64,000 bases of DNA from Cupriavidus oxalaticus. GTDB taxonomy: Bacteria > Pseudomonadota > Gammaproteobacteria > Burkholderiales > Burkholderiaceae. Below the pieces are notes generated by a model. That model ran no database searches. It was not told the DNA's origin and saw nothing but the letters and a program-made list of their open reading frames with translations. The stretch is taken from contig NZ_CP069812.1 in assembly GCF_016894385.1 (NCBI RefSeq), positions 3,472,001-3,536,000 of the forward strand. Reading direction: 5' to 3'. The position numbers and the translations under genes are program-made. Within the stretch, counting starts at the first letter, position 1, and each line of letters begins with the position of its first letter. This document shows, one piece after another, positions 1 through 64,000 of the stretch.

Positions 1-971
1 CCGTCACGATGACCGCGATCGCCGCGATCGACATGGCGCTGTGGGATATCCTCGGCAAGCTGGCGAACATGCCGGTGTACCAACTGCTGGGCGGCAAGAG
101 CCGGCAACGGCTGCTGGTCTACGGGCACGCCAACGGCCGCGATCACGAGGAAGCCGTCGATGCCGTCCACCGGCATATCGCGGAGGGCTTCAAGGCAATC
201 CGTGTGCAGTCCGGCGTGCCGGGACTCTCAAAGGTCTATGGCGTCGGCAAGCAGCCCGGCCACTATGAACCCGCGGAGAAGGGTCTCCCGCCGGAAGAGC
301 CGTGGGACACCGCCCTCTACCTGCGCCACACGCCGGAGTTGTTCCGCAAGGTGCGCGATGCCATCGGCTTCGAGCCGCACCTGCTGCATGACGCGCACCA
401 CCGGCTGACACCGATCGAAGCCGCCCGCCTTGGCAAGGCACTCGAGCCGTTCAGCCTGTTCTGGCTGGAAGACGCCACGCCGGCCGAGGACCAGGACGCC
501 TTCCGCCTGATCCGCCAGCACACCACCACGCCGCTGGCGGTAGGAGAAGTCTTCAATTCGATCTGGGATTGCAAGGACCTGATCGGCAACCAGCTGATCG
601 ACTTCATCCGCACCACCATCGTCCATGCCGGCGGCATCACGCATGTGCGGCGCATTGCGGACTTCGCCGCGATGCACCAGGTACGCACCGGCTTCCACGG
701 CGCCACCGACCTGTCGCCGGTATGCATGGCGGCGGCGGTCAACTTCGGGCTGTGGGCGCCGAACTTCGGCATCCAGGAACTGATGCCGCACAACGCGCTG
801 ACCGACGAAGTGTTCCCGCACAACTATCGCTTTGAGGACGGCTATCTGGTCATGGATGAGGTGCCTGGGCTTGGGGTCGAGATCGACGAGGCGCTGGCCG
901 CCCGGTATCCCTATGAACGCGCCTACCTGCCGGTGGCACGGCTTCGCGACGGTTCGATGTGGAACTGGTAG
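1..971 (+). CDS. manD: Mannonate dehydratase-like enolase-superfamily enzyme (ManD/RspA type), 5' truncated
   Basis: This is the C-terminal part (about 322 codons) of an enolase-superfamily acid-sugar dehydratase. The frame is open to the left edge of the window, so the true start lies outside. The visible part carries the superfamily metal ligands in order: Asp in HDAHH, Glu in WLEDATP, and Glu in VGEVF, followed by the HGATDLSP loop. The [11 protein letters not shown] and IQELMPHN blocks are typical of the ManD/RspA group, which dehydrates D-mannonate or D-gluconate, often at low efficiency. An RspB-like dehydrogenase follows 136 bases downstream on the same strand, the same pairing as rspAB of E. 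coli. The family is secure; the actual substrate is not, since many ManD-group members have weak or other activity. Confidence 0.85.
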
Positions 972-995
972 CCCCCTCCAACACCTGCCGGTTTT

Positions 996-1043
996 CTCCC
1001 TTCTCCCGCTTGCGGGAGAGGGGCGGGGGTGAGGGCCGGCGCC
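996..1043. repeat. REP-like palindrome, family 2, copy 1
   Basis: A GC-rich element with a perfect 7-bp stem (CTCCCGC/GCGGGAG, 1003-1018) followed by GGGGCGGGGGTGAGGG and GGCCGGCGC. The same extended sequence occurs in opposite orientation at 2538-2590, which marks it as a dispersed intergenic repeat and not simply a terminator of the upstream gene. Confidence 0.65.
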
Positions 1044-1107
1044 CGCAATAGCGAAGGCCTCCACGACACCCAAGCCACGACATCCTCCCAACCCACAGGC
1101 ACCCGGC

Positions 1108-2142
1108 ATGCTGAGCATCATCGTCGACGAACCTCACAGCATGGCCGTGCGCAAACGGCCCGTCCCCCACCCTGCCCCCGGCGAAATCCGCCTGCGCGTG
1201 CGCTACGCTGGCATCTGCGGCTCCGACCTGCATATCTTCCACGGCAAGAATCCCTTCGCGGCCTATCCGCGCGTCATCGGCCATGAGTTCGTGGGCGACA
1301 TCGACGCCGTCGGCGCGGGCGTCGGCCAGCATCGCATCGGCGAACGCGTCGTGGTGGATCCGGTCATCAGCTGCGGCGAGTGCCACGCCTGCCGCATCGG
1401 ACGGCGCAACGTCTGCAGCCGCCTGCAGGTGATCGGCGTGCATCGCGATGGCGGTTTCAGCGAATACACCTGCGTGCCGGCGTGCAATGCCTATGCGGTG
1501 CCAGCTGGCCTTCCGGCACCGGGTGCAGCGGTGATCGAGCCGTTCGCCGTCGCCGCCAACATTACGCACCGCACCGGCGTGCTGTGCGAAGACATTGCCT
1601 TGATCTACGGCGCCGGTCCCATCGGCCTCAACCTGCTGCAGGTGCTCAAGCGCGTGCACGGCATACGCGCCTTCATCACCGACCACGTCGACGAGCGCCT
1701 TGCGCTGGCACGCCAATGCGGCGCCGACGCGGACGAGGTCATCAATACCTCTCGCGAAGCCATCGAGCCGGCCCTTGCGAAACGCGGCGCGGCAAGCGGC
1801 CCGACATTGATCTACGACGCGGTCTGCCACCCATCGATCCTGGAGGAAGCGGTGCGCATTGCCGCGCCGGCAGGACGCATCGGCATACTGGGCCTCTCCG
1901 CGACGCCATCGGCCATCCCGCAACAGGAGCTGACCCGGAAGGAACTGACGCTCTATGCCTCGCGCCTGAACTGCGGGATGTTTCCCACCGTGATCGACTG
2001 GATCTCCCGCGGGCTGATCGATCCCGGGCGCATCGTCACGCACCGGATGGATTTCCGCGATGTCGCCGAGGCCTTCGAACTTGCCGAACGCAATCCGAGC
2101 GAGAGCTGCAAGATATTGCTCGACTTTGGGGAGGCTGCCTGA
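1108..2142 (+). CDS. Zinc-dependent alcohol dehydrogenase, RspB / L-idonate dehydrogenase-like
   Basis: A 344-residue medium-chain dehydrogenase. It has the catalytic zinc motif CGSD followed by GHE, the four structural-zinc cysteines in CGECHACRIGRRNVC, and a Rossmann NAD(P) site at YGAGPIGL, all in the expected order and spacing for the family. The length is normal. It lies directly downstream of the ManD/RspA-like gene, as in the rspA-rspB pair; a joint role in oxidising a sugar acid or polyol is likely but the substrate cannot be read from sequence. RspB, L-idonate 5-dehydrogenase and threonine dehydrogenase-like enzymes are all close in this family. The ATG at 1108 is the first in-frame start and gives a normal N-terminus. 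Confidence 0.82.
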   Translation: MLSIIVDEPHSMAVRKRPVPHPAPGEIRLRVRYAGICGSDLHIFHGKNPFAAYPRVIGHEFVGDIDAVGAGVGQHRIGERVVVDPVISCGECHACRIGRRNVCSRLQVIGVHRDGGFSEYTCVPACNAYAVPAGLPAPGAAVIEPFAVAANITHRTGVLCEDIALIYGAGPIGLNLLQVLKRVHGIRAFITDHVDERLALARQCGADADEVINTSREAIEPALAKRGAASGPTLIYDAVCHPSILEEAVRIAAPAGRIGILGLSATPSAIPQQELTRKELTLYASRLNCGMFPTVIDWISRGLIDPGRIVTHRMDFRDVAEAFELAERNPSESCKILLDFGEAA

Positions 2143-2334
2143 CAGGCTGCCAACGTTCAAGGAAGGCCACACACCGCTATCTCGAGGGCTGGCGCACAAG
2201 CTGGAGTTCGTTGCTCCAAGCGTGCGATATACGGAATCGCCTGCAATGGCCATCGCCCCAGGCAATCGCTCCCCTACCCAGGAACCCGCGCTAATCTTTT
2301 GATTTTATTAGTACCACCAAAGAATCAAATGCCA

Positions 2335-2435
2335 CCGTCATTCCCGCGCAGGCGGGAATCCAGCGTCTTTGAAGTCCCCCGCAGGGGGACAACAAGCCAC
2401 TGGGTCCCCGCCTTCGCGGGGACGACAACCGTTGG
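2335..2435. repeat. REP-like cluster, family 1, copy A (three hairpins)
   Basis: Three hairpins follow one another: ATTCCCGC/GCGGGAAT (2340-2359), GTCCCCC/GGGGGAC (2374-2390) and GTCCCCGC/GCGGGGAC (2404-2423). The connecting words (GTCATTCCCGCG, CCAGCGTCTTT, TGGGT) recur at 17872-17946 and 27536-27692, so this is a dispersed repeat of paired inverted units (REPIN-like). Confidence 0.75.
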
Positions 2436-2537
2436 TGACTGGCAAGCAAGCCGGCACGTGCAGGCGTGCATTGATCTCCCCCGCACAGTGGGAGGAGGGT
2501 GGGAGCTTCCACAAAGTGAGGCGCCGTGCTTGACCAG

Positions 2538-2590
2538 CGCCGGCCCTCACCCCCGGCCCCTCTCCCGCAAGCGAGAGAGGGGAGCAAACC
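2538..2590. repeat. REP-like palindrome, family 2, copy 2 (inverted)
   Basis: The reverse complement of this stretch matches 996-1043: CTCGCTTGCGGGAG stem region, then GGGGCCGGGGGTGAGGG and GGCCGGCGC. The two copies flank the rspB-like gene region in opposite orientation, 1.5 kb apart. Confidence 0.65.
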
Positions 2591-2843
2591 AGCGACATCG
2601 ACGCGGGACGAAGCCCCACCCGCGCTGATCCACTGCCGACCGCCCCCCCAATATCAATTGGCCACACACATGGCCAGGCGATCGCGCTCCGCAAAAAAAC
2701 GCCAAAACCACCGAAATATCCACTAATACCGATTTTTGCCTACAATGGCCGCATCACGACCCTGCCTGGCCGATGTCGCACCGGGTCCGCGACAGCAAAC
2801 ACATCCAGCGCAGCTTCTGAACGGGTAATAAGAGCAAAAAGGC

Positions 2844-4673
2844 ATGGCCACGCTGATTCCCGCGCTGGGTTCGGTCACTTCGCGCATGACCAGTGGTGAG
2901 CGGCGCTTCGCCGAGCGCCTGGAGGCAAAGCTGGAAGACGACTACCTCTGTTGGTATGACGTCGCCATCGGCGAAAAGACCAGGCATCCCGATTTCATCG
3001 TCTTCCATCCCAGCCGGGGATTGCTGGTGCTGGAGGTCAAGGACTGGCGGCTGGATACGATCCGGGAAATCGATCAGCGCGACGTCACCCTGCTGACGGA
3101 TCGCGGGCTGGTGCGGGAGATGAATCCGCTCCAGCAAGCCCGAAACTACATGTTCTATGTCACCGACCTGCTGCAACGCGACCCGCAGCTGGTCTGGCCG
3201 ACCGGATCGCTGAAGGGCAAGCCGTTCTTTCCTTATGGCTGCGGCGTCGTCCTGTCCAATATCTCGCGCGCCCAGTTTGACAAGACCAACCTTGGCGAGG
3301 TGCTGCCGCCACACCTGGTGATTTGCCAGGACGAGATGCACAAGGAAGGCGACGCCGAACAGTTCCAGCAGCGTCTGTGGGAGATGTTCCCGGTCAAGTT
3401 CACCTTCAAGCTCTCCTTGCCGCAGATCGACCGCATTCGCTGGCACCTGTTTCCGCAGATCCGCATGCCGGAGCAGCGCTCGCTGTTCCCCGAGCAGGTA
3501 TCCGAGCCGCTGGACATGCCCGACATCCTGCGCGTCATGGACCTCCAGCAGGAGCAGCTGGCACGCAGCCTCGGCGAGGGCCACCGGGTCATCCACGGCG
3601 TCGCCGGCTCAGGCAAGACGATGATCCTCGGCTACCGTGCCGAGCACCTGGCAAAGATCGTCACGCGGCCGGTGCTGGTGCTTTGCTACAACAAGACCCT
3701 CGCCGCCAAGCTGGCCGCAACGATGGTTGAGAAGGGCATTGAAGAGAAGGTCCACGTTCACAACTTCCATGCATGGTGCTCGCGGCAGCTGGACGCCTAC
3801 AACATCGAACGCCCGAAGGGCCGCCCCAGCGATGCGCTGTTCGAAGACATGGTGAATCGCGTTATCCAGGGCGTAGACCGGAAGGCAATCCCCGCAGGCC
3901 AGTACGACGCCGTGCTGATCGACGAAGGCCACGATTTCCGGCCGGAGTGGTTCAAGCTGGTGGTGCAGATGGTCAATCCGGAAAGCAATTCGCTGCTGGT
4001 GCTCTATGACGACGCCCAGTCCATCTATGGCGGGGGCAAGAAGCAGCGGATGAACTTCGCCAGCGTGGGCATCCAGGCGCGCGGCCGGACCACCATTCTG
4101 AAGCTGAACTACCGCAATACCCAGGAAATCCTGTCCGTTGCTCGCGCGTTTGCAGAGGAATTGCTGCGGCCCAGGGATGCCGCCGAAGACGAGGCGCCTA
4201 CGGTACAGCCGATCGGCGCCGGCCGCCGCGGCGGCAAGCCATTGCTGATCGAGTTGCCAACCGAGCAGGCAGAGGCCGACCGTATCGCCCAGATCCTGGT
4301 CGACGAAAACCGTGCGGGAACGCCGTGGTCGGACATGGCGGTGCTGTACCGGCATTGGGACACCGCCGGGCACGTCACCAGCGCGCTGACACGCCAAGGC
4401 GTGCCGTTCGAATGCCCGCAGATCAGCAAGCGCTTCACACCCGGGGCGGACAGCGTCAAGGTGGTCACGCTGCATAGCAGCAAGGGGCTGGAGTTCCCGC
4501 TGGTCTGCATTCCGGCGACGGGCATGCCGCACAAGAACGATGAGACGGACGAGGAAGAGGCGCGGCTGTTGTATGTGGCCATGACGCGGGCAACCCGTCA
4601 GTTGGTCATGACCTTCCGGGATGGCTCGCGCTTTTCCGGAAAGCTGAAGGAAGCCATCGCGGCACAGCAGTAG
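2844..4673 (+). CDS. NERD nuclease-domain / UvrD-type superfamily 1 helicase
   Basis: A 609-residue fusion. The N-terminal NERD domain (about residues 15-130) keeps the nuclease-like set: Glu19 in SGE, Asp50 in HPDF, and Glu64-x-Lys66 in LEVKDW, the PD-(D/E)xK arrangement. The C-terminal part is a superfamily 1 helicase with Walker A GVAGSGKT (252-259), Walker B DEGHDF (360-365), the YDDAQSIY motif, the LNYRNT motif, the VVTLHSSKGLEF motif and VAMTRAT near the end. Such proteins act on DNA, in repair or in defence against foreign DNA; which applies here is not visible. It stands alone: the flanking genes are metabolic, a REP-filled spacer precedes it and a convergent operon follows 25 bases downstream. 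The ATG at 2844 gives a full NERD domain. Confidence 0.85.
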   Translation: MATLIPALGSVTSRMTSGERRFAERLEAKLEDDYLCWYDVAIGEKTRHPDFIVFHPSRGLLVLEVKDWRLDTIREIDQRDVTLLTDRGLVREMNPLQQARNYMFYVTDLLQRDPQLVWPTGSLKGKPFFPYGCGVVLSNISRAQFDKTNLGEVLPPHLVICQDEMHKEGDAEQFQQRLWEMFPVKFTFKLSLPQIDRIRWHLFPQIRMPEQRSLFPEQVSEPLDMPDILRVMDLQQEQLARSLGEGHRVIHGVAGSGKTMILGYRAEHLAKIVTRPVLVLCYNKTLAAKLAATMVEKGIEEKVHVHNFHAWCSRQLDAYNIERPKGRPSDALFEDMVNRVIQGVDRKAIPAGQYDAVLIDEGHDFRPEWFKLVVQMVNPESNSLLVLYDDAQSIYGGGKKQRMNFASVGIQARGRTTILKLNYRNTQEILSVARAFAEELLRPRDAAEDEAPTVQPIGAGRRGGKPLLIELPTEQAEADRIAQILVDENRAGTPWSDMAVLYRHWDTAGHVTSALTRQGVPFECPQISKRFTPGADSVKVVTLHSSKGLEFPLVCIPATGMPHKNDETDEEEARLLYVAMTRATRQLVMTFRDGSRFSGKLKEAIAAQQ

Positions 4674-4698
4674 TCTGCGCCCGGCTCCCCGACAGGCC

Positions 4699-5529
4699 TT
4701 ACGGCCCTAACGTCCGCTCCACGCTTGCGGCCTCAAGCGGCACCCCAAGAAAGCGCGCGATCTCCACGATCTGTCCATACAGCATCCACTGCCCGTGATG
4801 GATGTTGCAGCCTTGCGCGCGCGCCGCGGCCAGCAGCGCGGTTTCCGGATCCCGCACGACAGCCTCGCAGACCAGCGTGCCGGGCGCCAGGCGCTCTGCC
4901 GGCAACGGCAGTGCATCGTCATCGCGCAGGCCGAGCGACGTGGCGTTGACCACCACGTCGAAGCCGGCCGGGTCGTCGCTACCGGCGCGGATCGCCGCAT
5001 CGGGCAGCGCGGCGCGCAAGCGCTCCACCAGTTGCGCCCCCTTCCCGGCGGAGCGATTGTGGATCACCAGTTCCGCTGGCCGCTCCCGCGCGATGGCGAA
5101 GGCCATGGCCTTGCCGGCGCCGCCGGCCCCGACCTGCAGGACGCGCTTGCCCGCCAGTGCGTGGCCGCGCTCGCGCAGGCCGGCGACGAAGCCGTCGCCG
5201 TCGAAGTTGCCACCGACCCAGATGCGACGGTCACGGTCATAGCGCAGCGCGTTGACCGATCCGACCAGGCGGGCGGTCTCCGTCAGCTCGGCGCACGCCG
5301 CCACGACGGCTTCCTTGTGCGGCACGGTCACTACCATGCCGGCCAGGTTCTTCATCGCCGGGAGACTGTCGAGCAGCACGCGCAACTGCTGGGGCGCGAC
5401 GTGGAACGGCACGCACACCGCATTCAGGCCCTGGCGCGACACCGAGGCATTGAACAGCTGCGGCGTGCGCACCTGGGCGATGGGGTCGGCGATGATGCCG
5501 ACCAACTGGGTATTGCCGTCGATGTGCAT
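4699..5529 (-). CDS. Shikimate dehydrogenase-like oxidoreductase (divergent AroE family)
   Basis: A 276-residue AroE-family protein and the last gene of the 13-gene operon. The catalytic Lys72 (VTVPHK) and Asp110 (NFDGDG) are present, as are GSVNA and the nucleotide-binding GAGGAGKA. But the shikimate-binding SxS motif of true AroE (HSKSP) reads QVRTP at residues 19-23: both serines are replaced. Together with its place in a catabolic operon, this argues for a substrate other than shikimate. Housekeeping aroB and aroK lie elsewhere in this window. It starts 2 bases after the stop of the aldehyde dehydrogenase gene, so it is surely co-translated. A shikimate/quinate-like role cannot be fully excluded. 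Confidence 0.78.
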   Translation of the reverse strand: MHIDGNTQLVGIIADPIAQVRTPQLFNASVSRQGLNAVCVPFHVAPQQLRVLLDSLPAMKNLAGMVVTVPHKEAVVAACAELTETARLVGSVNALRYDRDRRIWVGGNFDGDGFVAGLRERGHALAGKRVLQVGAGGAGKAMAFAIARERPAELVIHNRSAGKGAQLVERLRAALPDAAIRAGSDDPAGFDVVVNATSLGLRDDDALPLPAERLAPGTLVCEAVVRDPETALLAAARAQGCNIHHGQWMLYGQIVEIARFLGVPLEAASVERTLGP

Positions 5530-5531
5530 GC

Positions 5532-6980
5532 TCAGATCCCCGCCATGCAGGTGTACTTGATCACCAGGTAATCCTCGATGCCGTAGTGCGAGCCCTCGCG
5601 GCCCACGCCGGACTGCTTGACGCCGCCGAAGGGCGCCACTTCATTCGAGATCAGGCCGGTATTCACGCCGACCATGCCATATTCCAGCCTTTCGGACACG
5701 CGCCAGACCCGGCCCAGGTCGCGCGCATAGAAGTAGCTGGCCAGGCCGAACTCGGTATCGTTGGCCATGGCCACGACCTCATCCTCGGTGTCGAAGCGGA
5801 ACAGCGGCGCCAGCGGGCCGAAGGTCTCCTCGCGCGCGACCAGCATGCCGGGCGCGACATCGGCCAGCACGGTCGGCTGGAAGAACGAATGGCCGAGCGC
5901 GTGGCGCTGGCCGCCATGCAGCACGCGCGCGCCCTTGCCGACGGCGTCGGCGATGTGCTCCTCCACCTTGGTCACCGCCTTGTCGTCGATCAGCGGGCCG
6001 ATGCGCACGCCATCCTCCATGCCATTGCCGACCTTGAGCGCCGCGACCGCTGCCACCAGCTTCTGCGCAAAGGCGTCATACACGCCCGCCTGTACATAGA
6101 TGCGGTTGGCGCAGACGCAGGTCTGGCCGGCGTTGCGGTACTTCGACACGATCGCGCCTTCCACCGCGGCGTCGAGGTCGGCATCGTCGAACACGATGAA
6201 GGGCGCGTTGCCGCCCAACTCCATCGACACCTTCTTGATGGTCGACGCGGTCTGCGCCATCAGCACGCGGCCCACTTCGGTCGAGCCGGTGAAGGTCAGC
6301 TTGCGCACCAGCGGGTTGCCGCTCATCTCGCCGCCGATGGCACTGGCCGAGCCGGTCACCACCGACAGCACGCCGGCCGGGATGCCGGCACGCTCGGCCA
6401 GCGCCACCAGCGCCAGTGCGGTCAGCGGCGTCTGCGACGCGGGCTTGAGCACCATGGTGCAGCCGACCGCCAGCGCCGGGCCGGCCTTGCGCGTGATCAT
6501 CGCCGCGGGGAAGTTCCACGGCGTGATGGCGGCGCAGACACCGACCGGCTCCTTGGTCACGACGATGCGCTGGCTGCTGACCGGCGCGGGAATGGTATCG
6601 CCGTAGACGCGCTTGCCTTCCTCGGCGAACCATTCGATGAACGACGCGGCGTAGGCGATCTCGCCGCGCGCCTCGGCAATCGGCTTGCCCTGCTCGGCGG
6701 TCATAATGCGTGCCAGGTCTTCCTGGTTGGCCAGGATCAGCTCGAACCACTTGCGCAGCAGCGCCGAGCGTTCCTTGGCGGTGCGCGCGCGCCAGGCGGG
6801 CAGCGCGCGGTTGGCGGCTTCAATGGCCTGGCGGGTCTCGTCGGCGCCCAGCTGCGGCACCTGGCCGACGCGTTCGCCGGTGGCGGGGTTGGTCACGTCG
6901 ATGCGGCGCTCGCCATCGATCCAGCGGCCGTCGATATAGCACTGCTGCCGCAGCAGCGAGGAATCTTGCAGGTTCAGCAT
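5532..6980 (-). CDS. gabD: NAD(P)-dependent aldehyde dehydrogenase, succinate-semialdehyde dehydrogenase type
   Basis: A 482-residue aldehyde dehydrogenase. It has the general-base glutamate in MELGGNAP, the nucleophile cysteine in NAGQTCVC, the cofactor loop FTGSTEVG and the ITPWNFP block. The C-terminal [17 protein letters not shown] resembles the GabD group, which oxidises succinate semialdehyde and related short aldehydes. The frame stays open further upstream, but the ATG at 6980 gives the normal GabD N-terminus. In this operon, next to a 2-oxoacid/acyloin dehydrogenase complex, its likely job is to oxidise the aldehyde product of the pathway; succinate semialdehyde itself is only one possibility. 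Confidence 0.85.
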
Positions 6981-7005
6981 AGTCGGTGTGATGGGTTGGG
7001 CCGTA

Positions 7006-7743
7006 TCAGCCGGCCATATAGAGGCCGCCGTTGACGTGCAGCACTTCGCCCGTGATGAAGCTGGCGGCGCCGCTGCACAGGAAAGCGATCGCGCTGGCGA
7101 CTTCGCGCGGGTGGCCGAGCCGCCGCAGCGGCGTCTGTTCCACCGATTCGGCACCGCGTGTGCGCACCAGTTCGGTCGTCATCGGCGTCTCGATGATGCC
7201 AGGCGACACCGCATTGACACGGGTACGCGGCCCCAGTTCACGCGCCAAGCTGCGCGTAAGGCTCAACAGCGCTCCTTTGGAGGCCGCATAGTGGGCATTG
7301 CTGTAGGCCCCGCGGTGCGCCGCCACCGACGTCAGGTTGACGATGGCGCTGTCCTCGCGCAAGGCCGGCATCGCGCGGCGGACCAGGTAGAAGACGCCGT
7401 CCAGGTTGATGCCAAGCGTCTGGCGCCACTGGTCGTCGGTCATCGATGCGACGGGCTGGGCCCGGTACAGGCCGGCGGACGGCACCAGGAAATCGATGCC
7501 GCCAAAGCGCTCCACCGCCGTGGCCACGGCGCGCGCGCTGTCGTCCGGGCTGGCGGCGTCCATGCGCATCGTGGCGATGCGGTCCGGGTCGCCAAGCGTC
7601 TGCGCGAAGCCGGCCAGGCCGTCCGCATCCAGGTCGGTCAGCACCAGGTTGGCGCCGCCGGCGTGGAACAGGCGTGCGACCTCGCGGCCGATCCCCCCGT
7701 TGGCGCCGGTCAGCAGCAGCGTGCGCGATGCAAAGTCAGACAT
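7006..7743 (-). CDS. Short-chain dehydrogenase/reductase (SDR)
   Basis: A 245-residue classical SDR with the cofactor motif TGANGGIG near the N-terminus, the NLTSVAA catalytic serine, the YAASK active site and the PGIIETPM segment. The ATG at 7743 is preferred because it places the cofactor motif about ten residues in; the open frame upstream runs into the lipoamide dehydrogenase gene. It lies 35 bases downstream of the E3 gene and 25 bases upstream of the aldehyde dehydrogenase gene. A role in oxidising a hydroxyl group of the pathway substrate is inferred; it could equally be annotated as a 3-oxoacyl reductase-like protein. Confidence 0.8.
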   Translation of the reverse strand: MSDFASRTLLLTGANGGIGREVARLFHAGGANLVLTDLDADGLAGFAQTLGDPDRIATMRMDAASPDDSARAVATAVERFGGIDFLVPSAGLYRAQPVASMTDDQWRQTLGINLDGVFYLVRRAMPALREDSAIVNLTSVAAHRGAYSNAHYAASKGALLSLTRSLARELGPRTRVNAVSPGIIETPMTTELVRTRGAESVEQTPLRRLGHPREVASAIAFLCSGAASFITGEVLHVNGGLYMAG

Positions 7744-7778
7744 GCGGTGTCTCCATGCGGTCGTTTGGTCGTTTCGGT

Positions 7779-9170
7779 TCAGATATGCAGGGCGCGGCCG
7801 TAGGCGTCCAGCACAGCCTCGTGCATCGCCTCGGACAGGGTCGGGTGCGGCAGCACGGCGGACATCAGTTCGGCCTCGGTGGTCTCCAGCGCCTGCGCAA
7901 TGCCGTAGCCCTGGATCATCTCGGTCACCTCGTCGCCCACCATGTGGGCGCCCAGCAGCTCGCCGCTGCCTTCGTCGAACACCACCTTGGCCAGGCCGGC
8001 CGTCGCGCCCATCGCGATGGCCTTGCCGTTGGCCGAGAACGGGAACCTGCCGACGCGCACGCGGTGGCCCGCCGCGATCGCCTGCGCTTCGGTCAGGCCG
8101 ATGCTGGCCACCTGCGGATGGCTGTAGGTGCATGCCGGAATCCGGCGCGGGTCGAGCGGGTGCGGCTGCAGGCCGGCGATGTTCTCGACGCAGATCACGC
8201 CTTCATGGCTGGCCTTGTGCGCGAGCCACGGCGGGCCGGCCACGTCGCCGATGGCGTAGATGCCCGGCTCGCCGGTGCGGCCAAACCCGTCCGTGACGAT
8301 ATGCGTGCGCTCCACCCGGACCCCTGTGCCTTCCAGCCCGAGCTCCTCGACATTGCCGACGATGCCGGCCGCGACCAGCACCACGTCGGTCTCAAGCTGC
8401 GCGGATGCGCCGCCGGCCAGCGTCACCGTCCACCCGGACGCACCGCGCCGGGCCCCTTCCACGCGCGTGCCGGCGTGGATGGCGATACCGTCGCGCCGGA
8501 GCTGGCTCGCCACCTGCGCGGCAATCTCCGCATCCTCCGTCGGCAGGATGCGCTCGGCCATCTCGACCAGAGTCACCTGCACGCCCACCGCGTGATAGAA
8601 GCTCGCGAACTCGACGCCGATCGCCCCCGCGCCCACGATCAGCATGCGGCGCGGGATCGACGGCGGCGCCAGCGCCTCGCGGTAGCTCCAGACGGTGCTG
8701 CCGTCGACCGGCAATTGCGGCAGCGGCCGCGCGCGGGCCCCGGTGGCAAGGACGATATGGCCGGCACCAATGATGCTGGCCTGGCCGTCTGCCGTGCTTA
8801 CCTGGAGCCGACCCTGACCCGCCAGCCGCCCATGGCCGTTGAGCACCGTGACGCCATGCTTCTTCATCAGGTGCGCCACGCCCTTGTTGAGCTGCGCCGC
8901 GACCGCGCGCGAACGCGCCACCATGGCCGGGACATCCGCGCGGGGCTCGGCCACGGCGACGCCATAAGCCGCGGCGTCCTTCACCAGCCGCAGCACGTCG
9001 GCCGAGCGCAGCAGCGCCTTGGTCGGGATGCAGCCCCAGTTCAGGCAGATGCCGCCGAGCGCGGCCTTCTCGATCACGGCAGTGCGCATGCCCAGTTGCG
9101 CGGCGCGGATGGCGGCCACGTAGCCGCCGGGCCCGCCGCCGACAATGGCCAAATCGAACGAAGATGTCAT
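7779..9170 (-). CDS. lpdA: Dihydrolipoyl dehydrogenase (E3 component)
   Basis: A 463-residue flavin disulfide reductase that reoxidises the lipoyl group of the E2 subunit with NAD. It has the FAD motif GGGPGGYVAA, the redox pair in GGICLNWGCIPTK, the NAD motif VGAGAIGVEF, the second FAD motif AIGDVAGPPWLAHKA and the C-terminal His-Glu pair in HPTLSE. A strong AGGAGG ribosome site sits just ahead of the ATG at 9170, which settles the start against the longer open frame. It follows E2 by 10 bases, the normal order E1-E2-E3. It is probably dedicated to this complex and not the housekeeping Lpd. Confidence 0.9.
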   Translation of the reverse strand: MTSSFDLAIVGGGPGGYVAAIRAAQLGMRTAVIEKAALGGICLNWGCIPTKALLRSADVLRLVKDAAAYGVAVAEPRADVPAMVARSRAVAAQLNKGVAHLMKKHGVTVLNGHGRLAGQGRLQVSTADGQASIIGAGHIVLATGARARPLPQLPVDGSTVWSYREALAPPSIPRRMLIVGAGAIGVEFASFYHAVGVQVTLVEMAERILPTEDAEIAAQVASQLRRDGIAIHAGTRVEGARRGASGWTVTLAGGASAQLETDVVLVAAGIVGNVEELGLEGTGVRVERTHIVTDGFGRTGEPGIYAIGDVAGPPWLAHKASHEGVICVENIAGLQPHPLDPRRIPACTYSHPQVASIGLTEAQAIAAGHRVRVGRFPFSANGKAIAMGATAGLAKVVFDEGSGELLGAHMVGDEVTEMIQGYGIAQALETTEAELMSAVLPHPTLSEAMHEAVLDAYGRALHI

Positions 9171-9180
9171 CGCGCCTCCT

Positions 9181-10446
9181 TCAGACCAGCATCGCCAGCG
9201 GGTTTTCCAGCAGGCGCCGGAACGCGGCCAGCCACTTCGCCGCCAGCGCGCCGTCGATGGCGCGATGATCGACCGACAGCGTGCAGCGCATGACCTGGGC
9301 CACCTCGACCTGGCCGTCGCGCACCACCGGCATCGGCTGCGTGACCCCCACCGCCAGGATGGCCGCCTCTGGCGGATTGATGATGGCGGAAAACTCGGCC
9401 ACGCCATGCATGCCAAGGTTGCTGACGCTGAAGCTGCCGCCCTGGTACTCGTCCGGGCGCAGCTGGCCCGCGCGCGCGCGGGCCGCCAGTTCAGCGATCT
9501 CCGCGCTGATCACCGACAGCGGCTTGCTGTCGGCCGCGCGTACGATCGGCGTGATCAGACCGGTGTCGGTGGACACGGCCACGGCGATGTCGGCGCTGCG
9601 GAACTGGCGCATCGCGGTATCGGTCCATGCCACGTTGGCTTCCGGCACCTCGCGCAGCGCCACGGCCACCGCGCGCACCACGAAGTCGTTGACGGAGATC
9701 TTGCGCGCGGCGCCGGCGTTGATCTCGGCGCGCAGCGCCAGCAGCCGGTCCATCCGGCAATCCACCGACAGATAGAAATGCGGGATAGTGGACTTGCTCT
9801 CCGCCAGCCGGCGCGCAATGGTCCGCCGCATATTGCTGTGCGGAATCTCGATGAAATCGTCGGTGCCGGCATTCCGCACCGGTGCCGGCCTGGCGGCGGC
9901 CGGCGCCGGGGTCGCGATGGGGGTTGCGGCGGGAGTCGCGGTGAGCGCCTCAGCCCGGGCCGCCTCCACGTCGCGCCTGACAATCCGCCCGTTCGGGCCG
10001 CTGCCCGCCAGCGTGGCGAGATCGAGCCCGCGTTGCGCGGCCAGCCGCCGTGCCAGCGGGCTCGCGAAGATGCGGGCTGGTGCGGTGGCGGGTTCCGAGG
10101 CCAGGGGCGCTACAGGCACTGCGGGCTCCTGTGCCAACGGCTGCGATTCAGGCACCGCGATGCCGCCGGACGCAGCGAGCAGCGCATCGATATCCGCGTG
10201 CGTCTCGCCATTGACCAGCAGCACGCCGATCGGCGCGCCGACCTCCACCTCCTGACCGGCGCGGACCAGCATCCGGCCGAGCGTGCCGGCGGTGTCGGCA
10301 TTGAGTTCGACGATCGCCTTGTCGGTCTCGATCTCGGCAATGCAGTCGCCCACGGCAATCTTGTCGCCTTCCTGCCGGGTCCAGGCCTGCAGGGTGGCGT
10401 GGGTGGCATTGGCAGCCACCTCGGGCATGCGCAGCAGGATGGCCAT
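9181..10446 (-). CDS. Dihydrolipoamide acyltransferase (E2 component of a 2-oxoacid/acyloin dehydrogenase complex)
   Basis: A 421-residue E2 protein with one N-terminal lipoyl domain (lipoyl lysine in IETDKA, about residue 43), an Ala/Pro-rich linker, an E1/E3-binding domain (FASPLARRLAAQRGLDL, GPNGRI), a second Ala/Pro linker, and the catalytic domain ending in SVDHRAIDGALAA with the acyltransferase HxxxDG residues. It takes the acyl group from E1 and transfers it to CoA. The gene overlaps the preceding VOC gene by one base (TGATG). Which acyl chain it handles cannot be told; acetoin-type (AcoC), pyruvate and branched-chain E2 proteins share this layout. Confidence 0.87.
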   Translation of the reverse strand: MAILLRMPEVAANATHATLQAWTRQEGDKIAVGDCIAEIETDKAIVELNADTAGTLGRMLVRAGQEVEVGAPIGVLLVNGETHADIDALLAASGGIAVPESQPLAQEPAVPVAPLASEPATAPARIFASPLARRLAAQRGLDLATLAGSGPNGRIVRRDVEAARAEALTATPAATPIATPAPAAARPAPVRNAGTDDFIEIPHSNMRRTIARRLAESKSTIPHFYLSVDCRMDRLLALRAEINAGAARKISVNDFVVRAVAVALREVPEANVAWTDTAMRQFRSADIAVAVSTDTGLITPIVRAADSKPLSVISAEIAELAARARAGQLRPDEYQGGSFSVSNLGMHGVAEFSAIINPPEAAILAVGVTQPMPVVRDGQVEVAQVMRCTLSVDHRAIDGALAAKWLAAFRRLLENPLAMLV

Positions 10447-10940
10447 CAGGCATCTCCCTTCGCAAGCAGGTCGGGACGATAGCCGGCGATATCCGAGTAC
10501 TGGACGATCTCCAGCACGTTGCCCTCCGGATCCCGGCAGAACGCCAGGTAGGTGCCCGGGCGGACTTCGATGCGGCGCGGACCGGTCATGAATTCCACGC
10601 CCTGCGCCACCAGCGCATCGACCACGGCCTGGATGTCGTCGACGATGAAGGTCAGGTACGACGCATTGGCCTTGTCCAGGATATACGCCGTCACCGGCTC
10701 GGCGGCGGGCGGCCGCTGCGGCGCCAGCAGCTTGATGCGCTCGCCGTACGGGGTCTGCAGGCGCACGACGGTATAGCCCTGCGCATGCATCGCGGCCTGC
10801 GCCGACTTCTCCGCCGGCACCACCACCTCGCTGACGAAGGTGAAGCCCAGCACGTCTTCGTAGAAGCGGCGCATGCGGGGCAGATCACGGACCGCGATGC
10901 CGACTTCGAGTGGTACCACCATGTTCATCTTCATTTCCAT
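10446..10940 (-). CDS. VOC superfamily (glyoxalase/dioxygenase-fold) protein
   Basis: A 164-residue protein made of two VOC half-modules: GIAVRDLPRMRRFYEDVLGF at the start, and YLTFIVDDIQAVVDALVAQG with the DPEGNVLEIVQY end that supplies a metal-ligand glutamate. Family members are glyoxalases, extradiol dioxygenases, epimerases or resistance proteins; this one cannot be placed more exactly. It sits between the E1 and E2 genes, 11 bases after E1 and overlapping E2 by one base, so it is part of the pathway. Isomerisation or epimerisation of a hydroxy-keto intermediate is a possible role, but this is inference. Two near starts (10940, 10934) exist. Confidence 0.72.
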   Translation of the reverse strand: MEMKMNMVVPLEVGIAVRDLPRMRRFYEDVLGFTFVSEVVVPAEKSAQAAMHAQGYTVVRLQTPYGERIKLLAPQRPPAAEPVTAYILDKANASYLTFIVDDIQAVVDALVAQGVEFMTGPRRIEVRPGTYLAFCRDPEGNVLEIVQYSDIAGYRPDLLAKGDA

Positions 10941-10951
10941 GATTCCCCGGT

Positions 10952-13141
10952 TCAGGCCTGGCCTTTCTCGCGCATCACGTGGCGCAGGCCGTCGATGACT
11001 TCTTCGGTGCGCGCCGCCGCCGCCCGCTCAAGCACCTTGGAGATGCTCGGTGCCGCTTCCGCGCCGGTGACGCGCTGCACGGGCTGGTCCAGCCAGTCGA
11101 AGCAGCGCCGCTGGAGTTCGTCGGCAAGCCAGCCGCCGTAGGACGTCCCGCGCGCGCCCTGCTCCACGATCAGCACATTGTTGGTCTTGCGGATGCTGGC
11201 TTCAATGGTTTCCCAGTCCAGGCTGGCGCGGTCGAGCCAGCGCAGGTCGATCACCTCGGCATCGACGCCGGTCTTTTCCACCGCTTCCAGCGTATGGCCG
11301 ACCATCGACAGGTAGGTGATGACCGTGACCTCGCCGCCCTGGCGCCGCACCGCGGCCTTGCCCAGCGGGAGGTGGTAATCCAGGTCGTCCACCGGGCCGA
11401 GCGCCGAGCTGTTGTACAGATCCACATGCTCGATCACCAGCACCGGGTCCTTGCAGGCCAGCGCGGTGTTCATCAGCCCCACATAGTCGAACGGGTTCGA
11501 CGGCGCCACGATGCGCCAGCCCGGATTGGTCGCGAAGATGCCGGCCGGGTCCATCGAATGCTGCGAGCCGTAGCCGGTGCCCATTGCCACCTTGGTGCGC
11601 AGCACCAGCGGCACGTCGCTCTCGCCGCCGAACATGTGGCGGGCCTTGCCGACCTGGTTGAAGACCTGGTCGGCGGCCACCCACATGAAATCGGGGTACA
11701 TGAACTCCACCACCGGCTTGAAGCGGCCGTCCAGCGCCACGCCGCCGCCCAGGCCGACAAAGGCGTTCTCGCTGATCGGCGTGCCAAGCACGCGCTCGGG
11801 AAAGCGGTCGCGCAGCCCGCGCGTGGCGCCGTTGGTGCCGCCCTTGAGCCGATGGACATCCTCGCCCATGACCACCACCGTGGGGTCGGTTTCCATGCGC
11901 CGGCCCATCACGTCGGCCACCACGTCGACGAACTTGCGCGTGTCGAGCATGCCGGTGAAGGTCTCCTGCGCTTCATAGCGCAGCCCTTCCAGCTCGTTCA
12001 GCTCGCTGCGGATGCCCACGTCGCGGAAGTCTGGGCTCGGCCATAGTTCCGGGCGGATGATGCGCTTGCCCGGCTTGCCGGACGGGTCGGGCTGCGTCAG
12101 CGCCGCCATGGCGGCCTGCATCGCGGCCCTGACGCGCTCGCGCAGGGCCTGCACCTGCTCCGCCGTGACCAGGCCGCGCGCCTGCATGCGGTGCGCCAGC
12201 AGCTCGAGCGGGTCGCGCGCGCGCCACTGCTGCTCCTCCTCCTTGCTGCGATAGCCGAACGCACTGCCCGGGAACGGGCCGTTCTGGTGGAAGAAGCGAT
12301 ACACGTCCGCCTCGATCACGGCCGGGCCGTGGCCGGCGCGCATATGGGCCAGCGCCTGCTGCATCGCCAGGTGCACGGCCAGCGGGTCCATGCCGTCGAC
12401 CTTCCAGCTGCGGATGCCGAAGCCCAGCCCGCGCGCCGACAGGCGCGGCTCGGCGGTCGACTCCGCCACGGTGGTGGAGACCGCGTAGCCGTTGTTCTCG
12501 ATGAAGAAGCACAACGGCAGCTTCCACGCGGCGGCCAGGTTCATCGTCTCCAGCACCGAGCCGATGTTGACCGCGCCGTCGCCGAAGTAGGTCACCGCCA
12601 CCGCGTCGGTGCCGGCATGCTTATGCGCCCAGGCCGCGCCCGCCGCCAGCGGCACGCCGCCGCCGACGATGGCGTTGGTGCCCAGCGCGCCGGCCTCGGC
12701 CCACTGCAGGTGCATCGAGCCGCCGCGGCCCTTGCAGAAGCCCTGTGCCAGCCCGAGGATCTCCGCCAGCGTGCGCTGCAGCAGCGTCTGCACGCCGGCG
12801 GTGAACGGCGCATCCGGATCCAGCCCCTTCGGCGCCAGGTAGCCGAGCGCCTTGGACAGGAACTGGTGGTGGCCGCGGTGCGAGCCGTTGACCTGGTCGG
12901 CGCCGGTCAGGCCCACGATGGAGCCCGCCGCGCCGCCCTCCTGCCCGATGCTGGAGTGCGCCGGCCCATGGACCAGGCCCTCGGCGGCCAGTTCCAGCAC
13001 GGCTTCTTCAAAGCCGCGGATCAGGTGCATGTGGGTCAGCATGGTGCCCAGCAGGCCGGGGGCCGCGCCGGCCCAGTCTTCCTCCGTGGTGCGCAACTCG
13101 ACCCAGTCGGCGCCGGGTTGCAGGGCGATGCATTCAGACAT
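10952..13141 (-). CDS. TPP-dependent 2-oxoacid/acyloin dehydrogenase E1, fused alpha and beta subunits
   Basis: A 729-residue fusion. The first half is an E1 alpha subunit with SSIGQEGGAAG, the SHRGHHQFLSKA block and the thiamine-pyrophosphate motif GDGAVNIGSVLETMNLAAA ending in ENNGYAVST. The second half, from about residue 390, is an E1 beta subunit with GEDVHRLKGGTNGATRGL, PISENAFVGLGGGVALDG and VEFMYPDFMWVAADQVFNQ. It would decarboxylate a 2-oxo acid, or cleave an acyloin as AcoAB does, and pass the acyl unit to the neighbouring E2. The ATG at 13141 is chosen; the longer open frame begins with a low-complexity Thr/Arg stretch. Alpha and beta are separate genes in many relatives, so the fusion is notable. 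Confidence 0.87.
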   Translation of the reverse strand: MSECIALQPGADWVELRTTEEDWAGAAPGLLGTMLTHMHLIRGFEEAVLELAAEGLVHGPAHSSIGQEGGAAGSIVGLTGADQVNGSHRGHHQFLSKALGYLAPKGLDPDAPFTAGVQTLLQRTLAEILGLAQGFCKGRGGSMHLQWAEAGALGTNAIVGGGVPLAAGAAWAHKHAGTDAVAVTYFGDGAVNIGSVLETMNLAAAWKLPLCFFIENNGYAVSTTVAESTAEPRLSARGLGFGIRSWKVDGMDPLAVHLAMQQALAHMRAGHGPAVIEADVYRFFHQNGPFPGSAFGYRSKEEEQQWRARDPLELLAHRMQARGLVTAEQVQALRERVRAAMQAAMAALTQPDPSGKPGKRIIRPELWPSPDFRDVGIRSELNELEGLRYEAQETFTGMLDTRKFVDVVADVMGRRMETDPTVVVMGEDVHRLKGGTNGATRGLRDRFPERVLGTPISENAFVGLGGGVALDGRFKPVVEFMYPDFMWVAADQVFNQVGKARHMFGGESDVPLVLRTKVAMGTGYGSQHSMDPAGIFATNPGWRIVAPSNPFDYVGLMNTALACKDPVLVIEHVDLYNSSALGPVDDLDYHLPLGKAAVRRQGGEVTVITYLSMVGHTLEAVEKTGVDAEVIDLRWLDRASLDWETIEASIRKTNNVLIVEQGARGTSYGGWLADELQRRCFDWLDQPVQRVTGAEAAPSISKVLERAAAARTEEVIDGLRHVMREKGQA

Positions 13142-13213
13142 GGAAAAGTCCTTGGTTCGGGATGTTCGGATCGTGCGAGTCGTGCGAGTCATGCGAGTCG
13201 GGGCCGCCCGGGC

Positions 13214-14038
13214 TCAGAAGCCGTCGGCCGTCCAGCCGCCGTCGGAGACCAGCGCGTGGCCGGTGATGAACGCGGCTGCGTCCGACGCCAGGAACAGCGC
13301 CACCTCGGCCATCTCCTCCGGCGTACCGAAGCGGCGCAGCGGCGTGCGCGCCATCAGCGCCTCGGCGTCGAGCGCGCGGCGCTCGATCAGCGAGTCGGTC
13401 AGCGCGGTGCGCGTATAGCCAGGGCAGACGGCATTGACGCGGATATTGTGCTGCGCCCATTCGGCCGCGAGCGACCTGGTCAGCGACACCACGCCGGCCT
13501 TGGCCGCGCAGTAGGCCAGCCGGTTGGCGGACGACACCATGCCCCACATCGACGCCGTGCTCAGGATCACGCCGCCGTTCTGGCGGATCATGCGGCGCGC
13601 GGCGGCCTGGGTGCAGTAGAAAACGCCGGAGAGGTCGATATCGATGGCGCGGCGCCACTCGGCCGGCGTCAGCGCGATCGACGGCTTGTTCATCGAGATG
13701 CCGGCGTTGTTGAGCAGGATGTCGATGCGGCCAAAGTGCGCCTCGACTTCGGCGCAGGCGCGCTCGACCGCCTCGTCGTCGGTGATCGACGCCTGCATGG
13801 TCAGCACCTGCACGCCGGGGAAGGCTGCCTCGAGCTCGTTCCGGGTGGCGGCCAGCCCTTCGGCATCCAGGTCCAGCAGCACCAGCCGCGCGCCGTGGCG
13901 CGCGAAGCCGTGGGCCATGGCGCGGCCAATGCCGCTGGCGCCGCCGGTGTTGAGCACCACCTTGCCTTCCAGGCCGGGGTAGCGGGCCGGGGCGAACGGT
14001 TGCGCGCCGGGAAATCCGGTAAAAGAAGGGGCGTTCAT
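13214..14038 (-). CDS. Short-chain dehydrogenase/reductase (SDR)
   Basis: A 274-residue classical SDR: cofactor motif TGGASGIG, NNAGISM, catalytic serine in LSTASMWG, YCAAK active site and the CPGYTRT segment. A short extension of about 25 residues precedes the Rossmann fold. Its ATG overlaps the livF stop codon by four bases, tying the transporter genes to the catabolic genes in one transcript. It is only loosely similar to the second SDR of the operon (7006-7743), so the two probably act on different carbons or stereoisomers; the substrate is unknown. Confidence 0.82.
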   Translation of the reverse strand: MNAPSFTGFPGAQPFAPARYPGLEGKVVLNTGGASGIGRAMAHGFARHGARLVLLDLDAEGLAATRNELEAAFPGVQVLTMQASITDDEAVERACAEVEAHFGRIDILLNNAGISMNKPSIALTPAEWRRAIDIDLSGVFYCTQAAARRMIRQNGGVILSTASMWGMVSSANRLAYCAAKAGVVSLTRSLAAEWAQHNIRVNAVCPGYTRTALTDSLIERRALDAEALMARTPLRRFGTPEEMAEVALFLASDAAAFITGHALVSDGGWTADGF

Positions 14039-14751
14039 ACCGCGAGCCAGTCCTTGAGTAGTTGGGGGTTGGAGGTCAGTTGTTCGGGGGTGCCTTCAAA
14101 CACGATGCGGCCGTGGCCCATCACGCAGACGCGGCTCGACACCTTGAGCGCGATGGCGAGCTTCTGCTCCACCAGCACGACCGAGACGCCGCGCCGGTGG
14201 ATGTCGCGGATGGCTTCGCCGACCACGGCGACGATCTTGGGTGCCAGGCCTTCGGTGGGCTCGTCGATCAGCATCACCAGCGGGTTGCCCAGCAGCGAGC
14301 GGCACATCGTCAGCATCTGCTGCTCGCCGCCGGACAGGCTGCCGGCCTTGGTGTTGCGGCGCTCCCTGAGGCGCGGGAAGTAGTCGAACATCTGCGCCAC
14401 GGTCCACTGCGGCGCGCCTTCTGGCGCGTGCTGCTCGCCCATGCGCAGGTTCTCGTCGACGGTCAGGTTGGCGAACACCTCGCGCTCCTCGGGCACGTAG
14501 GCGATGCCGCTGCGGCAGATGGCGTACGAGCGTGCGCCGGTCAGCTCGCGGCCACGCAGGCGAATGTGCCCGGCCGAGGGCGGCACCAGCCCCATGATGG
14601 CCTTGAGCGTGGTCGAGCGGCCGGCGCCGTTGCGGCCGAGCAGGCTCACCACCTCGCCCTGGCCGACCTGGAAATCGACGCCATGCAGGATGTGGCTCTT
14701 GCCGTAGTGGGCGTGCAGCTTTTCCACCGACAGCAGCGGTGCGGGGTTCAT
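14035..14751 (-). CDS. livF: Branched-chain amino acid-type ABC transporter ATPase (LivF)
   Basis: A 238-residue ATPase of the hydrophobic amino acid uptake family. The signature LSGGEQQML and Walker B LVMLIDEPTEGLAP are normal. The Walker A motif reads GRNGAGRST (39-47): the usual lysine is Arg45, encoded by CGC at 14617-14619 read on the minus strand. The gene overlaps livG by four bases and the downstream SDR by four bases. It should energise uptake with LivG, LivM and LivH. The ATG at 14751 gives a standard N-terminus; the frame is open further upstream but inside livG. Confidence 0.88.
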   Translation of the reverse strand: MNPAPLLSVEKLHAHYGKSHILHGVDFQVGQGEVVSLLGRNGAGRSTTLKAIMGLVPPSAGHIRLRGRELTGARSYAICRSGIAYVPEEREVFANLTVDENLRMGEQHAPEGAPQWTVAQMFDYFPRLRERRNTKAGSLSGGEQQMLTMCRSLLGNPLVMLIDEPTEGLAPKIVAVVGEAIRDIHRRGVSVVLVEQKLAIALKVSSRVCVMGHGRIVFEGTPEQLTSNPQLLKDWLAV

Positions 14752-15506
14752 ACGCTGACCTCCTCGCCCAGGTAGGCTTCCTTCACGCGGGCGTTGTTGC
14801 GGATTTCGTCGGGGGTTCCTGTGGCGACGATCTCGCCGTAGACCAGCACGCTGATGCGGTCGCTGAGCGAGAACACCACGTCCATGTCGTGCTCCACGAT
14901 CATCAGCGTGCGGCCCTGCGTGACCTCGCGGATCAGCCCCGCGGTGTAGCTGGTCTCCTCGTGCGACATGCCGGCCATGGGCTCGTCGAGCATGATCAGC
15001 TGCGGATCGGACGCCAGCGTCATGGCGATTTCCAGCGAACGCTGCTCGGAATAAGACAGCTCCCCGGCGATCGCTTGCGCGCGGCGCGCAAGCCGCACCT
15101 GCTCCAGCAGGTGCGCGGCTTCCTCGTTGACCGCGCGCGCCTTGTGGGCGAACTTCCACAGCGTGTACTGGAGGCCGTGCCGGCGCATCAGCGCCAGGCG
15201 CAGGTTTTCGAACACGGTCAGGCCGGCAAAGATATTGGTGATCTGGAACGAGCGCGCCAGGCCCCGGCGGTTGATGTCCTGCGGCGAGAGGCCGTGGATC
15301 GGCCTGCCGCCGAGCAGGATCTCGCCACGCGTGCGCGGCAGCCGCCCGGAAATCAGGTGGAACAGCGTGGACTTGCCGGCGCCGTTGGGGCCGATCAGCG
15401 CGTGGCGCTCGCCCGGCACGATGTCCAGGTCGACGCCGCGGATGATGTCGACGTCGCCGAACGACTTGCGCAGCCCGCGCAGCGACAGGATGGGGGATGC
15501 GGTCAT
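14748..15506 (-). CDS. livG: Branched-chain amino acid-type ABC transporter ATPase (LivG)
   Basis: A 252-residue ATPase with an intact Walker A (GPNGAGKST), a Q-loop in ARSFQITNIF, the LivG-style signature LSYSEQRSLEIA in place of LSGGQ, and Walker B LIMLDEPMAGM with the VEHDMDVV switch region. It is the second ATPase of the transporter and the only one of the pair with a normal Walker lysine. It overlaps livM by four bases and livF by four bases. Like other Liv systems it may import compounds other than amino acids, such as aromatic or aliphatic acids; the operon context favours a catabolic substrate. Confidence 0.88.
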   Translation of the reverse strand: MTASPILSLRGLRKSFGDVDIIRGVDLDIVPGERHALIGPNGAGKSTLFHLISGRLPRTRGEILLGGRPIHGLSPQDINRRGLARSFQITNIFAGLTVFENLRLALMRRHGLQYTLWKFAHKARAVNEEAAHLLEQVRLARRAQAIAGELSYSEQRSLEIAMTLASDPQLIMLDEPMAGMSHEETSYTAGLIREVTQGRTLMIVEHDMDVVFSLSDRISVLVYGEIVATGTPDEIRNNARVKEAYLGEEVSV

Positions 15507-16792
15507 GCGGGGTTCCTCCCGGCTTCGATGGCATCGCCGGCGGCGATGTCCGTGGTGTCAGCGTCCTCGCGCAGCCGCTGCCAGCGCTGGCTGGCACGGC
15601 GCGCCAGCAATGCGCCCGCGCCCACCAGCACCGCGGGCGGCAGCCACGTCAGCGGCGACAGCGGCGCCCATTCGCGGCCGAACAGCGGGATCGGCGGCCA
15701 GCCGGCGCCACCATTGAGCGCGGCCAGCGCGCGATAGTCCTGCGAGAAGAAGCGCTGCAGCAGTTCGACGCCGAACACGGTGCCGCCCGCCAGCAGCAGC
15801 GTGGCGGCGACGAACGCGACGGCGATCGGCAGCAGGCGGCGCGCGCCATAAGTCTTGCTGCCCGCCACCCACCAGGTCAGCAGGCCCGAGATGCCGGCCG
15901 GCATGAACAGCATCACCAGCACGAACACGATGCCCTGGTACAGCAGCCACGAGCGCGTCAGGTCGGACACCGCGTAGCCGAAGAACGTCATCAGCGCCGC
16001 ACCGAGCGCGGGACCCAGGAAAACCTTGACGCCGCCGATATAGCTGTTGAGCACCACCGCCGCGGAGACGCTCGACTCGAACACGACATAGTTGGCCGCC
16101 TCCATGTTGATGGCCTGCAGGCCGCCGGCAATGCCGGAGAACGTCGTGGAAATGGCGAACACCAGCACGCTGAGCCGATGGACGTCGTAGCCCAGGAAGC
16201 GCAGCCGGTTGGCGTTCTCGCGCAGGCCCAGCGTCAGGCGGCCGACCGGTGTCAGCGTGTACAGGTAAAGCAGCGCCAGCGACAGCAGCACCCAGGCCAG
16301 CGTCAGGTAGTAGACCTGGTGGCTGTCGCCGAAGGTCAGGCCCCAGGCCGGCATGCGCATGGTGGAGATGCCGGCCTCGCCGCCGAACCAGCTCTTGATG
16401 TGCGGTGCCAGCGCATGCAGCAGCTCGGCCAGCGCCAGCGTGATCATGGCGAAGTAGACGCCGGTGCGCTTGGTGGCGAACCAGCCGGCGGCCAGGCCGA
16501 TGGCCAGCCCCGCCGCGCCGCCCGCCAGCGGCAGCAGCGGCGTGGGCAACAGGCCATTGCCGCCCACGGCGTTCATCGCGTGGACCGTGGCAAAGGCACC
16601 CACGCCGAAGTACGCCGCATGGCCGAACGAGAGCATGCCGCCCTGGCCGCTGAGCAGGTTGAAGGCCATCGCGAACAGCACCGCGATCAGCATCTGGATG
16701 GTCGCGTTGACCAGCGACGGCGACAGCACCGCCGGGGCCGCAACCAGCGCGGCGACGGCCAGCGCCAACAGGATATTGCGGGAATGACGCAT
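15503..16792 (-). CDS. livM: Branched-chain amino acid-type ABC transporter permease (LivM)
   Basis: A 429-residue polytopic inner-membrane permease. It has the LivM family blocks FNLLSGQGGMLSFGHAAYFG and GGVKVFLGPALGAALM, and about ten hydrophobic segments. Compared with typical LivM proteins of 320-360 residues it carries a longer C-terminal part with extra hydrophobic stretches and a polar tail (REDADTTDIAAGD). The ATG at 16792 follows the livH stop by two bases; the longer open frame on this strand crosses livH and is not real. Confidence 0.87.
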   Translation of the reverse strand: MRHSRNILLALAVAALVAAPAVLSPSLVNATIQMLIAVLFAMAFNLLSGQGGMLSFGHAAYFGVGAFATVHAMNAVGGNGLLPTPLLPLAGGAAGLAIGLAAGWFATKRTGVYFAMITLALAELLHALAPHIKSWFGGEAGISTMRMPAWGLTFGDSHQVYYLTLAWVLLSLALLYLYTLTPVGRLTLGLRENANRLRFLGYDVHRLSVLVFAISTTFSGIAGGLQAINMEAANYVVFESSVSAAVVLNSYIGGVKVFLGPALGAALMTFFGYAVSDLTRSWLLYQGIVFVLVMLFMPAGISGLLTWWVAGSKTYGARRLLPIAVAFVAATLLLAGGTVFGVELLQRFFSQDYRALAALNGGAGWPPIPLFGREWAPLSPLTWLPPAVLVGAGALLARRASQRWQRLREDADTTDIAAGDAIEAGRNPA

Positions 16793-16794
16793 GC

Positions 16795-17736
16795 TTACTC
16801 CTTCTCGCCCATCAGGCCGGACGGGCGGCACAGCAGGATCAGCAACATCAGCGCGAACGGGATCGTCGCCGACAGGCTGGACAGCTTGAGGGTCAGCAGC
16901 CCGCCTGCCTCCCTGGCCCAGTCGCCCGCGCCCACCAGCGCCAGCAGGTCGGCCAGGCTGCGGTCCACGCCGACCGACAGCGCCGTCATCAGGCCGATCA
17001 GCAGCGAAGCCACCATGGCGCCCTCCAGCGAGCCGAGCCCGCCGACCACCACCACCACGAAGACCAGCACGCCCAGCTCCAGCGCCATGTTGGGGTTGGT
17101 GGTATAGAAGGCGCCCGCCACCGCCCCGGCCAGGCCGGCCAGCGCCGCGCCGATGCCGAACACGCCCATGAACACCAGCGGCACGTTGTGGCCCAGCGCC
17201 TCGGCCATGCGCGGCTTGTAGATGGCCGAGCGCACCACGATGCCGACGCGCGTGCGGGTCAGCAGCAGGTAGATGACCACGAACATCGCGATGGCCACGA
17301 TGCCCATGAAGACACGGTAGAACGGGTAGGCGGACGCGCCCACGTGGAACGCGGCGAAATCCAGCGACGCGGGCACCCGGTAGTCGACCGGGAAGTTGCC
17401 GAAGAACAGCTTGACCAGCTCGGCGATGATGAACGACAGGCCGAAGGTGAGCAGCAGTTCGTGCGCATGGCCGTGGTGATGGACGCGGCGCAGGAAAAAG
17501 CGCTCCACGGCCACGCCGACCAGCCCCACCAGCAGCGGCGACACCACGATCGCGAACCAGAAGCCGATCACGCCCTGCAGCATGAAGGCAAGGTAGGCGC
17601 CCAGCATGTAGAACGAGGCATGGGCAAAGTTGAGCACGCCCATCATGCCGAAGATGAGCGTCAGGCCGGCGGAGACCATGAACAGCAGCAAGCCGTAGAT
17701 GGCGCCGTTGAGCAGCGAGACGATGAAGTATTCCAT
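16795..17736 (-). CDS. livH: Branched-chain amino acid-type ABC transporter permease (LivH)
   Basis: A 313-residue inner-membrane permease with eight or so hydrophobic segments and LivH hallmarks: LLNGAIYGLLLFMVSAGLTL and GVLNFAHASFYMLGAY near the N-terminus, and VVVGGLGSLEGAMVASLLIG further on. It partners LivM in forming the channel. A spacer of about 250 bases, partly filled by a REP element, separates it from the binding-protein gene upstream. This spacer could lower expression of livH onwards relative to the binding protein, a common arrangement, but that is inference. Confidence 0.88.
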   Translation of the reverse strand: MEYFIVSLLNGAIYGLLLFMVSAGLTLIFGMMGVLNFAHASFYMLGAYLAFMLQGVIGFWFAIVVSPLLVGLVGVAVERFFLRRVHHHGHAHELLLTFGLSFIIAELVKLFFGNFPVDYRVPASLDFAAFHVGASAYPFYRVFMGIVAIAMFVVIYLLLTRTRVGIVVRSAIYKPRMAEALGHNVPLVFMGVFGIGAALAGLAGAVAGAFYTTNPNMALELGVLVFVVVVVGGLGSLEGAMVASLLIGLMTALSVGVDRSLADLLALVGAGDWAREAGGLLTLKLSSLSATIPFALMLLILLCRPSGLMGEKE

Positions 17737-17871
17737 GTGCGTTTCCTGGGAACGAGCCGGGCCGCCGCGCGCCGGGACCAGCCTGTGCGCGTGACGGGTG
17801 CGGCCCGTACGGGCCGCGAACGCGGGGAAGAGGCCTATTGAGGTTCCCGAAATTCACCACAACGTTTCTTG

Positions 17872-17946
17872 CTCGTCGTTCCCGCGCAGGCGGGAACCCA
17901 GTGACTTCAAGCGACGCTGGATTCCCGCCTGCGCGGGAATGACGGT
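17872..17946. repeat. REP-like pair, family 1, copy B (between livK and livH)
   Basis: Two perfect hairpins in inverted orientation: GTTCCCGC/GCGGGAAC (17878-17897) and ATTCCCGC/GCGGGAAT (17921-17940), joined by CCAGTGACTTCAAGCGACGCTGG. The pairing of two inverted REP units is that of a REPIN. It matches copies at 2335-2435 and 27536-27692. In the operon mRNA these hairpins may stabilise the upstream livK message. Confidence 0.8.
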
Positions 17947-17990
17947 GGTGTTTTGGCGCTGTCGCGAATTAGGGAAAGCTCGATAGAGAC

Positions 17991-19238
17991 TTAGGCCGGG
18001 CGCTGCATCTTGCAGCTGGCCTGCGGCGGCGTGGCGGCTTCCGCGGCGGAGAAGGTCTTCACCGGCTTGAAGCCCATGTCGGTGCCGTCCACCTTGAACC
18101 GGGCCTCCTTGCTGACCACCGACACCACCATCGGCAACAGCACCTGGTGGTCGTCGGCGCGCATGCTCAGTTCACCCAGCGGCCCCTTGAGCGTGGCCTT
18201 CTCCAGCGACTTGGCCAGCGCGGTGATGTTGAGCTTGCCGTTCTCGGGCCTGACCGTCTTCAGGGCCTGGCCCAGCATCTCGATGCCGAACACCGCCTGC
18301 GGCTCGACATAGGCGGGCAAGTGCCCTGCCTTGGCCTTGAAATCGCTGGCGAACTTCTCGCCCTCGGCACCGCCCGCTTCCGCGTTGAACGGATGGGCGA
18401 CATAGTGGCCGAGCGCCACGTCGCCGGCATTGCCGAGATTGCCCGGCTGGTCCAGGAACACCGTGGCGAAGCGGGTCTTGAGGCCAGCCGCCTTGGTCGA
18501 CTTCATCAGCAGCAGCAAGTCGTTCGACCAGTTGCCGGTCATCGCGGTATCGGCCTTGGTCGCGGCGATCTTGGCCACGTAAGGCGAAAAATCCTGCACC
18601 TTGTTGACGTCGTGCAGCGTCTTCTCCACCACCTGGTAGCCGCCCGCGGCCGCATCGCCGGCGATCGCCTTCTCCATGTCCATGCCCCAGGAATAGTTCT
18701 GGTTGATGGAGTACACGCGCGTGCCGAGCGCGTTGAGCGGCTTCATCGCGCCGACCAGCGCCTTGACGCGGATCTCGGCATTGGTGGCGAACTTGAAATG
18801 GTAGAAGTGGCACTTCTCGCCAGTCAGCTCCAGCGCTTCGCCGCCGACATTGAGGAACAGGATTTCCTTGCCCGGGTTGCGCAGGTTGTACTTGCGCACG
18901 TCCTCGGTCAGCTGGCCCGAGACCGCGGACGACGCGCCCTGGACCACGATCTGCACGCCGTCGGCAATGGCGGCCTTGAGCTTGTCGGCGGCGCCGGCAG
19001 GGCCACCCTGGTTGTCGTACTCCACCAGTTGCAGCGGTTCGCCGTTCCAGCCCCCGGCGGCATTGACCTTGTCGATCGCATAGCGCGCCGCGGTGCGGAA
19101 CATCAGGCCGGTCGAAGCCTGCGGGCCCGACAGCGTCTCCACGATGGCGATCTTGACCGGCGCCGCGTAGGCGGCACCCGTCAGCAGCGAGAGGGCTGCG
19201 CATGCGACAAGACGACTGAGAAAACGGCTACCGCTCAT
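17991..19238 (-). CDS. livK: ABC transporter periplasmic substrate-binding protein (LivK type)
   Basis: A 415-residue type 1 periplasmic binding protein. Residues 1-25 form a signal peptide (basic start, hydrophobic core, cleavage after AAYA). The mature part starts PVKIAIVETLSGPQASTG, the usual opening of LivK-type proteins, with GWNGEPLQLVEYDNQGGPAGAADKLK and later QNYSWGMDMEKA. It should bind the transported compound in the periplasm. As first gene of the operon, it lies behind a promoter region with a GntR operator 78 bases upstream. The ligand cannot be read; members of this family bind amino acids, amides, urea and aromatic acids. Confidence 0.87.
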   Translation of the reverse strand: MSGSRFLSRLVACAALSLLTGAAYAAPVKIAIVETLSGPQASTGLMFRTAARYAIDKVNAAGGWNGEPLQLVEYDNQGGPAGAADKLKAAIADGVQIVVQGASSAVSGQLTEDVRKYNLRNPGKEILFLNVGGEALELTGEKCHFYHFKFATNAEIRVKALVGAMKPLNALGTRVYSINQNYSWGMDMEKAIAGDAAAGGYQVVEKTLHDVNKVQDFSPYVAKIAATKADTAMTGNWSNDLLLLMKSTKAAGLKTRFATVFLDQPGNLGNAGDVALGHYVAHPFNAEAGGAEGEKFASDFKAKAGHLPAYVEPQAVFGIEMLGQALKTVRPENGKLNITALAKSLEKATLKGPLGELSMRADDHQVLLPMVVSVVSKEARFKVDGTDMGFKPVKTFSAAEAATPPQASCKMQRPA

Positions 19239-19294
19239 GGTTGTCTCCTGTTGTGATGGTCTGGCGGAACTGGCCTGGATCGAGCCCCTCAGAT

Positions 19295-19305
19295 TGGCTC
19301 GACCA
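19295..19305. promoter_or_regulatory. Secondary GntR operator half-site
   Basis: TGGCTCGACCA: one intact GACCA half-site, the other half degenerate. Its start is 21 bases from that of the perfect operator, about two helical turns, so both would be bound on the same DNA face. Confidence 0.4.
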
Positions 19306-19315
19306 CTTTTATAAT

Positions 19316-19326
19316 TGGTCAGACCA
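19316..19326. promoter_or_regulatory. Primary operator of the FadR-type GntR regulator
   Basis: A perfect palindrome TGGTC-A-GACCA. FadR-subfamily GntR regulators are known to bind TGGTNNNACCA-like sites. It lies between the divergent livK and gntR genes, 78 bases before livK and next to its likely -10 box. Confidence 0.65.
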
Positions 19327-19449
19327 GTGAAATATAGGGAGTCCAGCGGGCGTCGTCAATGTCGTATCGGCGGATCTAGGGTTTCCACGGGGCCGGCAAT
19401 TTCCGGGCAAGTTCCAGCGAAGTCGTGCGCCGGGCATGCTACATTAACC

Positions 19450-19460
19450 TGTAAGACCAG
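19450..19460. promoter_or_regulatory. Possible autoregulatory GntR operator
   Basis: CTGTAAGACCA with an intact GACCA half-site, 56 bases upstream of the regulator gene. It would allow self-regulation. The left half is degenerate, so this is a weaker call. Confidence 0.35.
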
Positions 19461-19516
19461 TTAAACACACACCGAGCCATGCCAGGCATCAAGCGCCCGT
19501 CCGAGGGGGAAGAAAG

Positions 19517-20278
19517 ATGACGTCGAGGGGATCTGCCCAGTTGCTGAAGACACCCAAGCGCGCGGAAGGGACATCGTTCTACCCGGAGCCAAAACACCTG
19601 CCTGACGAGATCGCGTCGCGGCTCACGCAAGCCATCCAGGCCGGCGAGTTCGCCGTCGGCGACCGGCTGCCCAGCGAGCGCGACCTGTGCGAGCAGTTCT
19701 CGTGCAGCCGCGCGGTGGTGCGCGAAGCCCTCTCGCAACTCAAGAGCGAGGGGCTGGTGTCGTCACGGGCCGGCAGCGGCGTGTTCGTCACCGAGCGCAG
19801 CCAGAAGCAGGCCTTCCGGATGCAGGACGTCACCATCGACGAGAAGGACTCGCTGGCCATGGTGATGGAGCTGCTGGTAACGATCGAGGTGGCGGCGACC
19901 CGGTTCGCCGCCATGCGCCGCTCGCCGGAAGACCTCAAGCGCATCAAGCGCGCGCTGATCGGCATGGAGTACGAGATCGCCAACGACCGGCTTGGCGACG
20001 AGGAAGACTATGCCTTCCACCAGGCGATCGTGGACGCCACCCACAACCCGCATTTCAGGGCCCTGTCGGAGCACCTCGAACACGGTGCGAGGCGGGTCAT
20101 CCGGCAGGCGCGCAGCAACACCAAGGCGCAGCATGCCGACCTGATCGAGGCCGTGCAGCAGGAGCACAAGGCCATCTATGACGCCATCGCCGCCGGCGAT
20201 CCCGCGCGCGCGGCGGAAGCCGCTGAGACCCACCTGCGCAATGCGGCGGAACGGCTGAACATGTACCTGAAGGGTTGA
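19517..20278 (+). CDS. GntR-family transcriptional regulator, FadR subfamily (FCD domain)
   Basis: A 253-residue regulator. The winged helix spans about residues 25-95 with LPDEIASRLTQAIQAGEF, GDRLPSERDLCEQFSCSR and the wing SRAGSGVFV. The C-terminal all-helical FCD domain binds the effector and usually a metal; likely ligand residues lie in EEDYAFHQAIVDATHNP and HKAIYDAI. It is divergent from the 13-gene livK operon, whose promoter carries a perfect FadR-type operator, so it is the probable repressor, released by the transported compound or a metabolite. The ATG at 19517 follows a GGGGGAAGAAAG ribosome site. Confidence 0.88.
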   Translation: MTSRGSAQLLKTPKRAEGTSFYPEPKHLPDEIASRLTQAIQAGEFAVGDRLPSERDLCEQFSCSRAVVREALSQLKSEGLVSSRAGSGVFVTERSQKQAFRMQDVTIDEKDSLAMVMELLVTIEVAATRFAAMRRSPEDLKRIKRALIGMEYEIANDRLGDEEDYAFHQAIVDATHNPHFRALSEHLEHGARRVIRQARSNTKAQHADLIEAVQQEHKAIYDAIAAGDPARAAEAAETHLRNAAERLNMYLKG

Positions 20279-20365
20279 AGCGGTCACGGCGCGGTCATGG
20301 TGCGACCGCGGCGGCTGGCGAACAGGCCGTCGGCATGGCCTGGGCCAAGGTATGGCAAAAACAAA

Positions 20366-20401
20366 ACGGGCTACGCGTTTGACGCGTAGCCCGTTTTTTT
20401 A
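20366..20401. terminator. Bidirectional intrinsic terminator between gntR and tRNA-Thr
   Basis: A 12-bp perfect stem ACGGGCTACGCG/CGCGTAGCCCGT with a 5-base loop, followed by seven T on the plus strand and preceded by an A-rich run that gives U on the minus strand. It can end gntR transcription and that of the sspA-sspB-tRNA unit. Confidence 0.85.
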
Positions 20402-20403
20402 TC

Positions 20404-20479
20404 TGGTGCCGGCTGCAGGACTCGAACCCGCCACCTGATGATTACAAATCAACTGCTCTACCTGATGAGCTAAGCCGGC
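20404..20479 (-). tRNA. tRNA-Thr (anticodon TGT)
   Basis: Read on the minus strand, a complete 76-base cloverleaf: acceptor GCCGGCT/AGCCGGC, D-arm AGCTCATCAGGTAGAGC, anticodon loop TTTGTAA with anticodon TGT, T-arm GGCGGGTTCGAGTCCTGC, and an encoded 3' ACCA. It lies 52 bases downstream of sspB. Confidence 0.95.
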
Positions 20480-20531
20480 ATGTTTGGTGCAGACCGCGAT
20501 TCTACTGCATCGCGGCCCACTTTGGGATGGC

Positions 20532-21020
20532 TTACTTCACCACCTTCAACGCAGGCTTCTTGCCGCCGATGCGAGGCACCGGAGGCGGCGTTTCGTCGTC
20601 GTCCGGGCCGGAGTCGGTTGTGGTAGCCGGGGTTTCGGCTTCCACCGGCGCCAGCTTGGGCGGCGGGTTGTTTTCGCGTTCGGTGGCAGCCTGCGTTTCC
20701 GGCAGGCTGCGCTCGACCGGGAAGGCCATGCCCTGCCCGTTCTCGCGGGCGTAGATGGCCAGCACGTTCTCGACGGGGACGTCGATCTTGCGCGAGACAC
20801 CGCCGAAGCGGGCGCTGAAGGTGATCCACTCGTTGCCCATATCCAGGCCGCTGGTGGCGTCGAAGCTCACGTTCAGCACGATCTCGTTGTTCTTGACGAA
20901 CTCGCGCGGCACGTTGGTGTTGGCGTCGACGAACACGGCGATGTACGGCGTGAAGCCGTTGTCCGTGCACCACTCATAAATGGCGCGGATCAGGTAAGGC
21001 TTGGTGGAGGTTTCAGGCAT
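20532..21020 (-). CDS. sspB: ClpXP protease specificity-enhancing factor SspB
   Basis: A 162-residue adaptor that binds ssrA-tagged proteins and delivers them to ClpXP. The N-terminal fold shows KPYLIRAIYEWCTDNGFTPYI and NVSFDATSGLDMGNEWITFSARFGG, both diagnostic of SspB. An acidic/proline-rich linker follows and the protein ends in a short basic tail (RIGGKKPALKVVK), the ClpX-docking peptide of the family. It lies 57 bases downstream of sspA, the usual sspAB order. Confidence 0.93.
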   Translation of the reverse strand: MPETSTKPYLIRAIYEWCTDNGFTPYIAVFVDANTNVPREFVKNNEIVLNVSFDATSGLDMGNEWITFSARFGGVSRKIDVPVENVLAIYARENGQGMAFPVERSLPETQAATERENNPPPKLAPVEAETPATTTDSGPDDDETPPPVPRIGGKKPALKVVK

Positions 21021-21077
21021 TGTGCTTCCAGTGGCGCCGTGATGGCCCGAGGGCAGTTGCCGTCGGGCCGGTGCCGA

Positions 21078-21689
21078 TTAGCGGCGCATCACCTTCTCGG
21101 AAGGGGTGAGCGCTTCGATGTACGCGGGACGGCTGAAAATGCGTTCAGCATACTTCAGCAGCGGTGCGGCGTTCTTCGACAGTTCGATGCCGTAGTGGTC
21201 CAGGCGCCACAGCAGCGGCGCGATGGCGACGTCGAGCATCGAGAATTCTTCGCCCAGCATGTACTTGTTCTTGACGAAGATCGGCGCGAGCTGCGTCAAA
21301 CGGTCGCGGATCGCGGCGCGGGCGCGTTCGTGGTTCTTCTCCGCAGCCTTGCCTTTTTCGTTCTCGAGCGTGTACACGTGCGTGAACAGTTCCTTTTCGA
21401 AGTTGAACAGGAACAGTCGGGCGCGGGCGCGCTGGACCGGATCGGCCGGCATCAGCTGGGGATGCGGGAAGCGCTCGTCGATGTATTCGTTGATGATGTT
21501 CGACTCATACAGGATGAGGTCGCGCTCGACCAGGATGGGCACCTGGCCGTAGGGGTTCATCACCGAAATATCTTCGGGCTTGTTGAACAGGTCGACGTCG
21601 CGGATTTCAAAATCCATGCCCTTTTCGAACAGGACAAGGCGGCAACGTTGGGAAAACGGGCAAGTCGTACCCGAATACAACACCATCAT
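21078..21689 (-). CDS. sspA: Stringent starvation protein A (glutathione S-transferase fold)
   Basis: A 203-residue GST-fold protein that binds RNA polymerase in E. coli and helps starvation and acid-stress responses. The thioredoxin-like N-terminal domain (GTTCPFSQRCRLVLFEKGM, NPYGQVPILVERD, LYESNIINEYIDE) and the helical C-terminal domain are complete. Two adjacent ATG codons (21689 and 21686) could serve as start; the longer open frame would add a non-family extension. It is transcribed with sspB. Confidence 0.93.
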   Translation of the reverse strand: MMVLYSGTTCPFSQRCRLVLFEKGMDFEIRDVDLFNKPEDISVMNPYGQVPILVERDLILYESNIINEYIDERFPHPQLMPADPVQRARARLFLFNFEKELFTHVYTLENEKGKAAEKNHERARAAIRDRLTQLAPIFVKNKYMLGEEFSMLDVAIAPLLWRLDHYGIELSKNAAPLLKYAERIFSRPAYIEALTPSEKVMRR

Positions 21690-21826
21690 GGTTGGATTCC
21701 TTGGGCTTAGCCGGAGCTGGGTCGGACGGTAAGGTCTGCCATTCTGCCAAAAGCGGATACCGAAAAGCAAATAAGTGGCAATTAATCCACTCAACAAGGC
21801 ATGTTGAGTCACCCCGGTGCAATAGA

Positions 21827-21872
21827 AAAGGCCAGAGCGATGCTGCTTTCGCAACGTCGGCATCTGGCCTTT
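21827..21872 (-). terminator. Intrinsic terminator of petABC
   Basis: On the minus strand AAAGGCCAGATGC pairs with a complementary distal arm ending TCTGGCCTTTTCTATT, a stem plus U-rich tail 39 bases after the petC stop. Confidence 0.6.
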
Positions 21873-21910
21873 GGCGTGGCTGCCCTCCTCCGGGCTGCCG
21901 CCAGCAAGAC

Positions 21911-22654
21911 TTACTTCACATCCTTCCAGTAGGCCGCGTTCAGGCGCCACGCAAAGACGGTGAACATGCCCAGGAACAGCAGCACCCACACGCCAAGGCG
22001 CTTGCGGTGGTTCTGCGCGGGCTCCGCCATCCAGTCCAGGAAGCTGACCAGGTCTGCGGTGGCCTGGTCATATTCGACCTTGCTCATCTTGCCCGGACTC
22101 AGTTGCTCGAAGCCGGCGAACTTGTGCACCTTCTCGCCATGCTCTTCCACTTCCGTGAACTTGGCGGCGCGCTGGCCCTGCAGTTCCCACAGCACGTGCG
22201 GCATGCCGACGCTCGGGAACACCAGGTTGTTCCAGCCGGTGGCGCGGCTGTCGTCGCGGTAGAAGGTGCGCAGGTAGGTATAGAGCCAGTCGTCACCGCG
22301 CGCACGCGCAATCACCGACAGGTCCGGCGGCTGCGCACCGAAGAAGGCCTTGGCTTCCTTCGGCTGCATGGCGATGGTCATGGTCTCGCCAACCTTGTCC
22401 GCGGTGAACAGCAGGTTCTGGCGGATCTGGTCGTCAGTGAGGCCAATGTCCTTGAGCCGGTTGTAGCGCATCATCGAAGCGCCGTGGCAGTTCAGGCAGT
22501 AGTTGACGAACAGCTTGGCGCCGCGCTGCAGCGACGACAGGTCGGCAGTGTTCACCGGTGCCGGCTCCAGCGGGAAGCTTCCCTCTGCAGCCATGGCGGG
22601 CGCGCCGGTAAAGCAGGCGCCGGCCAGCGCGATGATCGAAAGCAGCTTTTTCAT
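21911..22654 (-). CDS. petC: Cytochrome c1 subunit of the bc1 complex
   Basis: A 247-residue membrane-anchored c-type cytochrome. A Sec signal (residues 1-22, cleavage at AMA-AEG) is followed by the single heme site CLNCH at about residues 53-57. The axial methionine is probably in VFPSVGMPHVLW. One transmembrane helix near the C-terminus (LGVWVLLFLGMFTVFAW) anchors it. It passes electrons from the Rieske protein to cytochrome c. It is the last gene of petA-petB-petC, 36 bases after petB. Confidence 0.95.
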   Translation of the reverse strand: MKKLLSIIALAGACFTGAPAMAAEGSFPLEPAPVNTADLSSLQRGAKLFVNYCLNCHGASMMRYNRLKDIGLTDDQIRQNLLFTADKVGETMTIAMQPKEAKAFFGAQPPDLSVIARARGDDWLYTYLRTFYRDDSRATGWNNLVFPSVGMPHVLWELQGQRAAKFTEVEEHGEKVHKFAGFEQLSPGKMSKVEYDQATADLVSFLDWMAEPAQNHRKRLGVWVLLFLGMFTVFAWRLNAAYWKDVK

Positions 22655-22690
22655 CTTGTGTCCTTGTGCTCTTGTCGGGGTTCGCGTCGC

Positions 22691-24094
22691 TCAGTGCGGA
22701 TGGAACGTGACACGCTCCGGCACCGGCTTGAACTCGCCGGCACGGCTCCACAGCGGCATGGTCAGGAAGAAGGCGAAGTACAGCAGCGTACCGAGCTGCG
22801 ACACCTTCTCACCAACCGGCGACGGCGGTTGCACGCCGAGATAGCCGAGCACCAGGAACACCACCACAAAGACGATCAGGATGGTCTTGTGGAAAGCGGG
22901 ACGATAGCGGATGGACTTGACCGGCGAGCAGTCCAGCCACGGCAGGAAGAACAGGATCACGACCGAGCCGCCCATCACCAGCACGCCCCAGAACTTGGCG
23001 TCGATGAAGTAGAAGCCCACGGCCAGGATCACGGCGGTGGCAATCGCGCCGATCTTGACGCGCGCGTCCTTGCTGCGCAGGAACACCATGCCGAGCAGCA
23101 GCGCGAAGAACACCCACAGGATCGGCAGGAAGTTCGACGTGGTGGCGCGCAGCATCGAGTAGAACGGCGTGAAGTACCAGACCGGTGCGATATGCGGCGG
23201 CGTCTTCAGCGGGTCAGCCGGGAAGAAGTTGTTGTGCTCCAGGAAATAGCCGCCCACTTCCGGGAAGAAGAAGATCACCGCCGAGAAGATGATCAGGAAG
23301 CCCGAAACGCCCAACAGGTCATGCACCGAGTAGTACGGGTGGAACGGGATGCCGTCCAGCGGGACGCCGTTCTCATCCTTCTTCGCCTTGATCTCGACGC
23401 CGTCCGGGTTGTTCGAGCCCACTTCGTGCAGCGCGATGATGTGCGCGATCACCAGGGCCAGCAGCACCAGCGGCACCGCGATGACGTGGAACGAGAAGAA
23501 GCGGTTCAGCGTGGCATCGCTCACCACGTAGTCGCCGCGGATGAACAGCGACAGGTCCTGGCCGATCACCGGAATCGCCGAGAACAGGTTCACGATCACC
23601 TGCGCGCCCCAGTACGACATCTGGCCCCACGGCAGCAGGTAGCCCATGAAGGCTTCCGCCATCAGGCACAGGAAGATCAGGCAGCCGAAGATCCAGACCA
23701 GTTCACGCGGCTTGCGGTACGAACCGTAAAGCAGCCCGCGGAACATATGCAGGTAGACCACGACAAAGAAGGCCGAGGCGCCGGTCGAATGCATGTAGCG
23801 CACCAGCCAGCCCCACGGGACTTCGCGCATGATGTATTCCACGCTGGCGAAGGCCACGGGAATGCCGGCGGCGTTGAGCGTGCCGTCCGGCTTGTAGTTC
23901 ATCACCAGGAAAATGCCCGTGACGATCTGGATCACCAGCACCAGCAGCGCGAGCGAACCGAAGAAGTACCAGAAGTTGAAGTTCTTCGGCGCGTAGTACC
24001 TGGAAAGGTGGTCTTCCCACAGTTGCGTTGCCGGGAAGCGGGCGTCGATCCAGCCCATCAGGCCGGTCGTCTTGACTTGTTTTTCGGCCGCCAT
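22691..24094 (-). CDS. petB: Cytochrome b subunit of the bc1 complex
   Basis: A 467-residue multi-helix membrane protein carrying the two b hemes. It shows the heme-ligand region around GWLVRYMHSTGAS and FYSFHV-like histidines, the quinol-site PEWY-type motif written here APVWYFTPFY, and about eight to nine transmembrane segments. Compared with mitochondrial-type proteins it has the longer C-terminal part common in beta-proteobacteria. It begins two bases after petA, so the two are co-translated. Confidence 0.95.
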   Translation of the reverse strand: MAAEKQVKTTGLMGWIDARFPATQLWEDHLSRYYAPKNFNFWYFFGSLALLVLVIQIVTGIFLVMNYKPDGTLNAAGIPVAFASVEYIMREVPWGWLVRYMHSTGASAFFVVVYLHMFRGLLYGSYRKPRELVWIFGCLIFLCLMAEAFMGYLLPWGQMSYWGAQVIVNLFSAIPVIGQDLSLFIRGDYVVSDATLNRFFSFHVIAVPLVLLALVIAHIIALHEVGSNNPDGVEIKAKKDENGVPLDGIPFHPYYSVHDLLGVSGFLIIFSAVIFFFPEVGGYFLEHNNFFPADPLKTPPHIAPVWYFTPFYSMLRATTSNFLPILWVFFALLLGMVFLRSKDARVKIGAIATAVILAVGFYFIDAKFWGVLVMGGSVVILFFLPWLDCSPVKSIRYRPAFHKTILIVFVVVFLVLGYLGVQPPSPVGEKVSQLGTLLYFAFFLTMPLWSRAGEFKPVPERVTFHPH

Positions 24095-24096
24095 GA

Positions 24097-24714
24097 TCAG
24101 GCTTCTCCTTTCTCATCCTTGCCGATCACGATCTTGGTGTCAGTCAGGAATTGGTAGGGGGGAACATCGAGATTCTGCGGAGCCGGCTTGTTCTTGAAGA
24201 CGCGCCCGGCGAGGTCGAAGGTCGAGCCATGACAGGGGCAGAGGAAACCGGGATCGGCGCCCAGCTGAGGATTGGCACCGGGAGCGAAGGGGCCGGAAGG
24301 CGAGCAGCCGAGATGGGAACAGATGCCGACCACGACCAGCACGTCCTTGTGTTCTGCGCGGGAACGGGTTTCGTTCTTGCAGTAGTCGGGCGTCTGCATG
24401 GTAAAGGGGAGTTCGGAATTGGGATCGGCGACTTCACCGTCCGTCTTCTTCAGCGACGCCAGTTGTTCCTCGGTCCGCTTCATGATCCAGACCGGCTTGC
24501 CGCGCCATTCGACAGTCATCATCTCGCCCGGCTTCAGCGCACTGATATCTGCTTCGACTGGCGCACCCGCGGCCTTGGCTTTCTCCGATGGTGCAAAGGT
24601 ACTGACGAAAGGAACCGCTACCGCTACGCCTCCGACGCCGCCAGCGACGGATGTCGCGATCAACCAATTGCGGCGACCTTTATCCACGCTCTTCACGTCT
24701 TGCTGGTCACTCAT
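24097..24714 (-). CDS. petA: Rieske iron-sulfur subunit of the bc1 complex
   Basis: A 205-residue protein with the two Rieske cluster motifs CSHLGC and CPCHGS, spaced by a loop typical of bc1 proteins, and a disulfide cysteine pair within them. The N-terminus has a twin arginine (KGRRNWLIATSVAGG) before an uncleaved hydrophobic anchor, marking it as a Tat substrate. It moves electrons from quinol to cytochrome c1. It heads the petABC operon. Confidence 0.95.
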   Translation of the reverse strand: MSDQQDVKSVDKGRRNWLIATSVAGGVGGVAVAVPFVSTFAPSEKAKAAGAPVEADISALKPGEMMTVEWRGKPVWIMKRTEEQLASLKKTDGEVADPNSELPFTMQTPDYCKNETRSRAEHKDVLVVVGICSHLGCSPSGPFAPGANPQLGADPGFLCPCHGSTFDLAGRVFKNKPAPQNLDVPPYQFLTDTKIVIGKDEKGEA

Positions 24715-24928
24715 TCCAAACCCCAGGGGAAGTCAATTTAGATTTTGCGTCAACCATAAAGTGTACCTTAGACATCTGCGCACTAGATAGGCGCAAATTG
24801 CCTTGTCCATGCGCGATAATCGGACATGCAAGCCGGAAATCCGCCACCAGACTTGCTTTCCGGGCAGTGATGCGGCAGGCTGATAGCTTGATACCGTTCA
24901 TCGCTAGCAACAAGAAGGAGAACCCCCC

Positions 24929-25354
24929 ATGGGCATGATCTCGGAATTCAAGACCTTCGCAATGCGCGGCAACGTCATCGACCTTGCGGTCGGTGTGATC
25001 ATCGGCGCCGCTTTCGGGAAAATCGTGGATTCAGTGGTCAATGACCTGATCATGCCGGTAGTGGGCCGTGTAGTCGGGAAGCTGGACTTTTCTAGTATGT
25101 TTGTCATGCTGGCCGATCCACCGCCTGGAACGCCAATGACATTGGATGCACTGAAGAAGGCTGGCGTGCCCGTATTTGCCTATGGCAATTTCCTGACTAT
25201 CGTTGTCAACTTTCTGATCCTGGCCTTCATCATCTTCATGATGGTGCGCGCGTTCAACAAGATGCGCGAGAAGGAGCCGCCCCCGCCGCCGGCCGCACCG
25301 CCTGAAGAAGTGGCACTGCTGCGCGAGATCCGCGATGCCCTCAAGGCGCGCTGA
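24929..25354 (+). CDS. mscL: Large-conductance mechanosensitive channel
   Basis: A 141-residue MscL, the pentameric emergency valve that opens when membrane tension is high. The N-terminal helix [37 protein letters not shown] is the family signature; a second transmembrane helix ([19 protein letters not shown]) and a charged C-terminal helix after a Pro-rich stretch follow. A good AAGGAG ribosome site precedes the ATG. It stands as a single gene divergent from petA, with a terminator directly behind it. Confidence 0.96.
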
Positions 25355-25369
25355 GTGCAGAACGATAAA

Positions 25370-25388
25370 ACGGCCCCGATGGGGCCGT
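25370..25388. terminator. Bidirectional terminator between mscL and the Nif3-family gene
   Basis: Perfect 8-bp stem ACGGCCCC/GGGGCCGT with a 3-base loop, flanked by ATAAAA and TATTGTTTT, so a U-rich tail exists on both strands. Confidence 0.75.
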
Positions 25389-25399
25389 ATTGTTTTGCG

Positions 25400-26146
25400 T
25401 CAGACGGGATTGGGAATATCGATGAACGTGTGCCGCAGTCCGAAGCGTTGCGCCACATGGTCGCCCAGTGAGCGGATGCCGTAGCGCTCGGTGGCATGAT
25501 GGCCAGCAGCCAGATATGCCACGCCGCTCTCGCGCGCGAGGTGCGTGGTCTGCTCCGAGACCTCGCCGCTGAGGTAGGCGTCGACGCCCGCCGCCACCGC
25601 CGCATCGAAGTAGCCTTGCGCCCCACCAGTGCACCAGCCGATCGTGCGGATCATCTGCTCCGGCTCTCCGATTGACAGCGGCTCGCGCCCGAGCACGCCG
25701 CCGACGTGCGCCGCCAGCGCGGACAGCGGCATCGGCGCGGGCAAGGTGCCGATCCAGCCGAGCTGGTCGTCGCTGAAACGCGCCGTCGGCGTGAAGCCGA
25801 GTTGCAGCCCGAGCTGCGCGTTGTTGCCGAATTCCGGATGGTTGTCCAGCGGCAGGTGGAACGCAAACAGGTTGATGTCGGCGCCAAGCAGCCGCTTCAA
25901 GCGCGCATGCTTCTGCCCGACCACGCGCGCATCCTCGTTTTTCCAGAAATAGCCATGATGGACCAGGATGGCATCGGCGCCGGCTTCGGCCGCGGCCTCG
26001 ACCAGTGCCAGGCTCGCCGTGACGCCGGTGACGATGTGAGTGACTTCCGGTCGACCTTGCACTTGCAGCCCGTTGGGACAATAGTCCTTGTAACGGGAAA
26101 CTTCCAACAGGTCGTTCAAGTACAATTCAAGCTCTTTTGTTTTCAT
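25400..26146 (-). CDS. Nif3-like dinuclear metal-centre hydrolase-fold protein (YbgI family)
   Basis: A 248-residue Nif3/YbgI family protein. Family hallmarks are [21 protein letters not shown], the metal-binding [32 protein letters not shown] and the C-terminal HHATERYG. These proteins form hexameric rings with a two-metal site; the physiological reaction is unsettled, although GTP cyclohydrolase-like and repair roles have been proposed. It is divergent from the DegS-type protease, with only about 20 bases between their starts. Confidence 0.87.
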
Positions 26147-26166
26147 TTTCTGCTCAAAACTCCAAT

Positions 26167-27360
26167 ATGTTGCGGCGCTTCTGGCTGTTCTTTGCCCAGG
26201 CTGTCACCGTCGTGCTGGCGGTCTGGTTCGTCGTGGCAACGCTAAAGCCAGATTGGCTGCAGAGGGGGCGCGTCGCGGTCCAGTCGGGGTCGCCCATCGT
26301 GGCGCTCAAGGAAGTCGTGCCTAACGTGTCCGGCCCTGCCGCCGAAGGGTCTTACAGTGAAGCTGCCCAGTCCGCCATGCCGGCGGTGGTGAATATCTTT
26401 ACCAGCAAGAACGGCAACAAGCGCTCGCCCAATCCGCAGGCCGAGGATCCGTGGTTCCGCTTCTTCTTTGGCGACCGCCTGCCTGAACGGCAGGAGCCGG
26501 TGTCGAGCCTGGGATCAGGCGTGATTGTCAGTGCCGAGGGTTACATTCTAACCAACCACCACGTGGTGGATGGCGCCGACGAGATCGAGATTGCGCTGAC
26601 GGACGGCCGCAAGGCCAACGCCAAGGTGGTTGGCTCTGACCCCGAAACCGATCTGGCCGTGCTCAAGGTGACGTTGAAGGACCTGCCCGCGATCACGCTG
26701 GGCCGGCTTGAGAACGTGAAGGTCGGCGATGTGGTGCTGGCAATCGGCAACCCGTTCGGCGTGGGCCAGACGGTGACGATGGGCATCGTGTCGGCGCTGG
26801 GGCGCAGCCACCTGGGCATCAATACCTTCGAAAACTTCATCCAGACCGATGCCGCGATCAACCCGGGCAACTCGGGTGGTGCGCTGGTTGACGCACAGGG
26901 CAACCTGCTGGGCATCAATACGGCGATCTATTCGCGTTCGGGCGGTTCGCTCGGGATCGGCTTCGCGATCCCGGTATCGACGGCCAAGCAAGTGATGGAG
27001 TCGATTATTTCCACCGGAAGCGTCACGCGCGGCTGGATCGGCGTCGAGCCGCAGGATATGACGCCCGAGATCGCGGAATCATTCGGGCTCGATGCCAAGG
27101 AAGGTGCCTTGATCGCCGCGGTGGTCCAGGGTGGGCCGGCCGACAAGGCAGGCGTGAAGCCGGGCGATGTGCTGACCAAGGTGGATGGTCTTTCGATCAC
27201 GGACACAACGGCGCTGCTCAATGCCATTGCACAGCTCAAGCCGGGCGTGGACATCAAGATGACCGTGATCCGCCGCGGAAAGCCAACCGACCTGACGGTG
27301 ACGATCGGAAAGCGGCCACCGCCGCCGCGCAGGGCGTTGCCGTTTGAGGAAGAGGAGTGA
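26167..27360 (+). CDS. algW: Membrane-anchored periplasmic serine protease, DegS/AlgW type
   Basis: A 397-residue trypsin-fold protease. Residues 4-27 form a transmembrane anchor ([19 protein letters not shown]). The catalytic triad is visible: His in LTNHHVVDG, Asp in [10 protein letters not shown], Ser in NPGNSGGAL. One PDZ domain follows ([19 protein letters not shown] to [17 protein letters not shown]). One PDZ and an uncleaved anchor match DegS/AlgW, which cut the anti-sigma factor in envelope stress. The ATG at 26167 is preferred over a TTG 30 bases upstream that would overlap the divergent gene. In Pseudomonas, by recall, algW also neighbours the his-murA-mla genes. Confidence 0.88.
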
Positions 27361-27398
27361 GGCCGGGCCGCTACCCCGTTATCCCCGTCTCCAAAGAG

Positions 27399-27425
27399 CC
27401 CCGTCAGCGATGACGGGGTTTTTTT
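27399..27425 (+). terminator. Intrinsic terminator of the DegS-type protease gene
   Basis: Perfect 8-bp stem CCCCGTCA/TGACGGGG with loop GCGA and seven T, 38 bases after the stop codon. Confidence 0.85.
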
Positions 27426-27535
27426 GTGCGGTGGGATTGGAGCGTCGAAGTGGCAATCCGGTCGTCACCTCCACGCGCGCCACGTCAGCAAGCCTCGATT
27501 GGCCCACGCGAACGTTCATGCCGTTCAGTTAACCA

Positions 27536-27692
27536 CCGCCGTTCCTGCACAGGCGGGAACCCAGTGACTTCATCTCCGAAGGGGACGTGAAAGACGCTGG
27601 ATTGCTCGCTTCGCTCACCCTTCGGGCCGTCCTCCGGACGTCCAATGCGCATCCGCGCATTGTCCCGCCTTCGCGGGAATGACAGTAGTGCT
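27536..27692. repeat. REP-like element, family 1, copy C, interrupted by a 60-base insert
   Basis: The outer parts match copy B at 17872-17946: GCAGGCGGGAACCCAGTGACTTC on the left, AGACGCTGGATT and CCCGCCTTCGCGGGAATGAC on the right. Between ATT and CCCGCC lies an extra segment, 27604-27663, rich in small inverted repeats (such as AATGCGC/GCGCATT), so the right hairpin is split. Confidence 0.65.
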
Positions 27693-27787
27693 CGATACCT
27701 TATCTGAACGGCATTCCCACGCGAGCGGCCCATCCTTGGTCGAATGGCTCGACAACGCTCTCCGTGATTGACAAGGGCCCACATGAT

Positions 27788-27822
27788 AAAAGGCCGGCAT
27801 CCTTGCGGATGCCGGCCTTTTT
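27788..27822. terminator. Terminator behind the porin gene
   Basis: A 15-bp near-perfect stem AAAAGGCCGGCATCC/GGATGCCGGCCTTTT with loop TTGC. U-rich tails exist in both directions; it lies 37 bases beyond the porin stop. Confidence 0.82.
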
Positions 27823-27858
27823 CATGCCAATCGTAAGCGAGCTTGCGCTCGCGTCAGA

Positions 27859-28944
27859 TTAGAACTTGTGGCGCAGACCAACCACGGCACCGAACTGGTC
27901 CTTGCCCGACTGGACGGTGTTGAAGCCGTTCACACCCAGCATCGAACCGTTGTCGTTCAGAGCGTACGACAGCGAGGTGTACACGTCGGTACGCTTCGAC
28001 AGCGCGTAGTCGGCGGTAACCACGAACGACCACGGATCGGCGTCGGTCTTGCGGAAATCTTGGTAATACGCAGCGCCCGACAGCGAGAACGCCGGGGTCA
28101 GCTGGTAACCCAGACCCAGCCAGTACAGGTTGGAGGTACCGTTGATGGCAGTCGGGTTTTCGGGAGTCGGGGTCGCGCCCGGCAGGGACTGACCGTCAGC
28201 AGCCTTGGCCCAACGGTAGCCGGCGTACACCTTGGCCGGACCGAAGGCGTAGTTAGCACCAACGGTGGCGCGGCGGATACGCTGACCGCTTTGGTCAACA
28301 CCAGCGGTCGACACGGTGCCGTGCACTTCGTCATAAGCAGCACCAACCGAGAACGGGCCGGCTGCGTAGCTCAGCAGCGCGCCGTACTCTTGGCCGCGGC
28401 GGAACGCGCCAGCGACTTCCTGGCCGTTGCTGTTGAAGCTGTAGAAGGCCGAAGCGGTCAGGCCACCGAACTTGCCGATGTACTTGACGGTGTTGTCAGC
28501 GCGCGAAGCGAAGGCAGCGTCTTGTGCCAGGATGCCGTAACGCGACGAAATGGCCATCGGATCATAGATCAGGCCGAAGTCGTAGAACGAGGTCTGTTGA
28601 CGGCCCAGCAGCAGCGAGCCGAAGTTGCTTTGCAGACCGACGTAGGCTTGACGACCGAACAGGCGACCACCTTGGGCCGAACGGCCGTCATCGAGGTCGA
28701 AACCGCTTTCCAGAACGAACACGCCCTTCAGACCGCCGCCCAGATCTTCCACGCCACGCAGGCCCCAGCGCGAACCGGACTGGTTGCCCGACGACATGCG
28801 GAACAGGTCGTCGCCATTGGCGTTAGCATTGTTGTTGTACTCGAGGCCAACGTCAGCCACGCCGTACAGGGTCACGCTCGATTGGGCATACGCGCCACCA
28901 GCGGCCAGAGCGGCGACGGCAGCAGCAAACAGTTTCATCTTCAT
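27859..28944 (-). CDS. Major outer-membrane porin (Gram-negative porin, OmpC-like family)
   Basis: A 361-residue trimeric beta-barrel porin. The signal peptide ends at AYA-QSS (residue 20). The mature protein opens SSVTLYGVADVGLEY and has GSRWGLRGVEDLGGGLKGVFVLE, GRQAYVGLQ and the final strand ending in phenylalanine (GLRHKF), all typical of beta-proteobacterial porins. Codon choice looks more biased than in neighbours, in line with high expression. It has its own terminator, and an upstream region of some 240 bases. It forms diffusion pores; selectivity cannot be judged. Confidence 0.92.
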   Translation of the reverse strand: MKMKLFAAAVAALAAGGAYAQSSVTLYGVADVGLEYNNNANANGDDLFRMSSGNQSGSRWGLRGVEDLGGGLKGVFVLESGFDLDDGRSAQGGRLFGRQAYVGLQSNFGSLLLGRQQTSFYDFGLIYDPMAISSRYGILAQDAAFASRADNTVKYIGKFGGLTASAFYSFNSNGQEVAGAFRRGQEYGALLSYAAGPFSVGAAYDEVHGTVSTAGVDQSGQRIRRATVGANYAFGPAKVYAGYRWAKAADGQSLPGATPTPENPTAINGTSNLYWLGLGYQLTPAFSLSGAAYYQDFRKTDADPWSFVVTADYALSKRTDVYTSLSYALNDNGSMLGVNGFNTVQSGKDQFGAVVGLRHKF

Positions 28945-28984
28945 ATCGACACTTTCCTTGTCAACTGATTGGGAAATCTTGGTT

Positions 28985-29000
28985 GCCCAAGTGCTTGGGC
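28985..29000. promoter_or_regulatory. Perfect palindrome in the porin leader
   Basis: GCCCAAG-TG-CTTGGGC, a 7-bp inverted repeat 41 bases before the porin ATG. It could be an operator or a leader hairpin in the mRNA. A possible -10 box CATAAT (minus strand, 29029-29034) lies just upstream, so the palindrome would fall in the transcribed leader. Confidence 0.35.
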
Positions 29001-29121
29001 GACGTATTTACATTCACGTCTGCTGCGTATTATGTGCCAGCCCCCCCGGCCCTCAGAAGGCTTTTTCGGCGTAAACCACGCTACGCCGCGATTTTTGTTG
29101 TGATCGAACAACACGATCGGG

Positions 29122-29156
29122 CAAAAAAATCCCCGTTTTGGTGCAAAAACGGGGAT
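29122..29156 (-). terminator. Intrinsic terminator of the tat operon
   Basis: On the minus strand ATCCCCGTTTT pairs with AAAACGGGGAT around a short loop, followed by seven T; it lies 31 bases after the tatC stop. Confidence 0.85.
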
Positions 29157-29186
29157 CGATGGCTTGGGATACCTACCTCAGCGGTA

Positions 29187-29984
29187 TTAGTCTGTCTGGG
29201 TTTCCCCTGAAGCCTCGGCTGGCGCGGCCGAACGGCCGACGAAGCGGGCCATGATCAGCCCGAGTTCATACAACAGCACCAGGGGAACGGCCAGAAGCAA
29301 CTGTGACAGCACATCCGGCGGCGTCACGATGGCGGCGATGACAAAGGCCCCGACGATCACATAAGGGCGGATCTGCTTGAGCTTTTCCAGTTCGACCACG
29401 CCGAACCGGACCAGCACGATCACCACCACCGGCACCTCGAAAGTGATGCCGAAGGCCAGGAAGGTGGTCATGGCAAAGCTGAGGTATTTGTCGATATCCG
29501 TCGACATATCCGCCCCCAGCGGCGCATTGTAGTGCGCCATGAAATGGAACACCGTCGGGAACACCAGGAAGTACGCAAACGCCACGCCGCACAGGAACAG
29601 GATGTAGCTGCTCGATACCAGCGGCAGGATCAGCCGCTTCTCGTGCCGGTACAGCCCGGGCGCGACGAACTGCCAGACCTGGTAGAGAACCCAGGGCAGC
29701 GCGATCAGGAAAGCCACCAGCAATGTGACCTTCATCGGCACGAAGAACGAGCCGGTGACGTCGGTCACGATCATCTTGCCGCCCTTGGGCAGCGACTGCA
29801 TCAGCGGCGCCGCGAACAGGTTGAAGATGACCGGCGCCCAATAGACCAGGCAAACGAAGACCAGGATGATCCCGGCCACCGCCTTGACGAGGCGCTGGCG
29901 CAGCTCGATCAGGTGGGAAATGAAGGTTTCCTGCTGCGACTCGTCTTGCGGGTCTTGGGGATCTGGGGACCGGGTGTCGCTCAT
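29187..29984 (-). CDS. tatC: Sec-independent protein translocase TatC
   Basis: A 265-residue inner-membrane protein, the signal-peptide receptor of the twin-arginine export system. It starts with FISHLIELRQRLVKA, the conserved cytoplasmic TatC motif, and has six hydrophobic segments, including FALPWVLYQVWQFVAPGLY-like and TPPDVLSQLLLAVPLVLLYELG blocks. It is the last gene of tatA-tatB-tatC; a 131-base spacer separates it from tatB. Its length is normal. Confidence 0.96.
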   Translation of the reverse strand: MSDTRSPDPQDPQDESQQETFISHLIELRQRLVKAVAGIILVFVCLVYWAPVIFNLFAAPLMQSLPKGGKMIVTDVTGSFFVPMKVTLLVAFLIALPWVLYQVWQFVAPGLYRHEKRLILPLVSSSYILFLCGVAFAYFLVFPTVFHFMAHYNAPLGADMSTDIDKYLSFAMTTFLAFGITFEVPVVVIVLVRFGVVELEKLKQIRPYVIVGAFVIAAIVTPPDVLSQLLLAVPLVLLYELGLIMARFVGRSAAPAEASGETQTD

Positions 29985-30115
29985 GGCGTGAACCGCTCAG
30001 CCGCGCTGGCTGGCAAGTGGGGATCGATGATGCCGCTCGGCGCGGCGCGGTTGGACGGGCATGGCGATGGCGGCGGCCCTGGCAGGGGCCATCGACCCGT
30101 CGCCGCGCAACGTGC

Positions 30116-30625
30116 TCACTCGAAGAAGGAGCGTGACGGCCGCCTGGCCGGGCGGTGGCGCTTCACGCGCGCGGCGCCCGACTGGACCCAGACCCGGACA
30201 TTGTGCTGGCGCTTGAACCACAGCGGCCGAGCGCCCTGCTTCACGCGCCAGCTCTTGCGTCCGTTGTGCGCCTTGTGCGCCGCGTCCCAGCTGGGCACGA
30301 AGCTGTCGCCGCCGGCGCTGACGCCTTCGGTGCCCGCTTCGGTGCCGCCGAGCGCCTCGTTCAGCGCCTGGGTCTGCTCGTTGACTTCCTTGTGGATGGT
30401 GCGCTCTACGTCGCGCGCCGCTTCCTCGAATTCAGAGCGCATCTTGCGCAATTCTTCCAGCTCGACTTCGCGGCTGACCTCGGCCTTGACATCATTGATA
30501 TAGCGTTGCGCGCGACCGACCAGGGCGCCAACGGTGCGGGCGACCTTGGGCAGCCGCTCGGGACCGATCACGATCAGTGCCACGGCACCGATCAGCGCCA
30601 GCTTGGAAATGCCGAGATCAATCAT
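30116..30625 (-). CDS. tatB: Sec-independent protein translocase TatB
   Basis: A 169-residue TatB. The N-terminal helix MIDLGISKLALIGAVALIVIGPERLP with its GPERLP hinge is diagnostic. An amphipathic helix and a long charged helix follow (ELEELRKMRSEFEEAARDVER). The last 50 residues are strongly basic and tryptophan-containing (RKSWRVKQG to HRPARRPSRSFFE), unlike the E. coli tail; by recall similar tails occur in other Burkholderiaceae. It forms the receptor complex with TatC. Confidence 0.93.
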   Translation of the reverse strand: MIDLGISKLALIGAVALIVIGPERLPKVARTVGALVGRAQRYINDVKAEVSREVELEELRKMRSEFEEAARDVERTIHKEVNEQTQALNEALGGTEAGTEGVSAGGDSFVPSWDAAHKAHNGRKSWRVKQGARPLWFKRQHNVRVWVQSGAARVKRHRPARRPSRSFFE

Positions 30626-30709
30626 GCGGACATCATGCGGAAGACAGCGGAGACGCGGGGCTGCGCGCAGGCAGCCACAATCACGGGAAGGGAATGGCGC
30701 ACCGCCGGC

Positions 30710-30949
30710 TTACTGCTGCTGGCGCGACTTTTCCTTGGCGTCGACGTCGATGGTGGTGGAGTCGCGCAGTTCCTTGGCCTGGGCGGCCTGGGCCGACTTG
30801 TCCTTGTCTTCGCCGTCCTTCATGCCATCCTTGAAACCCTTGACCGCGCCGCCCAGGTCCTGGCCGATATTGCGCAGTTTCTTGGTGCCGAACACAAGCA
30901 TGACGATCACCAGCACGATCAGCCAGTGCCAAATGCTAAACGAACCCAT
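30710..30949 (-). CDS. tatA: Sec-independent protein translocase TatA
   Basis: A 79-residue TatA: short periplasmic start, one transmembrane helix ([15 protein letters not shown]), the hinge [10 protein letters not shown] and the amphipathic helix [15 protein letters not shown], then a charged tail. It oligomerises to form the translocation element. It is the first gene of the tat cluster, 84 bases before tatB and 147 bases downstream of the HIT-family gene. Confidence 0.95.
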
Positions 30950-31096
30950 CTCTTGCTCCTGATGAAGCCTCGGGCGTATTCATAGTCGCCCGGACCCGTT
31001 GTTCCGTCCCGTTATGGCCGCGCCGGGCGACGGTTGCCGGCGCAGCATCTGCCCCGGCGTTGCCGCCGGGGGCGCTCCCATGCCAAGGCTGCCCGG

Positions 31097-31453
31097 TCAG
31101 GGCAGCGGTCCCTTCCACGCGTGGCGCGGCCCACCGAGCACATGCAGGTGCAGGTGGTAGATTTCCTGGCCGCCGTCCGGCCCGGTATTGATCACTGTCC
31201 GGAAACCGTTGGCACAGCCTGCCGCGCGCGCCAGTTCAGGCACCTTCAGCATCATTCTAGCAAGCACCTCCCCTTCGCCGGCGCCGCAATCGGCCAGCGA
31301 GTCGACATGCGCCTTGGGAATGACCAGCAAGTGTACCGGGGCCTTGGGATGGATATCGTGGAAGGCCACCATGTCGTCGTCTTCGTACACCTTGCGCGAC
31401 GGTATCTGGCCGGCCACGATCTTGCAGAAGATGCAATTATCCTGAACGTTCAT
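31097..31453 (-). CDS. hinT: HIT-family nucleotide hydrolase (HinT)
   Basis: A 118-residue histidine-triad protein. The catalytic HLHLH triad lies near the C-terminus (GQEIYHLHLHVLGG); CIFCKIVAGQIPSRKVYED is the family opening. HinT proteins hydrolyse purine nucleoside phosphoramidates and acyl-adenylates. It is placed between the his genes and the tat genes, as in related genomes. Full length. Confidence 0.93.
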   Translation of the reverse strand: MNVQDNCIFCKIVAGQIPSRKVYEDDDMVAFHDIHPKAPVHLLVIPKAHVDSLADCGAGEGEVLARMMLKVPELARAAGCANGFRTVINTGPDGGQEIYHLHLHVLGGPRHAWKGPLP

Positions 31454-31507
31454 GAAAATTTCATTGCGGCGAACCCTGCACCCCGAGGGTATCGGGTCCG
31501 CCCGGCA

Positions 31508-31897
31508 TCAGAACTGCTGATCCGGGTACATCGGCTTGCTGTCGTTGAGGTACAGCCAGCCCTTGACGATACGATACAGCATCCACAGCGACAGCACGGC
31601 CCAGACCGCAAACGCCAGCGGCATCAGCACCACGGTGGCGAACAGCACGCCGCCCAGCACCGCCCACACCACCGACCACCAGAACGAGCGGATCTGCCAC
31701 GCGAAGTGCGAGGCATACAGCGAACCGCGCGCGTCGTCGCGCTTGACGTAGTCGATGACGATGGCGATCAGCGCGGTGATACCGCCGGTCAGCCAGAAGA
31801 TCGCGTACAGCGCGTACAGGATATGCAGCAACTTGCGCAGGCTGCTCTGCTGTTCGCCGCTGGGACCCGTAACCTGCGCGGTGTAGTCGTTGGCCAT
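31508..31897 (-). CDS. Small membrane protein, DUF4870-like (three transmembrane segments)
   Basis: A 129-residue membrane protein with three hydrophobic segments (ILYALYAIFWLTGGITALIAIVI, WWSVVWAVLGGVLFATVVLMPL, FAVWAVLSLWMLYRIVKGW) and a polar YVKRDDARGSLYASHFAWQIRSFWW loop, which resembles DUF4870/TIGR-type small membrane proteins. The function is unknown. The ATG at 31897 starts MANDYTAQ; the longer open frame crosses into hisE. It lies between hisE and hinT and is probably the tail of the his transcript. Confidence 0.78.
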   Translation of the reverse strand: MANDYTAQVTGPSGEQQSSLRKLLHILYALYAIFWLTGGITALIAIVIDYVKRDDARGSLYASHFAWQIRSFWWSVVWAVLGGVLFATVVLMPLAFAVWAVLSLWMLYRIVKGWLYLNDSKPMYPDQQF

Positions 31898-31970
31898 GTT
31901 TGCCCTTGTTCTGCGATGGCCTGCCTCGCGGCAGGCGGGAGACTGGCCAGCACAGCGACTGGTCAGCCGG

Positions 31971-32348
31971 TCAGCCCTCTTCCTTGCGCCGGGCCTTTTC
32001 TTCGAGGCCGGAGAGGCCTTCGCGTCTTGCCAGTTCGTTGACCACGTCGTCCGGCCCCAGCCCGAAGTTTGCCAGCAACACCAGGGTGTGGAACCACAGG
32101 TCCGCCACTTCATAGACCAGCTTGCCGGCCTCGCTGCCGCTGTGGCCGGCGGCGCGCGCGTCCTTGGCCGCCATCACGGTCTCGGTGGCTTCCTCGCCGA
32201 TCTTCTTCAGGATGGCGTCATCGCCCTTGCTATAGAGCTTGGCGACATAGGACTTGGCGGGGTCGCCGCCATTGGCGGGCTTGCGCGATTCGAGCACTTC
32301 GGCCACGCGTGCCAGCACATCGCTGCTGCTCGGTTGGGAGTCGCTCAT
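31971..32348 (-). CDS. hisE: Phosphoribosyl-ATP pyrophosphatase
   Basis: A 125-residue MazG-fold enzyme for the second step of histidine synthesis, hydrolysing PR-ATP to PR-AMP. It shows [31 protein letters not shown], the metal-binding EExxE-type region, then [21 protein letters not shown]. It overlaps hisI by four bases; in enteric bacteria hisI and hisE are fused, here they are separate as in other beta-proteobacteria. Confidence 0.95.
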
Positions 32349-32749
32349 GGCTTGGTATAGATCTGTGCAGGGTCCTTCAACACGGGCTCGACGGTCTGCC
32401 AGTCGCCCGCTTCCGCATCGCCCTCGAATTTCTGGAAGAAGCAGGAATGGCGCCCGGTATGGCAGGCGATGCTGTCGACCTGCGTCACCTTGAGCAGCAC
32501 CACGTCCTCGTCGCAGTCGAGGCGGATCTCATGCACCTTCTGCACGTGGCCGGACTCTTCGCCCTTGTGCCACAGGCGCTTGCGCGAGCGCGACCAGAAC
32601 ACGGCCTCGCCCAGTTCCACCGTACGCTGCAGCGCGTCGCGGTTCATGAACGCGAACATCAGCACGTCGTTCGAACCCACTTCCTGCACGATCACCGGCA
32701 CCAGGCCGTTATCGTCCCACTTGACCTTGTTGAGCCACTTCTTTGCCAT
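32345..32749 (-). CDS. hisI: Phosphoribosyl-AMP cyclohydrolase
   Basis: A 134-residue zinc enzyme of the third step in histidine synthesis. Its family blocks are [38 protein letters not shown], the aspartates/cysteine [12 protein letters not shown] and the final TGRHSCFFQ. It follows hisF by two bases and overlaps hisE by four. Confidence 0.95.
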
Positions 32750-32751
32750 GA

Positions 32752-33522
32752 TCAGATCCGCACGGGAATGCCCTCGCGGGCCATGAATGCCTTGGCTTCG
32801 CCCACGGTATGCTGCCCGTAGTGGAAGATGCTGGCGGCCAGCACCGCATCGGCGCGGCCCTTGGTGATGCCGTCGGCGAGGTCCTGCAGCCCGCCGACGC
32901 CGCCCGAGGCGATCACCGGCACCGGCACCGCGTCGCTGACGGCGCGGGTCAGTTCCAGGTCGAAGCCGCTCTTGGTGCCGTCGCGGTCCATGCTGGTCAG
33001 CAGGATCTCGCCGGCGCCGCGCGCGGCCATTTCACGCGCCCATTCGACCGCGTCCAGGCCGGTCGCCTTGCGCCCGCCATGGGTGAAGACTTCCCAGCGC
33101 GACGGCTCGCCCGGGGCGGAGCTGCGCTTGGCGTCGATCGCCACCACGATGCACTGGGAACCATATTTGGCCGTGGCATCGGACACCAGCTGCGGATTGG
33201 CGATGGCCGACGAGTTGACGCTGATCTTGTCCGCGCCGGCATTGAGCAGGCGCCGCACGTCTTCGACCGTGCGCACGCCGCCGCCGACCGTCAGCGGAAT
33301 GAAAACCTGCGAGGCGACGTCCTCAATGATGTGCAGCATCAGGTCGCGCCCGTCGCTGGTGGCGGTGATGTCGAGGAATGTGATTTCATCGGCGCCCTGC
33401 TCGTCATAGCGGCGTGCGATTTCCACGGGATCGCCCGCATCGCGCAGCTCGACGAAATTGACGCCCTTGACCACCCGCCCGTTGGTCACGTCCAGGCAGG
33501 GGATGATACGTTTGGCTAGCAT
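32752..33522 (-). CDS. hisF: Imidazole glycerol phosphate synthase, cyclase subunit
   Basis: A 256-residue TIM barrel that joins PRFAR with ammonia from HisH to give imidazole glycerol phosphate and AICAR. The catalytic aspartates are in [17 protein letters not shown] and in VVAIDAKR; the phosphate-binding [13 protein letters not shown] and [11 protein letters not shown] are present. The ATG at 33522 gives the standard [12 protein letters not shown] start; the longer open frame is not family-like. Confidence 0.96.
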
Positions 33523-33614
33523 GAGTGTCCTTGTCCGCCGCCGCGCCGGCAAGGCACCGGAGCGACAGCGGCTGCGCACGCGGCGCGTTGGCTTGCGTTG
33601 GGCTCGCGTTGGCC

Positions 33615-34361
33615 TTATTGGCCGTCGCGCAGCTTGTCGGCACGGGCCTGCGCATCGGCAAAATTGAGATCACCGGAGTAGATCGCACGGCCGCAGATGA
33701 CGCCTTCCACGCCCTCGCCCTCGACCGCGCAAAGGTTATCGATATCCGCCAGGTTGGACAGGCCGCCACTGGCGATCACCGGGATCGACATCGATTGCGC
33801 CAGCTTGACGGTGGCGTCGATATTGATCCCCTGCAGCATGCCGTCGCGGCCGATGTCGGTGTAGATGATGGCTTCGACACCGTAGTCTTCGTACTTGCGC
33901 GCCAGGTCCGCCACCTCATGGCCGGTCAGCTTGCTCCAGCCGTCGGTGGCGACCTTGCCGTCCTTGGCATCGAGGCCGACGATGATGTGGCCGCCGAAGG
34001 CCGAGCAGGCGTCCTTCAGGAAGCCGGGGTTCTTCACCGCCGCGGTGCCGATGATGACGTATGACAAACCGTCGTCCAGCCAGCGTTCGATGGTGTTGAG
34101 GTCGCGGATGCCGCCCCCCAGCTGCACCGGGATCTCATCGCCGACCTCGGCGATGATGGCCTTGATGGCCGCCTCGTTGCGGGGCTTGCCCACGAACGCG
34201 CCGTTCAGGTCCACCAGGTGCAGGCGCCGCGCGCCCTGCTCCACCCAGTGGCGTGCCATGGCGGCGGGATCTTCGGAAAAGACGGTGGCCTGGTCCATGT
34301 CGCCTTGTTTGAGGCGTACACACTGACCGTCCTTCAGGTCGATGGCCGGAATGAGCAACAT
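33615..34361 (-). CDS. hisA: ProFAR isomerase
   Basis: A 248-residue TIM barrel, paralogous to HisF, that isomerises ProFAR to PRFAR. It begins [21 protein letters not shown], with the catalytic Asp in AIDL, then [18 protein letters not shown] and the second Asp in TDIGRDGML. It lies 92 bases upstream of hisF and 188 bases downstream of hisH; the hisH-hisA gap contains no visible gene. Confidence 0.96.
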
Positions 34362-34549
34362 ATGCGTGACGAGCGTGGTTGAGTAAGTGAGATTGAGCGA
34401 GACCGGCGGGGCCGGTCAGGTCGGGGTCGATGTTCGATCGGGAACTGGTCGCTTGACGGGTTGCGTGAAGGGTCAGGGTCCGGTGACGGGTCTGTCTGGT
34501 TCTCGGTCGAACAATCGTCAAACAAGCGATTCGGGGTGTCCGGTGCGCC

Positions 34550-35203
34550 TTATGGATTCCAGCGGACGAAGTTCCGGTACAGCTGCAGCCCCAGGGCCGC
34601 GCTCTTCTCGGGGTGGAACTGCGTCGCGAAAATATTATCGCGGGCTACCGCGCTGGTAAACACGACTCCATACTCCGTTTCGCCGGCGATATGGGCCGGA
34701 TCCTGCGCCTGCACATAGTAGCTGTGGACGAAATAGAACCAGCTGTCGTCCGGAATCCCGGCCCACAGCGGGTGCGGCTTCGCCTGGCGCACCCGGTTCC
34801 AACCCATCTGCGGCACCTTGAAACGCGAGCCGTCGGGCTGCGTCATGCCGTCCAGCGCAAAGCGCACCACCTGCCCGGGCATCAGGCCCAGCGCAGGCGT
34901 GCGGTCCGCGCCAGCACGACTTTCGGTGCTGAACTCGAACAGCATCTGTTCGCCGACGCACACACCCAGCATCGGCTTGCTGCCGGCGGCCTCGACCACC
35001 GCTTCCTGCAGGCCCGAGGCGCCCAGCGCCGACATGCAGTCGGGCATCGCGCCCTGGCCGGGCAGCACCACGCGATCCGCGCTGCGGATGCCTTCGGGGG
35101 CATCCACCACCCGCACGTCCGCCTCTGGTGCCGCGGCACGCAGCGCCTGCGCCACCGAGCGCAGGTTGCCCATGCCGTAATCCACAATTGCTATGGTAGT
35201 CAT
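34550..35203 (-). CDS. hisH: Imidazole glycerol phosphate synthase, glutaminase subunit
   Basis: A 217-residue class I amidotransferase. The nucleophile cysteine is in [13 protein letters not shown] and the His-Glu of the triad in ATQFHPEKS, with PGQGAMPD as the oxyanion-site region. It supplies ammonia to HisF. Its ATG overlaps the stop of the upstream marC-family gene by four bases. Confidence 0.95.
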
Positions 35204-35823
35204 GATTTCAAAACAGGCAACAATGTCTTCAGCCCGTCCACAATGAATTCAACGGCCAGCGCCGACAGGATCAGCCCCATCAGGCGCGTGCCGATATTGA
35301 TGCCGGTGCGGCCGATGACCCGCGCGATCGGGTCGGCCGCGCGGAACACCATGTACACCACCGACCCCAGCAGCGCGCCGATGCCCACCAGGATCAGCAG
35401 CTGGTACCAGTGCTGGGTCTTGCCGGCATAGACGATCACCGTGCTGATCGAGCCCGGCCCGGTCAGCAGCGGCAGCGCCAGCGGCACCACCGCGATGCTG
35501 GACTTTACCTCGGCCTCATCCTCTTCTTCCGGCGTGGCCTTGGTGCGGCCGGTCTGCGCGTTCAGCATGTTCATGGCCATCATGATCATGATGAGACCGC
35601 CGCCCACCTGCAGCGAGGCCACCGAGATATTGAAGAACTCGATGATCCGCTGCCCCAGCAACGCCGACACCGCCACCACGATCGCCACCGAGATCGACGC
35701 GATCTTGATGGTATGCCGCTTTTCCGCTTCGGTCTGCTGGCTGGTCAGGCTGATGAAGAACGGGATCGCCCCGATCGGGTTGATCAGCGCCAGCAGCGAG
35801 ATAAACGACTTGAGCGTATCCAT
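35200..35823 (-). CDS. MarC-family integral membrane protein
   Basis: A 207-residue MarC-family (UPF0056) protein with six hydrophobic segments. Typical blocks are [23 protein letters not shown] at the start and [19 protein letters not shown] in the middle. The function of MarC proteins is unknown; an early link to multiple antibiotic resistance was withdrawn. It is embedded in the histidine operon between hisB and hisH and overlaps hisH by four bases, so it is translated with it. No enzymatic link to histidine synthesis is known. Confidence 0.9.
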
Positions 35824-35915
35824 CGGTTGCGGGTTGCCAGCATCGCTGGCCGTATTCGGGCTAGAGAGGTGGGCGGGGGCCGCAACCAGCCGGCACGCCT
35901 ACGGGTTCAGGAAGC

Positions 35916-36503
35916 TCAGAGCGTACCCTTGGTCGACGGGATCGTGTTGGCCGCGCGCGGATCCAGCTCGACCGCCATGCGCAGTGCCCGGCCGAAGGCC
36001 TTGAACACGGTTTCGCACTGATGGTGGGCATTGATGCCACGCAGGTTGTCGATATGCAGGGTCACGCCGGCATGGTTGACGAAACCGCGGAAGAACTCGA
36101 TGGTCAGGTCGACGTCGAAGCTGCCCACGCGCGCACGCGTGAACGGCACGTGGAATTCCAGGCCGGGGCGGCCGGAGAAATCGATCACCACGCGCGACAG
36201 GCATTCATCCAGCGGTACGTAGCTGTGACCGTAGCGGGTGATGCCCTTCTTGTCGCCGACGGCCCTGGCGACGGCCTGGCCGAGCGTGATGCCGACATCT
36301 TCCACCGTATGGTGGTCGTCGATATGCGTGTCGCCGGTGGCTTCGACCTCCAGGTCGAACATGCCATGCCGGGCGATCTGGTCGAGCATGTGGTCGAGGA
36401 ACGGCACGCCCGACGCCAGCTTCTGGCGGCCGGTGCCGTCGAGATTCAGGGAAACGCGGATTTGCGTTTCCGAAGTATTGCGGGTGACCTCTGCAACACG
36501 CAT
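35916..36503 (-). CDS. hisB: Imidazole glycerol phosphate dehydratase
   Basis: A 195-residue manganese enzyme of the histidine pathway. It has the two His-rich metal motifs [11 protein letters not shown] and [12 protein letters not shown] and the [15 protein letters not shown] opening. It lacks the phosphatase domain found in enteric HisB, as usual in beta-proteobacteria. The ATG at 36503 starts 5 bases after hisC ends; the longer open frame would overlap hisC. Confidence 0.96.
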
Positions 36504-36507
36504 GGTG

Positions 36508-37608
36508 TTAATCCTGCAGCGACGCTGCGAATGCCTCAAGGAACTGCGCGTTTTCTTCGGGCGTGCTGACCGTGACGCGCAGACAATTGGCCAGCAACGG
36601 GTGCATTTTACTCACGTTCTTGATCAATACCTTCCGCGCCAGCAGGCGATCGAAGGTCTGTGCCGCATCCGGCACGCGCGCCAGCAGGAAGTTGGCGGCG
36701 CTTGGGAACACCGTGACGCCTGCATGCGCGGCCATGCCGTCGGCCACGCGGGTGCGCTCGGCACGCAGCTGCGCGGCCTGTTCGTCCAGCACCGACACAT
36801 GCTCGAGCGCGAACAGCGCGGCGGCTTCGGTCAGGACGTTGACGTTGTACGGCGGACGCACCTTGTCGATCTGCGCCAGCCACTCCGGCGCGCCGGCCAG
36901 GTAGCCCAGGCGGATGCCGGCCAGGCCGAGCTTGGACACGGTGCGCATCACCAGCAGGTTGCCGAAGTCCGTCAGGCGCGGCATCCAGCTGTGCTGCGCG
37001 AACGGCTGGTAGGCCTCGTCGACCACCACCAGGCTGTTGCAGACATCGCCTTGCGCGGCGCGGAGAATGGCCTCCATGTCGGCCGCGTCGAACAGGTTGC
37101 CGGTGGGGTTGTTCGGATAGGCCAGGTAGATGATGGCGGGCTGGTGCTCGGCCATCGCCGCCAGCATGGCATCGCGGTCGAGCGTGAAATCCGCGCGCAA
37201 CGGCACGCCGACGAACTCGAGGCCGGCAAACTGCGCCGACATCGCGTACATGACAAAGCCCGGCACCGGCGCCATCACCTTGGCGCCCGGCCTGGCGGCG
37301 GCCAGCGCCAGCATGCTGATGATCTCGTCGGAGCCGTTGCCCAGCAGCACGTCCATGCCGGCGGGCACCTGCATCACGTCCTTCAGCCTGGCGCGCAGCG
37401 CTTCGCTGCTGGGCACCGGGTAGCGGTTCAGCGCCACCTCGCCCAGCCGCGCGGCCAGTTGCTGGCGCAGCTCGGGCGGCAGGCGGTAGGGGTTCTCCAT
37501 GGCATCGAGCTTGACCAGACCGTGCGAATCCGGCACGTGGTAGGCGCCCATGGCGCGCACGTCGTCACGGATGATGCGTTCGATCAGGGAGGGCTCTACG
37601 GCTGACAT
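36508..37608 (-). CDS. hisC: Histidinol-phosphate aminotransferase
   Basis: A 366-residue PLP-dependent fold-type I aminotransferase. It includes [13 protein letters not shown], the [10 protein letters not shown] block with the PLP-binding Asp and Tyr, and [16 protein letters not shown] with the Schiff-base lysine. It converts imidazole acetol phosphate to histidinol phosphate. It lies 35 bases after hisD. Confidence 0.95.
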
Positions 37609-37643
37609 GGAAACTCCAGGTTTGACTGCGTTGGTTCAGTAAA

Positions 37644-38987
37644 TCAACTGCGCTTGAAACGGTATTCCGCGCTGCGCGCGTGGGCCTGCAGGCCTTCGCC
37701 ATAGGCCAGCTCGGCGGCGATCTGGCCGAGCATCTGCGCCCCGCCCTCGCTCACCTCGATCACGCTCGAGCGCTTCAGGAAGTCATAGACGCCCAGCGGC
37801 GAGGAGAAGCGCGCCGTGCGCGAGGTCGGCAGCACGTGGTTGGGGCCGGCGCAGTAGTCGCCCAGCGACTCGCTGGTATAGCGGCCGAGGAAGATGGCTC
37901 CGGCGTGGCGGATCTTTTCGCTCCACTGGCGCGGGTTTTCGGCAGAGATCTCCAGGTGCTCCGGCGCGATCGCATTGGCAATCTCGCAGGCTTCTTCCAT
38001 GTCGCGCACCTTGACCAGCGCGCCACGGCCGGCAATCGACGCGGCGATCACGTCGCGGCGCGGCATGGTCGGCAGCTGGCGCTGGATGCTGGCCTCGACG
38101 CGGGCAATGTACTCGGCGTCGGGGCACAGCAGGATCGATTGCGCCAGTTCGTCGTGCTCGGCCTGCGAAAACAGGTCCATCGCCACCCAGTCGGGGTCGG
38201 TGGTGCCGTCGCAGATCACCAGGATCTCGGACGGCCCGGCGATCATGTCGATGCCGACGGTGCCGAACACGCGGCGCTTGGCGGCGGCCACGTAGGCATT
38301 GCCCGGGCCGACGATCTTGTCGACCTGCGGCAGCGTCGCGGTGCCGTAGGCCAGCGCGCCCACGGCCTGCGCACCGCCGATGGTGAAGACGCGGTCCACG
38401 CCGGCGATCTGCGCGGCGGCCAGCACCAGTTCGTTGCGCACGCCGCCGGGCGTGGGCACGACCATGATGATTTCCTTCACGCCGGCCACGCGCGCCGGGA
38501 TCGCGTTCATCAGCACCGACGACGGATAGGCAGCCTTGCCGCCCGGCACGTAGATGCCGACGCGGTCCAGCGGCGTCACCTTCTGGCCCAGCATGGTGCC
38601 GTCGGCCTCGGTGTACTCCCAGCTGTGGCTGCCGCACTCGATCTTCTGCTTCTCGTGATAGGCGCGCACGCGCGCGGCGGCGGCTTCCAGCGCGGCGCGG
38701 CGCTTGGGCTCGAGGTCTTCGAGCGCGGCCTCGAGCTCGGCCTGCGACAGTTCCAGCGCCGCGATCGACGGCGCTTCCATGCGGTCGAAGCGTTTCGTGC
38801 ATTCCAGCACCGCGGCGTCGCCGCGCGCCTTCACGTCGGCCAGGATCTGCGCCGCGGCGCGGTCGATGGCCTCGTCCTCGCCGGCCTCGAAGGCCAGCAC
38901 CTGGCGCAGCGCCTCGGCAAAGCCCGGCTCGCTGGAATCAAGCCGGCGGATCGGCAGGTTTTCCATTTCGGATGCGGTTGCGTTCAT
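37644..38987 (-). CDS. hisD: Histidinol dehydrogenase
   Basis: A 447-residue zinc- and NAD-dependent enzyme that makes histidine from histidinol in two oxidations. Conserved blocks are [58 protein letters not shown] and [20 protein letters not shown], with catalytic residues in the AEHD and HVLPT regions. The length is normal for the family. Confidence 0.96.
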
Positions 38988-39038
38988 GACTTCTTTTCCT
39001 TCTCAGTCGGCACCGGCCTGGTGTGGCCCGATGTGGCC

Positions 39039-39713
39039 TTACACCAGCGCCGCCGAAGCCCGTTCGAAAGCGTCGAGGATCGGCGCCAGCCGCTCGCGCT
39101 TGAGTTTGAGCGCGGCCTGGTTCACCACCAGCCGCGACGAAATTTGCACGATCTCTTCCACTTCTACAAGGTTGTTGGCGCGCAGCGTGCTGCCGGTGCT
39201 GACCAGGTCGACGATGGCATCGGACAGGCCCACCAGCGGGCCCAGCTCCATCGAACCGTACAGCTTGATCAGGTCGACGTGAACGCCCTTTTTCGCAAAA
39301 TGCTCGCGCGCGGTCTGCACGTACTTGGTGGCCACCGCCAGGCGCGCGCCCTGGCGCACCGCGCTGGCGTAGTCAAACCCGGCCGGCACCGCCACCGACA
39401 TGCGGCAGCGGGCGATGTTGAGGTCGATCGGCGCGTACAGGCCGGCCATGCCGTGCTCCATCAGCACATCCTTGCCGGCCACGCCGAAATCGGCGGCGCC
39501 GTACTGCACGTAGGTCGGCACGTCCGAGGCGCGCACGATCACCACGCGCACGGCGGGGTCCGAGGTCGGCAGGATCAGCTTGCGCGAGGTCTCGGGATCC
39601 TCGGTCACCCGGATGCCGGCGGCTTCGAGCAGCGGCAGCGTTTCGGTAAAGATGCGGCCCTTGGACAGCGCCAGCGTCAGCTGGTTGGGCGAAGCGTTGA
39701 AAGTGGGGCTCAT
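39039..39713 (-). CDS. hisG: ATP phosphoribosyltransferase, short form
   Basis: A 224-residue short-form HisG, the first enzyme of histidine synthesis. It has [35 protein letters not shown] and the PRPP loop around [15 protein letters not shown]. The short form lacks the regulatory domain and normally needs HisZ, which is not in this window. It is the first his gene and starts 19 bases after murA, so the his genes may be read from a promoter further upstream. Confidence 0.95.
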
Positions 39714-39732
39714 CGTGCGTCAGTCCTCGTGC

Positions 39733-41314
<1,582 letters not shown>

Positions 41315-41377
41315 GGCGTTCTCTTCAGCGTATTCAGTAATTGTGCGGTGTCGGTGCGGCCGCGCTCAGTGGCGCAC

Positions 41378-42199
41378 TCAGTGGCGCAGCTTGTAGCCGG
41401 ACTTCAGCAGCCGCAGCGCCAGCGCCGCCAGCACCACGAAGGCCGATCCCACCACCGCCAGGCTGAACAGCGGCGACACGTCCGAGACGCCGAAGAAGCC
41501 ATAGCGGAAGCCGTCGATCATGTAGAAGAACGGATTGGCATGGGACACCGCCTGCCAGAAGGCCGGCAGCGAATGGATCGAATAGAACACGCCGGACAGG
41601 AAGGTGGCCGGCATGATCAGGAAGTTCTGGAACGCGGCGAGCTGGTCGAACTTCTCGGCCCAGATGCCGGCAATGAGGCCGAGCGTGCCGAGAATGCCCG
41701 CGCCCAGCAGCGCGAACACCACGATCCAGCCGATGTTGGCGAAATGCAGGTTGGCAAACCACGCCGTCACCAGCAGCACGCCCAGGCCCACGCTCAGCCC
41801 CCGGATCACCGAGGCCAGCACATAGGCGCCGAACATCTCCCAGTGCGACAGCGGCGGCAGCAGCACAAACACCAGGTTGCCGGTAATCTTGGACTGGATC
41901 AGCGACGACGAGCTGTTGGCGAAGGCGTTCTGCAGCACGCTCATCATCACCAGGCCGGGCACCAGGAAGGCGGTATAGCTGATCTGGTCGTAGACCTTGA
42001 CGCGGTCTTCCAGCACGTGGCCGAAGATCAGCAGGTACAGCACCGCGGTCAGCACCGGTGCGGCCACGGTCTGGAAGCTGACCTTCCAGAAGCGCAGCAC
42101 TTCCTTGTACAGCAGGGTCCGGAAGCCGACCAGGCCGCCAACCGCCATCGGGCCCAGGCGGGCGTCTTCCACCAGTTCGATTTCGCCAGGCTGCTTCAT
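41378..42199 (-). CDS. ABC-2 type transporter permease (YadH-like)
   Basis: A 273-residue ABC-2 permease with six hydrophobic segments. Family blocks are GFRTLLYKEVLRFWKVSFQTV near the start, SYTAFLVPGLVMMSVLQNAFANSSSSLIQSKITGNL and ATFLSGVFYSIHSLPAFWQ. It overlaps the ATPase gene by four bases and forms an exporter with it. The exported compound is unknown. The gene pair lies within the conserved mla-murA stretch. Confidence 0.9.
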   Translation of the reverse strand: MKQPGEIELVEDARLGPMAVGGLVGFRTLLYKEVLRFWKVSFQTVAAPVLTAVLYLLIFGHVLEDRVKVYDQISYTAFLVPGLVMMSVLQNAFANSSSSLIQSKITGNLVFVLLPPLSHWEMFGAYVLASVIRGLSVGLGVLLVTAWFANLHFANIGWIVVFALLGAGILGTLGLIAGIWAEKFDQLAAFQNFLIMPATFLSGVFYSIHSLPAFWQAVSHANPFFYMIDGFRYGFFGVSDVSPLFSLAVVGSAFVVLAALALRLLKSGYKLRH

Positions 42200-43146
42200 G
42201 CCGCGGCCTCCATGGCGGGGTCGGGCAGCGCGCCCGGCATGTGGCCCTCGCGGCGCATGATCTGGACAAACACGTCTTCGAGGTCGGCCTTGTTGATTTC
42301 CATGTCTTCGATGTCACAGCCCGCTTCGCGGCAGGCGGCCAGGATCGGCTCCACCGCCTGATAGCCCGACAGCCGCAGCCGCACCGCGCGCTCGCCCGGG
42401 TTGGCCGGCATGCGCAACGGCTCCAGCGCCGGCGGCAGGGTGCCCTGCGCGAAAGTCAGCACAAGCTGCAGCCCGGCGAACTGCGTCAGCAGGTTGCTGG
42501 TGCGGTCCAGCGCCACCACTTCGCCGAACTTGAGCATGGCGATGCGGTCGCACAGCGCCTCGGCCTCTTCCAGGTAGTGCGTGGTCAGGATGATGGTGTG
42601 GCCTTCCCGGTTCAGGCGCGAGATGAACTTCCACAGCGTCTGGCGCAGCTCGACGTCGACGCCGGCGGTGGGCTCGTCCAGCACGATCACCGGCGGGCGG
42701 TGCACCAGCGCCTGCGCCACCAGCACGCGGCGCTTCATCCCGCCGGACAACTGGCGCATGTTGGAATCGGCCTTGCTGGTCAGGTCCAGGTTGGCCATGA
42801 TCTCGTCGATCCAGTCGTCGTTGCGGGTCAGGCCGAAATAGCCGGACTGCAGCCGCAGCGTCTCGCGCACCGTGAAGAACGGGTCGAACACCAGCTCCTG
42901 CGGCACCACGCCAAGCATACGCCGCGCCATCCGGTAGTCGGAGACGACATCGTGGCCCAGCACACGGACGCGGCCGGAGTCGGCGCGGTTCAGGCCGGCG
43001 AGGATCGAGATCAGCGTGGTCTTGCCGGCGCCGTTCGGCCCGAGCAGGCCGAAGAATTCGCCGCGTTCAACGGTGAAGCTGACGCCCTTGAGCGCCTGCA
43101 GGTTGCGGTAGCGCTTGCGAACGTCGTGGATTTCAATGGCTTTCAT
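42196..43146 (-). CDS. ABC transporter ATPase (YadG-like)
   Basis: A 316-residue ATPase of the drug/polysaccharide-exporter type. It has Walker A LGPNGAGKTT, signature LSGGMKRRVLVAQAL, Walker B VIVLDEPTAGVDVELR and the TTHYLEEAE switch. The C-terminal extension of about 90 residues is usual in this group. The ATG at 43146 gives MKAIEIHDVRKRY; an upstream ATG in the same frame would add 31 non-conserved residues. Confidence 0.9.
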   Translation of the reverse strand: MKAIEIHDVRKRYRNLQALKGVSFTVERGEFFGLLGPNGAGKTTLISILAGLNRADSGRVRVLGHDVVSDYRMARRMLGVVPQELVFDPFFTVRETLRLQSGYFGLTRNDDWIDEIMANLDLTSKADSNMRQLSGGMKRRVLVAQALVHRPPVIVLDEPTAGVDVELRQTLWKFISRLNREGHTIILTTHYLEEAEALCDRIAMLKFGEVVALDRTSNLLTQFAGLQLVLTFAQGTLPPALEPLRMPANPGERAVRLRLSGYQAVEPILAACREAGCDIEDMEINKADLEDVFVQIMRREGHMPGALPDPAMEAAA

Positions 43147-43404
43147 GGCCGATTGTTTGTGGCGTGTCCGGCTTTTTTGGGCCGGCCGCCTGAAAAGGGG
43201 AACAACTGCGTGCCCGGATATCCTGGGCCGGCCTGGCATGCACCGGAATCAGGCGGGGGAAGGGCGAACAACCCGGAATTATAGGGGATGCGGGGTGGGT
43301 CCCGCTTGACCCCCGCCGGATCCACCCGCAGGGCGCGGCGACCGCACCAGGCTGTCGCCGGGGCATCGCGTTCGGACGCATTCGCTGCGCCCGGCGATGC
43401 CGGA

Positions 43405-43722
43405 TCAATGTCGGTGGTGGTGGCCCGGGCGGGAAAGCGGCTCGGCGCCGTCAGCCAGGCCCAGCAGGCCGTCGACGCCGTACAGGTTGGCCAGTTGCGA
43501 CAGTTGCGCCGGCACCCCGCGCAGCGACAGCACCAGGTTGCGCGCGGCTGCGGCACGATGCCACGCCAGCAGCACGGCAACCGCGGAGGAATCCACCTGA
43601 GCCAGGCCGGTGCAGTCGACCTGCACCTTCCCCTGCACCCCGCCCTGCGCCACGCGCGCCAGCCCGTCGCGCAGCACGGCGGTGGCGTTCTGGTTGGTCA
43701 GCGAGGTGCCCAGCGAAAGCAT
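43405..43722 (-). CDS. mlaB: STAS-domain protein MlaB
   Basis: A 105-residue STAS protein. The core KVQVDCTGLAQVDSSAVAVLLAWHRAAAARN is the anti-sigma-antagonist-like motif kept in MlaB, with the serine pair after Asp. MlaB binds the MlaF ATPase and supports MlaFEDB complex activity. It is separated from mlaC by 153 bases that hold a terminator. The ATG at 43722 is preferred; the frame is open 18 codons further upstream. It ends in a His-rich tail. Confidence 0.85.
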   Translation of the reverse strand: MLSLGTSLTNQNATAVLRDGLARVAQGGVQGKVQVDCTGLAQVDSSAVAVLLAWHRAAAARNLVLSLRGVPAQLSQLANLYGVDGLLGLADGAEPLSRPGHHHRH

Positions 43723-43778
43723 GGTGGCGTCAGGAGGCGTAATCGGTATGGATGGATGGCAGTGCGGCGCAAACAAAA

Positions 43779-43800
43779 GCTCCCGCGCTGAGGCGGGAGC
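43779..43800 (-). terminator. Intrinsic terminator between mlaC and mlaB
   Basis: Perfect 8-bp stem GCTCCCGC/GCGGGAGC with a 6-base loop, followed on the minus strand by TTTTGTTT. It lies 76 bases beyond the mlaC stop and 57 bases before the mlaB start. Confidence 0.7.
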
Positions 43801-43875
43801 CAGTGCCGCGAACGGCCATTGTAGTGCAAGATCGGCGCGCCGTGCTGCATTGCAGCGGCGCGCGCTCGCCGCGGC

Positions 43876-44505
43876 TTAGCTCTTGGCGTTGGCCAGCTGG
43901 CGGTTGCGGTCTTGCAGCGTCTTGATCACGCCCTCGACGCCCTGCTGGCCGACGATGGTGTTGAAGCTGCCCTTGTAGGCCTCGGTCAGCCACGCGCCCA
44001 GCACGTTGATGTCGTAGACCTTCCAGCCATTCGCGGTCTTCTCCAGGCGGTAGTCCATCTGGATCGGCTCGCCCTTGTTGATGACCTGGGTGCGGATGGT
44101 CGCATCGGTGTCCTCAGGCGTGCCGCGGTACGGGCGGTACTGCACGGCCTGGTCGCGGATCTGGGCGATGGCGCCGGCGTAGGTGCGGATCAGCAGGGTC
44201 TTGAACTCCTCGGTGATCTGCTGCTGCTGCTCGGGCGTCGCCTTGGACCAGTTGCGGCCCATCGCGATCTGCGTGGTCTTCTGGAAGTTGGCGTTGGGGA
44301 TGATCTTCTGTTCGACCAGCGCGGTGATCTTGGCGATATTGCCAGCCTGCATGTCCTTGTCGGCCTTGACGGTCGTCATCACGTCGCTGACCACGGCCTT
44401 GACCAGGCCGTCCGGCGTCGCAGCGTCCTGGGCCGGCGCCTGTGCGTGGGCAGCGCCAGCGAAGGCAACTACCGTAAGGAAGGGGACCAACAGTCGCTTA
44501 ATCAT
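43876..44505 (-). CDS. mlaC: Periplasmic phospholipid-binding protein MlaC
   Basis: A 209-residue secreted protein (signal peptide to AHA-QAP, about residue 22) of the MlaC/Ttg2D family. It contains KIIPNANFQKTTQIAMGRNWSKATPEQQQQITEEFKTLLIRTYAGAI and VYDINVLGAWLTEAYKGSFNTIV, both typical. It shuttles phospholipid between outer-membrane MlaA and the inner-membrane MlaFEDB complex. A 224-base gap separates it from mlaA. Confidence 0.93.
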   Translation of the reverse strand: MIKRLLVPFLTVVAFAGAAHAQAPAQDAATPDGLVKAVVSDVMTTVKADKDMQAGNIAKITALVEQKIIPNANFQKTTQIAMGRNWSKATPEQQQQITEEFKTLLIRTYAGAIAQIRDQAVQYRPYRGTPEDTDATIRTQVINKGEPIQMDYRLEKTANGWKVYDINVLGAWLTEAYKGSFNTIVGQQGVEGVIKTLQDRNRQLANAKS

Positions 44506-44729
44506 GGGATTTTTCCTTCTTTCTCAAATACGTTTGCCGGCGGGGGCCACCGGCCGGATACCGCCTGCCGGCAGCGGCCTTGCGGTGATTGGAACATAAG
44601 CACGGCCCGCGGGTTGCACGGACCAGCGTCTTTCCCGCCACTTCCAAACAAATTGTTTCAGCCCTGACAGGGCATTCACAGCCTGAGGGCAGCCCGTCGG
44701 GACGGGCGCCACAAAGACCAGGAAGGCGG

Positions 44730-45755
44730 TCAGCGAATCCGGATCACACCCGGGACGATACGCTGCATCGGCTCCACCGGCGGCACCGGCAGGGTCTGGC
44801 TTTCCGGCTGGATGTCACCCTTGGGCGGCGTGGCGGCAGGCGCGGAGGCATCGGCCGGCGGCGTGGCCGCGGGTGCGGAGGCATCCGCCGGTTGTGTGCC
44901 GGGCGCCGGCGCCGCAGGCGTGGCGGTGGTGGCGCCGGCAGGCTTCTCGCCCTCGGCGTCCGCCGGGGCAGCCGGTACTGCGGGTACTGCGGGTACGGCG
45001 CCATCGCTGTCCGCATCGCCGTCGGCTTCCGGCGGATTACCGTCGTAAACCAGGTACTGGCGCCGCTGCAGATAGGAGTCGCGCAGGAACGAGTACTTGT
45101 CCAGCGCCGCCTGCTCCAGCAGGTTGCTCGCGCCCAGCAGCTGCGCACGGCCCGCGACGATGCGTACGCCGACAAGCGAATTGCGCAGCGATACCGGGTA
45201 GAGGTAGGCCGACGGGTCGAACTGGCGGTCCACCAGCATGCCGCCGGTGTCGCGCACCGAGCTCGGCCCGAACAGCGGCAGCACCAGGTACGGGCCCGGC
45301 GGCACGCCCCACACACCCAGCGTCTGGCCGAAGTCTTCCTTGTACTTGGGCAGGCCGGCCGGCGTGGCGATGTCGATCAGGCCGCCGAGGCCCAGCACCG
45401 AGTTCATCGCGACCCGCATCGAATCCTCGGCGGCGCGCGTGGGCTTGCCCTGCAGCAGGTTGTTCACCGCCGAATAGACATCGCTGACATTGGAGAAGAA
45501 GTTCTCCACCGCGCGCTGCACCGGCGTCGGCATGTAGTCTGCATAGAGTTCTGCCACCGGGCGCAGGATGCCCTTGTCGAAGTCTTCGTTGATCTTCGAG
45601 ACTTCGCGGTTAAAGGGCTCCAGCGGATCCTTCGGGTTGGCCGTGGGGCCGGTGGCACAGCCGGCGAGCAGCACCGCGGCGGCGGCCGCGGCCATCAGGC
45701 CAGCCACCGGGCGGCGCACGGCGCGGCCCGGCTTGAGGGGGGGAACAACGCTCAT
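44730..45755 (-). CDS. mlaA: Outer-membrane lipoprotein MlaA (VacJ)
   Basis: A 341-residue VacJ-family lipoprotein. The lipobox LLAGC ends the signal peptide at about residue 32. The MlaA core includes DPLEPFNREVSKINEDFDKGILRPVAELYADYMP, then FGQTLGVWGVPPGPYLVLPLFGPSSVRDTGG. The last 100 residues are low complexity, rich in Ala, Pro and Glu, with tandem repeats of ADASAPAATPP; this tail is much longer than in E. coli MlaA. It overlaps mlaD by four bases, so unlike in E. coli it belongs to the mla operon. Confidence 0.92.
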   Translation of the reverse strand: MSVVPPLKPGRAVRRPVAGLMAAAAAAVLLAGCATGPTANPKDPLEPFNREVSKINEDFDKGILRPVAELYADYMPTPVQRAVENFFSNVSDVYSAVNNLLQGKPTRAAEDSMRVAMNSVLGLGGLIDIATPAGLPKYKEDFGQTLGVWGVPPGPYLVLPLFGPSSVRDTGGMLVDRQFDPSAYLYPVSLRNSLVGVRIVAGRAQLLGASNLLEQAALDKYSFLRDSYLQRRQYLVYDGNPPEADGDADSDGAVPAVPAVPAAPADAEGEKPAGATTATPAAPAPGTQPADASAPAATPPADASAPAATPPKGDIQPESQTLPVPPVEPMQRIVPGVIRIR

Positions 45756-46270
45756 TTGGCATCCCCACCCAGCGCCGGCGCGCTGGCGCCGGCCGCGGGC
45801 GAGCCGCTGGCACCGGCATCCGCCGCCTTGTTGTACAGGAACTGGCCGATCAGGTTTTCCAGCACCACGGCGGACTGCGTCATGGTGATACGGGCGCCAT
45901 CGGCCAGCATGGCGGTGTCGCCGCCGGCTTCCAGGCCGATGTACTGCTCGCCCAGCAGGCCCGAGGTCAGGATCTTGGCCGAGGTGTCCTTGGGAAACTG
46001 GTAGCGCGTCTCCAGGCTCATTTCGACAGTGGCCTGGTAGGTCTTGTCGTCGAAGCGGATCGCGGCAACGCGGCCGACCACCACGCCGGCGCTCTTGACC
46101 GGCGCGCGCGGCTTGAGCCCGCCGATATTGTCGAAGCGGGCCTGCACGCTGTAGGTGTCCTGGAAGGTGAAGGCGCTCATGTTGCCCGCCTTGAGGGCCA
46201 GGAACAGCAGGGCCACAAACCCCGCCGCAACAAACAGCCCCACCCAGAAATCGAGTGTGATCTTTTTCAT
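45752..46270 (-). CDS. mlaD: MCE-domain protein MlaD
   Basis: A 172-residue inner-membrane protein: one N-terminal helix (LDFWVGLFVAAGFVALLFLALKAGNM) and one MCE domain with YSVQARFDNIGGLKPRAPVKSAGVVVGRV and SAKILTSGLLGEQYIGLEAGGD. MlaD forms a hexameric ring that carries lipid to or from the MlaE permease. It ends in an Ala/Gly-rich tail. Confidence 0.95.
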   Translation of the reverse strand: MKKITLDFWVGLFVAAGFVALLFLALKAGNMSAFTFQDTYSVQARFDNIGGLKPRAPVKSAGVVVGRVAAIRFDDKTYQATVEMSLETRYQFPKDTSAKILTSGLLGEQYIGLEAGGDTAMLADGARITMTQSAVVLENLIGQFLYNKAADAGASGSPAAGASAPALGGDAK

Positions 46271-46344
46271 CGGATTCTCTTCTTCAACCCCGTAGTGTCT
46301 TGTCGCTGTCTTTTTTCAATATCGCCCGCGCCCTTGGGCCAGCC

Positions 46345-47124
46345 TCAGTTGCTGAACATCAGCGCGGTCAGCAGGAAATCCAGCCCCAGCACCGCCAGCG
46401 ACGCGATCACCACGGTGCGGGTGGTCGCACGCGAGACGCCCTCGGGCGTCGGCTTGGCCTCGAAGCCCTGGTACAGGGCAATGAACGTCACGGCAATGCC
46501 AAAAATGAAGCTCTTGATCACGCCATTGAGCACGTCGGCGCGCACGTCGACGCCGCCCTGCATCTGCGACCAGAAAGCGCCGGCGTCGACGCCGATCAGC
46601 TGCACGCCGACCACGTAGCCGCCCAGGATGCCCACCGCGCTGAAGATCGCCGCCAGCACTGGCATGGCAATCACGCCCGCCCAGAAACGCGGCGCGACCA
46701 CGCGCTGCAGCGGATTCACCGCCATCATTTCCATCGCGGTCAGTTGCTCGCCCGCCTTCATCAGGCCGATCTCGGCAGTCAGCGAGGTGCCGGCGCGCCC
46801 CGCAAACAGCAGCGCGGTCACCACCGGTCCCAGTTCACGCACCAGCGACAGGGCCACCAGCAGGCCCAGCGCCTGCTCGGAGCCGTAGCGGTTCAGCGTG
46901 TAGTAGCCCTGCAGGCCGAGTACAAAGCCGACGAACAGGCCCGACACGGCGATGATCACCAGCGACAGGTTGCCGACAAAGAAAACCTGGTCGGTCACCA
47001 GCCGGAAGCGGCGCAGCAACGCCGGCGACAGGCCCAGCACGGTCAGGAACATGCGGGTGGCATGGCCCAGGCCCGTCACGTTGCGGCGTACGACCGCGCC
47101 GATGGTGGTAAAGAAACCGATCAT
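46345..47124 (-). CDS. mlaE: Phospholipid ABC transporter permease MlaE
   Basis: A 259-residue permease with five to six hydrophobic segments. Family blocks are YYTLNRYGSEQALGLLVALSLVRELGPVVTALLFAGRAGTSLTAEIGLMKAGEQLTAMEMMAVNP, given here only by position (about residues 75-140), and GGVDVRADVLNGVIKSFIFG. It overlaps mlaF by four bases. Confidence 0.95.
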   Translation of the reverse strand: MIGFFTTIGAVVRRNVTGLGHATRMFLTVLGLSPALLRRFRLVTDQVFFVGNLSLVIIAVSGLFVGFVLGLQGYYTLNRYGSEQALGLLVALSLVRELGPVVTALLFAGRAGTSLTAEIGLMKAGEQLTAMEMMAVNPLQRVVAPRFWAGVIAMPVLAAIFSAVGILGGYVVGVQLIGVDAGAFWSQMQGGVDVRADVLNGVIKSFIFGIAVTFIALYQGFEAKPTPEGVSRATTRTVVIASLAVLGLDFLLTALMFSN

Positions 47125-47939
47125 CGCGCACCTCCGGCAAAGTCCTCGGCCAGCGACGGTCCCGGGTAGTGGAACGGCACCGGTCCGTCGGCCTCGGCGT
47201 GGACGAACTGATGCACGAACGGGTCGGTGGAGGCGCGCAATGCCGCGGGCTCGCCCTGCGCGGCGATGCGCCCGTCGGCAATGAAATACACGTAGTCGGC
47301 GATCTGGAAGGTCTCGTGCACGTCATGCGAGACGATGATCGTGGTCGCGCCGAGCGCGTCGTTCAGGCTGCGGATCAGGCGGGCGGTCAGGCCGAGCGAG
47401 ATCGGGTCGAGGCCGGCGAAGGGCTCGTCATACATCAGCAGCGCGGGATCGAGCGAGATCGCGCGCGCCAGCGCCACGCGCCGCGCCATGCCGCCCGAGA
47501 TCTGCGACGGCATCAGGTCGCGCGCACCGCGCAGGCCGACCGCGTTCAGCTTCATCAGCACTAGGTCGCGGATCATCGAATCCGGCAGGTCGGTATGCTC
47601 GCACAGCGGGAAGGCCACATTGTCGAAGACCGACAAATCGGTAAACAGCGCGCCGAACTGGAACAGCATGCCCATCTGGCGCCGCACCGCATACAGGCCG
47701 CGGGTATCGAGCTGGTGGATATCGGTGCCATCGAAGCGCACCGTGCCCGCCTGGGGGCGCACCTGGCCCCCGATCAGCCGCAGCACCGTGGTCTTGCCGC
47801 ACCCCGAACCGCCCATGACCGCGATCACCTTGCCACGCGGGAATTGCATGGTGAGGCCGGACAGGATGGGCTTGCCGTGGGCCGCATAAGCGAAATCCAC
47901 CGCATTCAGTTCGACGAGGTTTTGAGCAGGGTCGGTCAC
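47121..47939 (-). CDS. mlaF: Phospholipid ABC transporter ATPase MlaF
   Basis: A 272-residue ATPase. It has Walker A MGGSGCGKTTVL, the Q-loop region MGMLFQFGALFTDLSV, signature ISGGMARRVALARAI, Walker B LLMYDEPFAGLDPI and the SHDVHETF switch. It drives the MlaFEDB lipid transporter that keeps the outer membrane asymmetric. It is the first gene of the mla operon, with a TATAAT box 27 bases before the ATG. Confidence 0.95.
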   Translation of the reverse strand: MTDPAQNLVELNAVDFAYAAHGKPILSGLTMQFPRGKVIAVMGGSGCGKTTVLRLIGGQVRPQAGTVRFDGTDIHQLDTRGLYAVRRQMGMLFQFGALFTDLSVFDNVAFPLCEHTDLPDSMIRDLVLMKLNAVGLRGARDLMPSQISGGMARRVALARAISLDPALLMYDEPFAGLDPISLGLTARLIRSLNDALGATTIIVSHDVHETFQIADYVYFIADGRIAAQGEPAALRASTDPFVHQFVHAEADGPVPFHYPGPSLAEDFAGGAR

Positions 47940-47965
47940 GTTGGCACCGGTCGGGACAGGGGCGC

Positions 47966-47971
47966 ATTATA
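47966..47971 (-). promoter_or_regulatory. Likely -10 box of the mla operon promoter
   Basis: A perfect TATAAT on the minus strand, 27 bases before the mlaF ATG. No clear -35 hexamer at 16-18 bases was found, so the promoter call is moderate. Confidence 0.45.
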
Positions 47972-48045
47972 AGGTGTACTACCTAGCCCTGCTGGCACCC
48001 GTGTTTCGCGCGCCACATCGCTGCCCGACTGATGCAATAGGAAAA

Positions 48046-48077
48046 CGTCCGAGCCTGTTTCCGTCCGAGCCTGTTTC
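48046..48077. repeat. Two tandem 16-base repeats
   Basis: CGTCCGAGCCTGTTTC occurs twice back to back, in the spacer between the TctC-type gene and mlaF. It is followed at 48082-48097 by a 16-base perfect palindrome centred on AATT. Confidence 0.7.
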
Positions 48078-48097
48078 CGTGAGCGAAAATTTTCGCT

Positions 48098-49186
48098 TCA
48101 GGGTTCCTGCACGTGGCTGACGTCCCGCAGGATCACCTGCCATTGGAACGATTCCGAGCGGATGGCCGTGGCGAAGGCCTCCGGCGAATCGCGCAGCGTC
48201 GTCAATCCGGCCGCCTGCAGCCGGGAGCGCACCTCGCGCTCGGCCATCACCGTATCGAGTTCGACTGCCAACCGCGAAACGATCGCCCGCGGCGTCTTGG
48301 CGGGTGCCATCACGCCAAACCAGGCCGACGCCGCGTATCCCTCCAGCCCCGACTCCTGCAGCGTCGGCACCAGCGGCGCCAGCGGCGAGCGGGCCATGCC
48401 GGTCACGCCGATCAGCCGCAGCCCGCCGCTGCGGACCTGGCTCTGCACCGCGGCAAACGAACAGAAGCAGGCACTGATGCGGCCGGCGAGCATCTCCTGG
48501 ACCACCGCGGCCTCGCCCTTGGCGGTGACCAGCGGCACGCCGTTGCGGATGCCACGCACGGCGTACTCGGCGTACAGGTGGGACGGGCTGCCCGGCTGGC
48601 CGTAGCCGTAGCTGTAGGAGCCCGGGTTGGATTTCACCGCGGTCATCCATTGCTCCGGCGTACGCATCGGCAGCCGGGCGTCGATCACCAGGAACAGCGG
48701 CGTGGTGGCGACCCGCGCCACCGGCGTGAAATCGCGCACGACGTCGTATGGCACCGGCTCCAGCCCAGGCTGGATCAGCATATTGGCCTGGTGGAACAGC
48801 AGCGTATGGCCGTCCGAGCTGGCCTTGGCGACGACATCGCCGGCAGTGGTGCCGGCTGCGCCGGGGCGGTTGTCGACCTCCATCTGCACGCCCAGCCGCG
48901 CCGACAGGCGCTCGGCCAGCAGGCGGGCGACCGCGTCGGCCACGCCGCCGGCCGGGAACGGCACGATCAGGCGCATCGGCCGGTTCGGGAACGACATGCT
49001 GCGTACCAGCTGTGGCCCGGTTACAGCGGGCGTCGCGGGCACGGCGAGGGCGGCCGTGGCACAGCCCAGGGCATACAGGCACACGAGAGGCGGGAGCCAG
49101 CGTCCGAGCACCGTCCATGCAGACGGCCACGACGCAAACTTCACTTTACCTCGCCAAAGGTGCGGCATATTGCGCACTTCGGTCAT
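48098..49186 (-). CDS. Tripartite tricarboxylate transporter substrate-binding protein (TctC/Bug family)
   Basis: A 362-residue periplasmic binding protein of the Bug family, abundant in Cupriavidus and Bordetella. After a signal/anchor region (LPPLVCLYALGCATAALA) it reads FPNRPMRLIVPFPAGGVADAVARLLAERLSARLG and DNRPGAAGTTAGDVVAKASSDGHTLLF, the Bug signature. The ATG at 49186 is chosen because a GGGAGGAAA ribosome site precedes it; an in-frame ATG 18 bases earlier is less well placed. No membrane subunits TctA or TctB are adjacent, so it is an orphan binding protein, as is common for this family. The ligand is unknown. Confidence 0.86.
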   Translation of the reverse strand: MTEVRNMPHLWRGKVKFASWPSAWTVLGRWLPPLVCLYALGCATAALAVPATPAVTGPQLVRSMSFPNRPMRLIVPFPAGGVADAVARLLAERLSARLGVQMEVDNRPGAAGTTAGDVVAKASSDGHTLLFHQANMLIQPGLEPVPYDVVRDFTPVARVATTPLFLVIDARLPMRTPEQWMTAVKSNPGSYSYGYGQPGSPSHLYAEYAVRGIRNGVPLVTAKGEAAVVQEMLAGRISACFCSFAAVQSQVRSGGLRLIGVTGMARSPLAPLVPTLQESGLEGYAASAWFGVMAPAKTPRAIVSRLAVELDTVMAEREVRSRLQAAGLTTLRDSPEAFATAIRSESFQWQVILRDVSHVQEP

Positions 49187-49413
49187 CAATTTCCTCCCAC
49201 CCATCCCCTGAGGGGACGGCGAGCTGGTTCTGGGGAAAAAGGATTCGCGAGGCGGTTTCCGTTAGTTGTTTTTTAAAAATTGTAAGTACATTGCCGCGAC
49301 GGCCACAGGCACGTAAACCATAGCCGGGAGAACCCTGAAGGCCTTGTCCAGCCTTGCCGAACGCGCCATGTCCGCAGTGCCTGCCGCACCGCGGCCCGGC
49401 ATGCGCCGCCGGC

Positions 49414-49419
49414 TATAAT
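49414..49419 (+). promoter_or_regulatory. -10 box placed for leaderless transcription
   Basis: A perfect TATAAT ends six bases before the ATG of the GNAT gene at 49426. Transcription from it would start at or beside the A of the ATG. No good -35 box was seen. Confidence 0.45.
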
Positions 49420-49425
49420 CGCGCG

Positions 49426-49971
49426 ATGACGAGGTTTCCCCTACGGCCCATGGCGGCCGCCGACCTGCCTGCCGTGCTGGCCGTGCAGGCCGCCTGCTAT
49501 GCCGAAGTGCTGCTGGAAAGCCGCGACGCGCTGGCCAGCCGGCTGGCGCTCTCCCCCACCACCTGCTGGGTCGCCGACGATCCGCACCGGCCCGGCACCC
49601 TGGCCGCCTACCTGTTCACCCATGCCTGGCCGGAGACCAGCCTGCCGCCGCTCGATGGCGTGCTCGATGGCGTGCTCGACGACGGCTGGCAGCAGGCGCC
49701 GGCGCCCCTGACCTGGTTTGTCCACGACATGGCCGTGGCGCCGGCCGGGCGCGGCGGCGGGCTGGCGGCACGCCTGTACGCGGCAGCGCAGGCGGCCGCG
49801 GTGGCGGCCGGACTGAAGCATTCGCGGCTGATTGCCGTACAGTCGGCGGCGCCCTGGTGGCGCAGGCTCGGGTACGCACCGGTGGCGGCGGAGACCGCGT
49901 CGCAACACGCCGACAAGCTGGCGGACTATGGTGCCGCCGCGGTCCTGATGGAAAGGTCGCTGACCAGTTGA
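49426..49971 (+). CDS. GNAT-family N-acetyltransferase
   Basis: A 181-residue GNAT protein. The acetyl-CoA site appears as VHDMAVAPAGRGGGLAARLYAAA, and the C-terminal part WWRRLGYAPVAA is typical of the fold. The substrate cannot be assigned. An internal tandem repeat (CTCGATGGCGTG twice plus a partial copy) encodes LDGVLDGVLDD. The ATG at 49426 is preferred: no ribosome site precedes it, but TATAAT lies just upstream; a longer frame from 49354 adds a Cys-rich, non-family extension. Confidence 0.8.
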   Translation: MTRFPLRPMAAADLPAVLAVQAACYAEVLLESRDALASRLALSPTTCWVADDPHRPGTLAAYLFTHAWPETSLPPLDGVLDGVLDDGWQQAPAPLTWFVHDMAVAPAGRGGGLAARLYAAAQAAAVAAGLKHSRLIAVQSAAPWWRRLGYAPVAAETASQHADKLADYGAAAVLMERSLTS

Positions 49972-50003
49972 GGCCCGTCCGCGGCGCAGCGTGTGCGCAA
50001 CGA

Positions 50004-50038
50004 AAAAAGCCCGCCGGCTTGCGCCAGGCGGGCTTTTT
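50004..50038. terminator. Bidirectional terminator between GNAT gene and gltD
   Basis: A 12-bp stem AAAAAGCCCGCC/GGCGGGCTTTTT with an 11-base loop. It can serve the convergent GNAT gene (plus) and gltBD (minus). Confidence 0.85.
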
Positions 50039-50059
50039 GCTGCGGCAGTGACCTGCGGT

Positions 50060-51523
<1,464 letters not shown>

Positions 51524-51638
51524 GTTGCGTCCTTGGTCATGCTGCGCGGGACCGGCGGCGTCGCCGGCCCTGCGGTGGGGTCAGTATCTTGTCAGGGCCG
51601 CGGCGGCTGCCGCGACCCATCGCTGCTTGGTTCTGCGC

Positions 51639-56444
<4,806 letters not shown>

Positions 56445-56666
56445 TTGGTCCACGGGCTGAATTCCGGTGAAGGCTGCGCGAACTGCTGGACTACCGGAAC
56501 GGGACCGCGCGCTTTCTTTAAATCCACCCAAACCGGTGGACCGGCGGGAAGGGAAATGGGGACGAAGCTGTCTGCGGGCCGCAGCGGCGTACACGAGCGT
56601 GACGCGCCGCACAATGACTGTGGGTGGAGCAACTATATGGGAATCGGGAAAGCCTCGCAAAAATTT

Positions 56667-57510
56667 TAAATGGGGTCAGAACACATTTAATATCGCACCG
56701 TTTCGGTGATCAAATTAAATGGGGACACATTATTTTTGCGCGGCTGGCGTCACCTGCCGGGATGGTGTCTGCACCTTTTTGGGGCGTCCCTTCGGAAGCG
56801 GCTGGACACGTCGGGTTGCCCCACGCTCGAGTTGCGCCAGGAATGCCTCGTCCCCCAGAGGCCAGCCGCTGTGGGCGTGGCTTCGAAGGGTCTGCAGCGT
56901 GCGGCCGGAAAGCCCCTCGGCGGTCAGCATGCGGTAGTTCGACTGGCGCTCGAACGGGGTATTGCCCAGCTCCCAATACGCAGAGTGGTCGCTCACAAAC
57001 GGGCTCGCCTCGATGCCTGCGTGATGGCGGTAGCTGCTCCAGCGGTCCGCCTCGGGGGTCGACACCTCCCCCGCGCGCAGCGCATTGCCCTCGACATACA
57101 GCATGGCCGGCAGCATCCATGGCGCCGGTTCGAATACCGCGGAGCGGAAGCGTCCTTCCCACAGCGTGCCGGTGCGATTGGCCACGCGATTGAAATAGCG
57201 CGCATAGCGGCGTCCGACCGCCTGCATGGTCAGGCTCAGGGAATCTGGCCCCTTGGGGGTCGCCACAAGGTGGACATGATTGGGCCGCAGCGCGTAGGCG
57301 TGGACCGCCAGGTCATGCTCGCGCGCGGCCATGCGCAGGCAGTCGAGGTAGTGCAGGTAGTCGTCCGGGCCCAGGAAGACGTCCTGGCGATTGTTGCCGC
57401 GCTGCAACACCAAGGCAGGAAGTCCGGCGGGGGAGAAACGGGGGAGGCGGGCCATGGCAGGTCATGCGAGCGTCGATGCCCGCATGATAGCCTGATCCGT
57501 CCCCAATTTA
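56667..57510 (-). mobile_element. REP-associated tyrosine transposase (RAYT) unit with related ends
   Basis: The transposase gene at 56730-57455 is bounded by AAATTAAATGGGGACA (56712-56727) and, in opposite orientation, GTCCCCAATTTA (57499-57510). A second related copy TAAATGGGGTCAGAACACATTTAA lies at 56667-56690. Such boundaries are common for RAYT genes in proteobacteria. The unit sits between dgt and gltB. Confidence 0.65.
56730..57455 (-). CDS. REP-associated tyrosine transposase (Y1 family)
   Basis: A 241-residue Y1 (HUH) transposase of the RAYT group. It opens MARLPRFSPAGLPALVLQRGNNRQDVF, carries the HUH-type pair in LRPNHVHLVATP (about residues 58-69) and the likely catalytic tyrosine in GRRYARYFNRVANRTGTLWEGRFRS. 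A C-terminal basic tail (KGRPKKVQTPSRQV) ends at the left boundary repeat. RAYTs act on REP palindromes; three or more REP copies occur in this window, although none matches its ends. No frameshift was seen. Confidence 0.88.
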   Translation of the reverse strand: MARLPRFSPAGLPALVLQRGNNRQDVFLGPDDYLHYLDCLRMAAREHDLAVHAYALRPNHVHLVATPKGPDSLSLTMQAVGRRYARYFNRVANRTGTLWEGRFRSAVFEPAPWMLPAMLYVEGNALRAGEVSTPEADRWSSYRHHAGIEASPFVSDHSAYWELGNTPFERQSNYRMLTAEGLSGRTLQTLRSHAHSGWPLGDEAFLAQLERGATRRVQPLPKGRPKKVQTPSRQVTPAAQK

Positions 57511-57539
57511 TGGCAAAGGCTGGCGCCCGTGCTTGCGCG

Positions 57540-58676
57540 TCAGTTGCCCTCGCTGACCGCGAAGATGCGCCGGTGCTCGCGGATCGCGTAACGGTCCGTC
57601 ATGCCGGCAATGTAGTGCGCGATCAGCCGCGGCTGATCGGCGCCGTGGCCGGCCTGGTACTGCGGCGGCAGCAGGCGCGGATCGGACATGAAGGCTCCGA
57701 ACAGATCGCCGACGATGCGCTGGGCCTTGGCCGACATCCGCATGACCAGGTAATGCCGGTACAGGTGCCGGAACAGGAAGCGCTTCAACGCCGCCGCTTC
57801 CTCATGGAGCTGGGGACTGAAGCCCACCAGGGGGCCGGCGGCCCGCACCGCGTCGATATTGCGCGGGTTGGCGGCGGCGATATTGCGGCTGGTGGTCTCG
57901 ATCAGGTCGACGATCAGCGTATTGATCATGCGCCGGACCGTCTCGTTGATGGCGCGCCGGCCGTTCACGCCCGGGAAGGCATCGGCCACCTCGGCGCGAT
58001 GGCGCGCCCACATCGGGACTTCGTCCAGCTGCTCCAGCGTCAGCAGGCCGGAGCGCAGGCCATCGTCGATATCGTGGTTGTTGTAAGCGATCTCGTCGGC
58101 CAGGTTGGCCAGCTGCGCTTCCAGCGACGGCTGCGTGCCCTCGAGGAAGCGCCGGCCCAGCTCGCCCAGCGCCGCGGCATTGACGCGCGAGCAATGCTTC
58201 AGGATGCCCTCGCGGGTCTCGAAGGTCAGGTTCAGGCCATTGAAGCCGCCGTAGCGCTCCTCCAGCTCGTCCACCACCAGCAGGCTCTGCAGGTTGTGCT
58301 CGAAGCCGCCATGGTTCTTCATGCAGGCGTTGAGCGCATCCTGCCCGGCATGGCCGAAGGGCGTGTGGCCCAGGTCGTGCGCCAGCGAGATGGCCTCGAC
58401 CAGATCTTCGTTGAGGCGCAGGTTGCGGGCGATCGAGCGGGCGATCTGCGCCACCTCCAGGCTATGGGTGAGCCGGGTGCGGAACAGGTCTCCTTCATGG
58501 TTGACGAAGACCTGGGTCTTGTACTCGAGCCGCCGGAACGCGGTGCTGTGGATGACCCGGTCGCGGTCGCGCTGGAATTCGCTGCGCGACTGCGAAGCGG
58601 GTTCGGCGTGCACCCGCCCACGCGTCTGCGCGGAGCGGGCGGCGTACGGGGCGAGGTGGCTTTCAAAGTCGGTCAT
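57540..58676 (-). CDS. dgt: dGTP triphosphohydrolase-like protein (HD domain)
   Basis: A 378-residue HD-superfamily enzyme that hydrolyses deoxynucleoside triphosphates. Motifs are [28 protein letters not shown] with the first metal His, [14 protein letters not shown] with the HD pair, and [15 protein letters not shown] with the distal Asp. The ATG at 58676 gives [15 protein letters not shown]; a longer frame adds a non-conserved leader. It lies 57 bases after aroB, in the usual aroK-aroB-dgt order. Confidence 0.92.
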
Positions 58677-58733
58677 GCGGCAATCCGTTGGCTGGAGGTT
58701 TGGGGGCCTGGGTTGCGAGGCATAACCGGTCAA

Positions 58734-59840
58734 TTAAGCGACCGTGGCCTCGGTGGGAGGTTTAAGCACTGCGTGCTGCAGCGTGGCACGCAGGTCGGCG
58801 TCCGGCACCGTGGTGATGAACGCCTCGCCGAGCTTCTTCAGCAGGATGAACTTGATGCTGCCGGCCTCGGCCTTCTTGTCGACCTTCATCATTTCGATAT
58901 AGCGGTCGGTGCCCAGTTCCGGCGCCACCACCGGCAGGTTGGCCGCCAGCGTCAGTTCGCGGATGCGGGCGCGGGTCTCGGTGTCGATAAAGCCCAGCCG
59001 GTGCGACAGGTCGGCGGCCATCACCATGCCGCAGCCCACCGCCTCGCCGTGCAGCCAGGCGCCGTAGCCCATGCCGGCCTCGATCGCATGGCCGAAAGTG
59101 TGGCCGAAATTGAGGATGGCACGCAGGCCGCCCTCGCGCTCGTCCTGCGCCACCACGCCGGCCTTGATTTCACACGAACGTTGCACCGCCACCGCCATCA
59201 GCTCAGGGTCGCAGTCGTTCAGCGCCTTGATATTGCGCTCGATCCAGGCAAAGTACTCGGCGTCGGCGATGGCACCGTGCTTGATCACCTCGGCCATGCC
59301 GGCGGCCAGCTCGCGCGGGGGCAGCGTGCGCAGCGTGTCGATATCGGCGATCACCGCGTTGGGCTGGTGGAACGCGCCGATCATGTTCTTGCCGAGCGGG
59401 TGGTTGATGCCGGTCTTGCCGCCCACCGACGAATCCACCTGCGACAGCAGCGTGGTCGGCACCTGGATGAACGGCACCCCGCGCATATAACAGGCGGCGG
59501 CAAACCCGGTCATGTCGCCCACCACCCCGCCGCCCAGCGCCACCAGCGTGGTCTTGCGGTCGGCGCCGGCCTGCAGCAGCGCGTCGAAGATCAGGTTCAG
59601 CGTTTCCCACTGCTTGAAGGCCTCGCCGTCGGGCAGCGTGACCGTGCGCACGGTCTTGCCGAGCGACTTCAGGTTGGCCTCGACGCGCGCCGCATAGAGC
59701 GGACCCACGGTCTCGTTGGTAACAATGACGGCGTGCTGGCCGCGCACGTGCGGGCGCAGCAGTTCGGCGTTGTCGAGCAGGCCGGTACCGATATGGATGG
59801 GGTAGCTGCGCGCTCCCAGGTCGACTTCAAGCGTGATCAT
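58734..59840 (-). CDS. aroB: 3-dehydroquinate synthase
   Basis: A 368-residue NAD- and zinc-dependent enzyme that cyclises DAHP to 3-dehydroquinate in the shikimate pathway. It has [12 protein letters not shown], the NAD loop [34 protein letters not shown] and the zinc ligands in [11 protein letters not shown] and [10 protein letters not shown] regions. It overlaps aroK by four bases. Confidence 0.96.
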
Positions 59841-60532
59841 GGATGAGTGGGGTCCTGCGGCGCCGGTTGCGCGGGATGGATCGCAAAGCCGGCCATTTCG
59901 AGTTGCATCAGCACCATATTAGCAAGCTGCGCCACCGAAGGCTTGCCGGTTTCAATAATGAAATCCGCCACCTCGCGATAAAGCGGGTCGCGCTGGGCGT
60001 ACAGCGCCTCGAGCTTGCCCTTGGGATCTTCGGTCTGCAGCAGCGGGCGGTTGCGGTCGTGGCGGGTGCGCAGCCACAGGTCGTGGGGGCTTGCGCGCAG
60101 GTAGACCACGGTGCCGCGGGCCTTCAGCACCTCGCGGTTTTCGGCGCGCAGCACCGCGCCGCCGCCGGTGGCCAGCACGATGCCCTGGCGGGCGGTCAGT
60201 TCGCGGATCATCGCGGTCTCGCGGTCGCGGAAGCCGGCTTCGCCCTCGACCTCGAAGATCACCGGGATGCGCACGCCGCAGTGTGCCTCGATCTCGTGAT
60301 CGGAATCGAAAAACGGATAGTGCAGACGCCGCGCCACCGTGCGGCCCACGGTGGTCTTGCCGGCGCCCATCAGGCCGACGAAAAAGAGATTGGGTCGATC
60401 GGATTCCGGTCGGTCGGATTCCTGTCGATCGGGGTGCGGGCGCGGTGCCGACCCTGTCGCAGAGGCTGTCACGGGACTGTCGTTCGGGAGCGCGGCGCCT
60501 GGGCCACCCTCCCCGGTTAGGAACTGCATCAT
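59837..60532 (-). CDS. aroK: Shikimate kinase
   Basis: A 231-residue kinase that phosphorylates shikimate. The P-loop [11 protein letters not shown], the shikimate-binding SDHEIE and the GGGAVLR and RNRPLL blocks are complete. Before the kinase core lies an extension of about 45 residues with a repeated acidic/basic element ([13 protein letters not shown]), absent from E. coli AroK. The start is uncertain: ATG at 60532, an ATG at 60559 or a GTG at 60472 are all in frame; none has a strong ribosome site. Confidence 0.92.
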
Positions 60533-60654
60533 CTTCTTATGTTGTGGTGCGCACGGCAAGTGCCGGATGCAGCATCAGCCACATCCACGCGTGTCTTGCC
60601 GCGCATGCCGGCCTCCTCCTGGCCTGGCTGGCCACCGGTCCAGTCCGGCGGCAA

Positions 60655-60684
60655 CAAAAAAGGCCGCATCTGTCGATGCGGCCT
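60655..60684 (-). terminator. Intrinsic terminator downstream of pilQ
   Basis: Perfect 10-bp stem AGGCCGCATC/GATGCGGCCT with a 4-base loop, followed on the minus strand by a T run. It lies 39 bases after pilQ and upstream of aroK, which suggests that aroK-aroB has its own promoter. Confidence 0.82.
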
Positions 60685-60722
60685 GCCAGTCTACTGTATC
60701 CGGCGTCGAACCCCCGACGCGA

Positions 60723-62849
60723 TCAGCGCAGCGACACGCTTTCGTTCAGGATCCGCGGCGTCAGGAACACCAGCAGCTCGGTCCGGTTGCGGACCTTGGC
60801 ATTGTTCTTGAACAGGTAGCCCAGCACCGGGATATCGCCCAGCAGCGGCACCTTGTCGGTGTCGTTGGACTCAGTCTGCGTGTAGATGCCGCCGATCACC
60901 ACGGTGCCGCCGTTTTCCACCAGCACCTGGGTCTGCACGTGCTTGGTGTCGATGGCAAAGCCCGACGTGGTCTGGATGCCGACGCTGTCCTTGTTGACGT
61001 CCACGTCCAGCAGCACATTGCCTTCAGGCGTGATCTGCGGCGTCACCTCCAGCTTCAGGTTGGCCTTGCGGAACTGTACCGAGGTGGCGCCGCTGGAGGT
61101 GGCAGCCTGGTACGGCAGCTCGGTGCCCTGCTCGATCAGCGCCTTGATGTTGTTCGCGGTGACCACGCGCGGGCTGGAAATGATCTTGCCCTTGCCGTCC
61201 GCCTCGAGCGCCGACAGCTCCAGCGCCAGGAAACGCGTGGCGGCGCTGTTGAACAGGCTGACCGCGACATTGGCCGGGTTGGTGCCGTTGATCGAGGCGG
61301 CCGGCAGGCTCAGGAACGGGCCGTTGTCCGAGGTCGCGCCCGGCAGCACGTTGTTGTAGGTGTTGCCGACTCTCGCGTTGTTGTACTGCCCGGCGAAGCC
61401 CAGCTTCACGCCGAGGTTGCGGCTGAAGGAATCGGTGGCTTCGACGATACGCGCCTCGATGATGACCTGGCGCACCGGGATATCGATCTTGCCGATGAAG
61501 CTCTGCACCTCTTCCAGCTTGCTGGCGATATCCGACACGAACAGCTGGTTGGTGCGCGCATCGGCGGTCAGCGAGCCGCGCTTGGACAGCATGCGCGCAC
61601 TCGCGCCCGCGCCACCCGCCACACCGGCCGGGGCCGCTGCGCCGCCGCCGGCACTCATGCCCAGCAGCATCCGGCGCACGTCCTCGGCGCGCTGGTAGTT
61701 GAGCTGGAACACCTGGCTGCGGATCGGCTCGAGGTCATTGATCTGCTGCTGCGACTCCAGCTCGAGCTTTTCCTTGGTCTGGAGTTCCGCCTTGGGCGCC
61801 ACCCACAGCACATTGCCGTTGCGGCGCGAGGCCAGCCCCTTGGCATCCATCACGATCTGCAGGGCCTGGTCCCACGGCACATCCTTCAGCCGCAGCGTGA
61901 TATTGCCCTGCACGCTTTCGCTGGTGATGATGTTCAGGTTGGTGAAATCCGCAAACACCTGCAGCAGCGAACGGATGTCGATGTTCTGGAAGTTCAGCGA
62001 CAGGCGCTCGCCACGGTAGCCCGGGCCGCTGATCAGCTTGGTGGGGTCTTCCTTGACGGGCCGCACCTCGACCACGAACTGGGTGTCGGTCTGGTAGGAA
62101 CTGTATTCCCAGTGGCCGCGCGGCTCGATGGTCAGGCGTGCGTTGCCGTTGGTGTCGGAGGCAAGCAGGCTGTGCACCGGCGAGCCGAAGTCGCTGACAT
62201 CAAAGCGCCGCCGCAGGTGCTCGGGCAGCGTGGTGCCGAGGAAATCGACCACCACGTTCTTGCCCTGCTGCGCGATATTGATGCCCGAATCGCGCGAGGA
62301 CAGGTCCACCACCACGCGCCCGGCGCCGTCCGCACCGCGCCGGAAGTCGATATGGCGCACCGACGGCCGCGCCGCCGCGGCGGCCGGCGTCATCGTCGCG
62401 GCCGGGGCGAACGTGGGCGCAGCGTTCTTTACCGCCGGCGCCACATTGTCCAGCGCCACCACGAAGACATTGCCGCGCAGATCGGTACGATAGGTGGCGT
62501 TGCGCGTGAGCTCGAGGATCATGCGGGTGCGGCTGCCGATCTGCACCACGTTGGCAGCCTTGACCACCTTGCCGCCGTAGTCATACTGCGCGCGCCCGTT
62601 GGCAATGCCGGTGTCGGCAAAATCGATCGCGAGCCGTGCCGGGTTCTGCGTGGTGAAATCCACCGGCTTCTGCGCCAGCGGCCGTTCGAGTTCGACCGTC
62701 AGCACGGTCTGCTCGCCGACCGTGCTGACGTCCACCGCCTTGATCCGGTTGCTTTGTGCCAGTGCTGCCGGTGCGGCAATCAGCAGCAACAGCGCCAGCG
62801 TCGCGCTTGCGGCGCCCGCGAGCGCACGATACCAGCGCGCGGGGGTCAT
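60723..62849 (-). CDS. pilQ: Type IV pilus secretin PilQ
   Basis: A 708-residue outer-membrane secretin. A Sec signal ends at ALA-QSN. An AMIN-type domain follows (QTVLTVELERPLA, then ARLAIDFADTG), then an STN/secretin-N region (LSLNFQNIDIRSLLQVFADFTNLNI) and the secretin core (QVIIEARIVEATDSFSRNLGVKLG, ending VPLLGDIPVLGYLFKNN). It forms the gated pore for the pilus fibre. The ATG at 62849 overlaps pilP by four bases. Confidence 0.95.
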   Translation of the reverse strand: MTPARWYRALAGAASATLALLLLIAAPAALAQSNRIKAVDVSTVGEQTVLTVELERPLAQKPVDFTTQNPARLAIDFADTGIANGRAQYDYGGKVVKAANVVQIGSRTRMILELTRNATYRTDLRGNVFVVALDNVAPAVKNAAPTFAPAATMTPAAAAARPSVRHIDFRRGADGAGRVVVDLSSRDSGINIAQQGKNVVVDFLGTTLPEHLRRRFDVSDFGSPVHSLLASDTNGNARLTIEPRGHWEYSSYQTDTQFVVEVRPVKEDPTKLISGPGYRGERLSLNFQNIDIRSLLQVFADFTNLNIITSESVQGNITLRLKDVPWDQALQIVMDAKGLASRRNGNVLWVAPKAELQTKEKLELESQQQINDLEPIRSQVFQLNYQRAEDVRRMLLGMSAGGGAAAPAGVAGGAGASARMLSKRGSLTADARTNQLFVSDIASKLEEVQSFIGKIDIPVRQVIIEARIVEATDSFSRNLGVKLGFAGQYNNARVGNTYNNVLPGATSDNGPFLSLPAASINGTNPANVAVSLFNSAATRFLALELSALEADGKGKIISSPRVVTANNIKALIEQGTELPYQAATSSGATSVQFRKANLKLEVTPQITPEGNVLLDVDVNKDSVGIQTTSGFAIDTKHVQTQVLVENGGTVVIGGIYTQTESNDTDKVPLLGDIPVLGYLFKNNAKVRNRTELLVFLTPRILNESVSLR

Positions 62850-63415
62850 GCCGACACCTCCAGCTTGAGGCTGGTCATTTTCTCTTTCCACTCGGATACC
62901 CCCTCCCGGACTAATTCGCGCAACACGATCTCCTGATCGGTGATGCGGACCACCCGGCCGTAACTCTGGCCGAGATACTGACCCACCTTCACGTGGTGGA
63001 TCTTGTTATCGACGCGTACGACGCCGAAGGTCTCCCCCTGCTTCTTCAGCATCCCGAGCATCTTGAAATTCTCGAGGGGGTAGTCTTCCAGCGGCTGGCG
63101 CGGCCGCCCGGCTTCGGGCGAATCCGACAGCGTCTTGTTCAGTTCGCCGATTTTTGCCTGGGCGAAGGGCTCCGGCGCATTGGCCGCGGCATACTCGCGC
63201 GGTACGTAGGGCCTGGGCTCGGGCAACGGCTCGGGCGGCTTGGCGCGAGCGTTGCGCGTAGCGTCCATCCACTGGCGCAGCATGTCTTCATCGCTGGCAC
63301 CGCAGGCGCCAAGCAGGCCGGCGGCGAGCATGGCAACGGCGAGTACGCGAGGCGATGCCGGCAGGCGCGGCCATGCCGAGCCGCCAGTACGAGGGGGACG
63401 ATGGGTGCGGCTCAC
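62846..63415 (-). CDS. pilP: Type IV pilus assembly lipoprotein PilP
   Basis: A 189-residue lipoprotein with the lipobox LLGAC at about residue 38. The C-terminal beta-sandwich domain shows PLEDYPLENFKMLGMLKKQGETFGVVRVDNKIHHVKVGQYLGQSYGRV, typical of PilP. It links the inner-membrane PilMNO platform to PilQ. It overlaps pilO by four bases. Confidence 0.94.
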   Translation of the reverse strand: MSRTHRPPRTGGSAWPRLPASPRVLAVAMLAAGLLGACGASDEDMLRQWMDATRNARAKPPEPLPEPRPYVPREYAAANAPEPFAQAKIGELNKTLSDSPEAGRPRQPLEDYPLENFKMLGMLKKQGETFGVVRVDNKIHHVKVGQYLGQSYGRVVRITDQEIVLRELVREGVSEWKEKMTSLKLEVSA

Positions 63416-64000
63416 TTGGCACCTCCCGTCTTGGCGGCGGCGGCAGCCGCGGCGGCCTTGCGCTGCGCGGCCTGCTCGTCAGGATCGAGCGCACGGTACG
63501 CCATGGCCACCGCCTCCATCGAGAGGCCGCCCTCCTTGGTATGGGCAAGCTGCAGGCTTTGCATCGACACGATCCGCGACAGCGCGGCCACGTCGGCGTT
63601 GAATTGCGCCACCTCGTGGTAGCGGCCGGTCACGCGCAGGTTCACCGGGATCTCGGCAAAGTAAGGCTTGAGCACCGCCGCCTGGGGCTTGAACAGCTCG
63701 AACTGCAGGCCGCGCGCCACGCCGGCATGGTTGACGTCGGCCAGCAGCGCGTCCATCTCGGTCTTGTTGGGCAATTGCCGCTCCAGCAGGGCGACGCGTT
63801 GCTCGACCTGCTTCTTCTGCTCGCGCAATGCGTCGAGGTTGGCCACCTGCGCCACCTTGGACTGGTACGCCTGCTTCAGGTTTTCCTGCTCCAGCCGCTG
63901 GCGGTCGAGCTCGTCGAACTTGCCGCTCCAGTAGAACTGCCAACCCAGCAGCAGCACCAGCGCCGCGGCCATCACGGCGAACAGCACGCGCGGCGCCGCC
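63412..64000 (-). CDS. pilO: Type IV pilus assembly protein PilO, 5' truncated by the window edge
   Basis: The C-terminal part of PilO (about 196 codons): one transmembrane helix (VLFAVMAAALVLLLGWQFYW), a coiled coil (ELDRQRLEQENLKQAYQSKVAQVANLDALREQKKQVEQRVALLERQLP region) and the periplasmic fold with YFAEIPVNLRVTGRYHEVAQFNADVAALSRIV. The frame is open to position 64000, so the start lies outside. It ends in an alanine-rich tail. Platform protein of the type IV pilus, with PilN and PilP. Confidence 0.93.
   Translation of the reverse strand, partial: AAPRVLFAVMAAALVLLLGWQFYWSGKFDELDRQRLEQENLKQAYQSKVAQVANLDALREQKKQVEQRVALLERQLPNKTEMDALLADVNHAGVARGLQFELFKPQAAVLKPYFAEIPVNLRVTGRYHEVAQFNADVAALSRIVSMQSLQLAHTKEGGLSMEAVAMAYRALDPDEQAAQRKAAAAAAAAKTGGAK

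Follow-up and report, generated by a model that had tools for sequence, protein, structure and literature searches.

A GntR-associated import and catabolism operon of Cupriavidus oxalaticus with a fused E1 complex that may cleave acyloins

Described counterparts and layout of the locus

Acetoin dehydrogenase (AcoABC with E3) and the pyruvate dehydrogenase complex (alpha2beta2) are the described systems closest to an operon in a 64,000-nucleotide stretch of the Cupriavidus oxalaticus genome (contig NZ_CP069812.1), referred to here as the window. The locus shares with acetoin dehydrogenase the E1-E2-E3 logic and the use of thiamine diphosphate (ThDP), and two paralogues of its E1 with the same active-site signature are clustered with AcoC-type E2s. 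However, the E1 of the window is fused and lies in a clade of its own, the E2 is of the pyruvate dehydrogenase complex (PDC) type, a GntR gene lies beside the operon, an ABC importer is included, and the aco locus of this genome lies separately. With the pyruvate dehydrogenase complex it shares an E2 above the PDC cut-off, an LpdA-type E3 and related E1 domains, whereas the E1 falls below the PDH alpha cut-offs and has an unusual alpha loop with extra residues, and the unit includes an importer and dehydrogenases.

The first-pass annotation described thirteen genes in one direction, and all of them were recovered in that order by open reading frame (ORF) reading (4699-19238, minus strand), with a divergent GntR gene alongside. 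Pfam and NCBIfam models were run on 10 of the 14 proteins, GntR among them; the LivH, LivM, LivG and LivF names come from reading and from homologous annotated loci. The features are as follows.

19517..20278, plus strand: GntR/FCD regulator, divergent from the operon (Pfam GntR and FCD)
19449..19460: possible second operator, imperfect, CTGTAAGACCAG (sequence; similar sites in some relatives)
19331..19359, minus strand: promoter-like site TTGACG-17-TATATT, putative operon promoter, upstream of LivK (promoter scan)
19315..19326: predicted GntR operator, palindrome TTGGTCAGACCA (recurring sites in relatives)
17991..19238, minus strand: LivK-type periplasmic binding protein, 415 aa, Peripla_BP_6 (Pfam PF13458, 224.7 bits; 569 bits to PDB 4xfk/7jfn)
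16795..17736, minus strand: LivH-type permease, 313 aa (ORF and start; homologues in 31/51 well-covered loci)
15503..16792, minus strand: LivM-type permease, 429 aa (ORF and start; homologous loci)
14748..15506, minus strand: LivG-type ATPase, 252 aa (ORF and start; homologous loci)
14035..14751, minus strand: LivF-type ATPase, 238 aa (ORF and start; homologous loci)
13214..14038, minus strand: SDR1, short-chain dehydrogenase, 274 aa (Pfam; TGxxxGIG and YxxxK present; near E1 in 46/51 loci)
10952..13141, minus strand: fused alpha/beta E1, 729 aa, from a dehydrogenase complex of the 2-oxoacid/acetoin type, with the loop signature YRxxHQxGxxxGSxFxYR (Pfam E1_dh, Transket_pyr, Transketolase_C; alignment, tree, motifs)
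10446..10940, minus strand: VOC-fold protein, 164 aa (Pfam PF00903; alignment; AlphaFold2 pLDDT 92.5)
9181..10446, minus strand: PDC-type E2 with lipoyl, E3-binding and acyltransferase domains, 421 aa (Pfam; TIGR01349)
7779..9170, minus strand: E3, dihydrolipoyl dehydrogenase, 463 aa (TIGR01350, 529.4 bits, cut-off 408.8; redox motif CxxxxC)
7006..7743, minus strand: SDR2, 245 aa (Pfam, motifs; near E1 in 49/51 loci; 369.8 bits to PDB 5t5q)
5532..6980, minus strand: aldehyde dehydrogenase (ALDH), succinate-semialdehyde dehydrogenase (SSADH) type, 482 aa (NF008415, TIGR01780)
4699..5529, minus strand: AroE-like reductase, 276 aa (Pfam/NCBIfam, alignment; catalytic Lys/Asp kept, shikimate-carboxylate motif lost)

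With the starts chosen, genes overlap at 4 of the 12 junctions (by 4, 4, 4 and 1 bp), seven junctions are gaps of 2-72 bp, and the 254 bp between LivK and LivH is the sole wide one; overlaps of 1-4 bases thus exist as described, although "many" was a little generous. The superfamily features of E1-E2-E3 complexes are present (a ThDP-type E1, a lipoyl E2 with an E3-binding domain, an LpdA-type E3), and catalytic motifs are intact in the window's own E1, E3, SDRs and ALDH, as they are in 79 of 80 E2 ORFs from relatives. That the gene combination had not been described fits the open-licence literature, in which no paper was recognised as dealing with this operon.

The fused E1 and its partners

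The active-site-loop signature YRxxHQxGxxxGSxFxYR occurs in 33 of 33 rows of the E1 clade and in none of the 8 others, and the clade is supported 100/100 in a tree of 41 rows, with AcoAB of the same genome and of P. phenoliruptrix outside it. Judged by alignment and tree, the fused E1 belongs to a clade separate from AcoAB and from the PDH-like E1s compared, and it is not of the AcoAB type by tree, signature or subunit architecture. Scores on the PDH alpha models are below cut-off (TIGR03182, 254.1 vs 393.85; TIGR03181, 195.3 vs 411.35), and AcoA of the same genome is likewise under the TIGR03182 cut-off. The proposed comparison of active-site residues set the loop apart from AcoAB. QHS is common to AcoB, human PDH beta and the E1 of the window, and no residue separating acyloin from 2-oxoacid E1s was found in the E1 alignments that included these proteins.

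The E2 passes the PDC model TIGR01349 (473.1 vs 445), as does its relative in Acinetobacter (457.5), and a Streptomyces relative scores below it (412.8). It carries PF00198 and does not have the lipoyl plus alpha/beta hydrolase architecture of AcoC, which the AcoC of the same genome displays (Abhydrolase domain; PRK14875, 491.7 vs 307). The two E1 paralogues examined (48-50% identity, same signature) lie in clusters with acetoin-type E2s: at one locus an AcoC-type E2 follows directly after E1 and VOC (Pfam), and in Shinella an annotated AcoC-type E2 is separated from E1 by ~3.2 kb that includes genes on the opposite strand. These paralogues indirectly favor acyloin-type cleavage, which retains the guess made at first reading, although neither E1 nor E2 proved to be of the AcoABC type. 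Two points weigh on the other side: a PDC-type E2 suits 2-oxoacid decarboxylation equally well, and the AcoC link consists of two paralogue loci only, one of them loose.

The most serious competitor, less probable in our judgement than acyloin cleavage, is a 2-oxoacid dehydrogenase. Here the SDRs would convert a 2-hydroxy acid into the 2-oxo acid that E1-E2-E3 would decarboxylate to an acyl-CoA, with no aldehyde formed. The E2 scores above the PDC cut-off in the window and in Acinetobacter agree with it, as do the intact residues that the E1 has in common with 2-oxoacid E1s and the lack of an ALDH like that of the window near E1 in 41/51 loci. Against it stand the low TIGR03182 score (a test that the genome's own AcoA also fails), an active-site loop that matches neither the PDH-like nor the AcoA loops seen, and the paralogues clustered with AcoC-type E2s.

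An ordinary second system for acetoin or 2,3-butanediol catabolism is very improbable. SDR1 (233.7) and SDR2 (201.2) do score on the butanediol dehydrogenase model, though both are under its cut-off of 270, and a homologue of SDR2 (53%) lies ~9 kb from an aco locus in P. phenoliruptrix. However, an acetoin-type aco locus is already present in the window's genome and acetoin is therefore an unlikely substrate; moreover, the E1 is outside the AcoAB branch, the E2 is not AcoC-type, and to our knowledge acetoin uptake needs no ABC importer.

Our preferred reading, to which we assign a probability of about 0.45, is a GntR-associated import and catabolism operon, mobile in the genus, with an acyloin-cleaving fused-E1 complex. 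A small carboxylate would enter through the Liv-type ABC system and be turned into a vicinal hydroxyketone (acyloin) by SDR1, SDR2 and the AroE-like protein, acting on its hydroxyl and keto groups by interconversion. Using ThDP, the fused E1 would cleave the C-C bond beside the carbonyl. E2 would take up the acyl group on its lipoyl arm and release it as acyl-CoA, most likely acetyl-CoA because the E2 is of the PDC type, and E3 would reoxidise the arm with NAD. The other half would be released as an aldehyde, open to oxidation by the SSADH-type dehydrogenase where that enzyme is present. The compound would probably be split, then, into acetyl-CoA and a second fragment.

The VOC protein between E1 and E2 has Glu12 and Tyr95 at two positions where His is expected and keeps Glu144 (alignment), positions that we take to be the usual metal ligands of VOC proteins. 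Its four best curated models reach 30-34 bits against cut-offs of 115-148, and by these sequence criteria it does not appear to be a glyoxalase I or methylmalonyl-CoA epimerase.

The importer, the accessory enzymes and the candidate substrate

All five component types of Liv/HAAT branched-chain amino acid transporters are encoded. In contrast to those transporters, LivK (model pLDDT 87.3) has Phe261, counted along the printed alignment, at the position of Glu226 of LIVBP, which is presumably the amino-acid-binding glutamate. Its nearest solved relative, from Brucella ovis (4xfk/7jfn), contained acetate or nitrate in its crystals, and threonine soaking gave no binding (PMC11376275). We infer that the imported ligand may be a small carboxylate and not a branched-chain amino acid, an argument built on ions from the crystallisation solution of a single homologue. 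Ligand data for PA4913 of P. aeruginosa (PMC6829864) were considered as a guide to LivK and dropped, because 4xfk is discussed as a Brucella ovis protein, not PA4913.

A catabolic operon for amino acids or amines, with a transporter for a modified amino acid, is improbable on this evidence. The Liv-type transporter would suit it, as would the amidase and RidA genes around E1 in Paenarthrobacter and Salipiger and the aminotransferases near some relatives, but the LIVBP glutamate is replaced, threonine soaking of the B. ovis relative gave no binding, and Pfam and NCBIfam models reveal no deaminase or aminotransferase in the operon of the window.

The ALDH exceeds the curated SSADH models (NF008415, 871 bits vs 828; TIGR01780, 760.8 vs 646.35) and retains the catalytic Cys, and by sequence is assigned to this type. 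It resembles GabD in this respect, whereas its operon context differs and it is not beside E1 in most relatives examined. ALDHs like it (≥45% identity, a cut-off that misses divergent ones) lie near E1 in 10 of 51 well-covered loci (26 of 93 by looser clustering), and AroE-like genes in 30 of the 51 at a 35% cut-off with the same effect; the aldehyde branch is therefore not core, and an ALDH like that of the window is a peripheral member.

In a special case of acyloin cleavage, a carboxylated acyloin would give acetyl-CoA together with succinic semialdehyde, and the SSADH-type ALDH would turn the latter into succinate; 4-hydroxy-5-oxohexanoate, from 4,5-dihydroxyhexanoate or its lactone, would be an example. 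We consider it unlikely. The ALDH scores point toward it, as do the ALDHs that carry an SSADH annotation and lie no more than a few kb from E1 in records of Rhodococcus, Pseudomonas oryzihabitans, Rhodovulum, Phaeobacter and Streptomyces, and the PDC-type E2, which implies acetyl. However, the substrate is a deduction, such an ALDH is absent beside most E1s, and SSADH-type enzymes can have broad specificity.

The AroE-like protein has the fold domains of the shikimate dehydrogenase family (4k28, 7cok), and K72 and D110, which we take to be the catalytic Lys and Asp of that family, are invariant in 24 aligned sequences. Unlike the family, it has IAQVRTP where the SxS motif (presumably the carboxylate-binding motif of shikimate dehydrogenase) is expected and Phe for the Thr of NTDG, and it scores under every shikimate dehydrogenase cut-off shown (best model, 163.8 vs 252). 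Its relative 7cok, a 5-ketofructose reductase, provides a precedent for this fold acting on sugar carbonyls, which speaks for the acyloin pathway.

Control region and distribution of the unit

The putative promoter is the one promoter-like site found in 4500-20500, against 1.1 expected by chance, so that its position is the argument: it ends 4 bp ahead of palindrome TTGGTCAGACCA. Terminator-like matches on the minus strand comprise a weak one within AroE and, outside the operon, a strong stem at 20397-20363. Sites of the palindrome consensus TKGTMNKACMA precede SDR2 in 43/45 relative loci (2.65 expected from block shuffles of dinucleotides), and since the consensus was derived from matches in the same loci, these later counts are no independent test. 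Upstream of GntR alone the signal is weaker (17/58 with at most one mismatch vs 3.3 expected from such shuffles), because GntR sits behind SDR2 in many relatives. SDR2 and LivK of relatives often share one divergent region, and many one-mismatch matches upstream of LivK plainly do not represent this palindrome. The regulator has a GntR helix-turn-helix and an FCD domain, which places it in the GntR/FadR family, and it may bind the recurring palindromes. A scan of the same genome with TTGGTCNGACCA gave 3 matches and its reversed control also 3, and therefore no evidence of further regulon members.

The proposed search for the same gene order in other genomes returned it in 4/80 E1 loci and in 7/8 same-genus regions read, at differing places, the eighth ending at a contig end. 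Because the order recurs, the arrangement is not chance; the gene block appears to travel as a unit. E1 is present in 10/60 genomes of the genus, and two of these E1s are 98% identical to that of the window: one adjoins sspB, as in the window, and the other is carried by a replicon of 1.19 Mb, where the stretch read shows no sspB. The operon appears to move between places in the genus, and its content, order, conservation and the recurring palindromes ahead of it are matters of observation. Conserved synteny and palindrome data together strengthen the earlier view that a GntR-associated unit serves uptake and catabolism and includes an E1-E2-E3 step dependent on CoA.

Far from unique, the E1 is widespread: at least 582 public stretches encode relatives. 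In class-wide samples, LivK at E<=1e-80 and SDR2 at E<=1e-60 each returned the source genome only (1/369). Neighbourhoods of E1, LivK, the AroE-like gene and SDR2 on plasmids, and of E1, LivK and SDR2 in genome samples, varied (amidase/RidA, GMC oxidoreductase, a second Liv set, HisD-like, beta-keto-acid cleavage enzyme) and were too diverse to name one substrate.

E1 relatives occur in hundreds of public-genome stretches from many bacteria, and annotated records misname or genericise them as alpha-ketoacid dehydrogenase, pyruvate dehydrogenase or MFS transporter; the Brucella ovis "Leu/Ile/Val/Thr/Ala-binding protein" (4xfk/7jfn) may also bear the wrong ligand's name. With a conserved E1 signature, a recurring palindrome and a portable unit of 13 genes, the function is open to direct tests. 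A broader and doubtful extension is a third functional E1-E2-E3 branch, spread over Proteobacteria and Actinobacteria, in which the fused-E1 complex would be devoted to cleaving carboxylated acyloins or vicinal diketones with CoA behind interchangeable front ends (the Liv importer, other symporters and ABC systems, GMC, amidase and HisD-like enzymes). If true, such a branch would open the catabolism of natural hydroxyketones and diols not yet recognised as growth substrates.

Layout, conservation and mobility of the unit

All 13 genes that the first-pass annotation had grouped into one GntR-controlled uptake and cleavage operon are read in one direction and in the order proposed, with the GntR/FCD regulator gene divergent. 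The 1–4 base overlaps that it saw between many of the genes are present at some of the 12 junctions: four overlap by 1–4 bp, seven have gaps of 2–72 bp and LivK-LivH is separated by 254 bp, values that depend on the start codons chosen in the analysis.

Features of the region
4699-19238, minus strand: LivK, LivH, LivM, LivG, LivF, SDR1, fused E1, VOC, E2, E3, SDR2, ALDH, AroE-like
19517-20278, divergent from the operon: GntR/FCD regulator gene
19359-19331, minus strand: promoter-like site TTGACG-17-TATATT
19315-19326: palindrome TTGGTCAGACCA
20363-20479: tRNA-Thr (tgt) and strong bidirectional terminator-like stem
9-4673, plus strand: enolase-superfamily, Zn-alcohol dehydrogenase and NERD-helicase-like genes (named by reading)

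The 13-gene unit is conserved and moves between genome places. Four of the 80 best E1 loci (the best 80 of at least 582 accepted matches, many loci ending early) show the exact order sought in other genomes, as do, together with the divergent GntR gene, seven of eight same-genus regions, the contig of the eighth ending after ALDH. These eight regions were drawn from nine other genus genomes with an E1 match, and some of the genomes are also among the 80 loci. E1 identity reaches 98% in Cupriavidus sp. amp6 and 97.9% in a C. oxalaticus record, near-identical loci by which the genome was assigned to Cupriavidus. The genome around the window comprises 6.69 Mb in two contigs; the unit adjoins sspB-sspA-petC here and in one close relative, and in the C. 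oxalaticus relative it lies on a 1.19-Mb replicon, with sspB-sspA-petC absent from the stretch read. E1 is present in 10 of 60 genus genomes, own genome counted (E<=1e-200), and matched in 10 of 300 genomes of the order-level sample (E<=1e-100), five of which (own included) have at least 73% identity. In the class sample, LivK (E<=1e-80) and SDR2 (E<=1e-60) were each found in 1 of 369 genomes, the window's own. The operon adjoins the tRNA here, beside the GntR gene. None of the eight same-genus stretches gave a homologue, at >=35% identity, of the opposite-strand genes downstream of the operon.

Neighbours of E1 in the loci of the best 80 of at least 582 matches, with the 51 well-covered loci (at least 7.5 kb on either side of E1) in brackets, were E2 in 79 (50), SDR1 68 (46), SDR2 67 (49), GntR 56 (42), E3 54 (41), VOC 51 (34), LivK 45 (31, as for each of the five Liv genes), AroE-like 42 (30) and ALDH 21 (10); because identity cut-offs of 35–60% by gene were used, divergent homologues such as a separate actinobacterial VOC family are uncounted, and taking only the best matches under-represents distant E1 contexts. 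ALDH and AroE-like are not core members of the unit; looser clustering of 93 loci places 26 ALDHs in one group. The transporter is exchanged in some relatives, for a gene read as an MHS-type symporter between E3 and AroE (L054-L057) or for other ABC types in Rhizobium, Salipiger and Streptomyces records.

In 12 of 93 loci, counted by LivH, E1 has a second Liv set nearby, frequently accompanied by an SDR and a quinone-oxidoreductase-like gene. This "module B" (LivK-LivH-LivMG fusion-LivF plus SDR) was seen in L107, L108, L123 and L124 and in Alcaligenaceae loci, for example L046-L053. It is often accompanied by quinone-oxidoreductase-like, GMC, AroE-like or acetolactate-synthase-like (PRK06112) genes, and sometimes lies close to the E1 cluster. 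Plasmids of Thalassospira (L125) and Variovorax (L127) carry a Liv transporter of the same type, behind which come genes for an SDR and for a beta-keto-acid cleavage enzyme, which in L127 passes NF053538 (520.8 vs 430), the 3,5-dioxohexanoate enzyme; E1 is absent from both stretches read. On a Rhodococcus opacus plasmid, E1 and a FolD-like tetrahydrofolate dehydrogenase/cyclohydrolase gene (L100, 7608-8357) lie some 3.6 kb apart, separated by an IS element; this could be a sign that a one-carbon product is formed in that system. In Achromobacter pulmonis (L065, ~12181-16158), VOC and E2 matches are repeated behind E1, perhaps by partial tandem duplication.

Promoter and putative operators

The promoter-like site is the only one in 4500-20500, a count at chance level (1 found vs 1.1 expected), and its position is exactly at the start of the presumed operon. 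Within the operon, the single minus-strand terminator-like match is weak and lies inside AroE. The palindrome is 4 bases from the -10 box. Sites matching the consensus TKGTMNKACMA with at most one mismatch, a consensus derived from the same loci, many of them from the one genus Achromobacter, were found upstream of SDR2 in 43 of 45 loci (against an expected 2.65 in shuffled sequence), of LivK in 37 of 47 (4.05 expected) and of GntR in 17 of 58 (3.3 expected). SDR2 and LivK often have one intergenic region in common, and many of the LivK one-mismatch matches differ from this palindrome; it is the sites upstream of SDR2 that convince. We infer that the GntR regulator binds these palindromes as putative operators.

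The fused E1 clade and its E2 partners

The analogy with AcoA/AcoB on which acyloin cleavage had been proposed does not extend to kinship of E1. In a tree built from 41 selected E1 rows, the window E1, with ThDP motif, TPISE and QHS all intact, falls in a 33-member clade (support 100/100) that leaves outside the AcoAB of its own genome, the AcoAB of P. phenoliruptrix and PDH-like E1s; deep placement is unsure because three rows have long branches (PDH-like outgroup 8.63, L106 1.77, L018 1.05). The signature YRxxHQxGxxxGSxFxYR occurs in 33/33 clade members and 0/8 other rows, and AcoA carries RFYGHFEGDAQTYR at its place.

The window E2 scores above the cut-off of the PDC E2 model, and DHRxxDG is kept in 79 of 80 E2 ORFs of relatives. 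Of the paralogue E1s at 48–50% identity, the two that were looked at keep the signature in other company. In L132, an AcoC-like E2 with lipoyl, E3-binding and alpha/beta-hydrolase domains directly follows E1 and VOC; in Shinella L106, a gene annotated acetoin dehydrogenase E2 lies ~3.2 kb away, with opposite-strand genes between. The clade can therefore work with either E2 kind, which is the main, though indirect, reason for preferring acyloin-type cleavage over plain 2-oxoacid decarboxylation by E1-E2-E3. Against this preference, no residue that we looked at separates acyloin from 2-oxoacid substrates, and the acyloin argument draws on a small base of two paralogue loci, of which L106 is a loose case. 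Acetoin dehydrogenase is described as cleaving oxidatively, passing activated acetaldehyde to lipoamide, and as preferring an acetyl donor while taking many ketone acceptors (PMC12247030).

The L132 cluster (G138:C12:76500-96000; E1 50%) also holds an SsuA-type binding protein (below cut-off), a HisD homologue, an SDR, a Zn-ADH and, by reading, a LacI-like regulator; its make-up resembles that of a system for a diol or a sulfonate-type substrate. Acetoin itself is unlikely as the operon substrate because the same genome carries a separate aco locus (L130; G000:C1:147000-163000, ~5468-9761), acoX-acoA-acoB plus acoC, whose E2 passes the curated AcoC model and whose other names follow gene order and resemblance.

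Accessory proteins and the proposed route

LivK scores 569 bits to PDB 4xfk/7jfn, described as a B. ovis protein that holds acetate or nitrate and did not bind threonine on soaking (PMC11376275). That protein carries a Leu/Ile/Val/Thr/Ala name, yet threonine was unbound in its crystals; its ligand name may be wrong. LIVBP residue Glu226 aligns with Phe261 of LivK. Across 24 AroE-like sequences K72 and D110 are invariant, but Val, Ile or Leu replaces the first Ser of the shikimate-carboxylate motif, and NTDG has Phe or Leu in place of its Thr; 4k28 (152 bits) and the 5-ketofructose reductase 7cok (108 bits) are among the nearest solved proteins. VOC (structure model pLDDT 92.5) keeps E12, E67 and E144 in 22 sequences, the usual His ligands not being kept. 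SDR2 scores 369.8 bits to PDB 5t5q.

For the gene combination, which the first-pass annotation did not recognise as described, searches of open-licence papers gave no description of the fused E1 clade, the palindrome or the transport-enzyme unit. The E1-E2-E3 scheme itself is already known. In the route proposed, a small carboxylate would be imported and then oxidised or reduced by SDR1, SDR2 and AroE-like to a vicinal hydroxyketone, of which VOC might, speculatively, be an epimerase or isomerase. The aldehyde oxidation also put forward earlier is plausible here, where ALDH passes two SSADH models, but is not conserved in relatives, ALDH being near E1 in 10 of 51 loci; ALDH would act on the aldehyde half. 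The E1-E2-E3 enzyme types are evident, and on this presumed substrate ThDP-dependent cleavage would transfer the acyl group to CoA and make NADH, with acetyl-CoA, judging from the E2 type, as the probable product.
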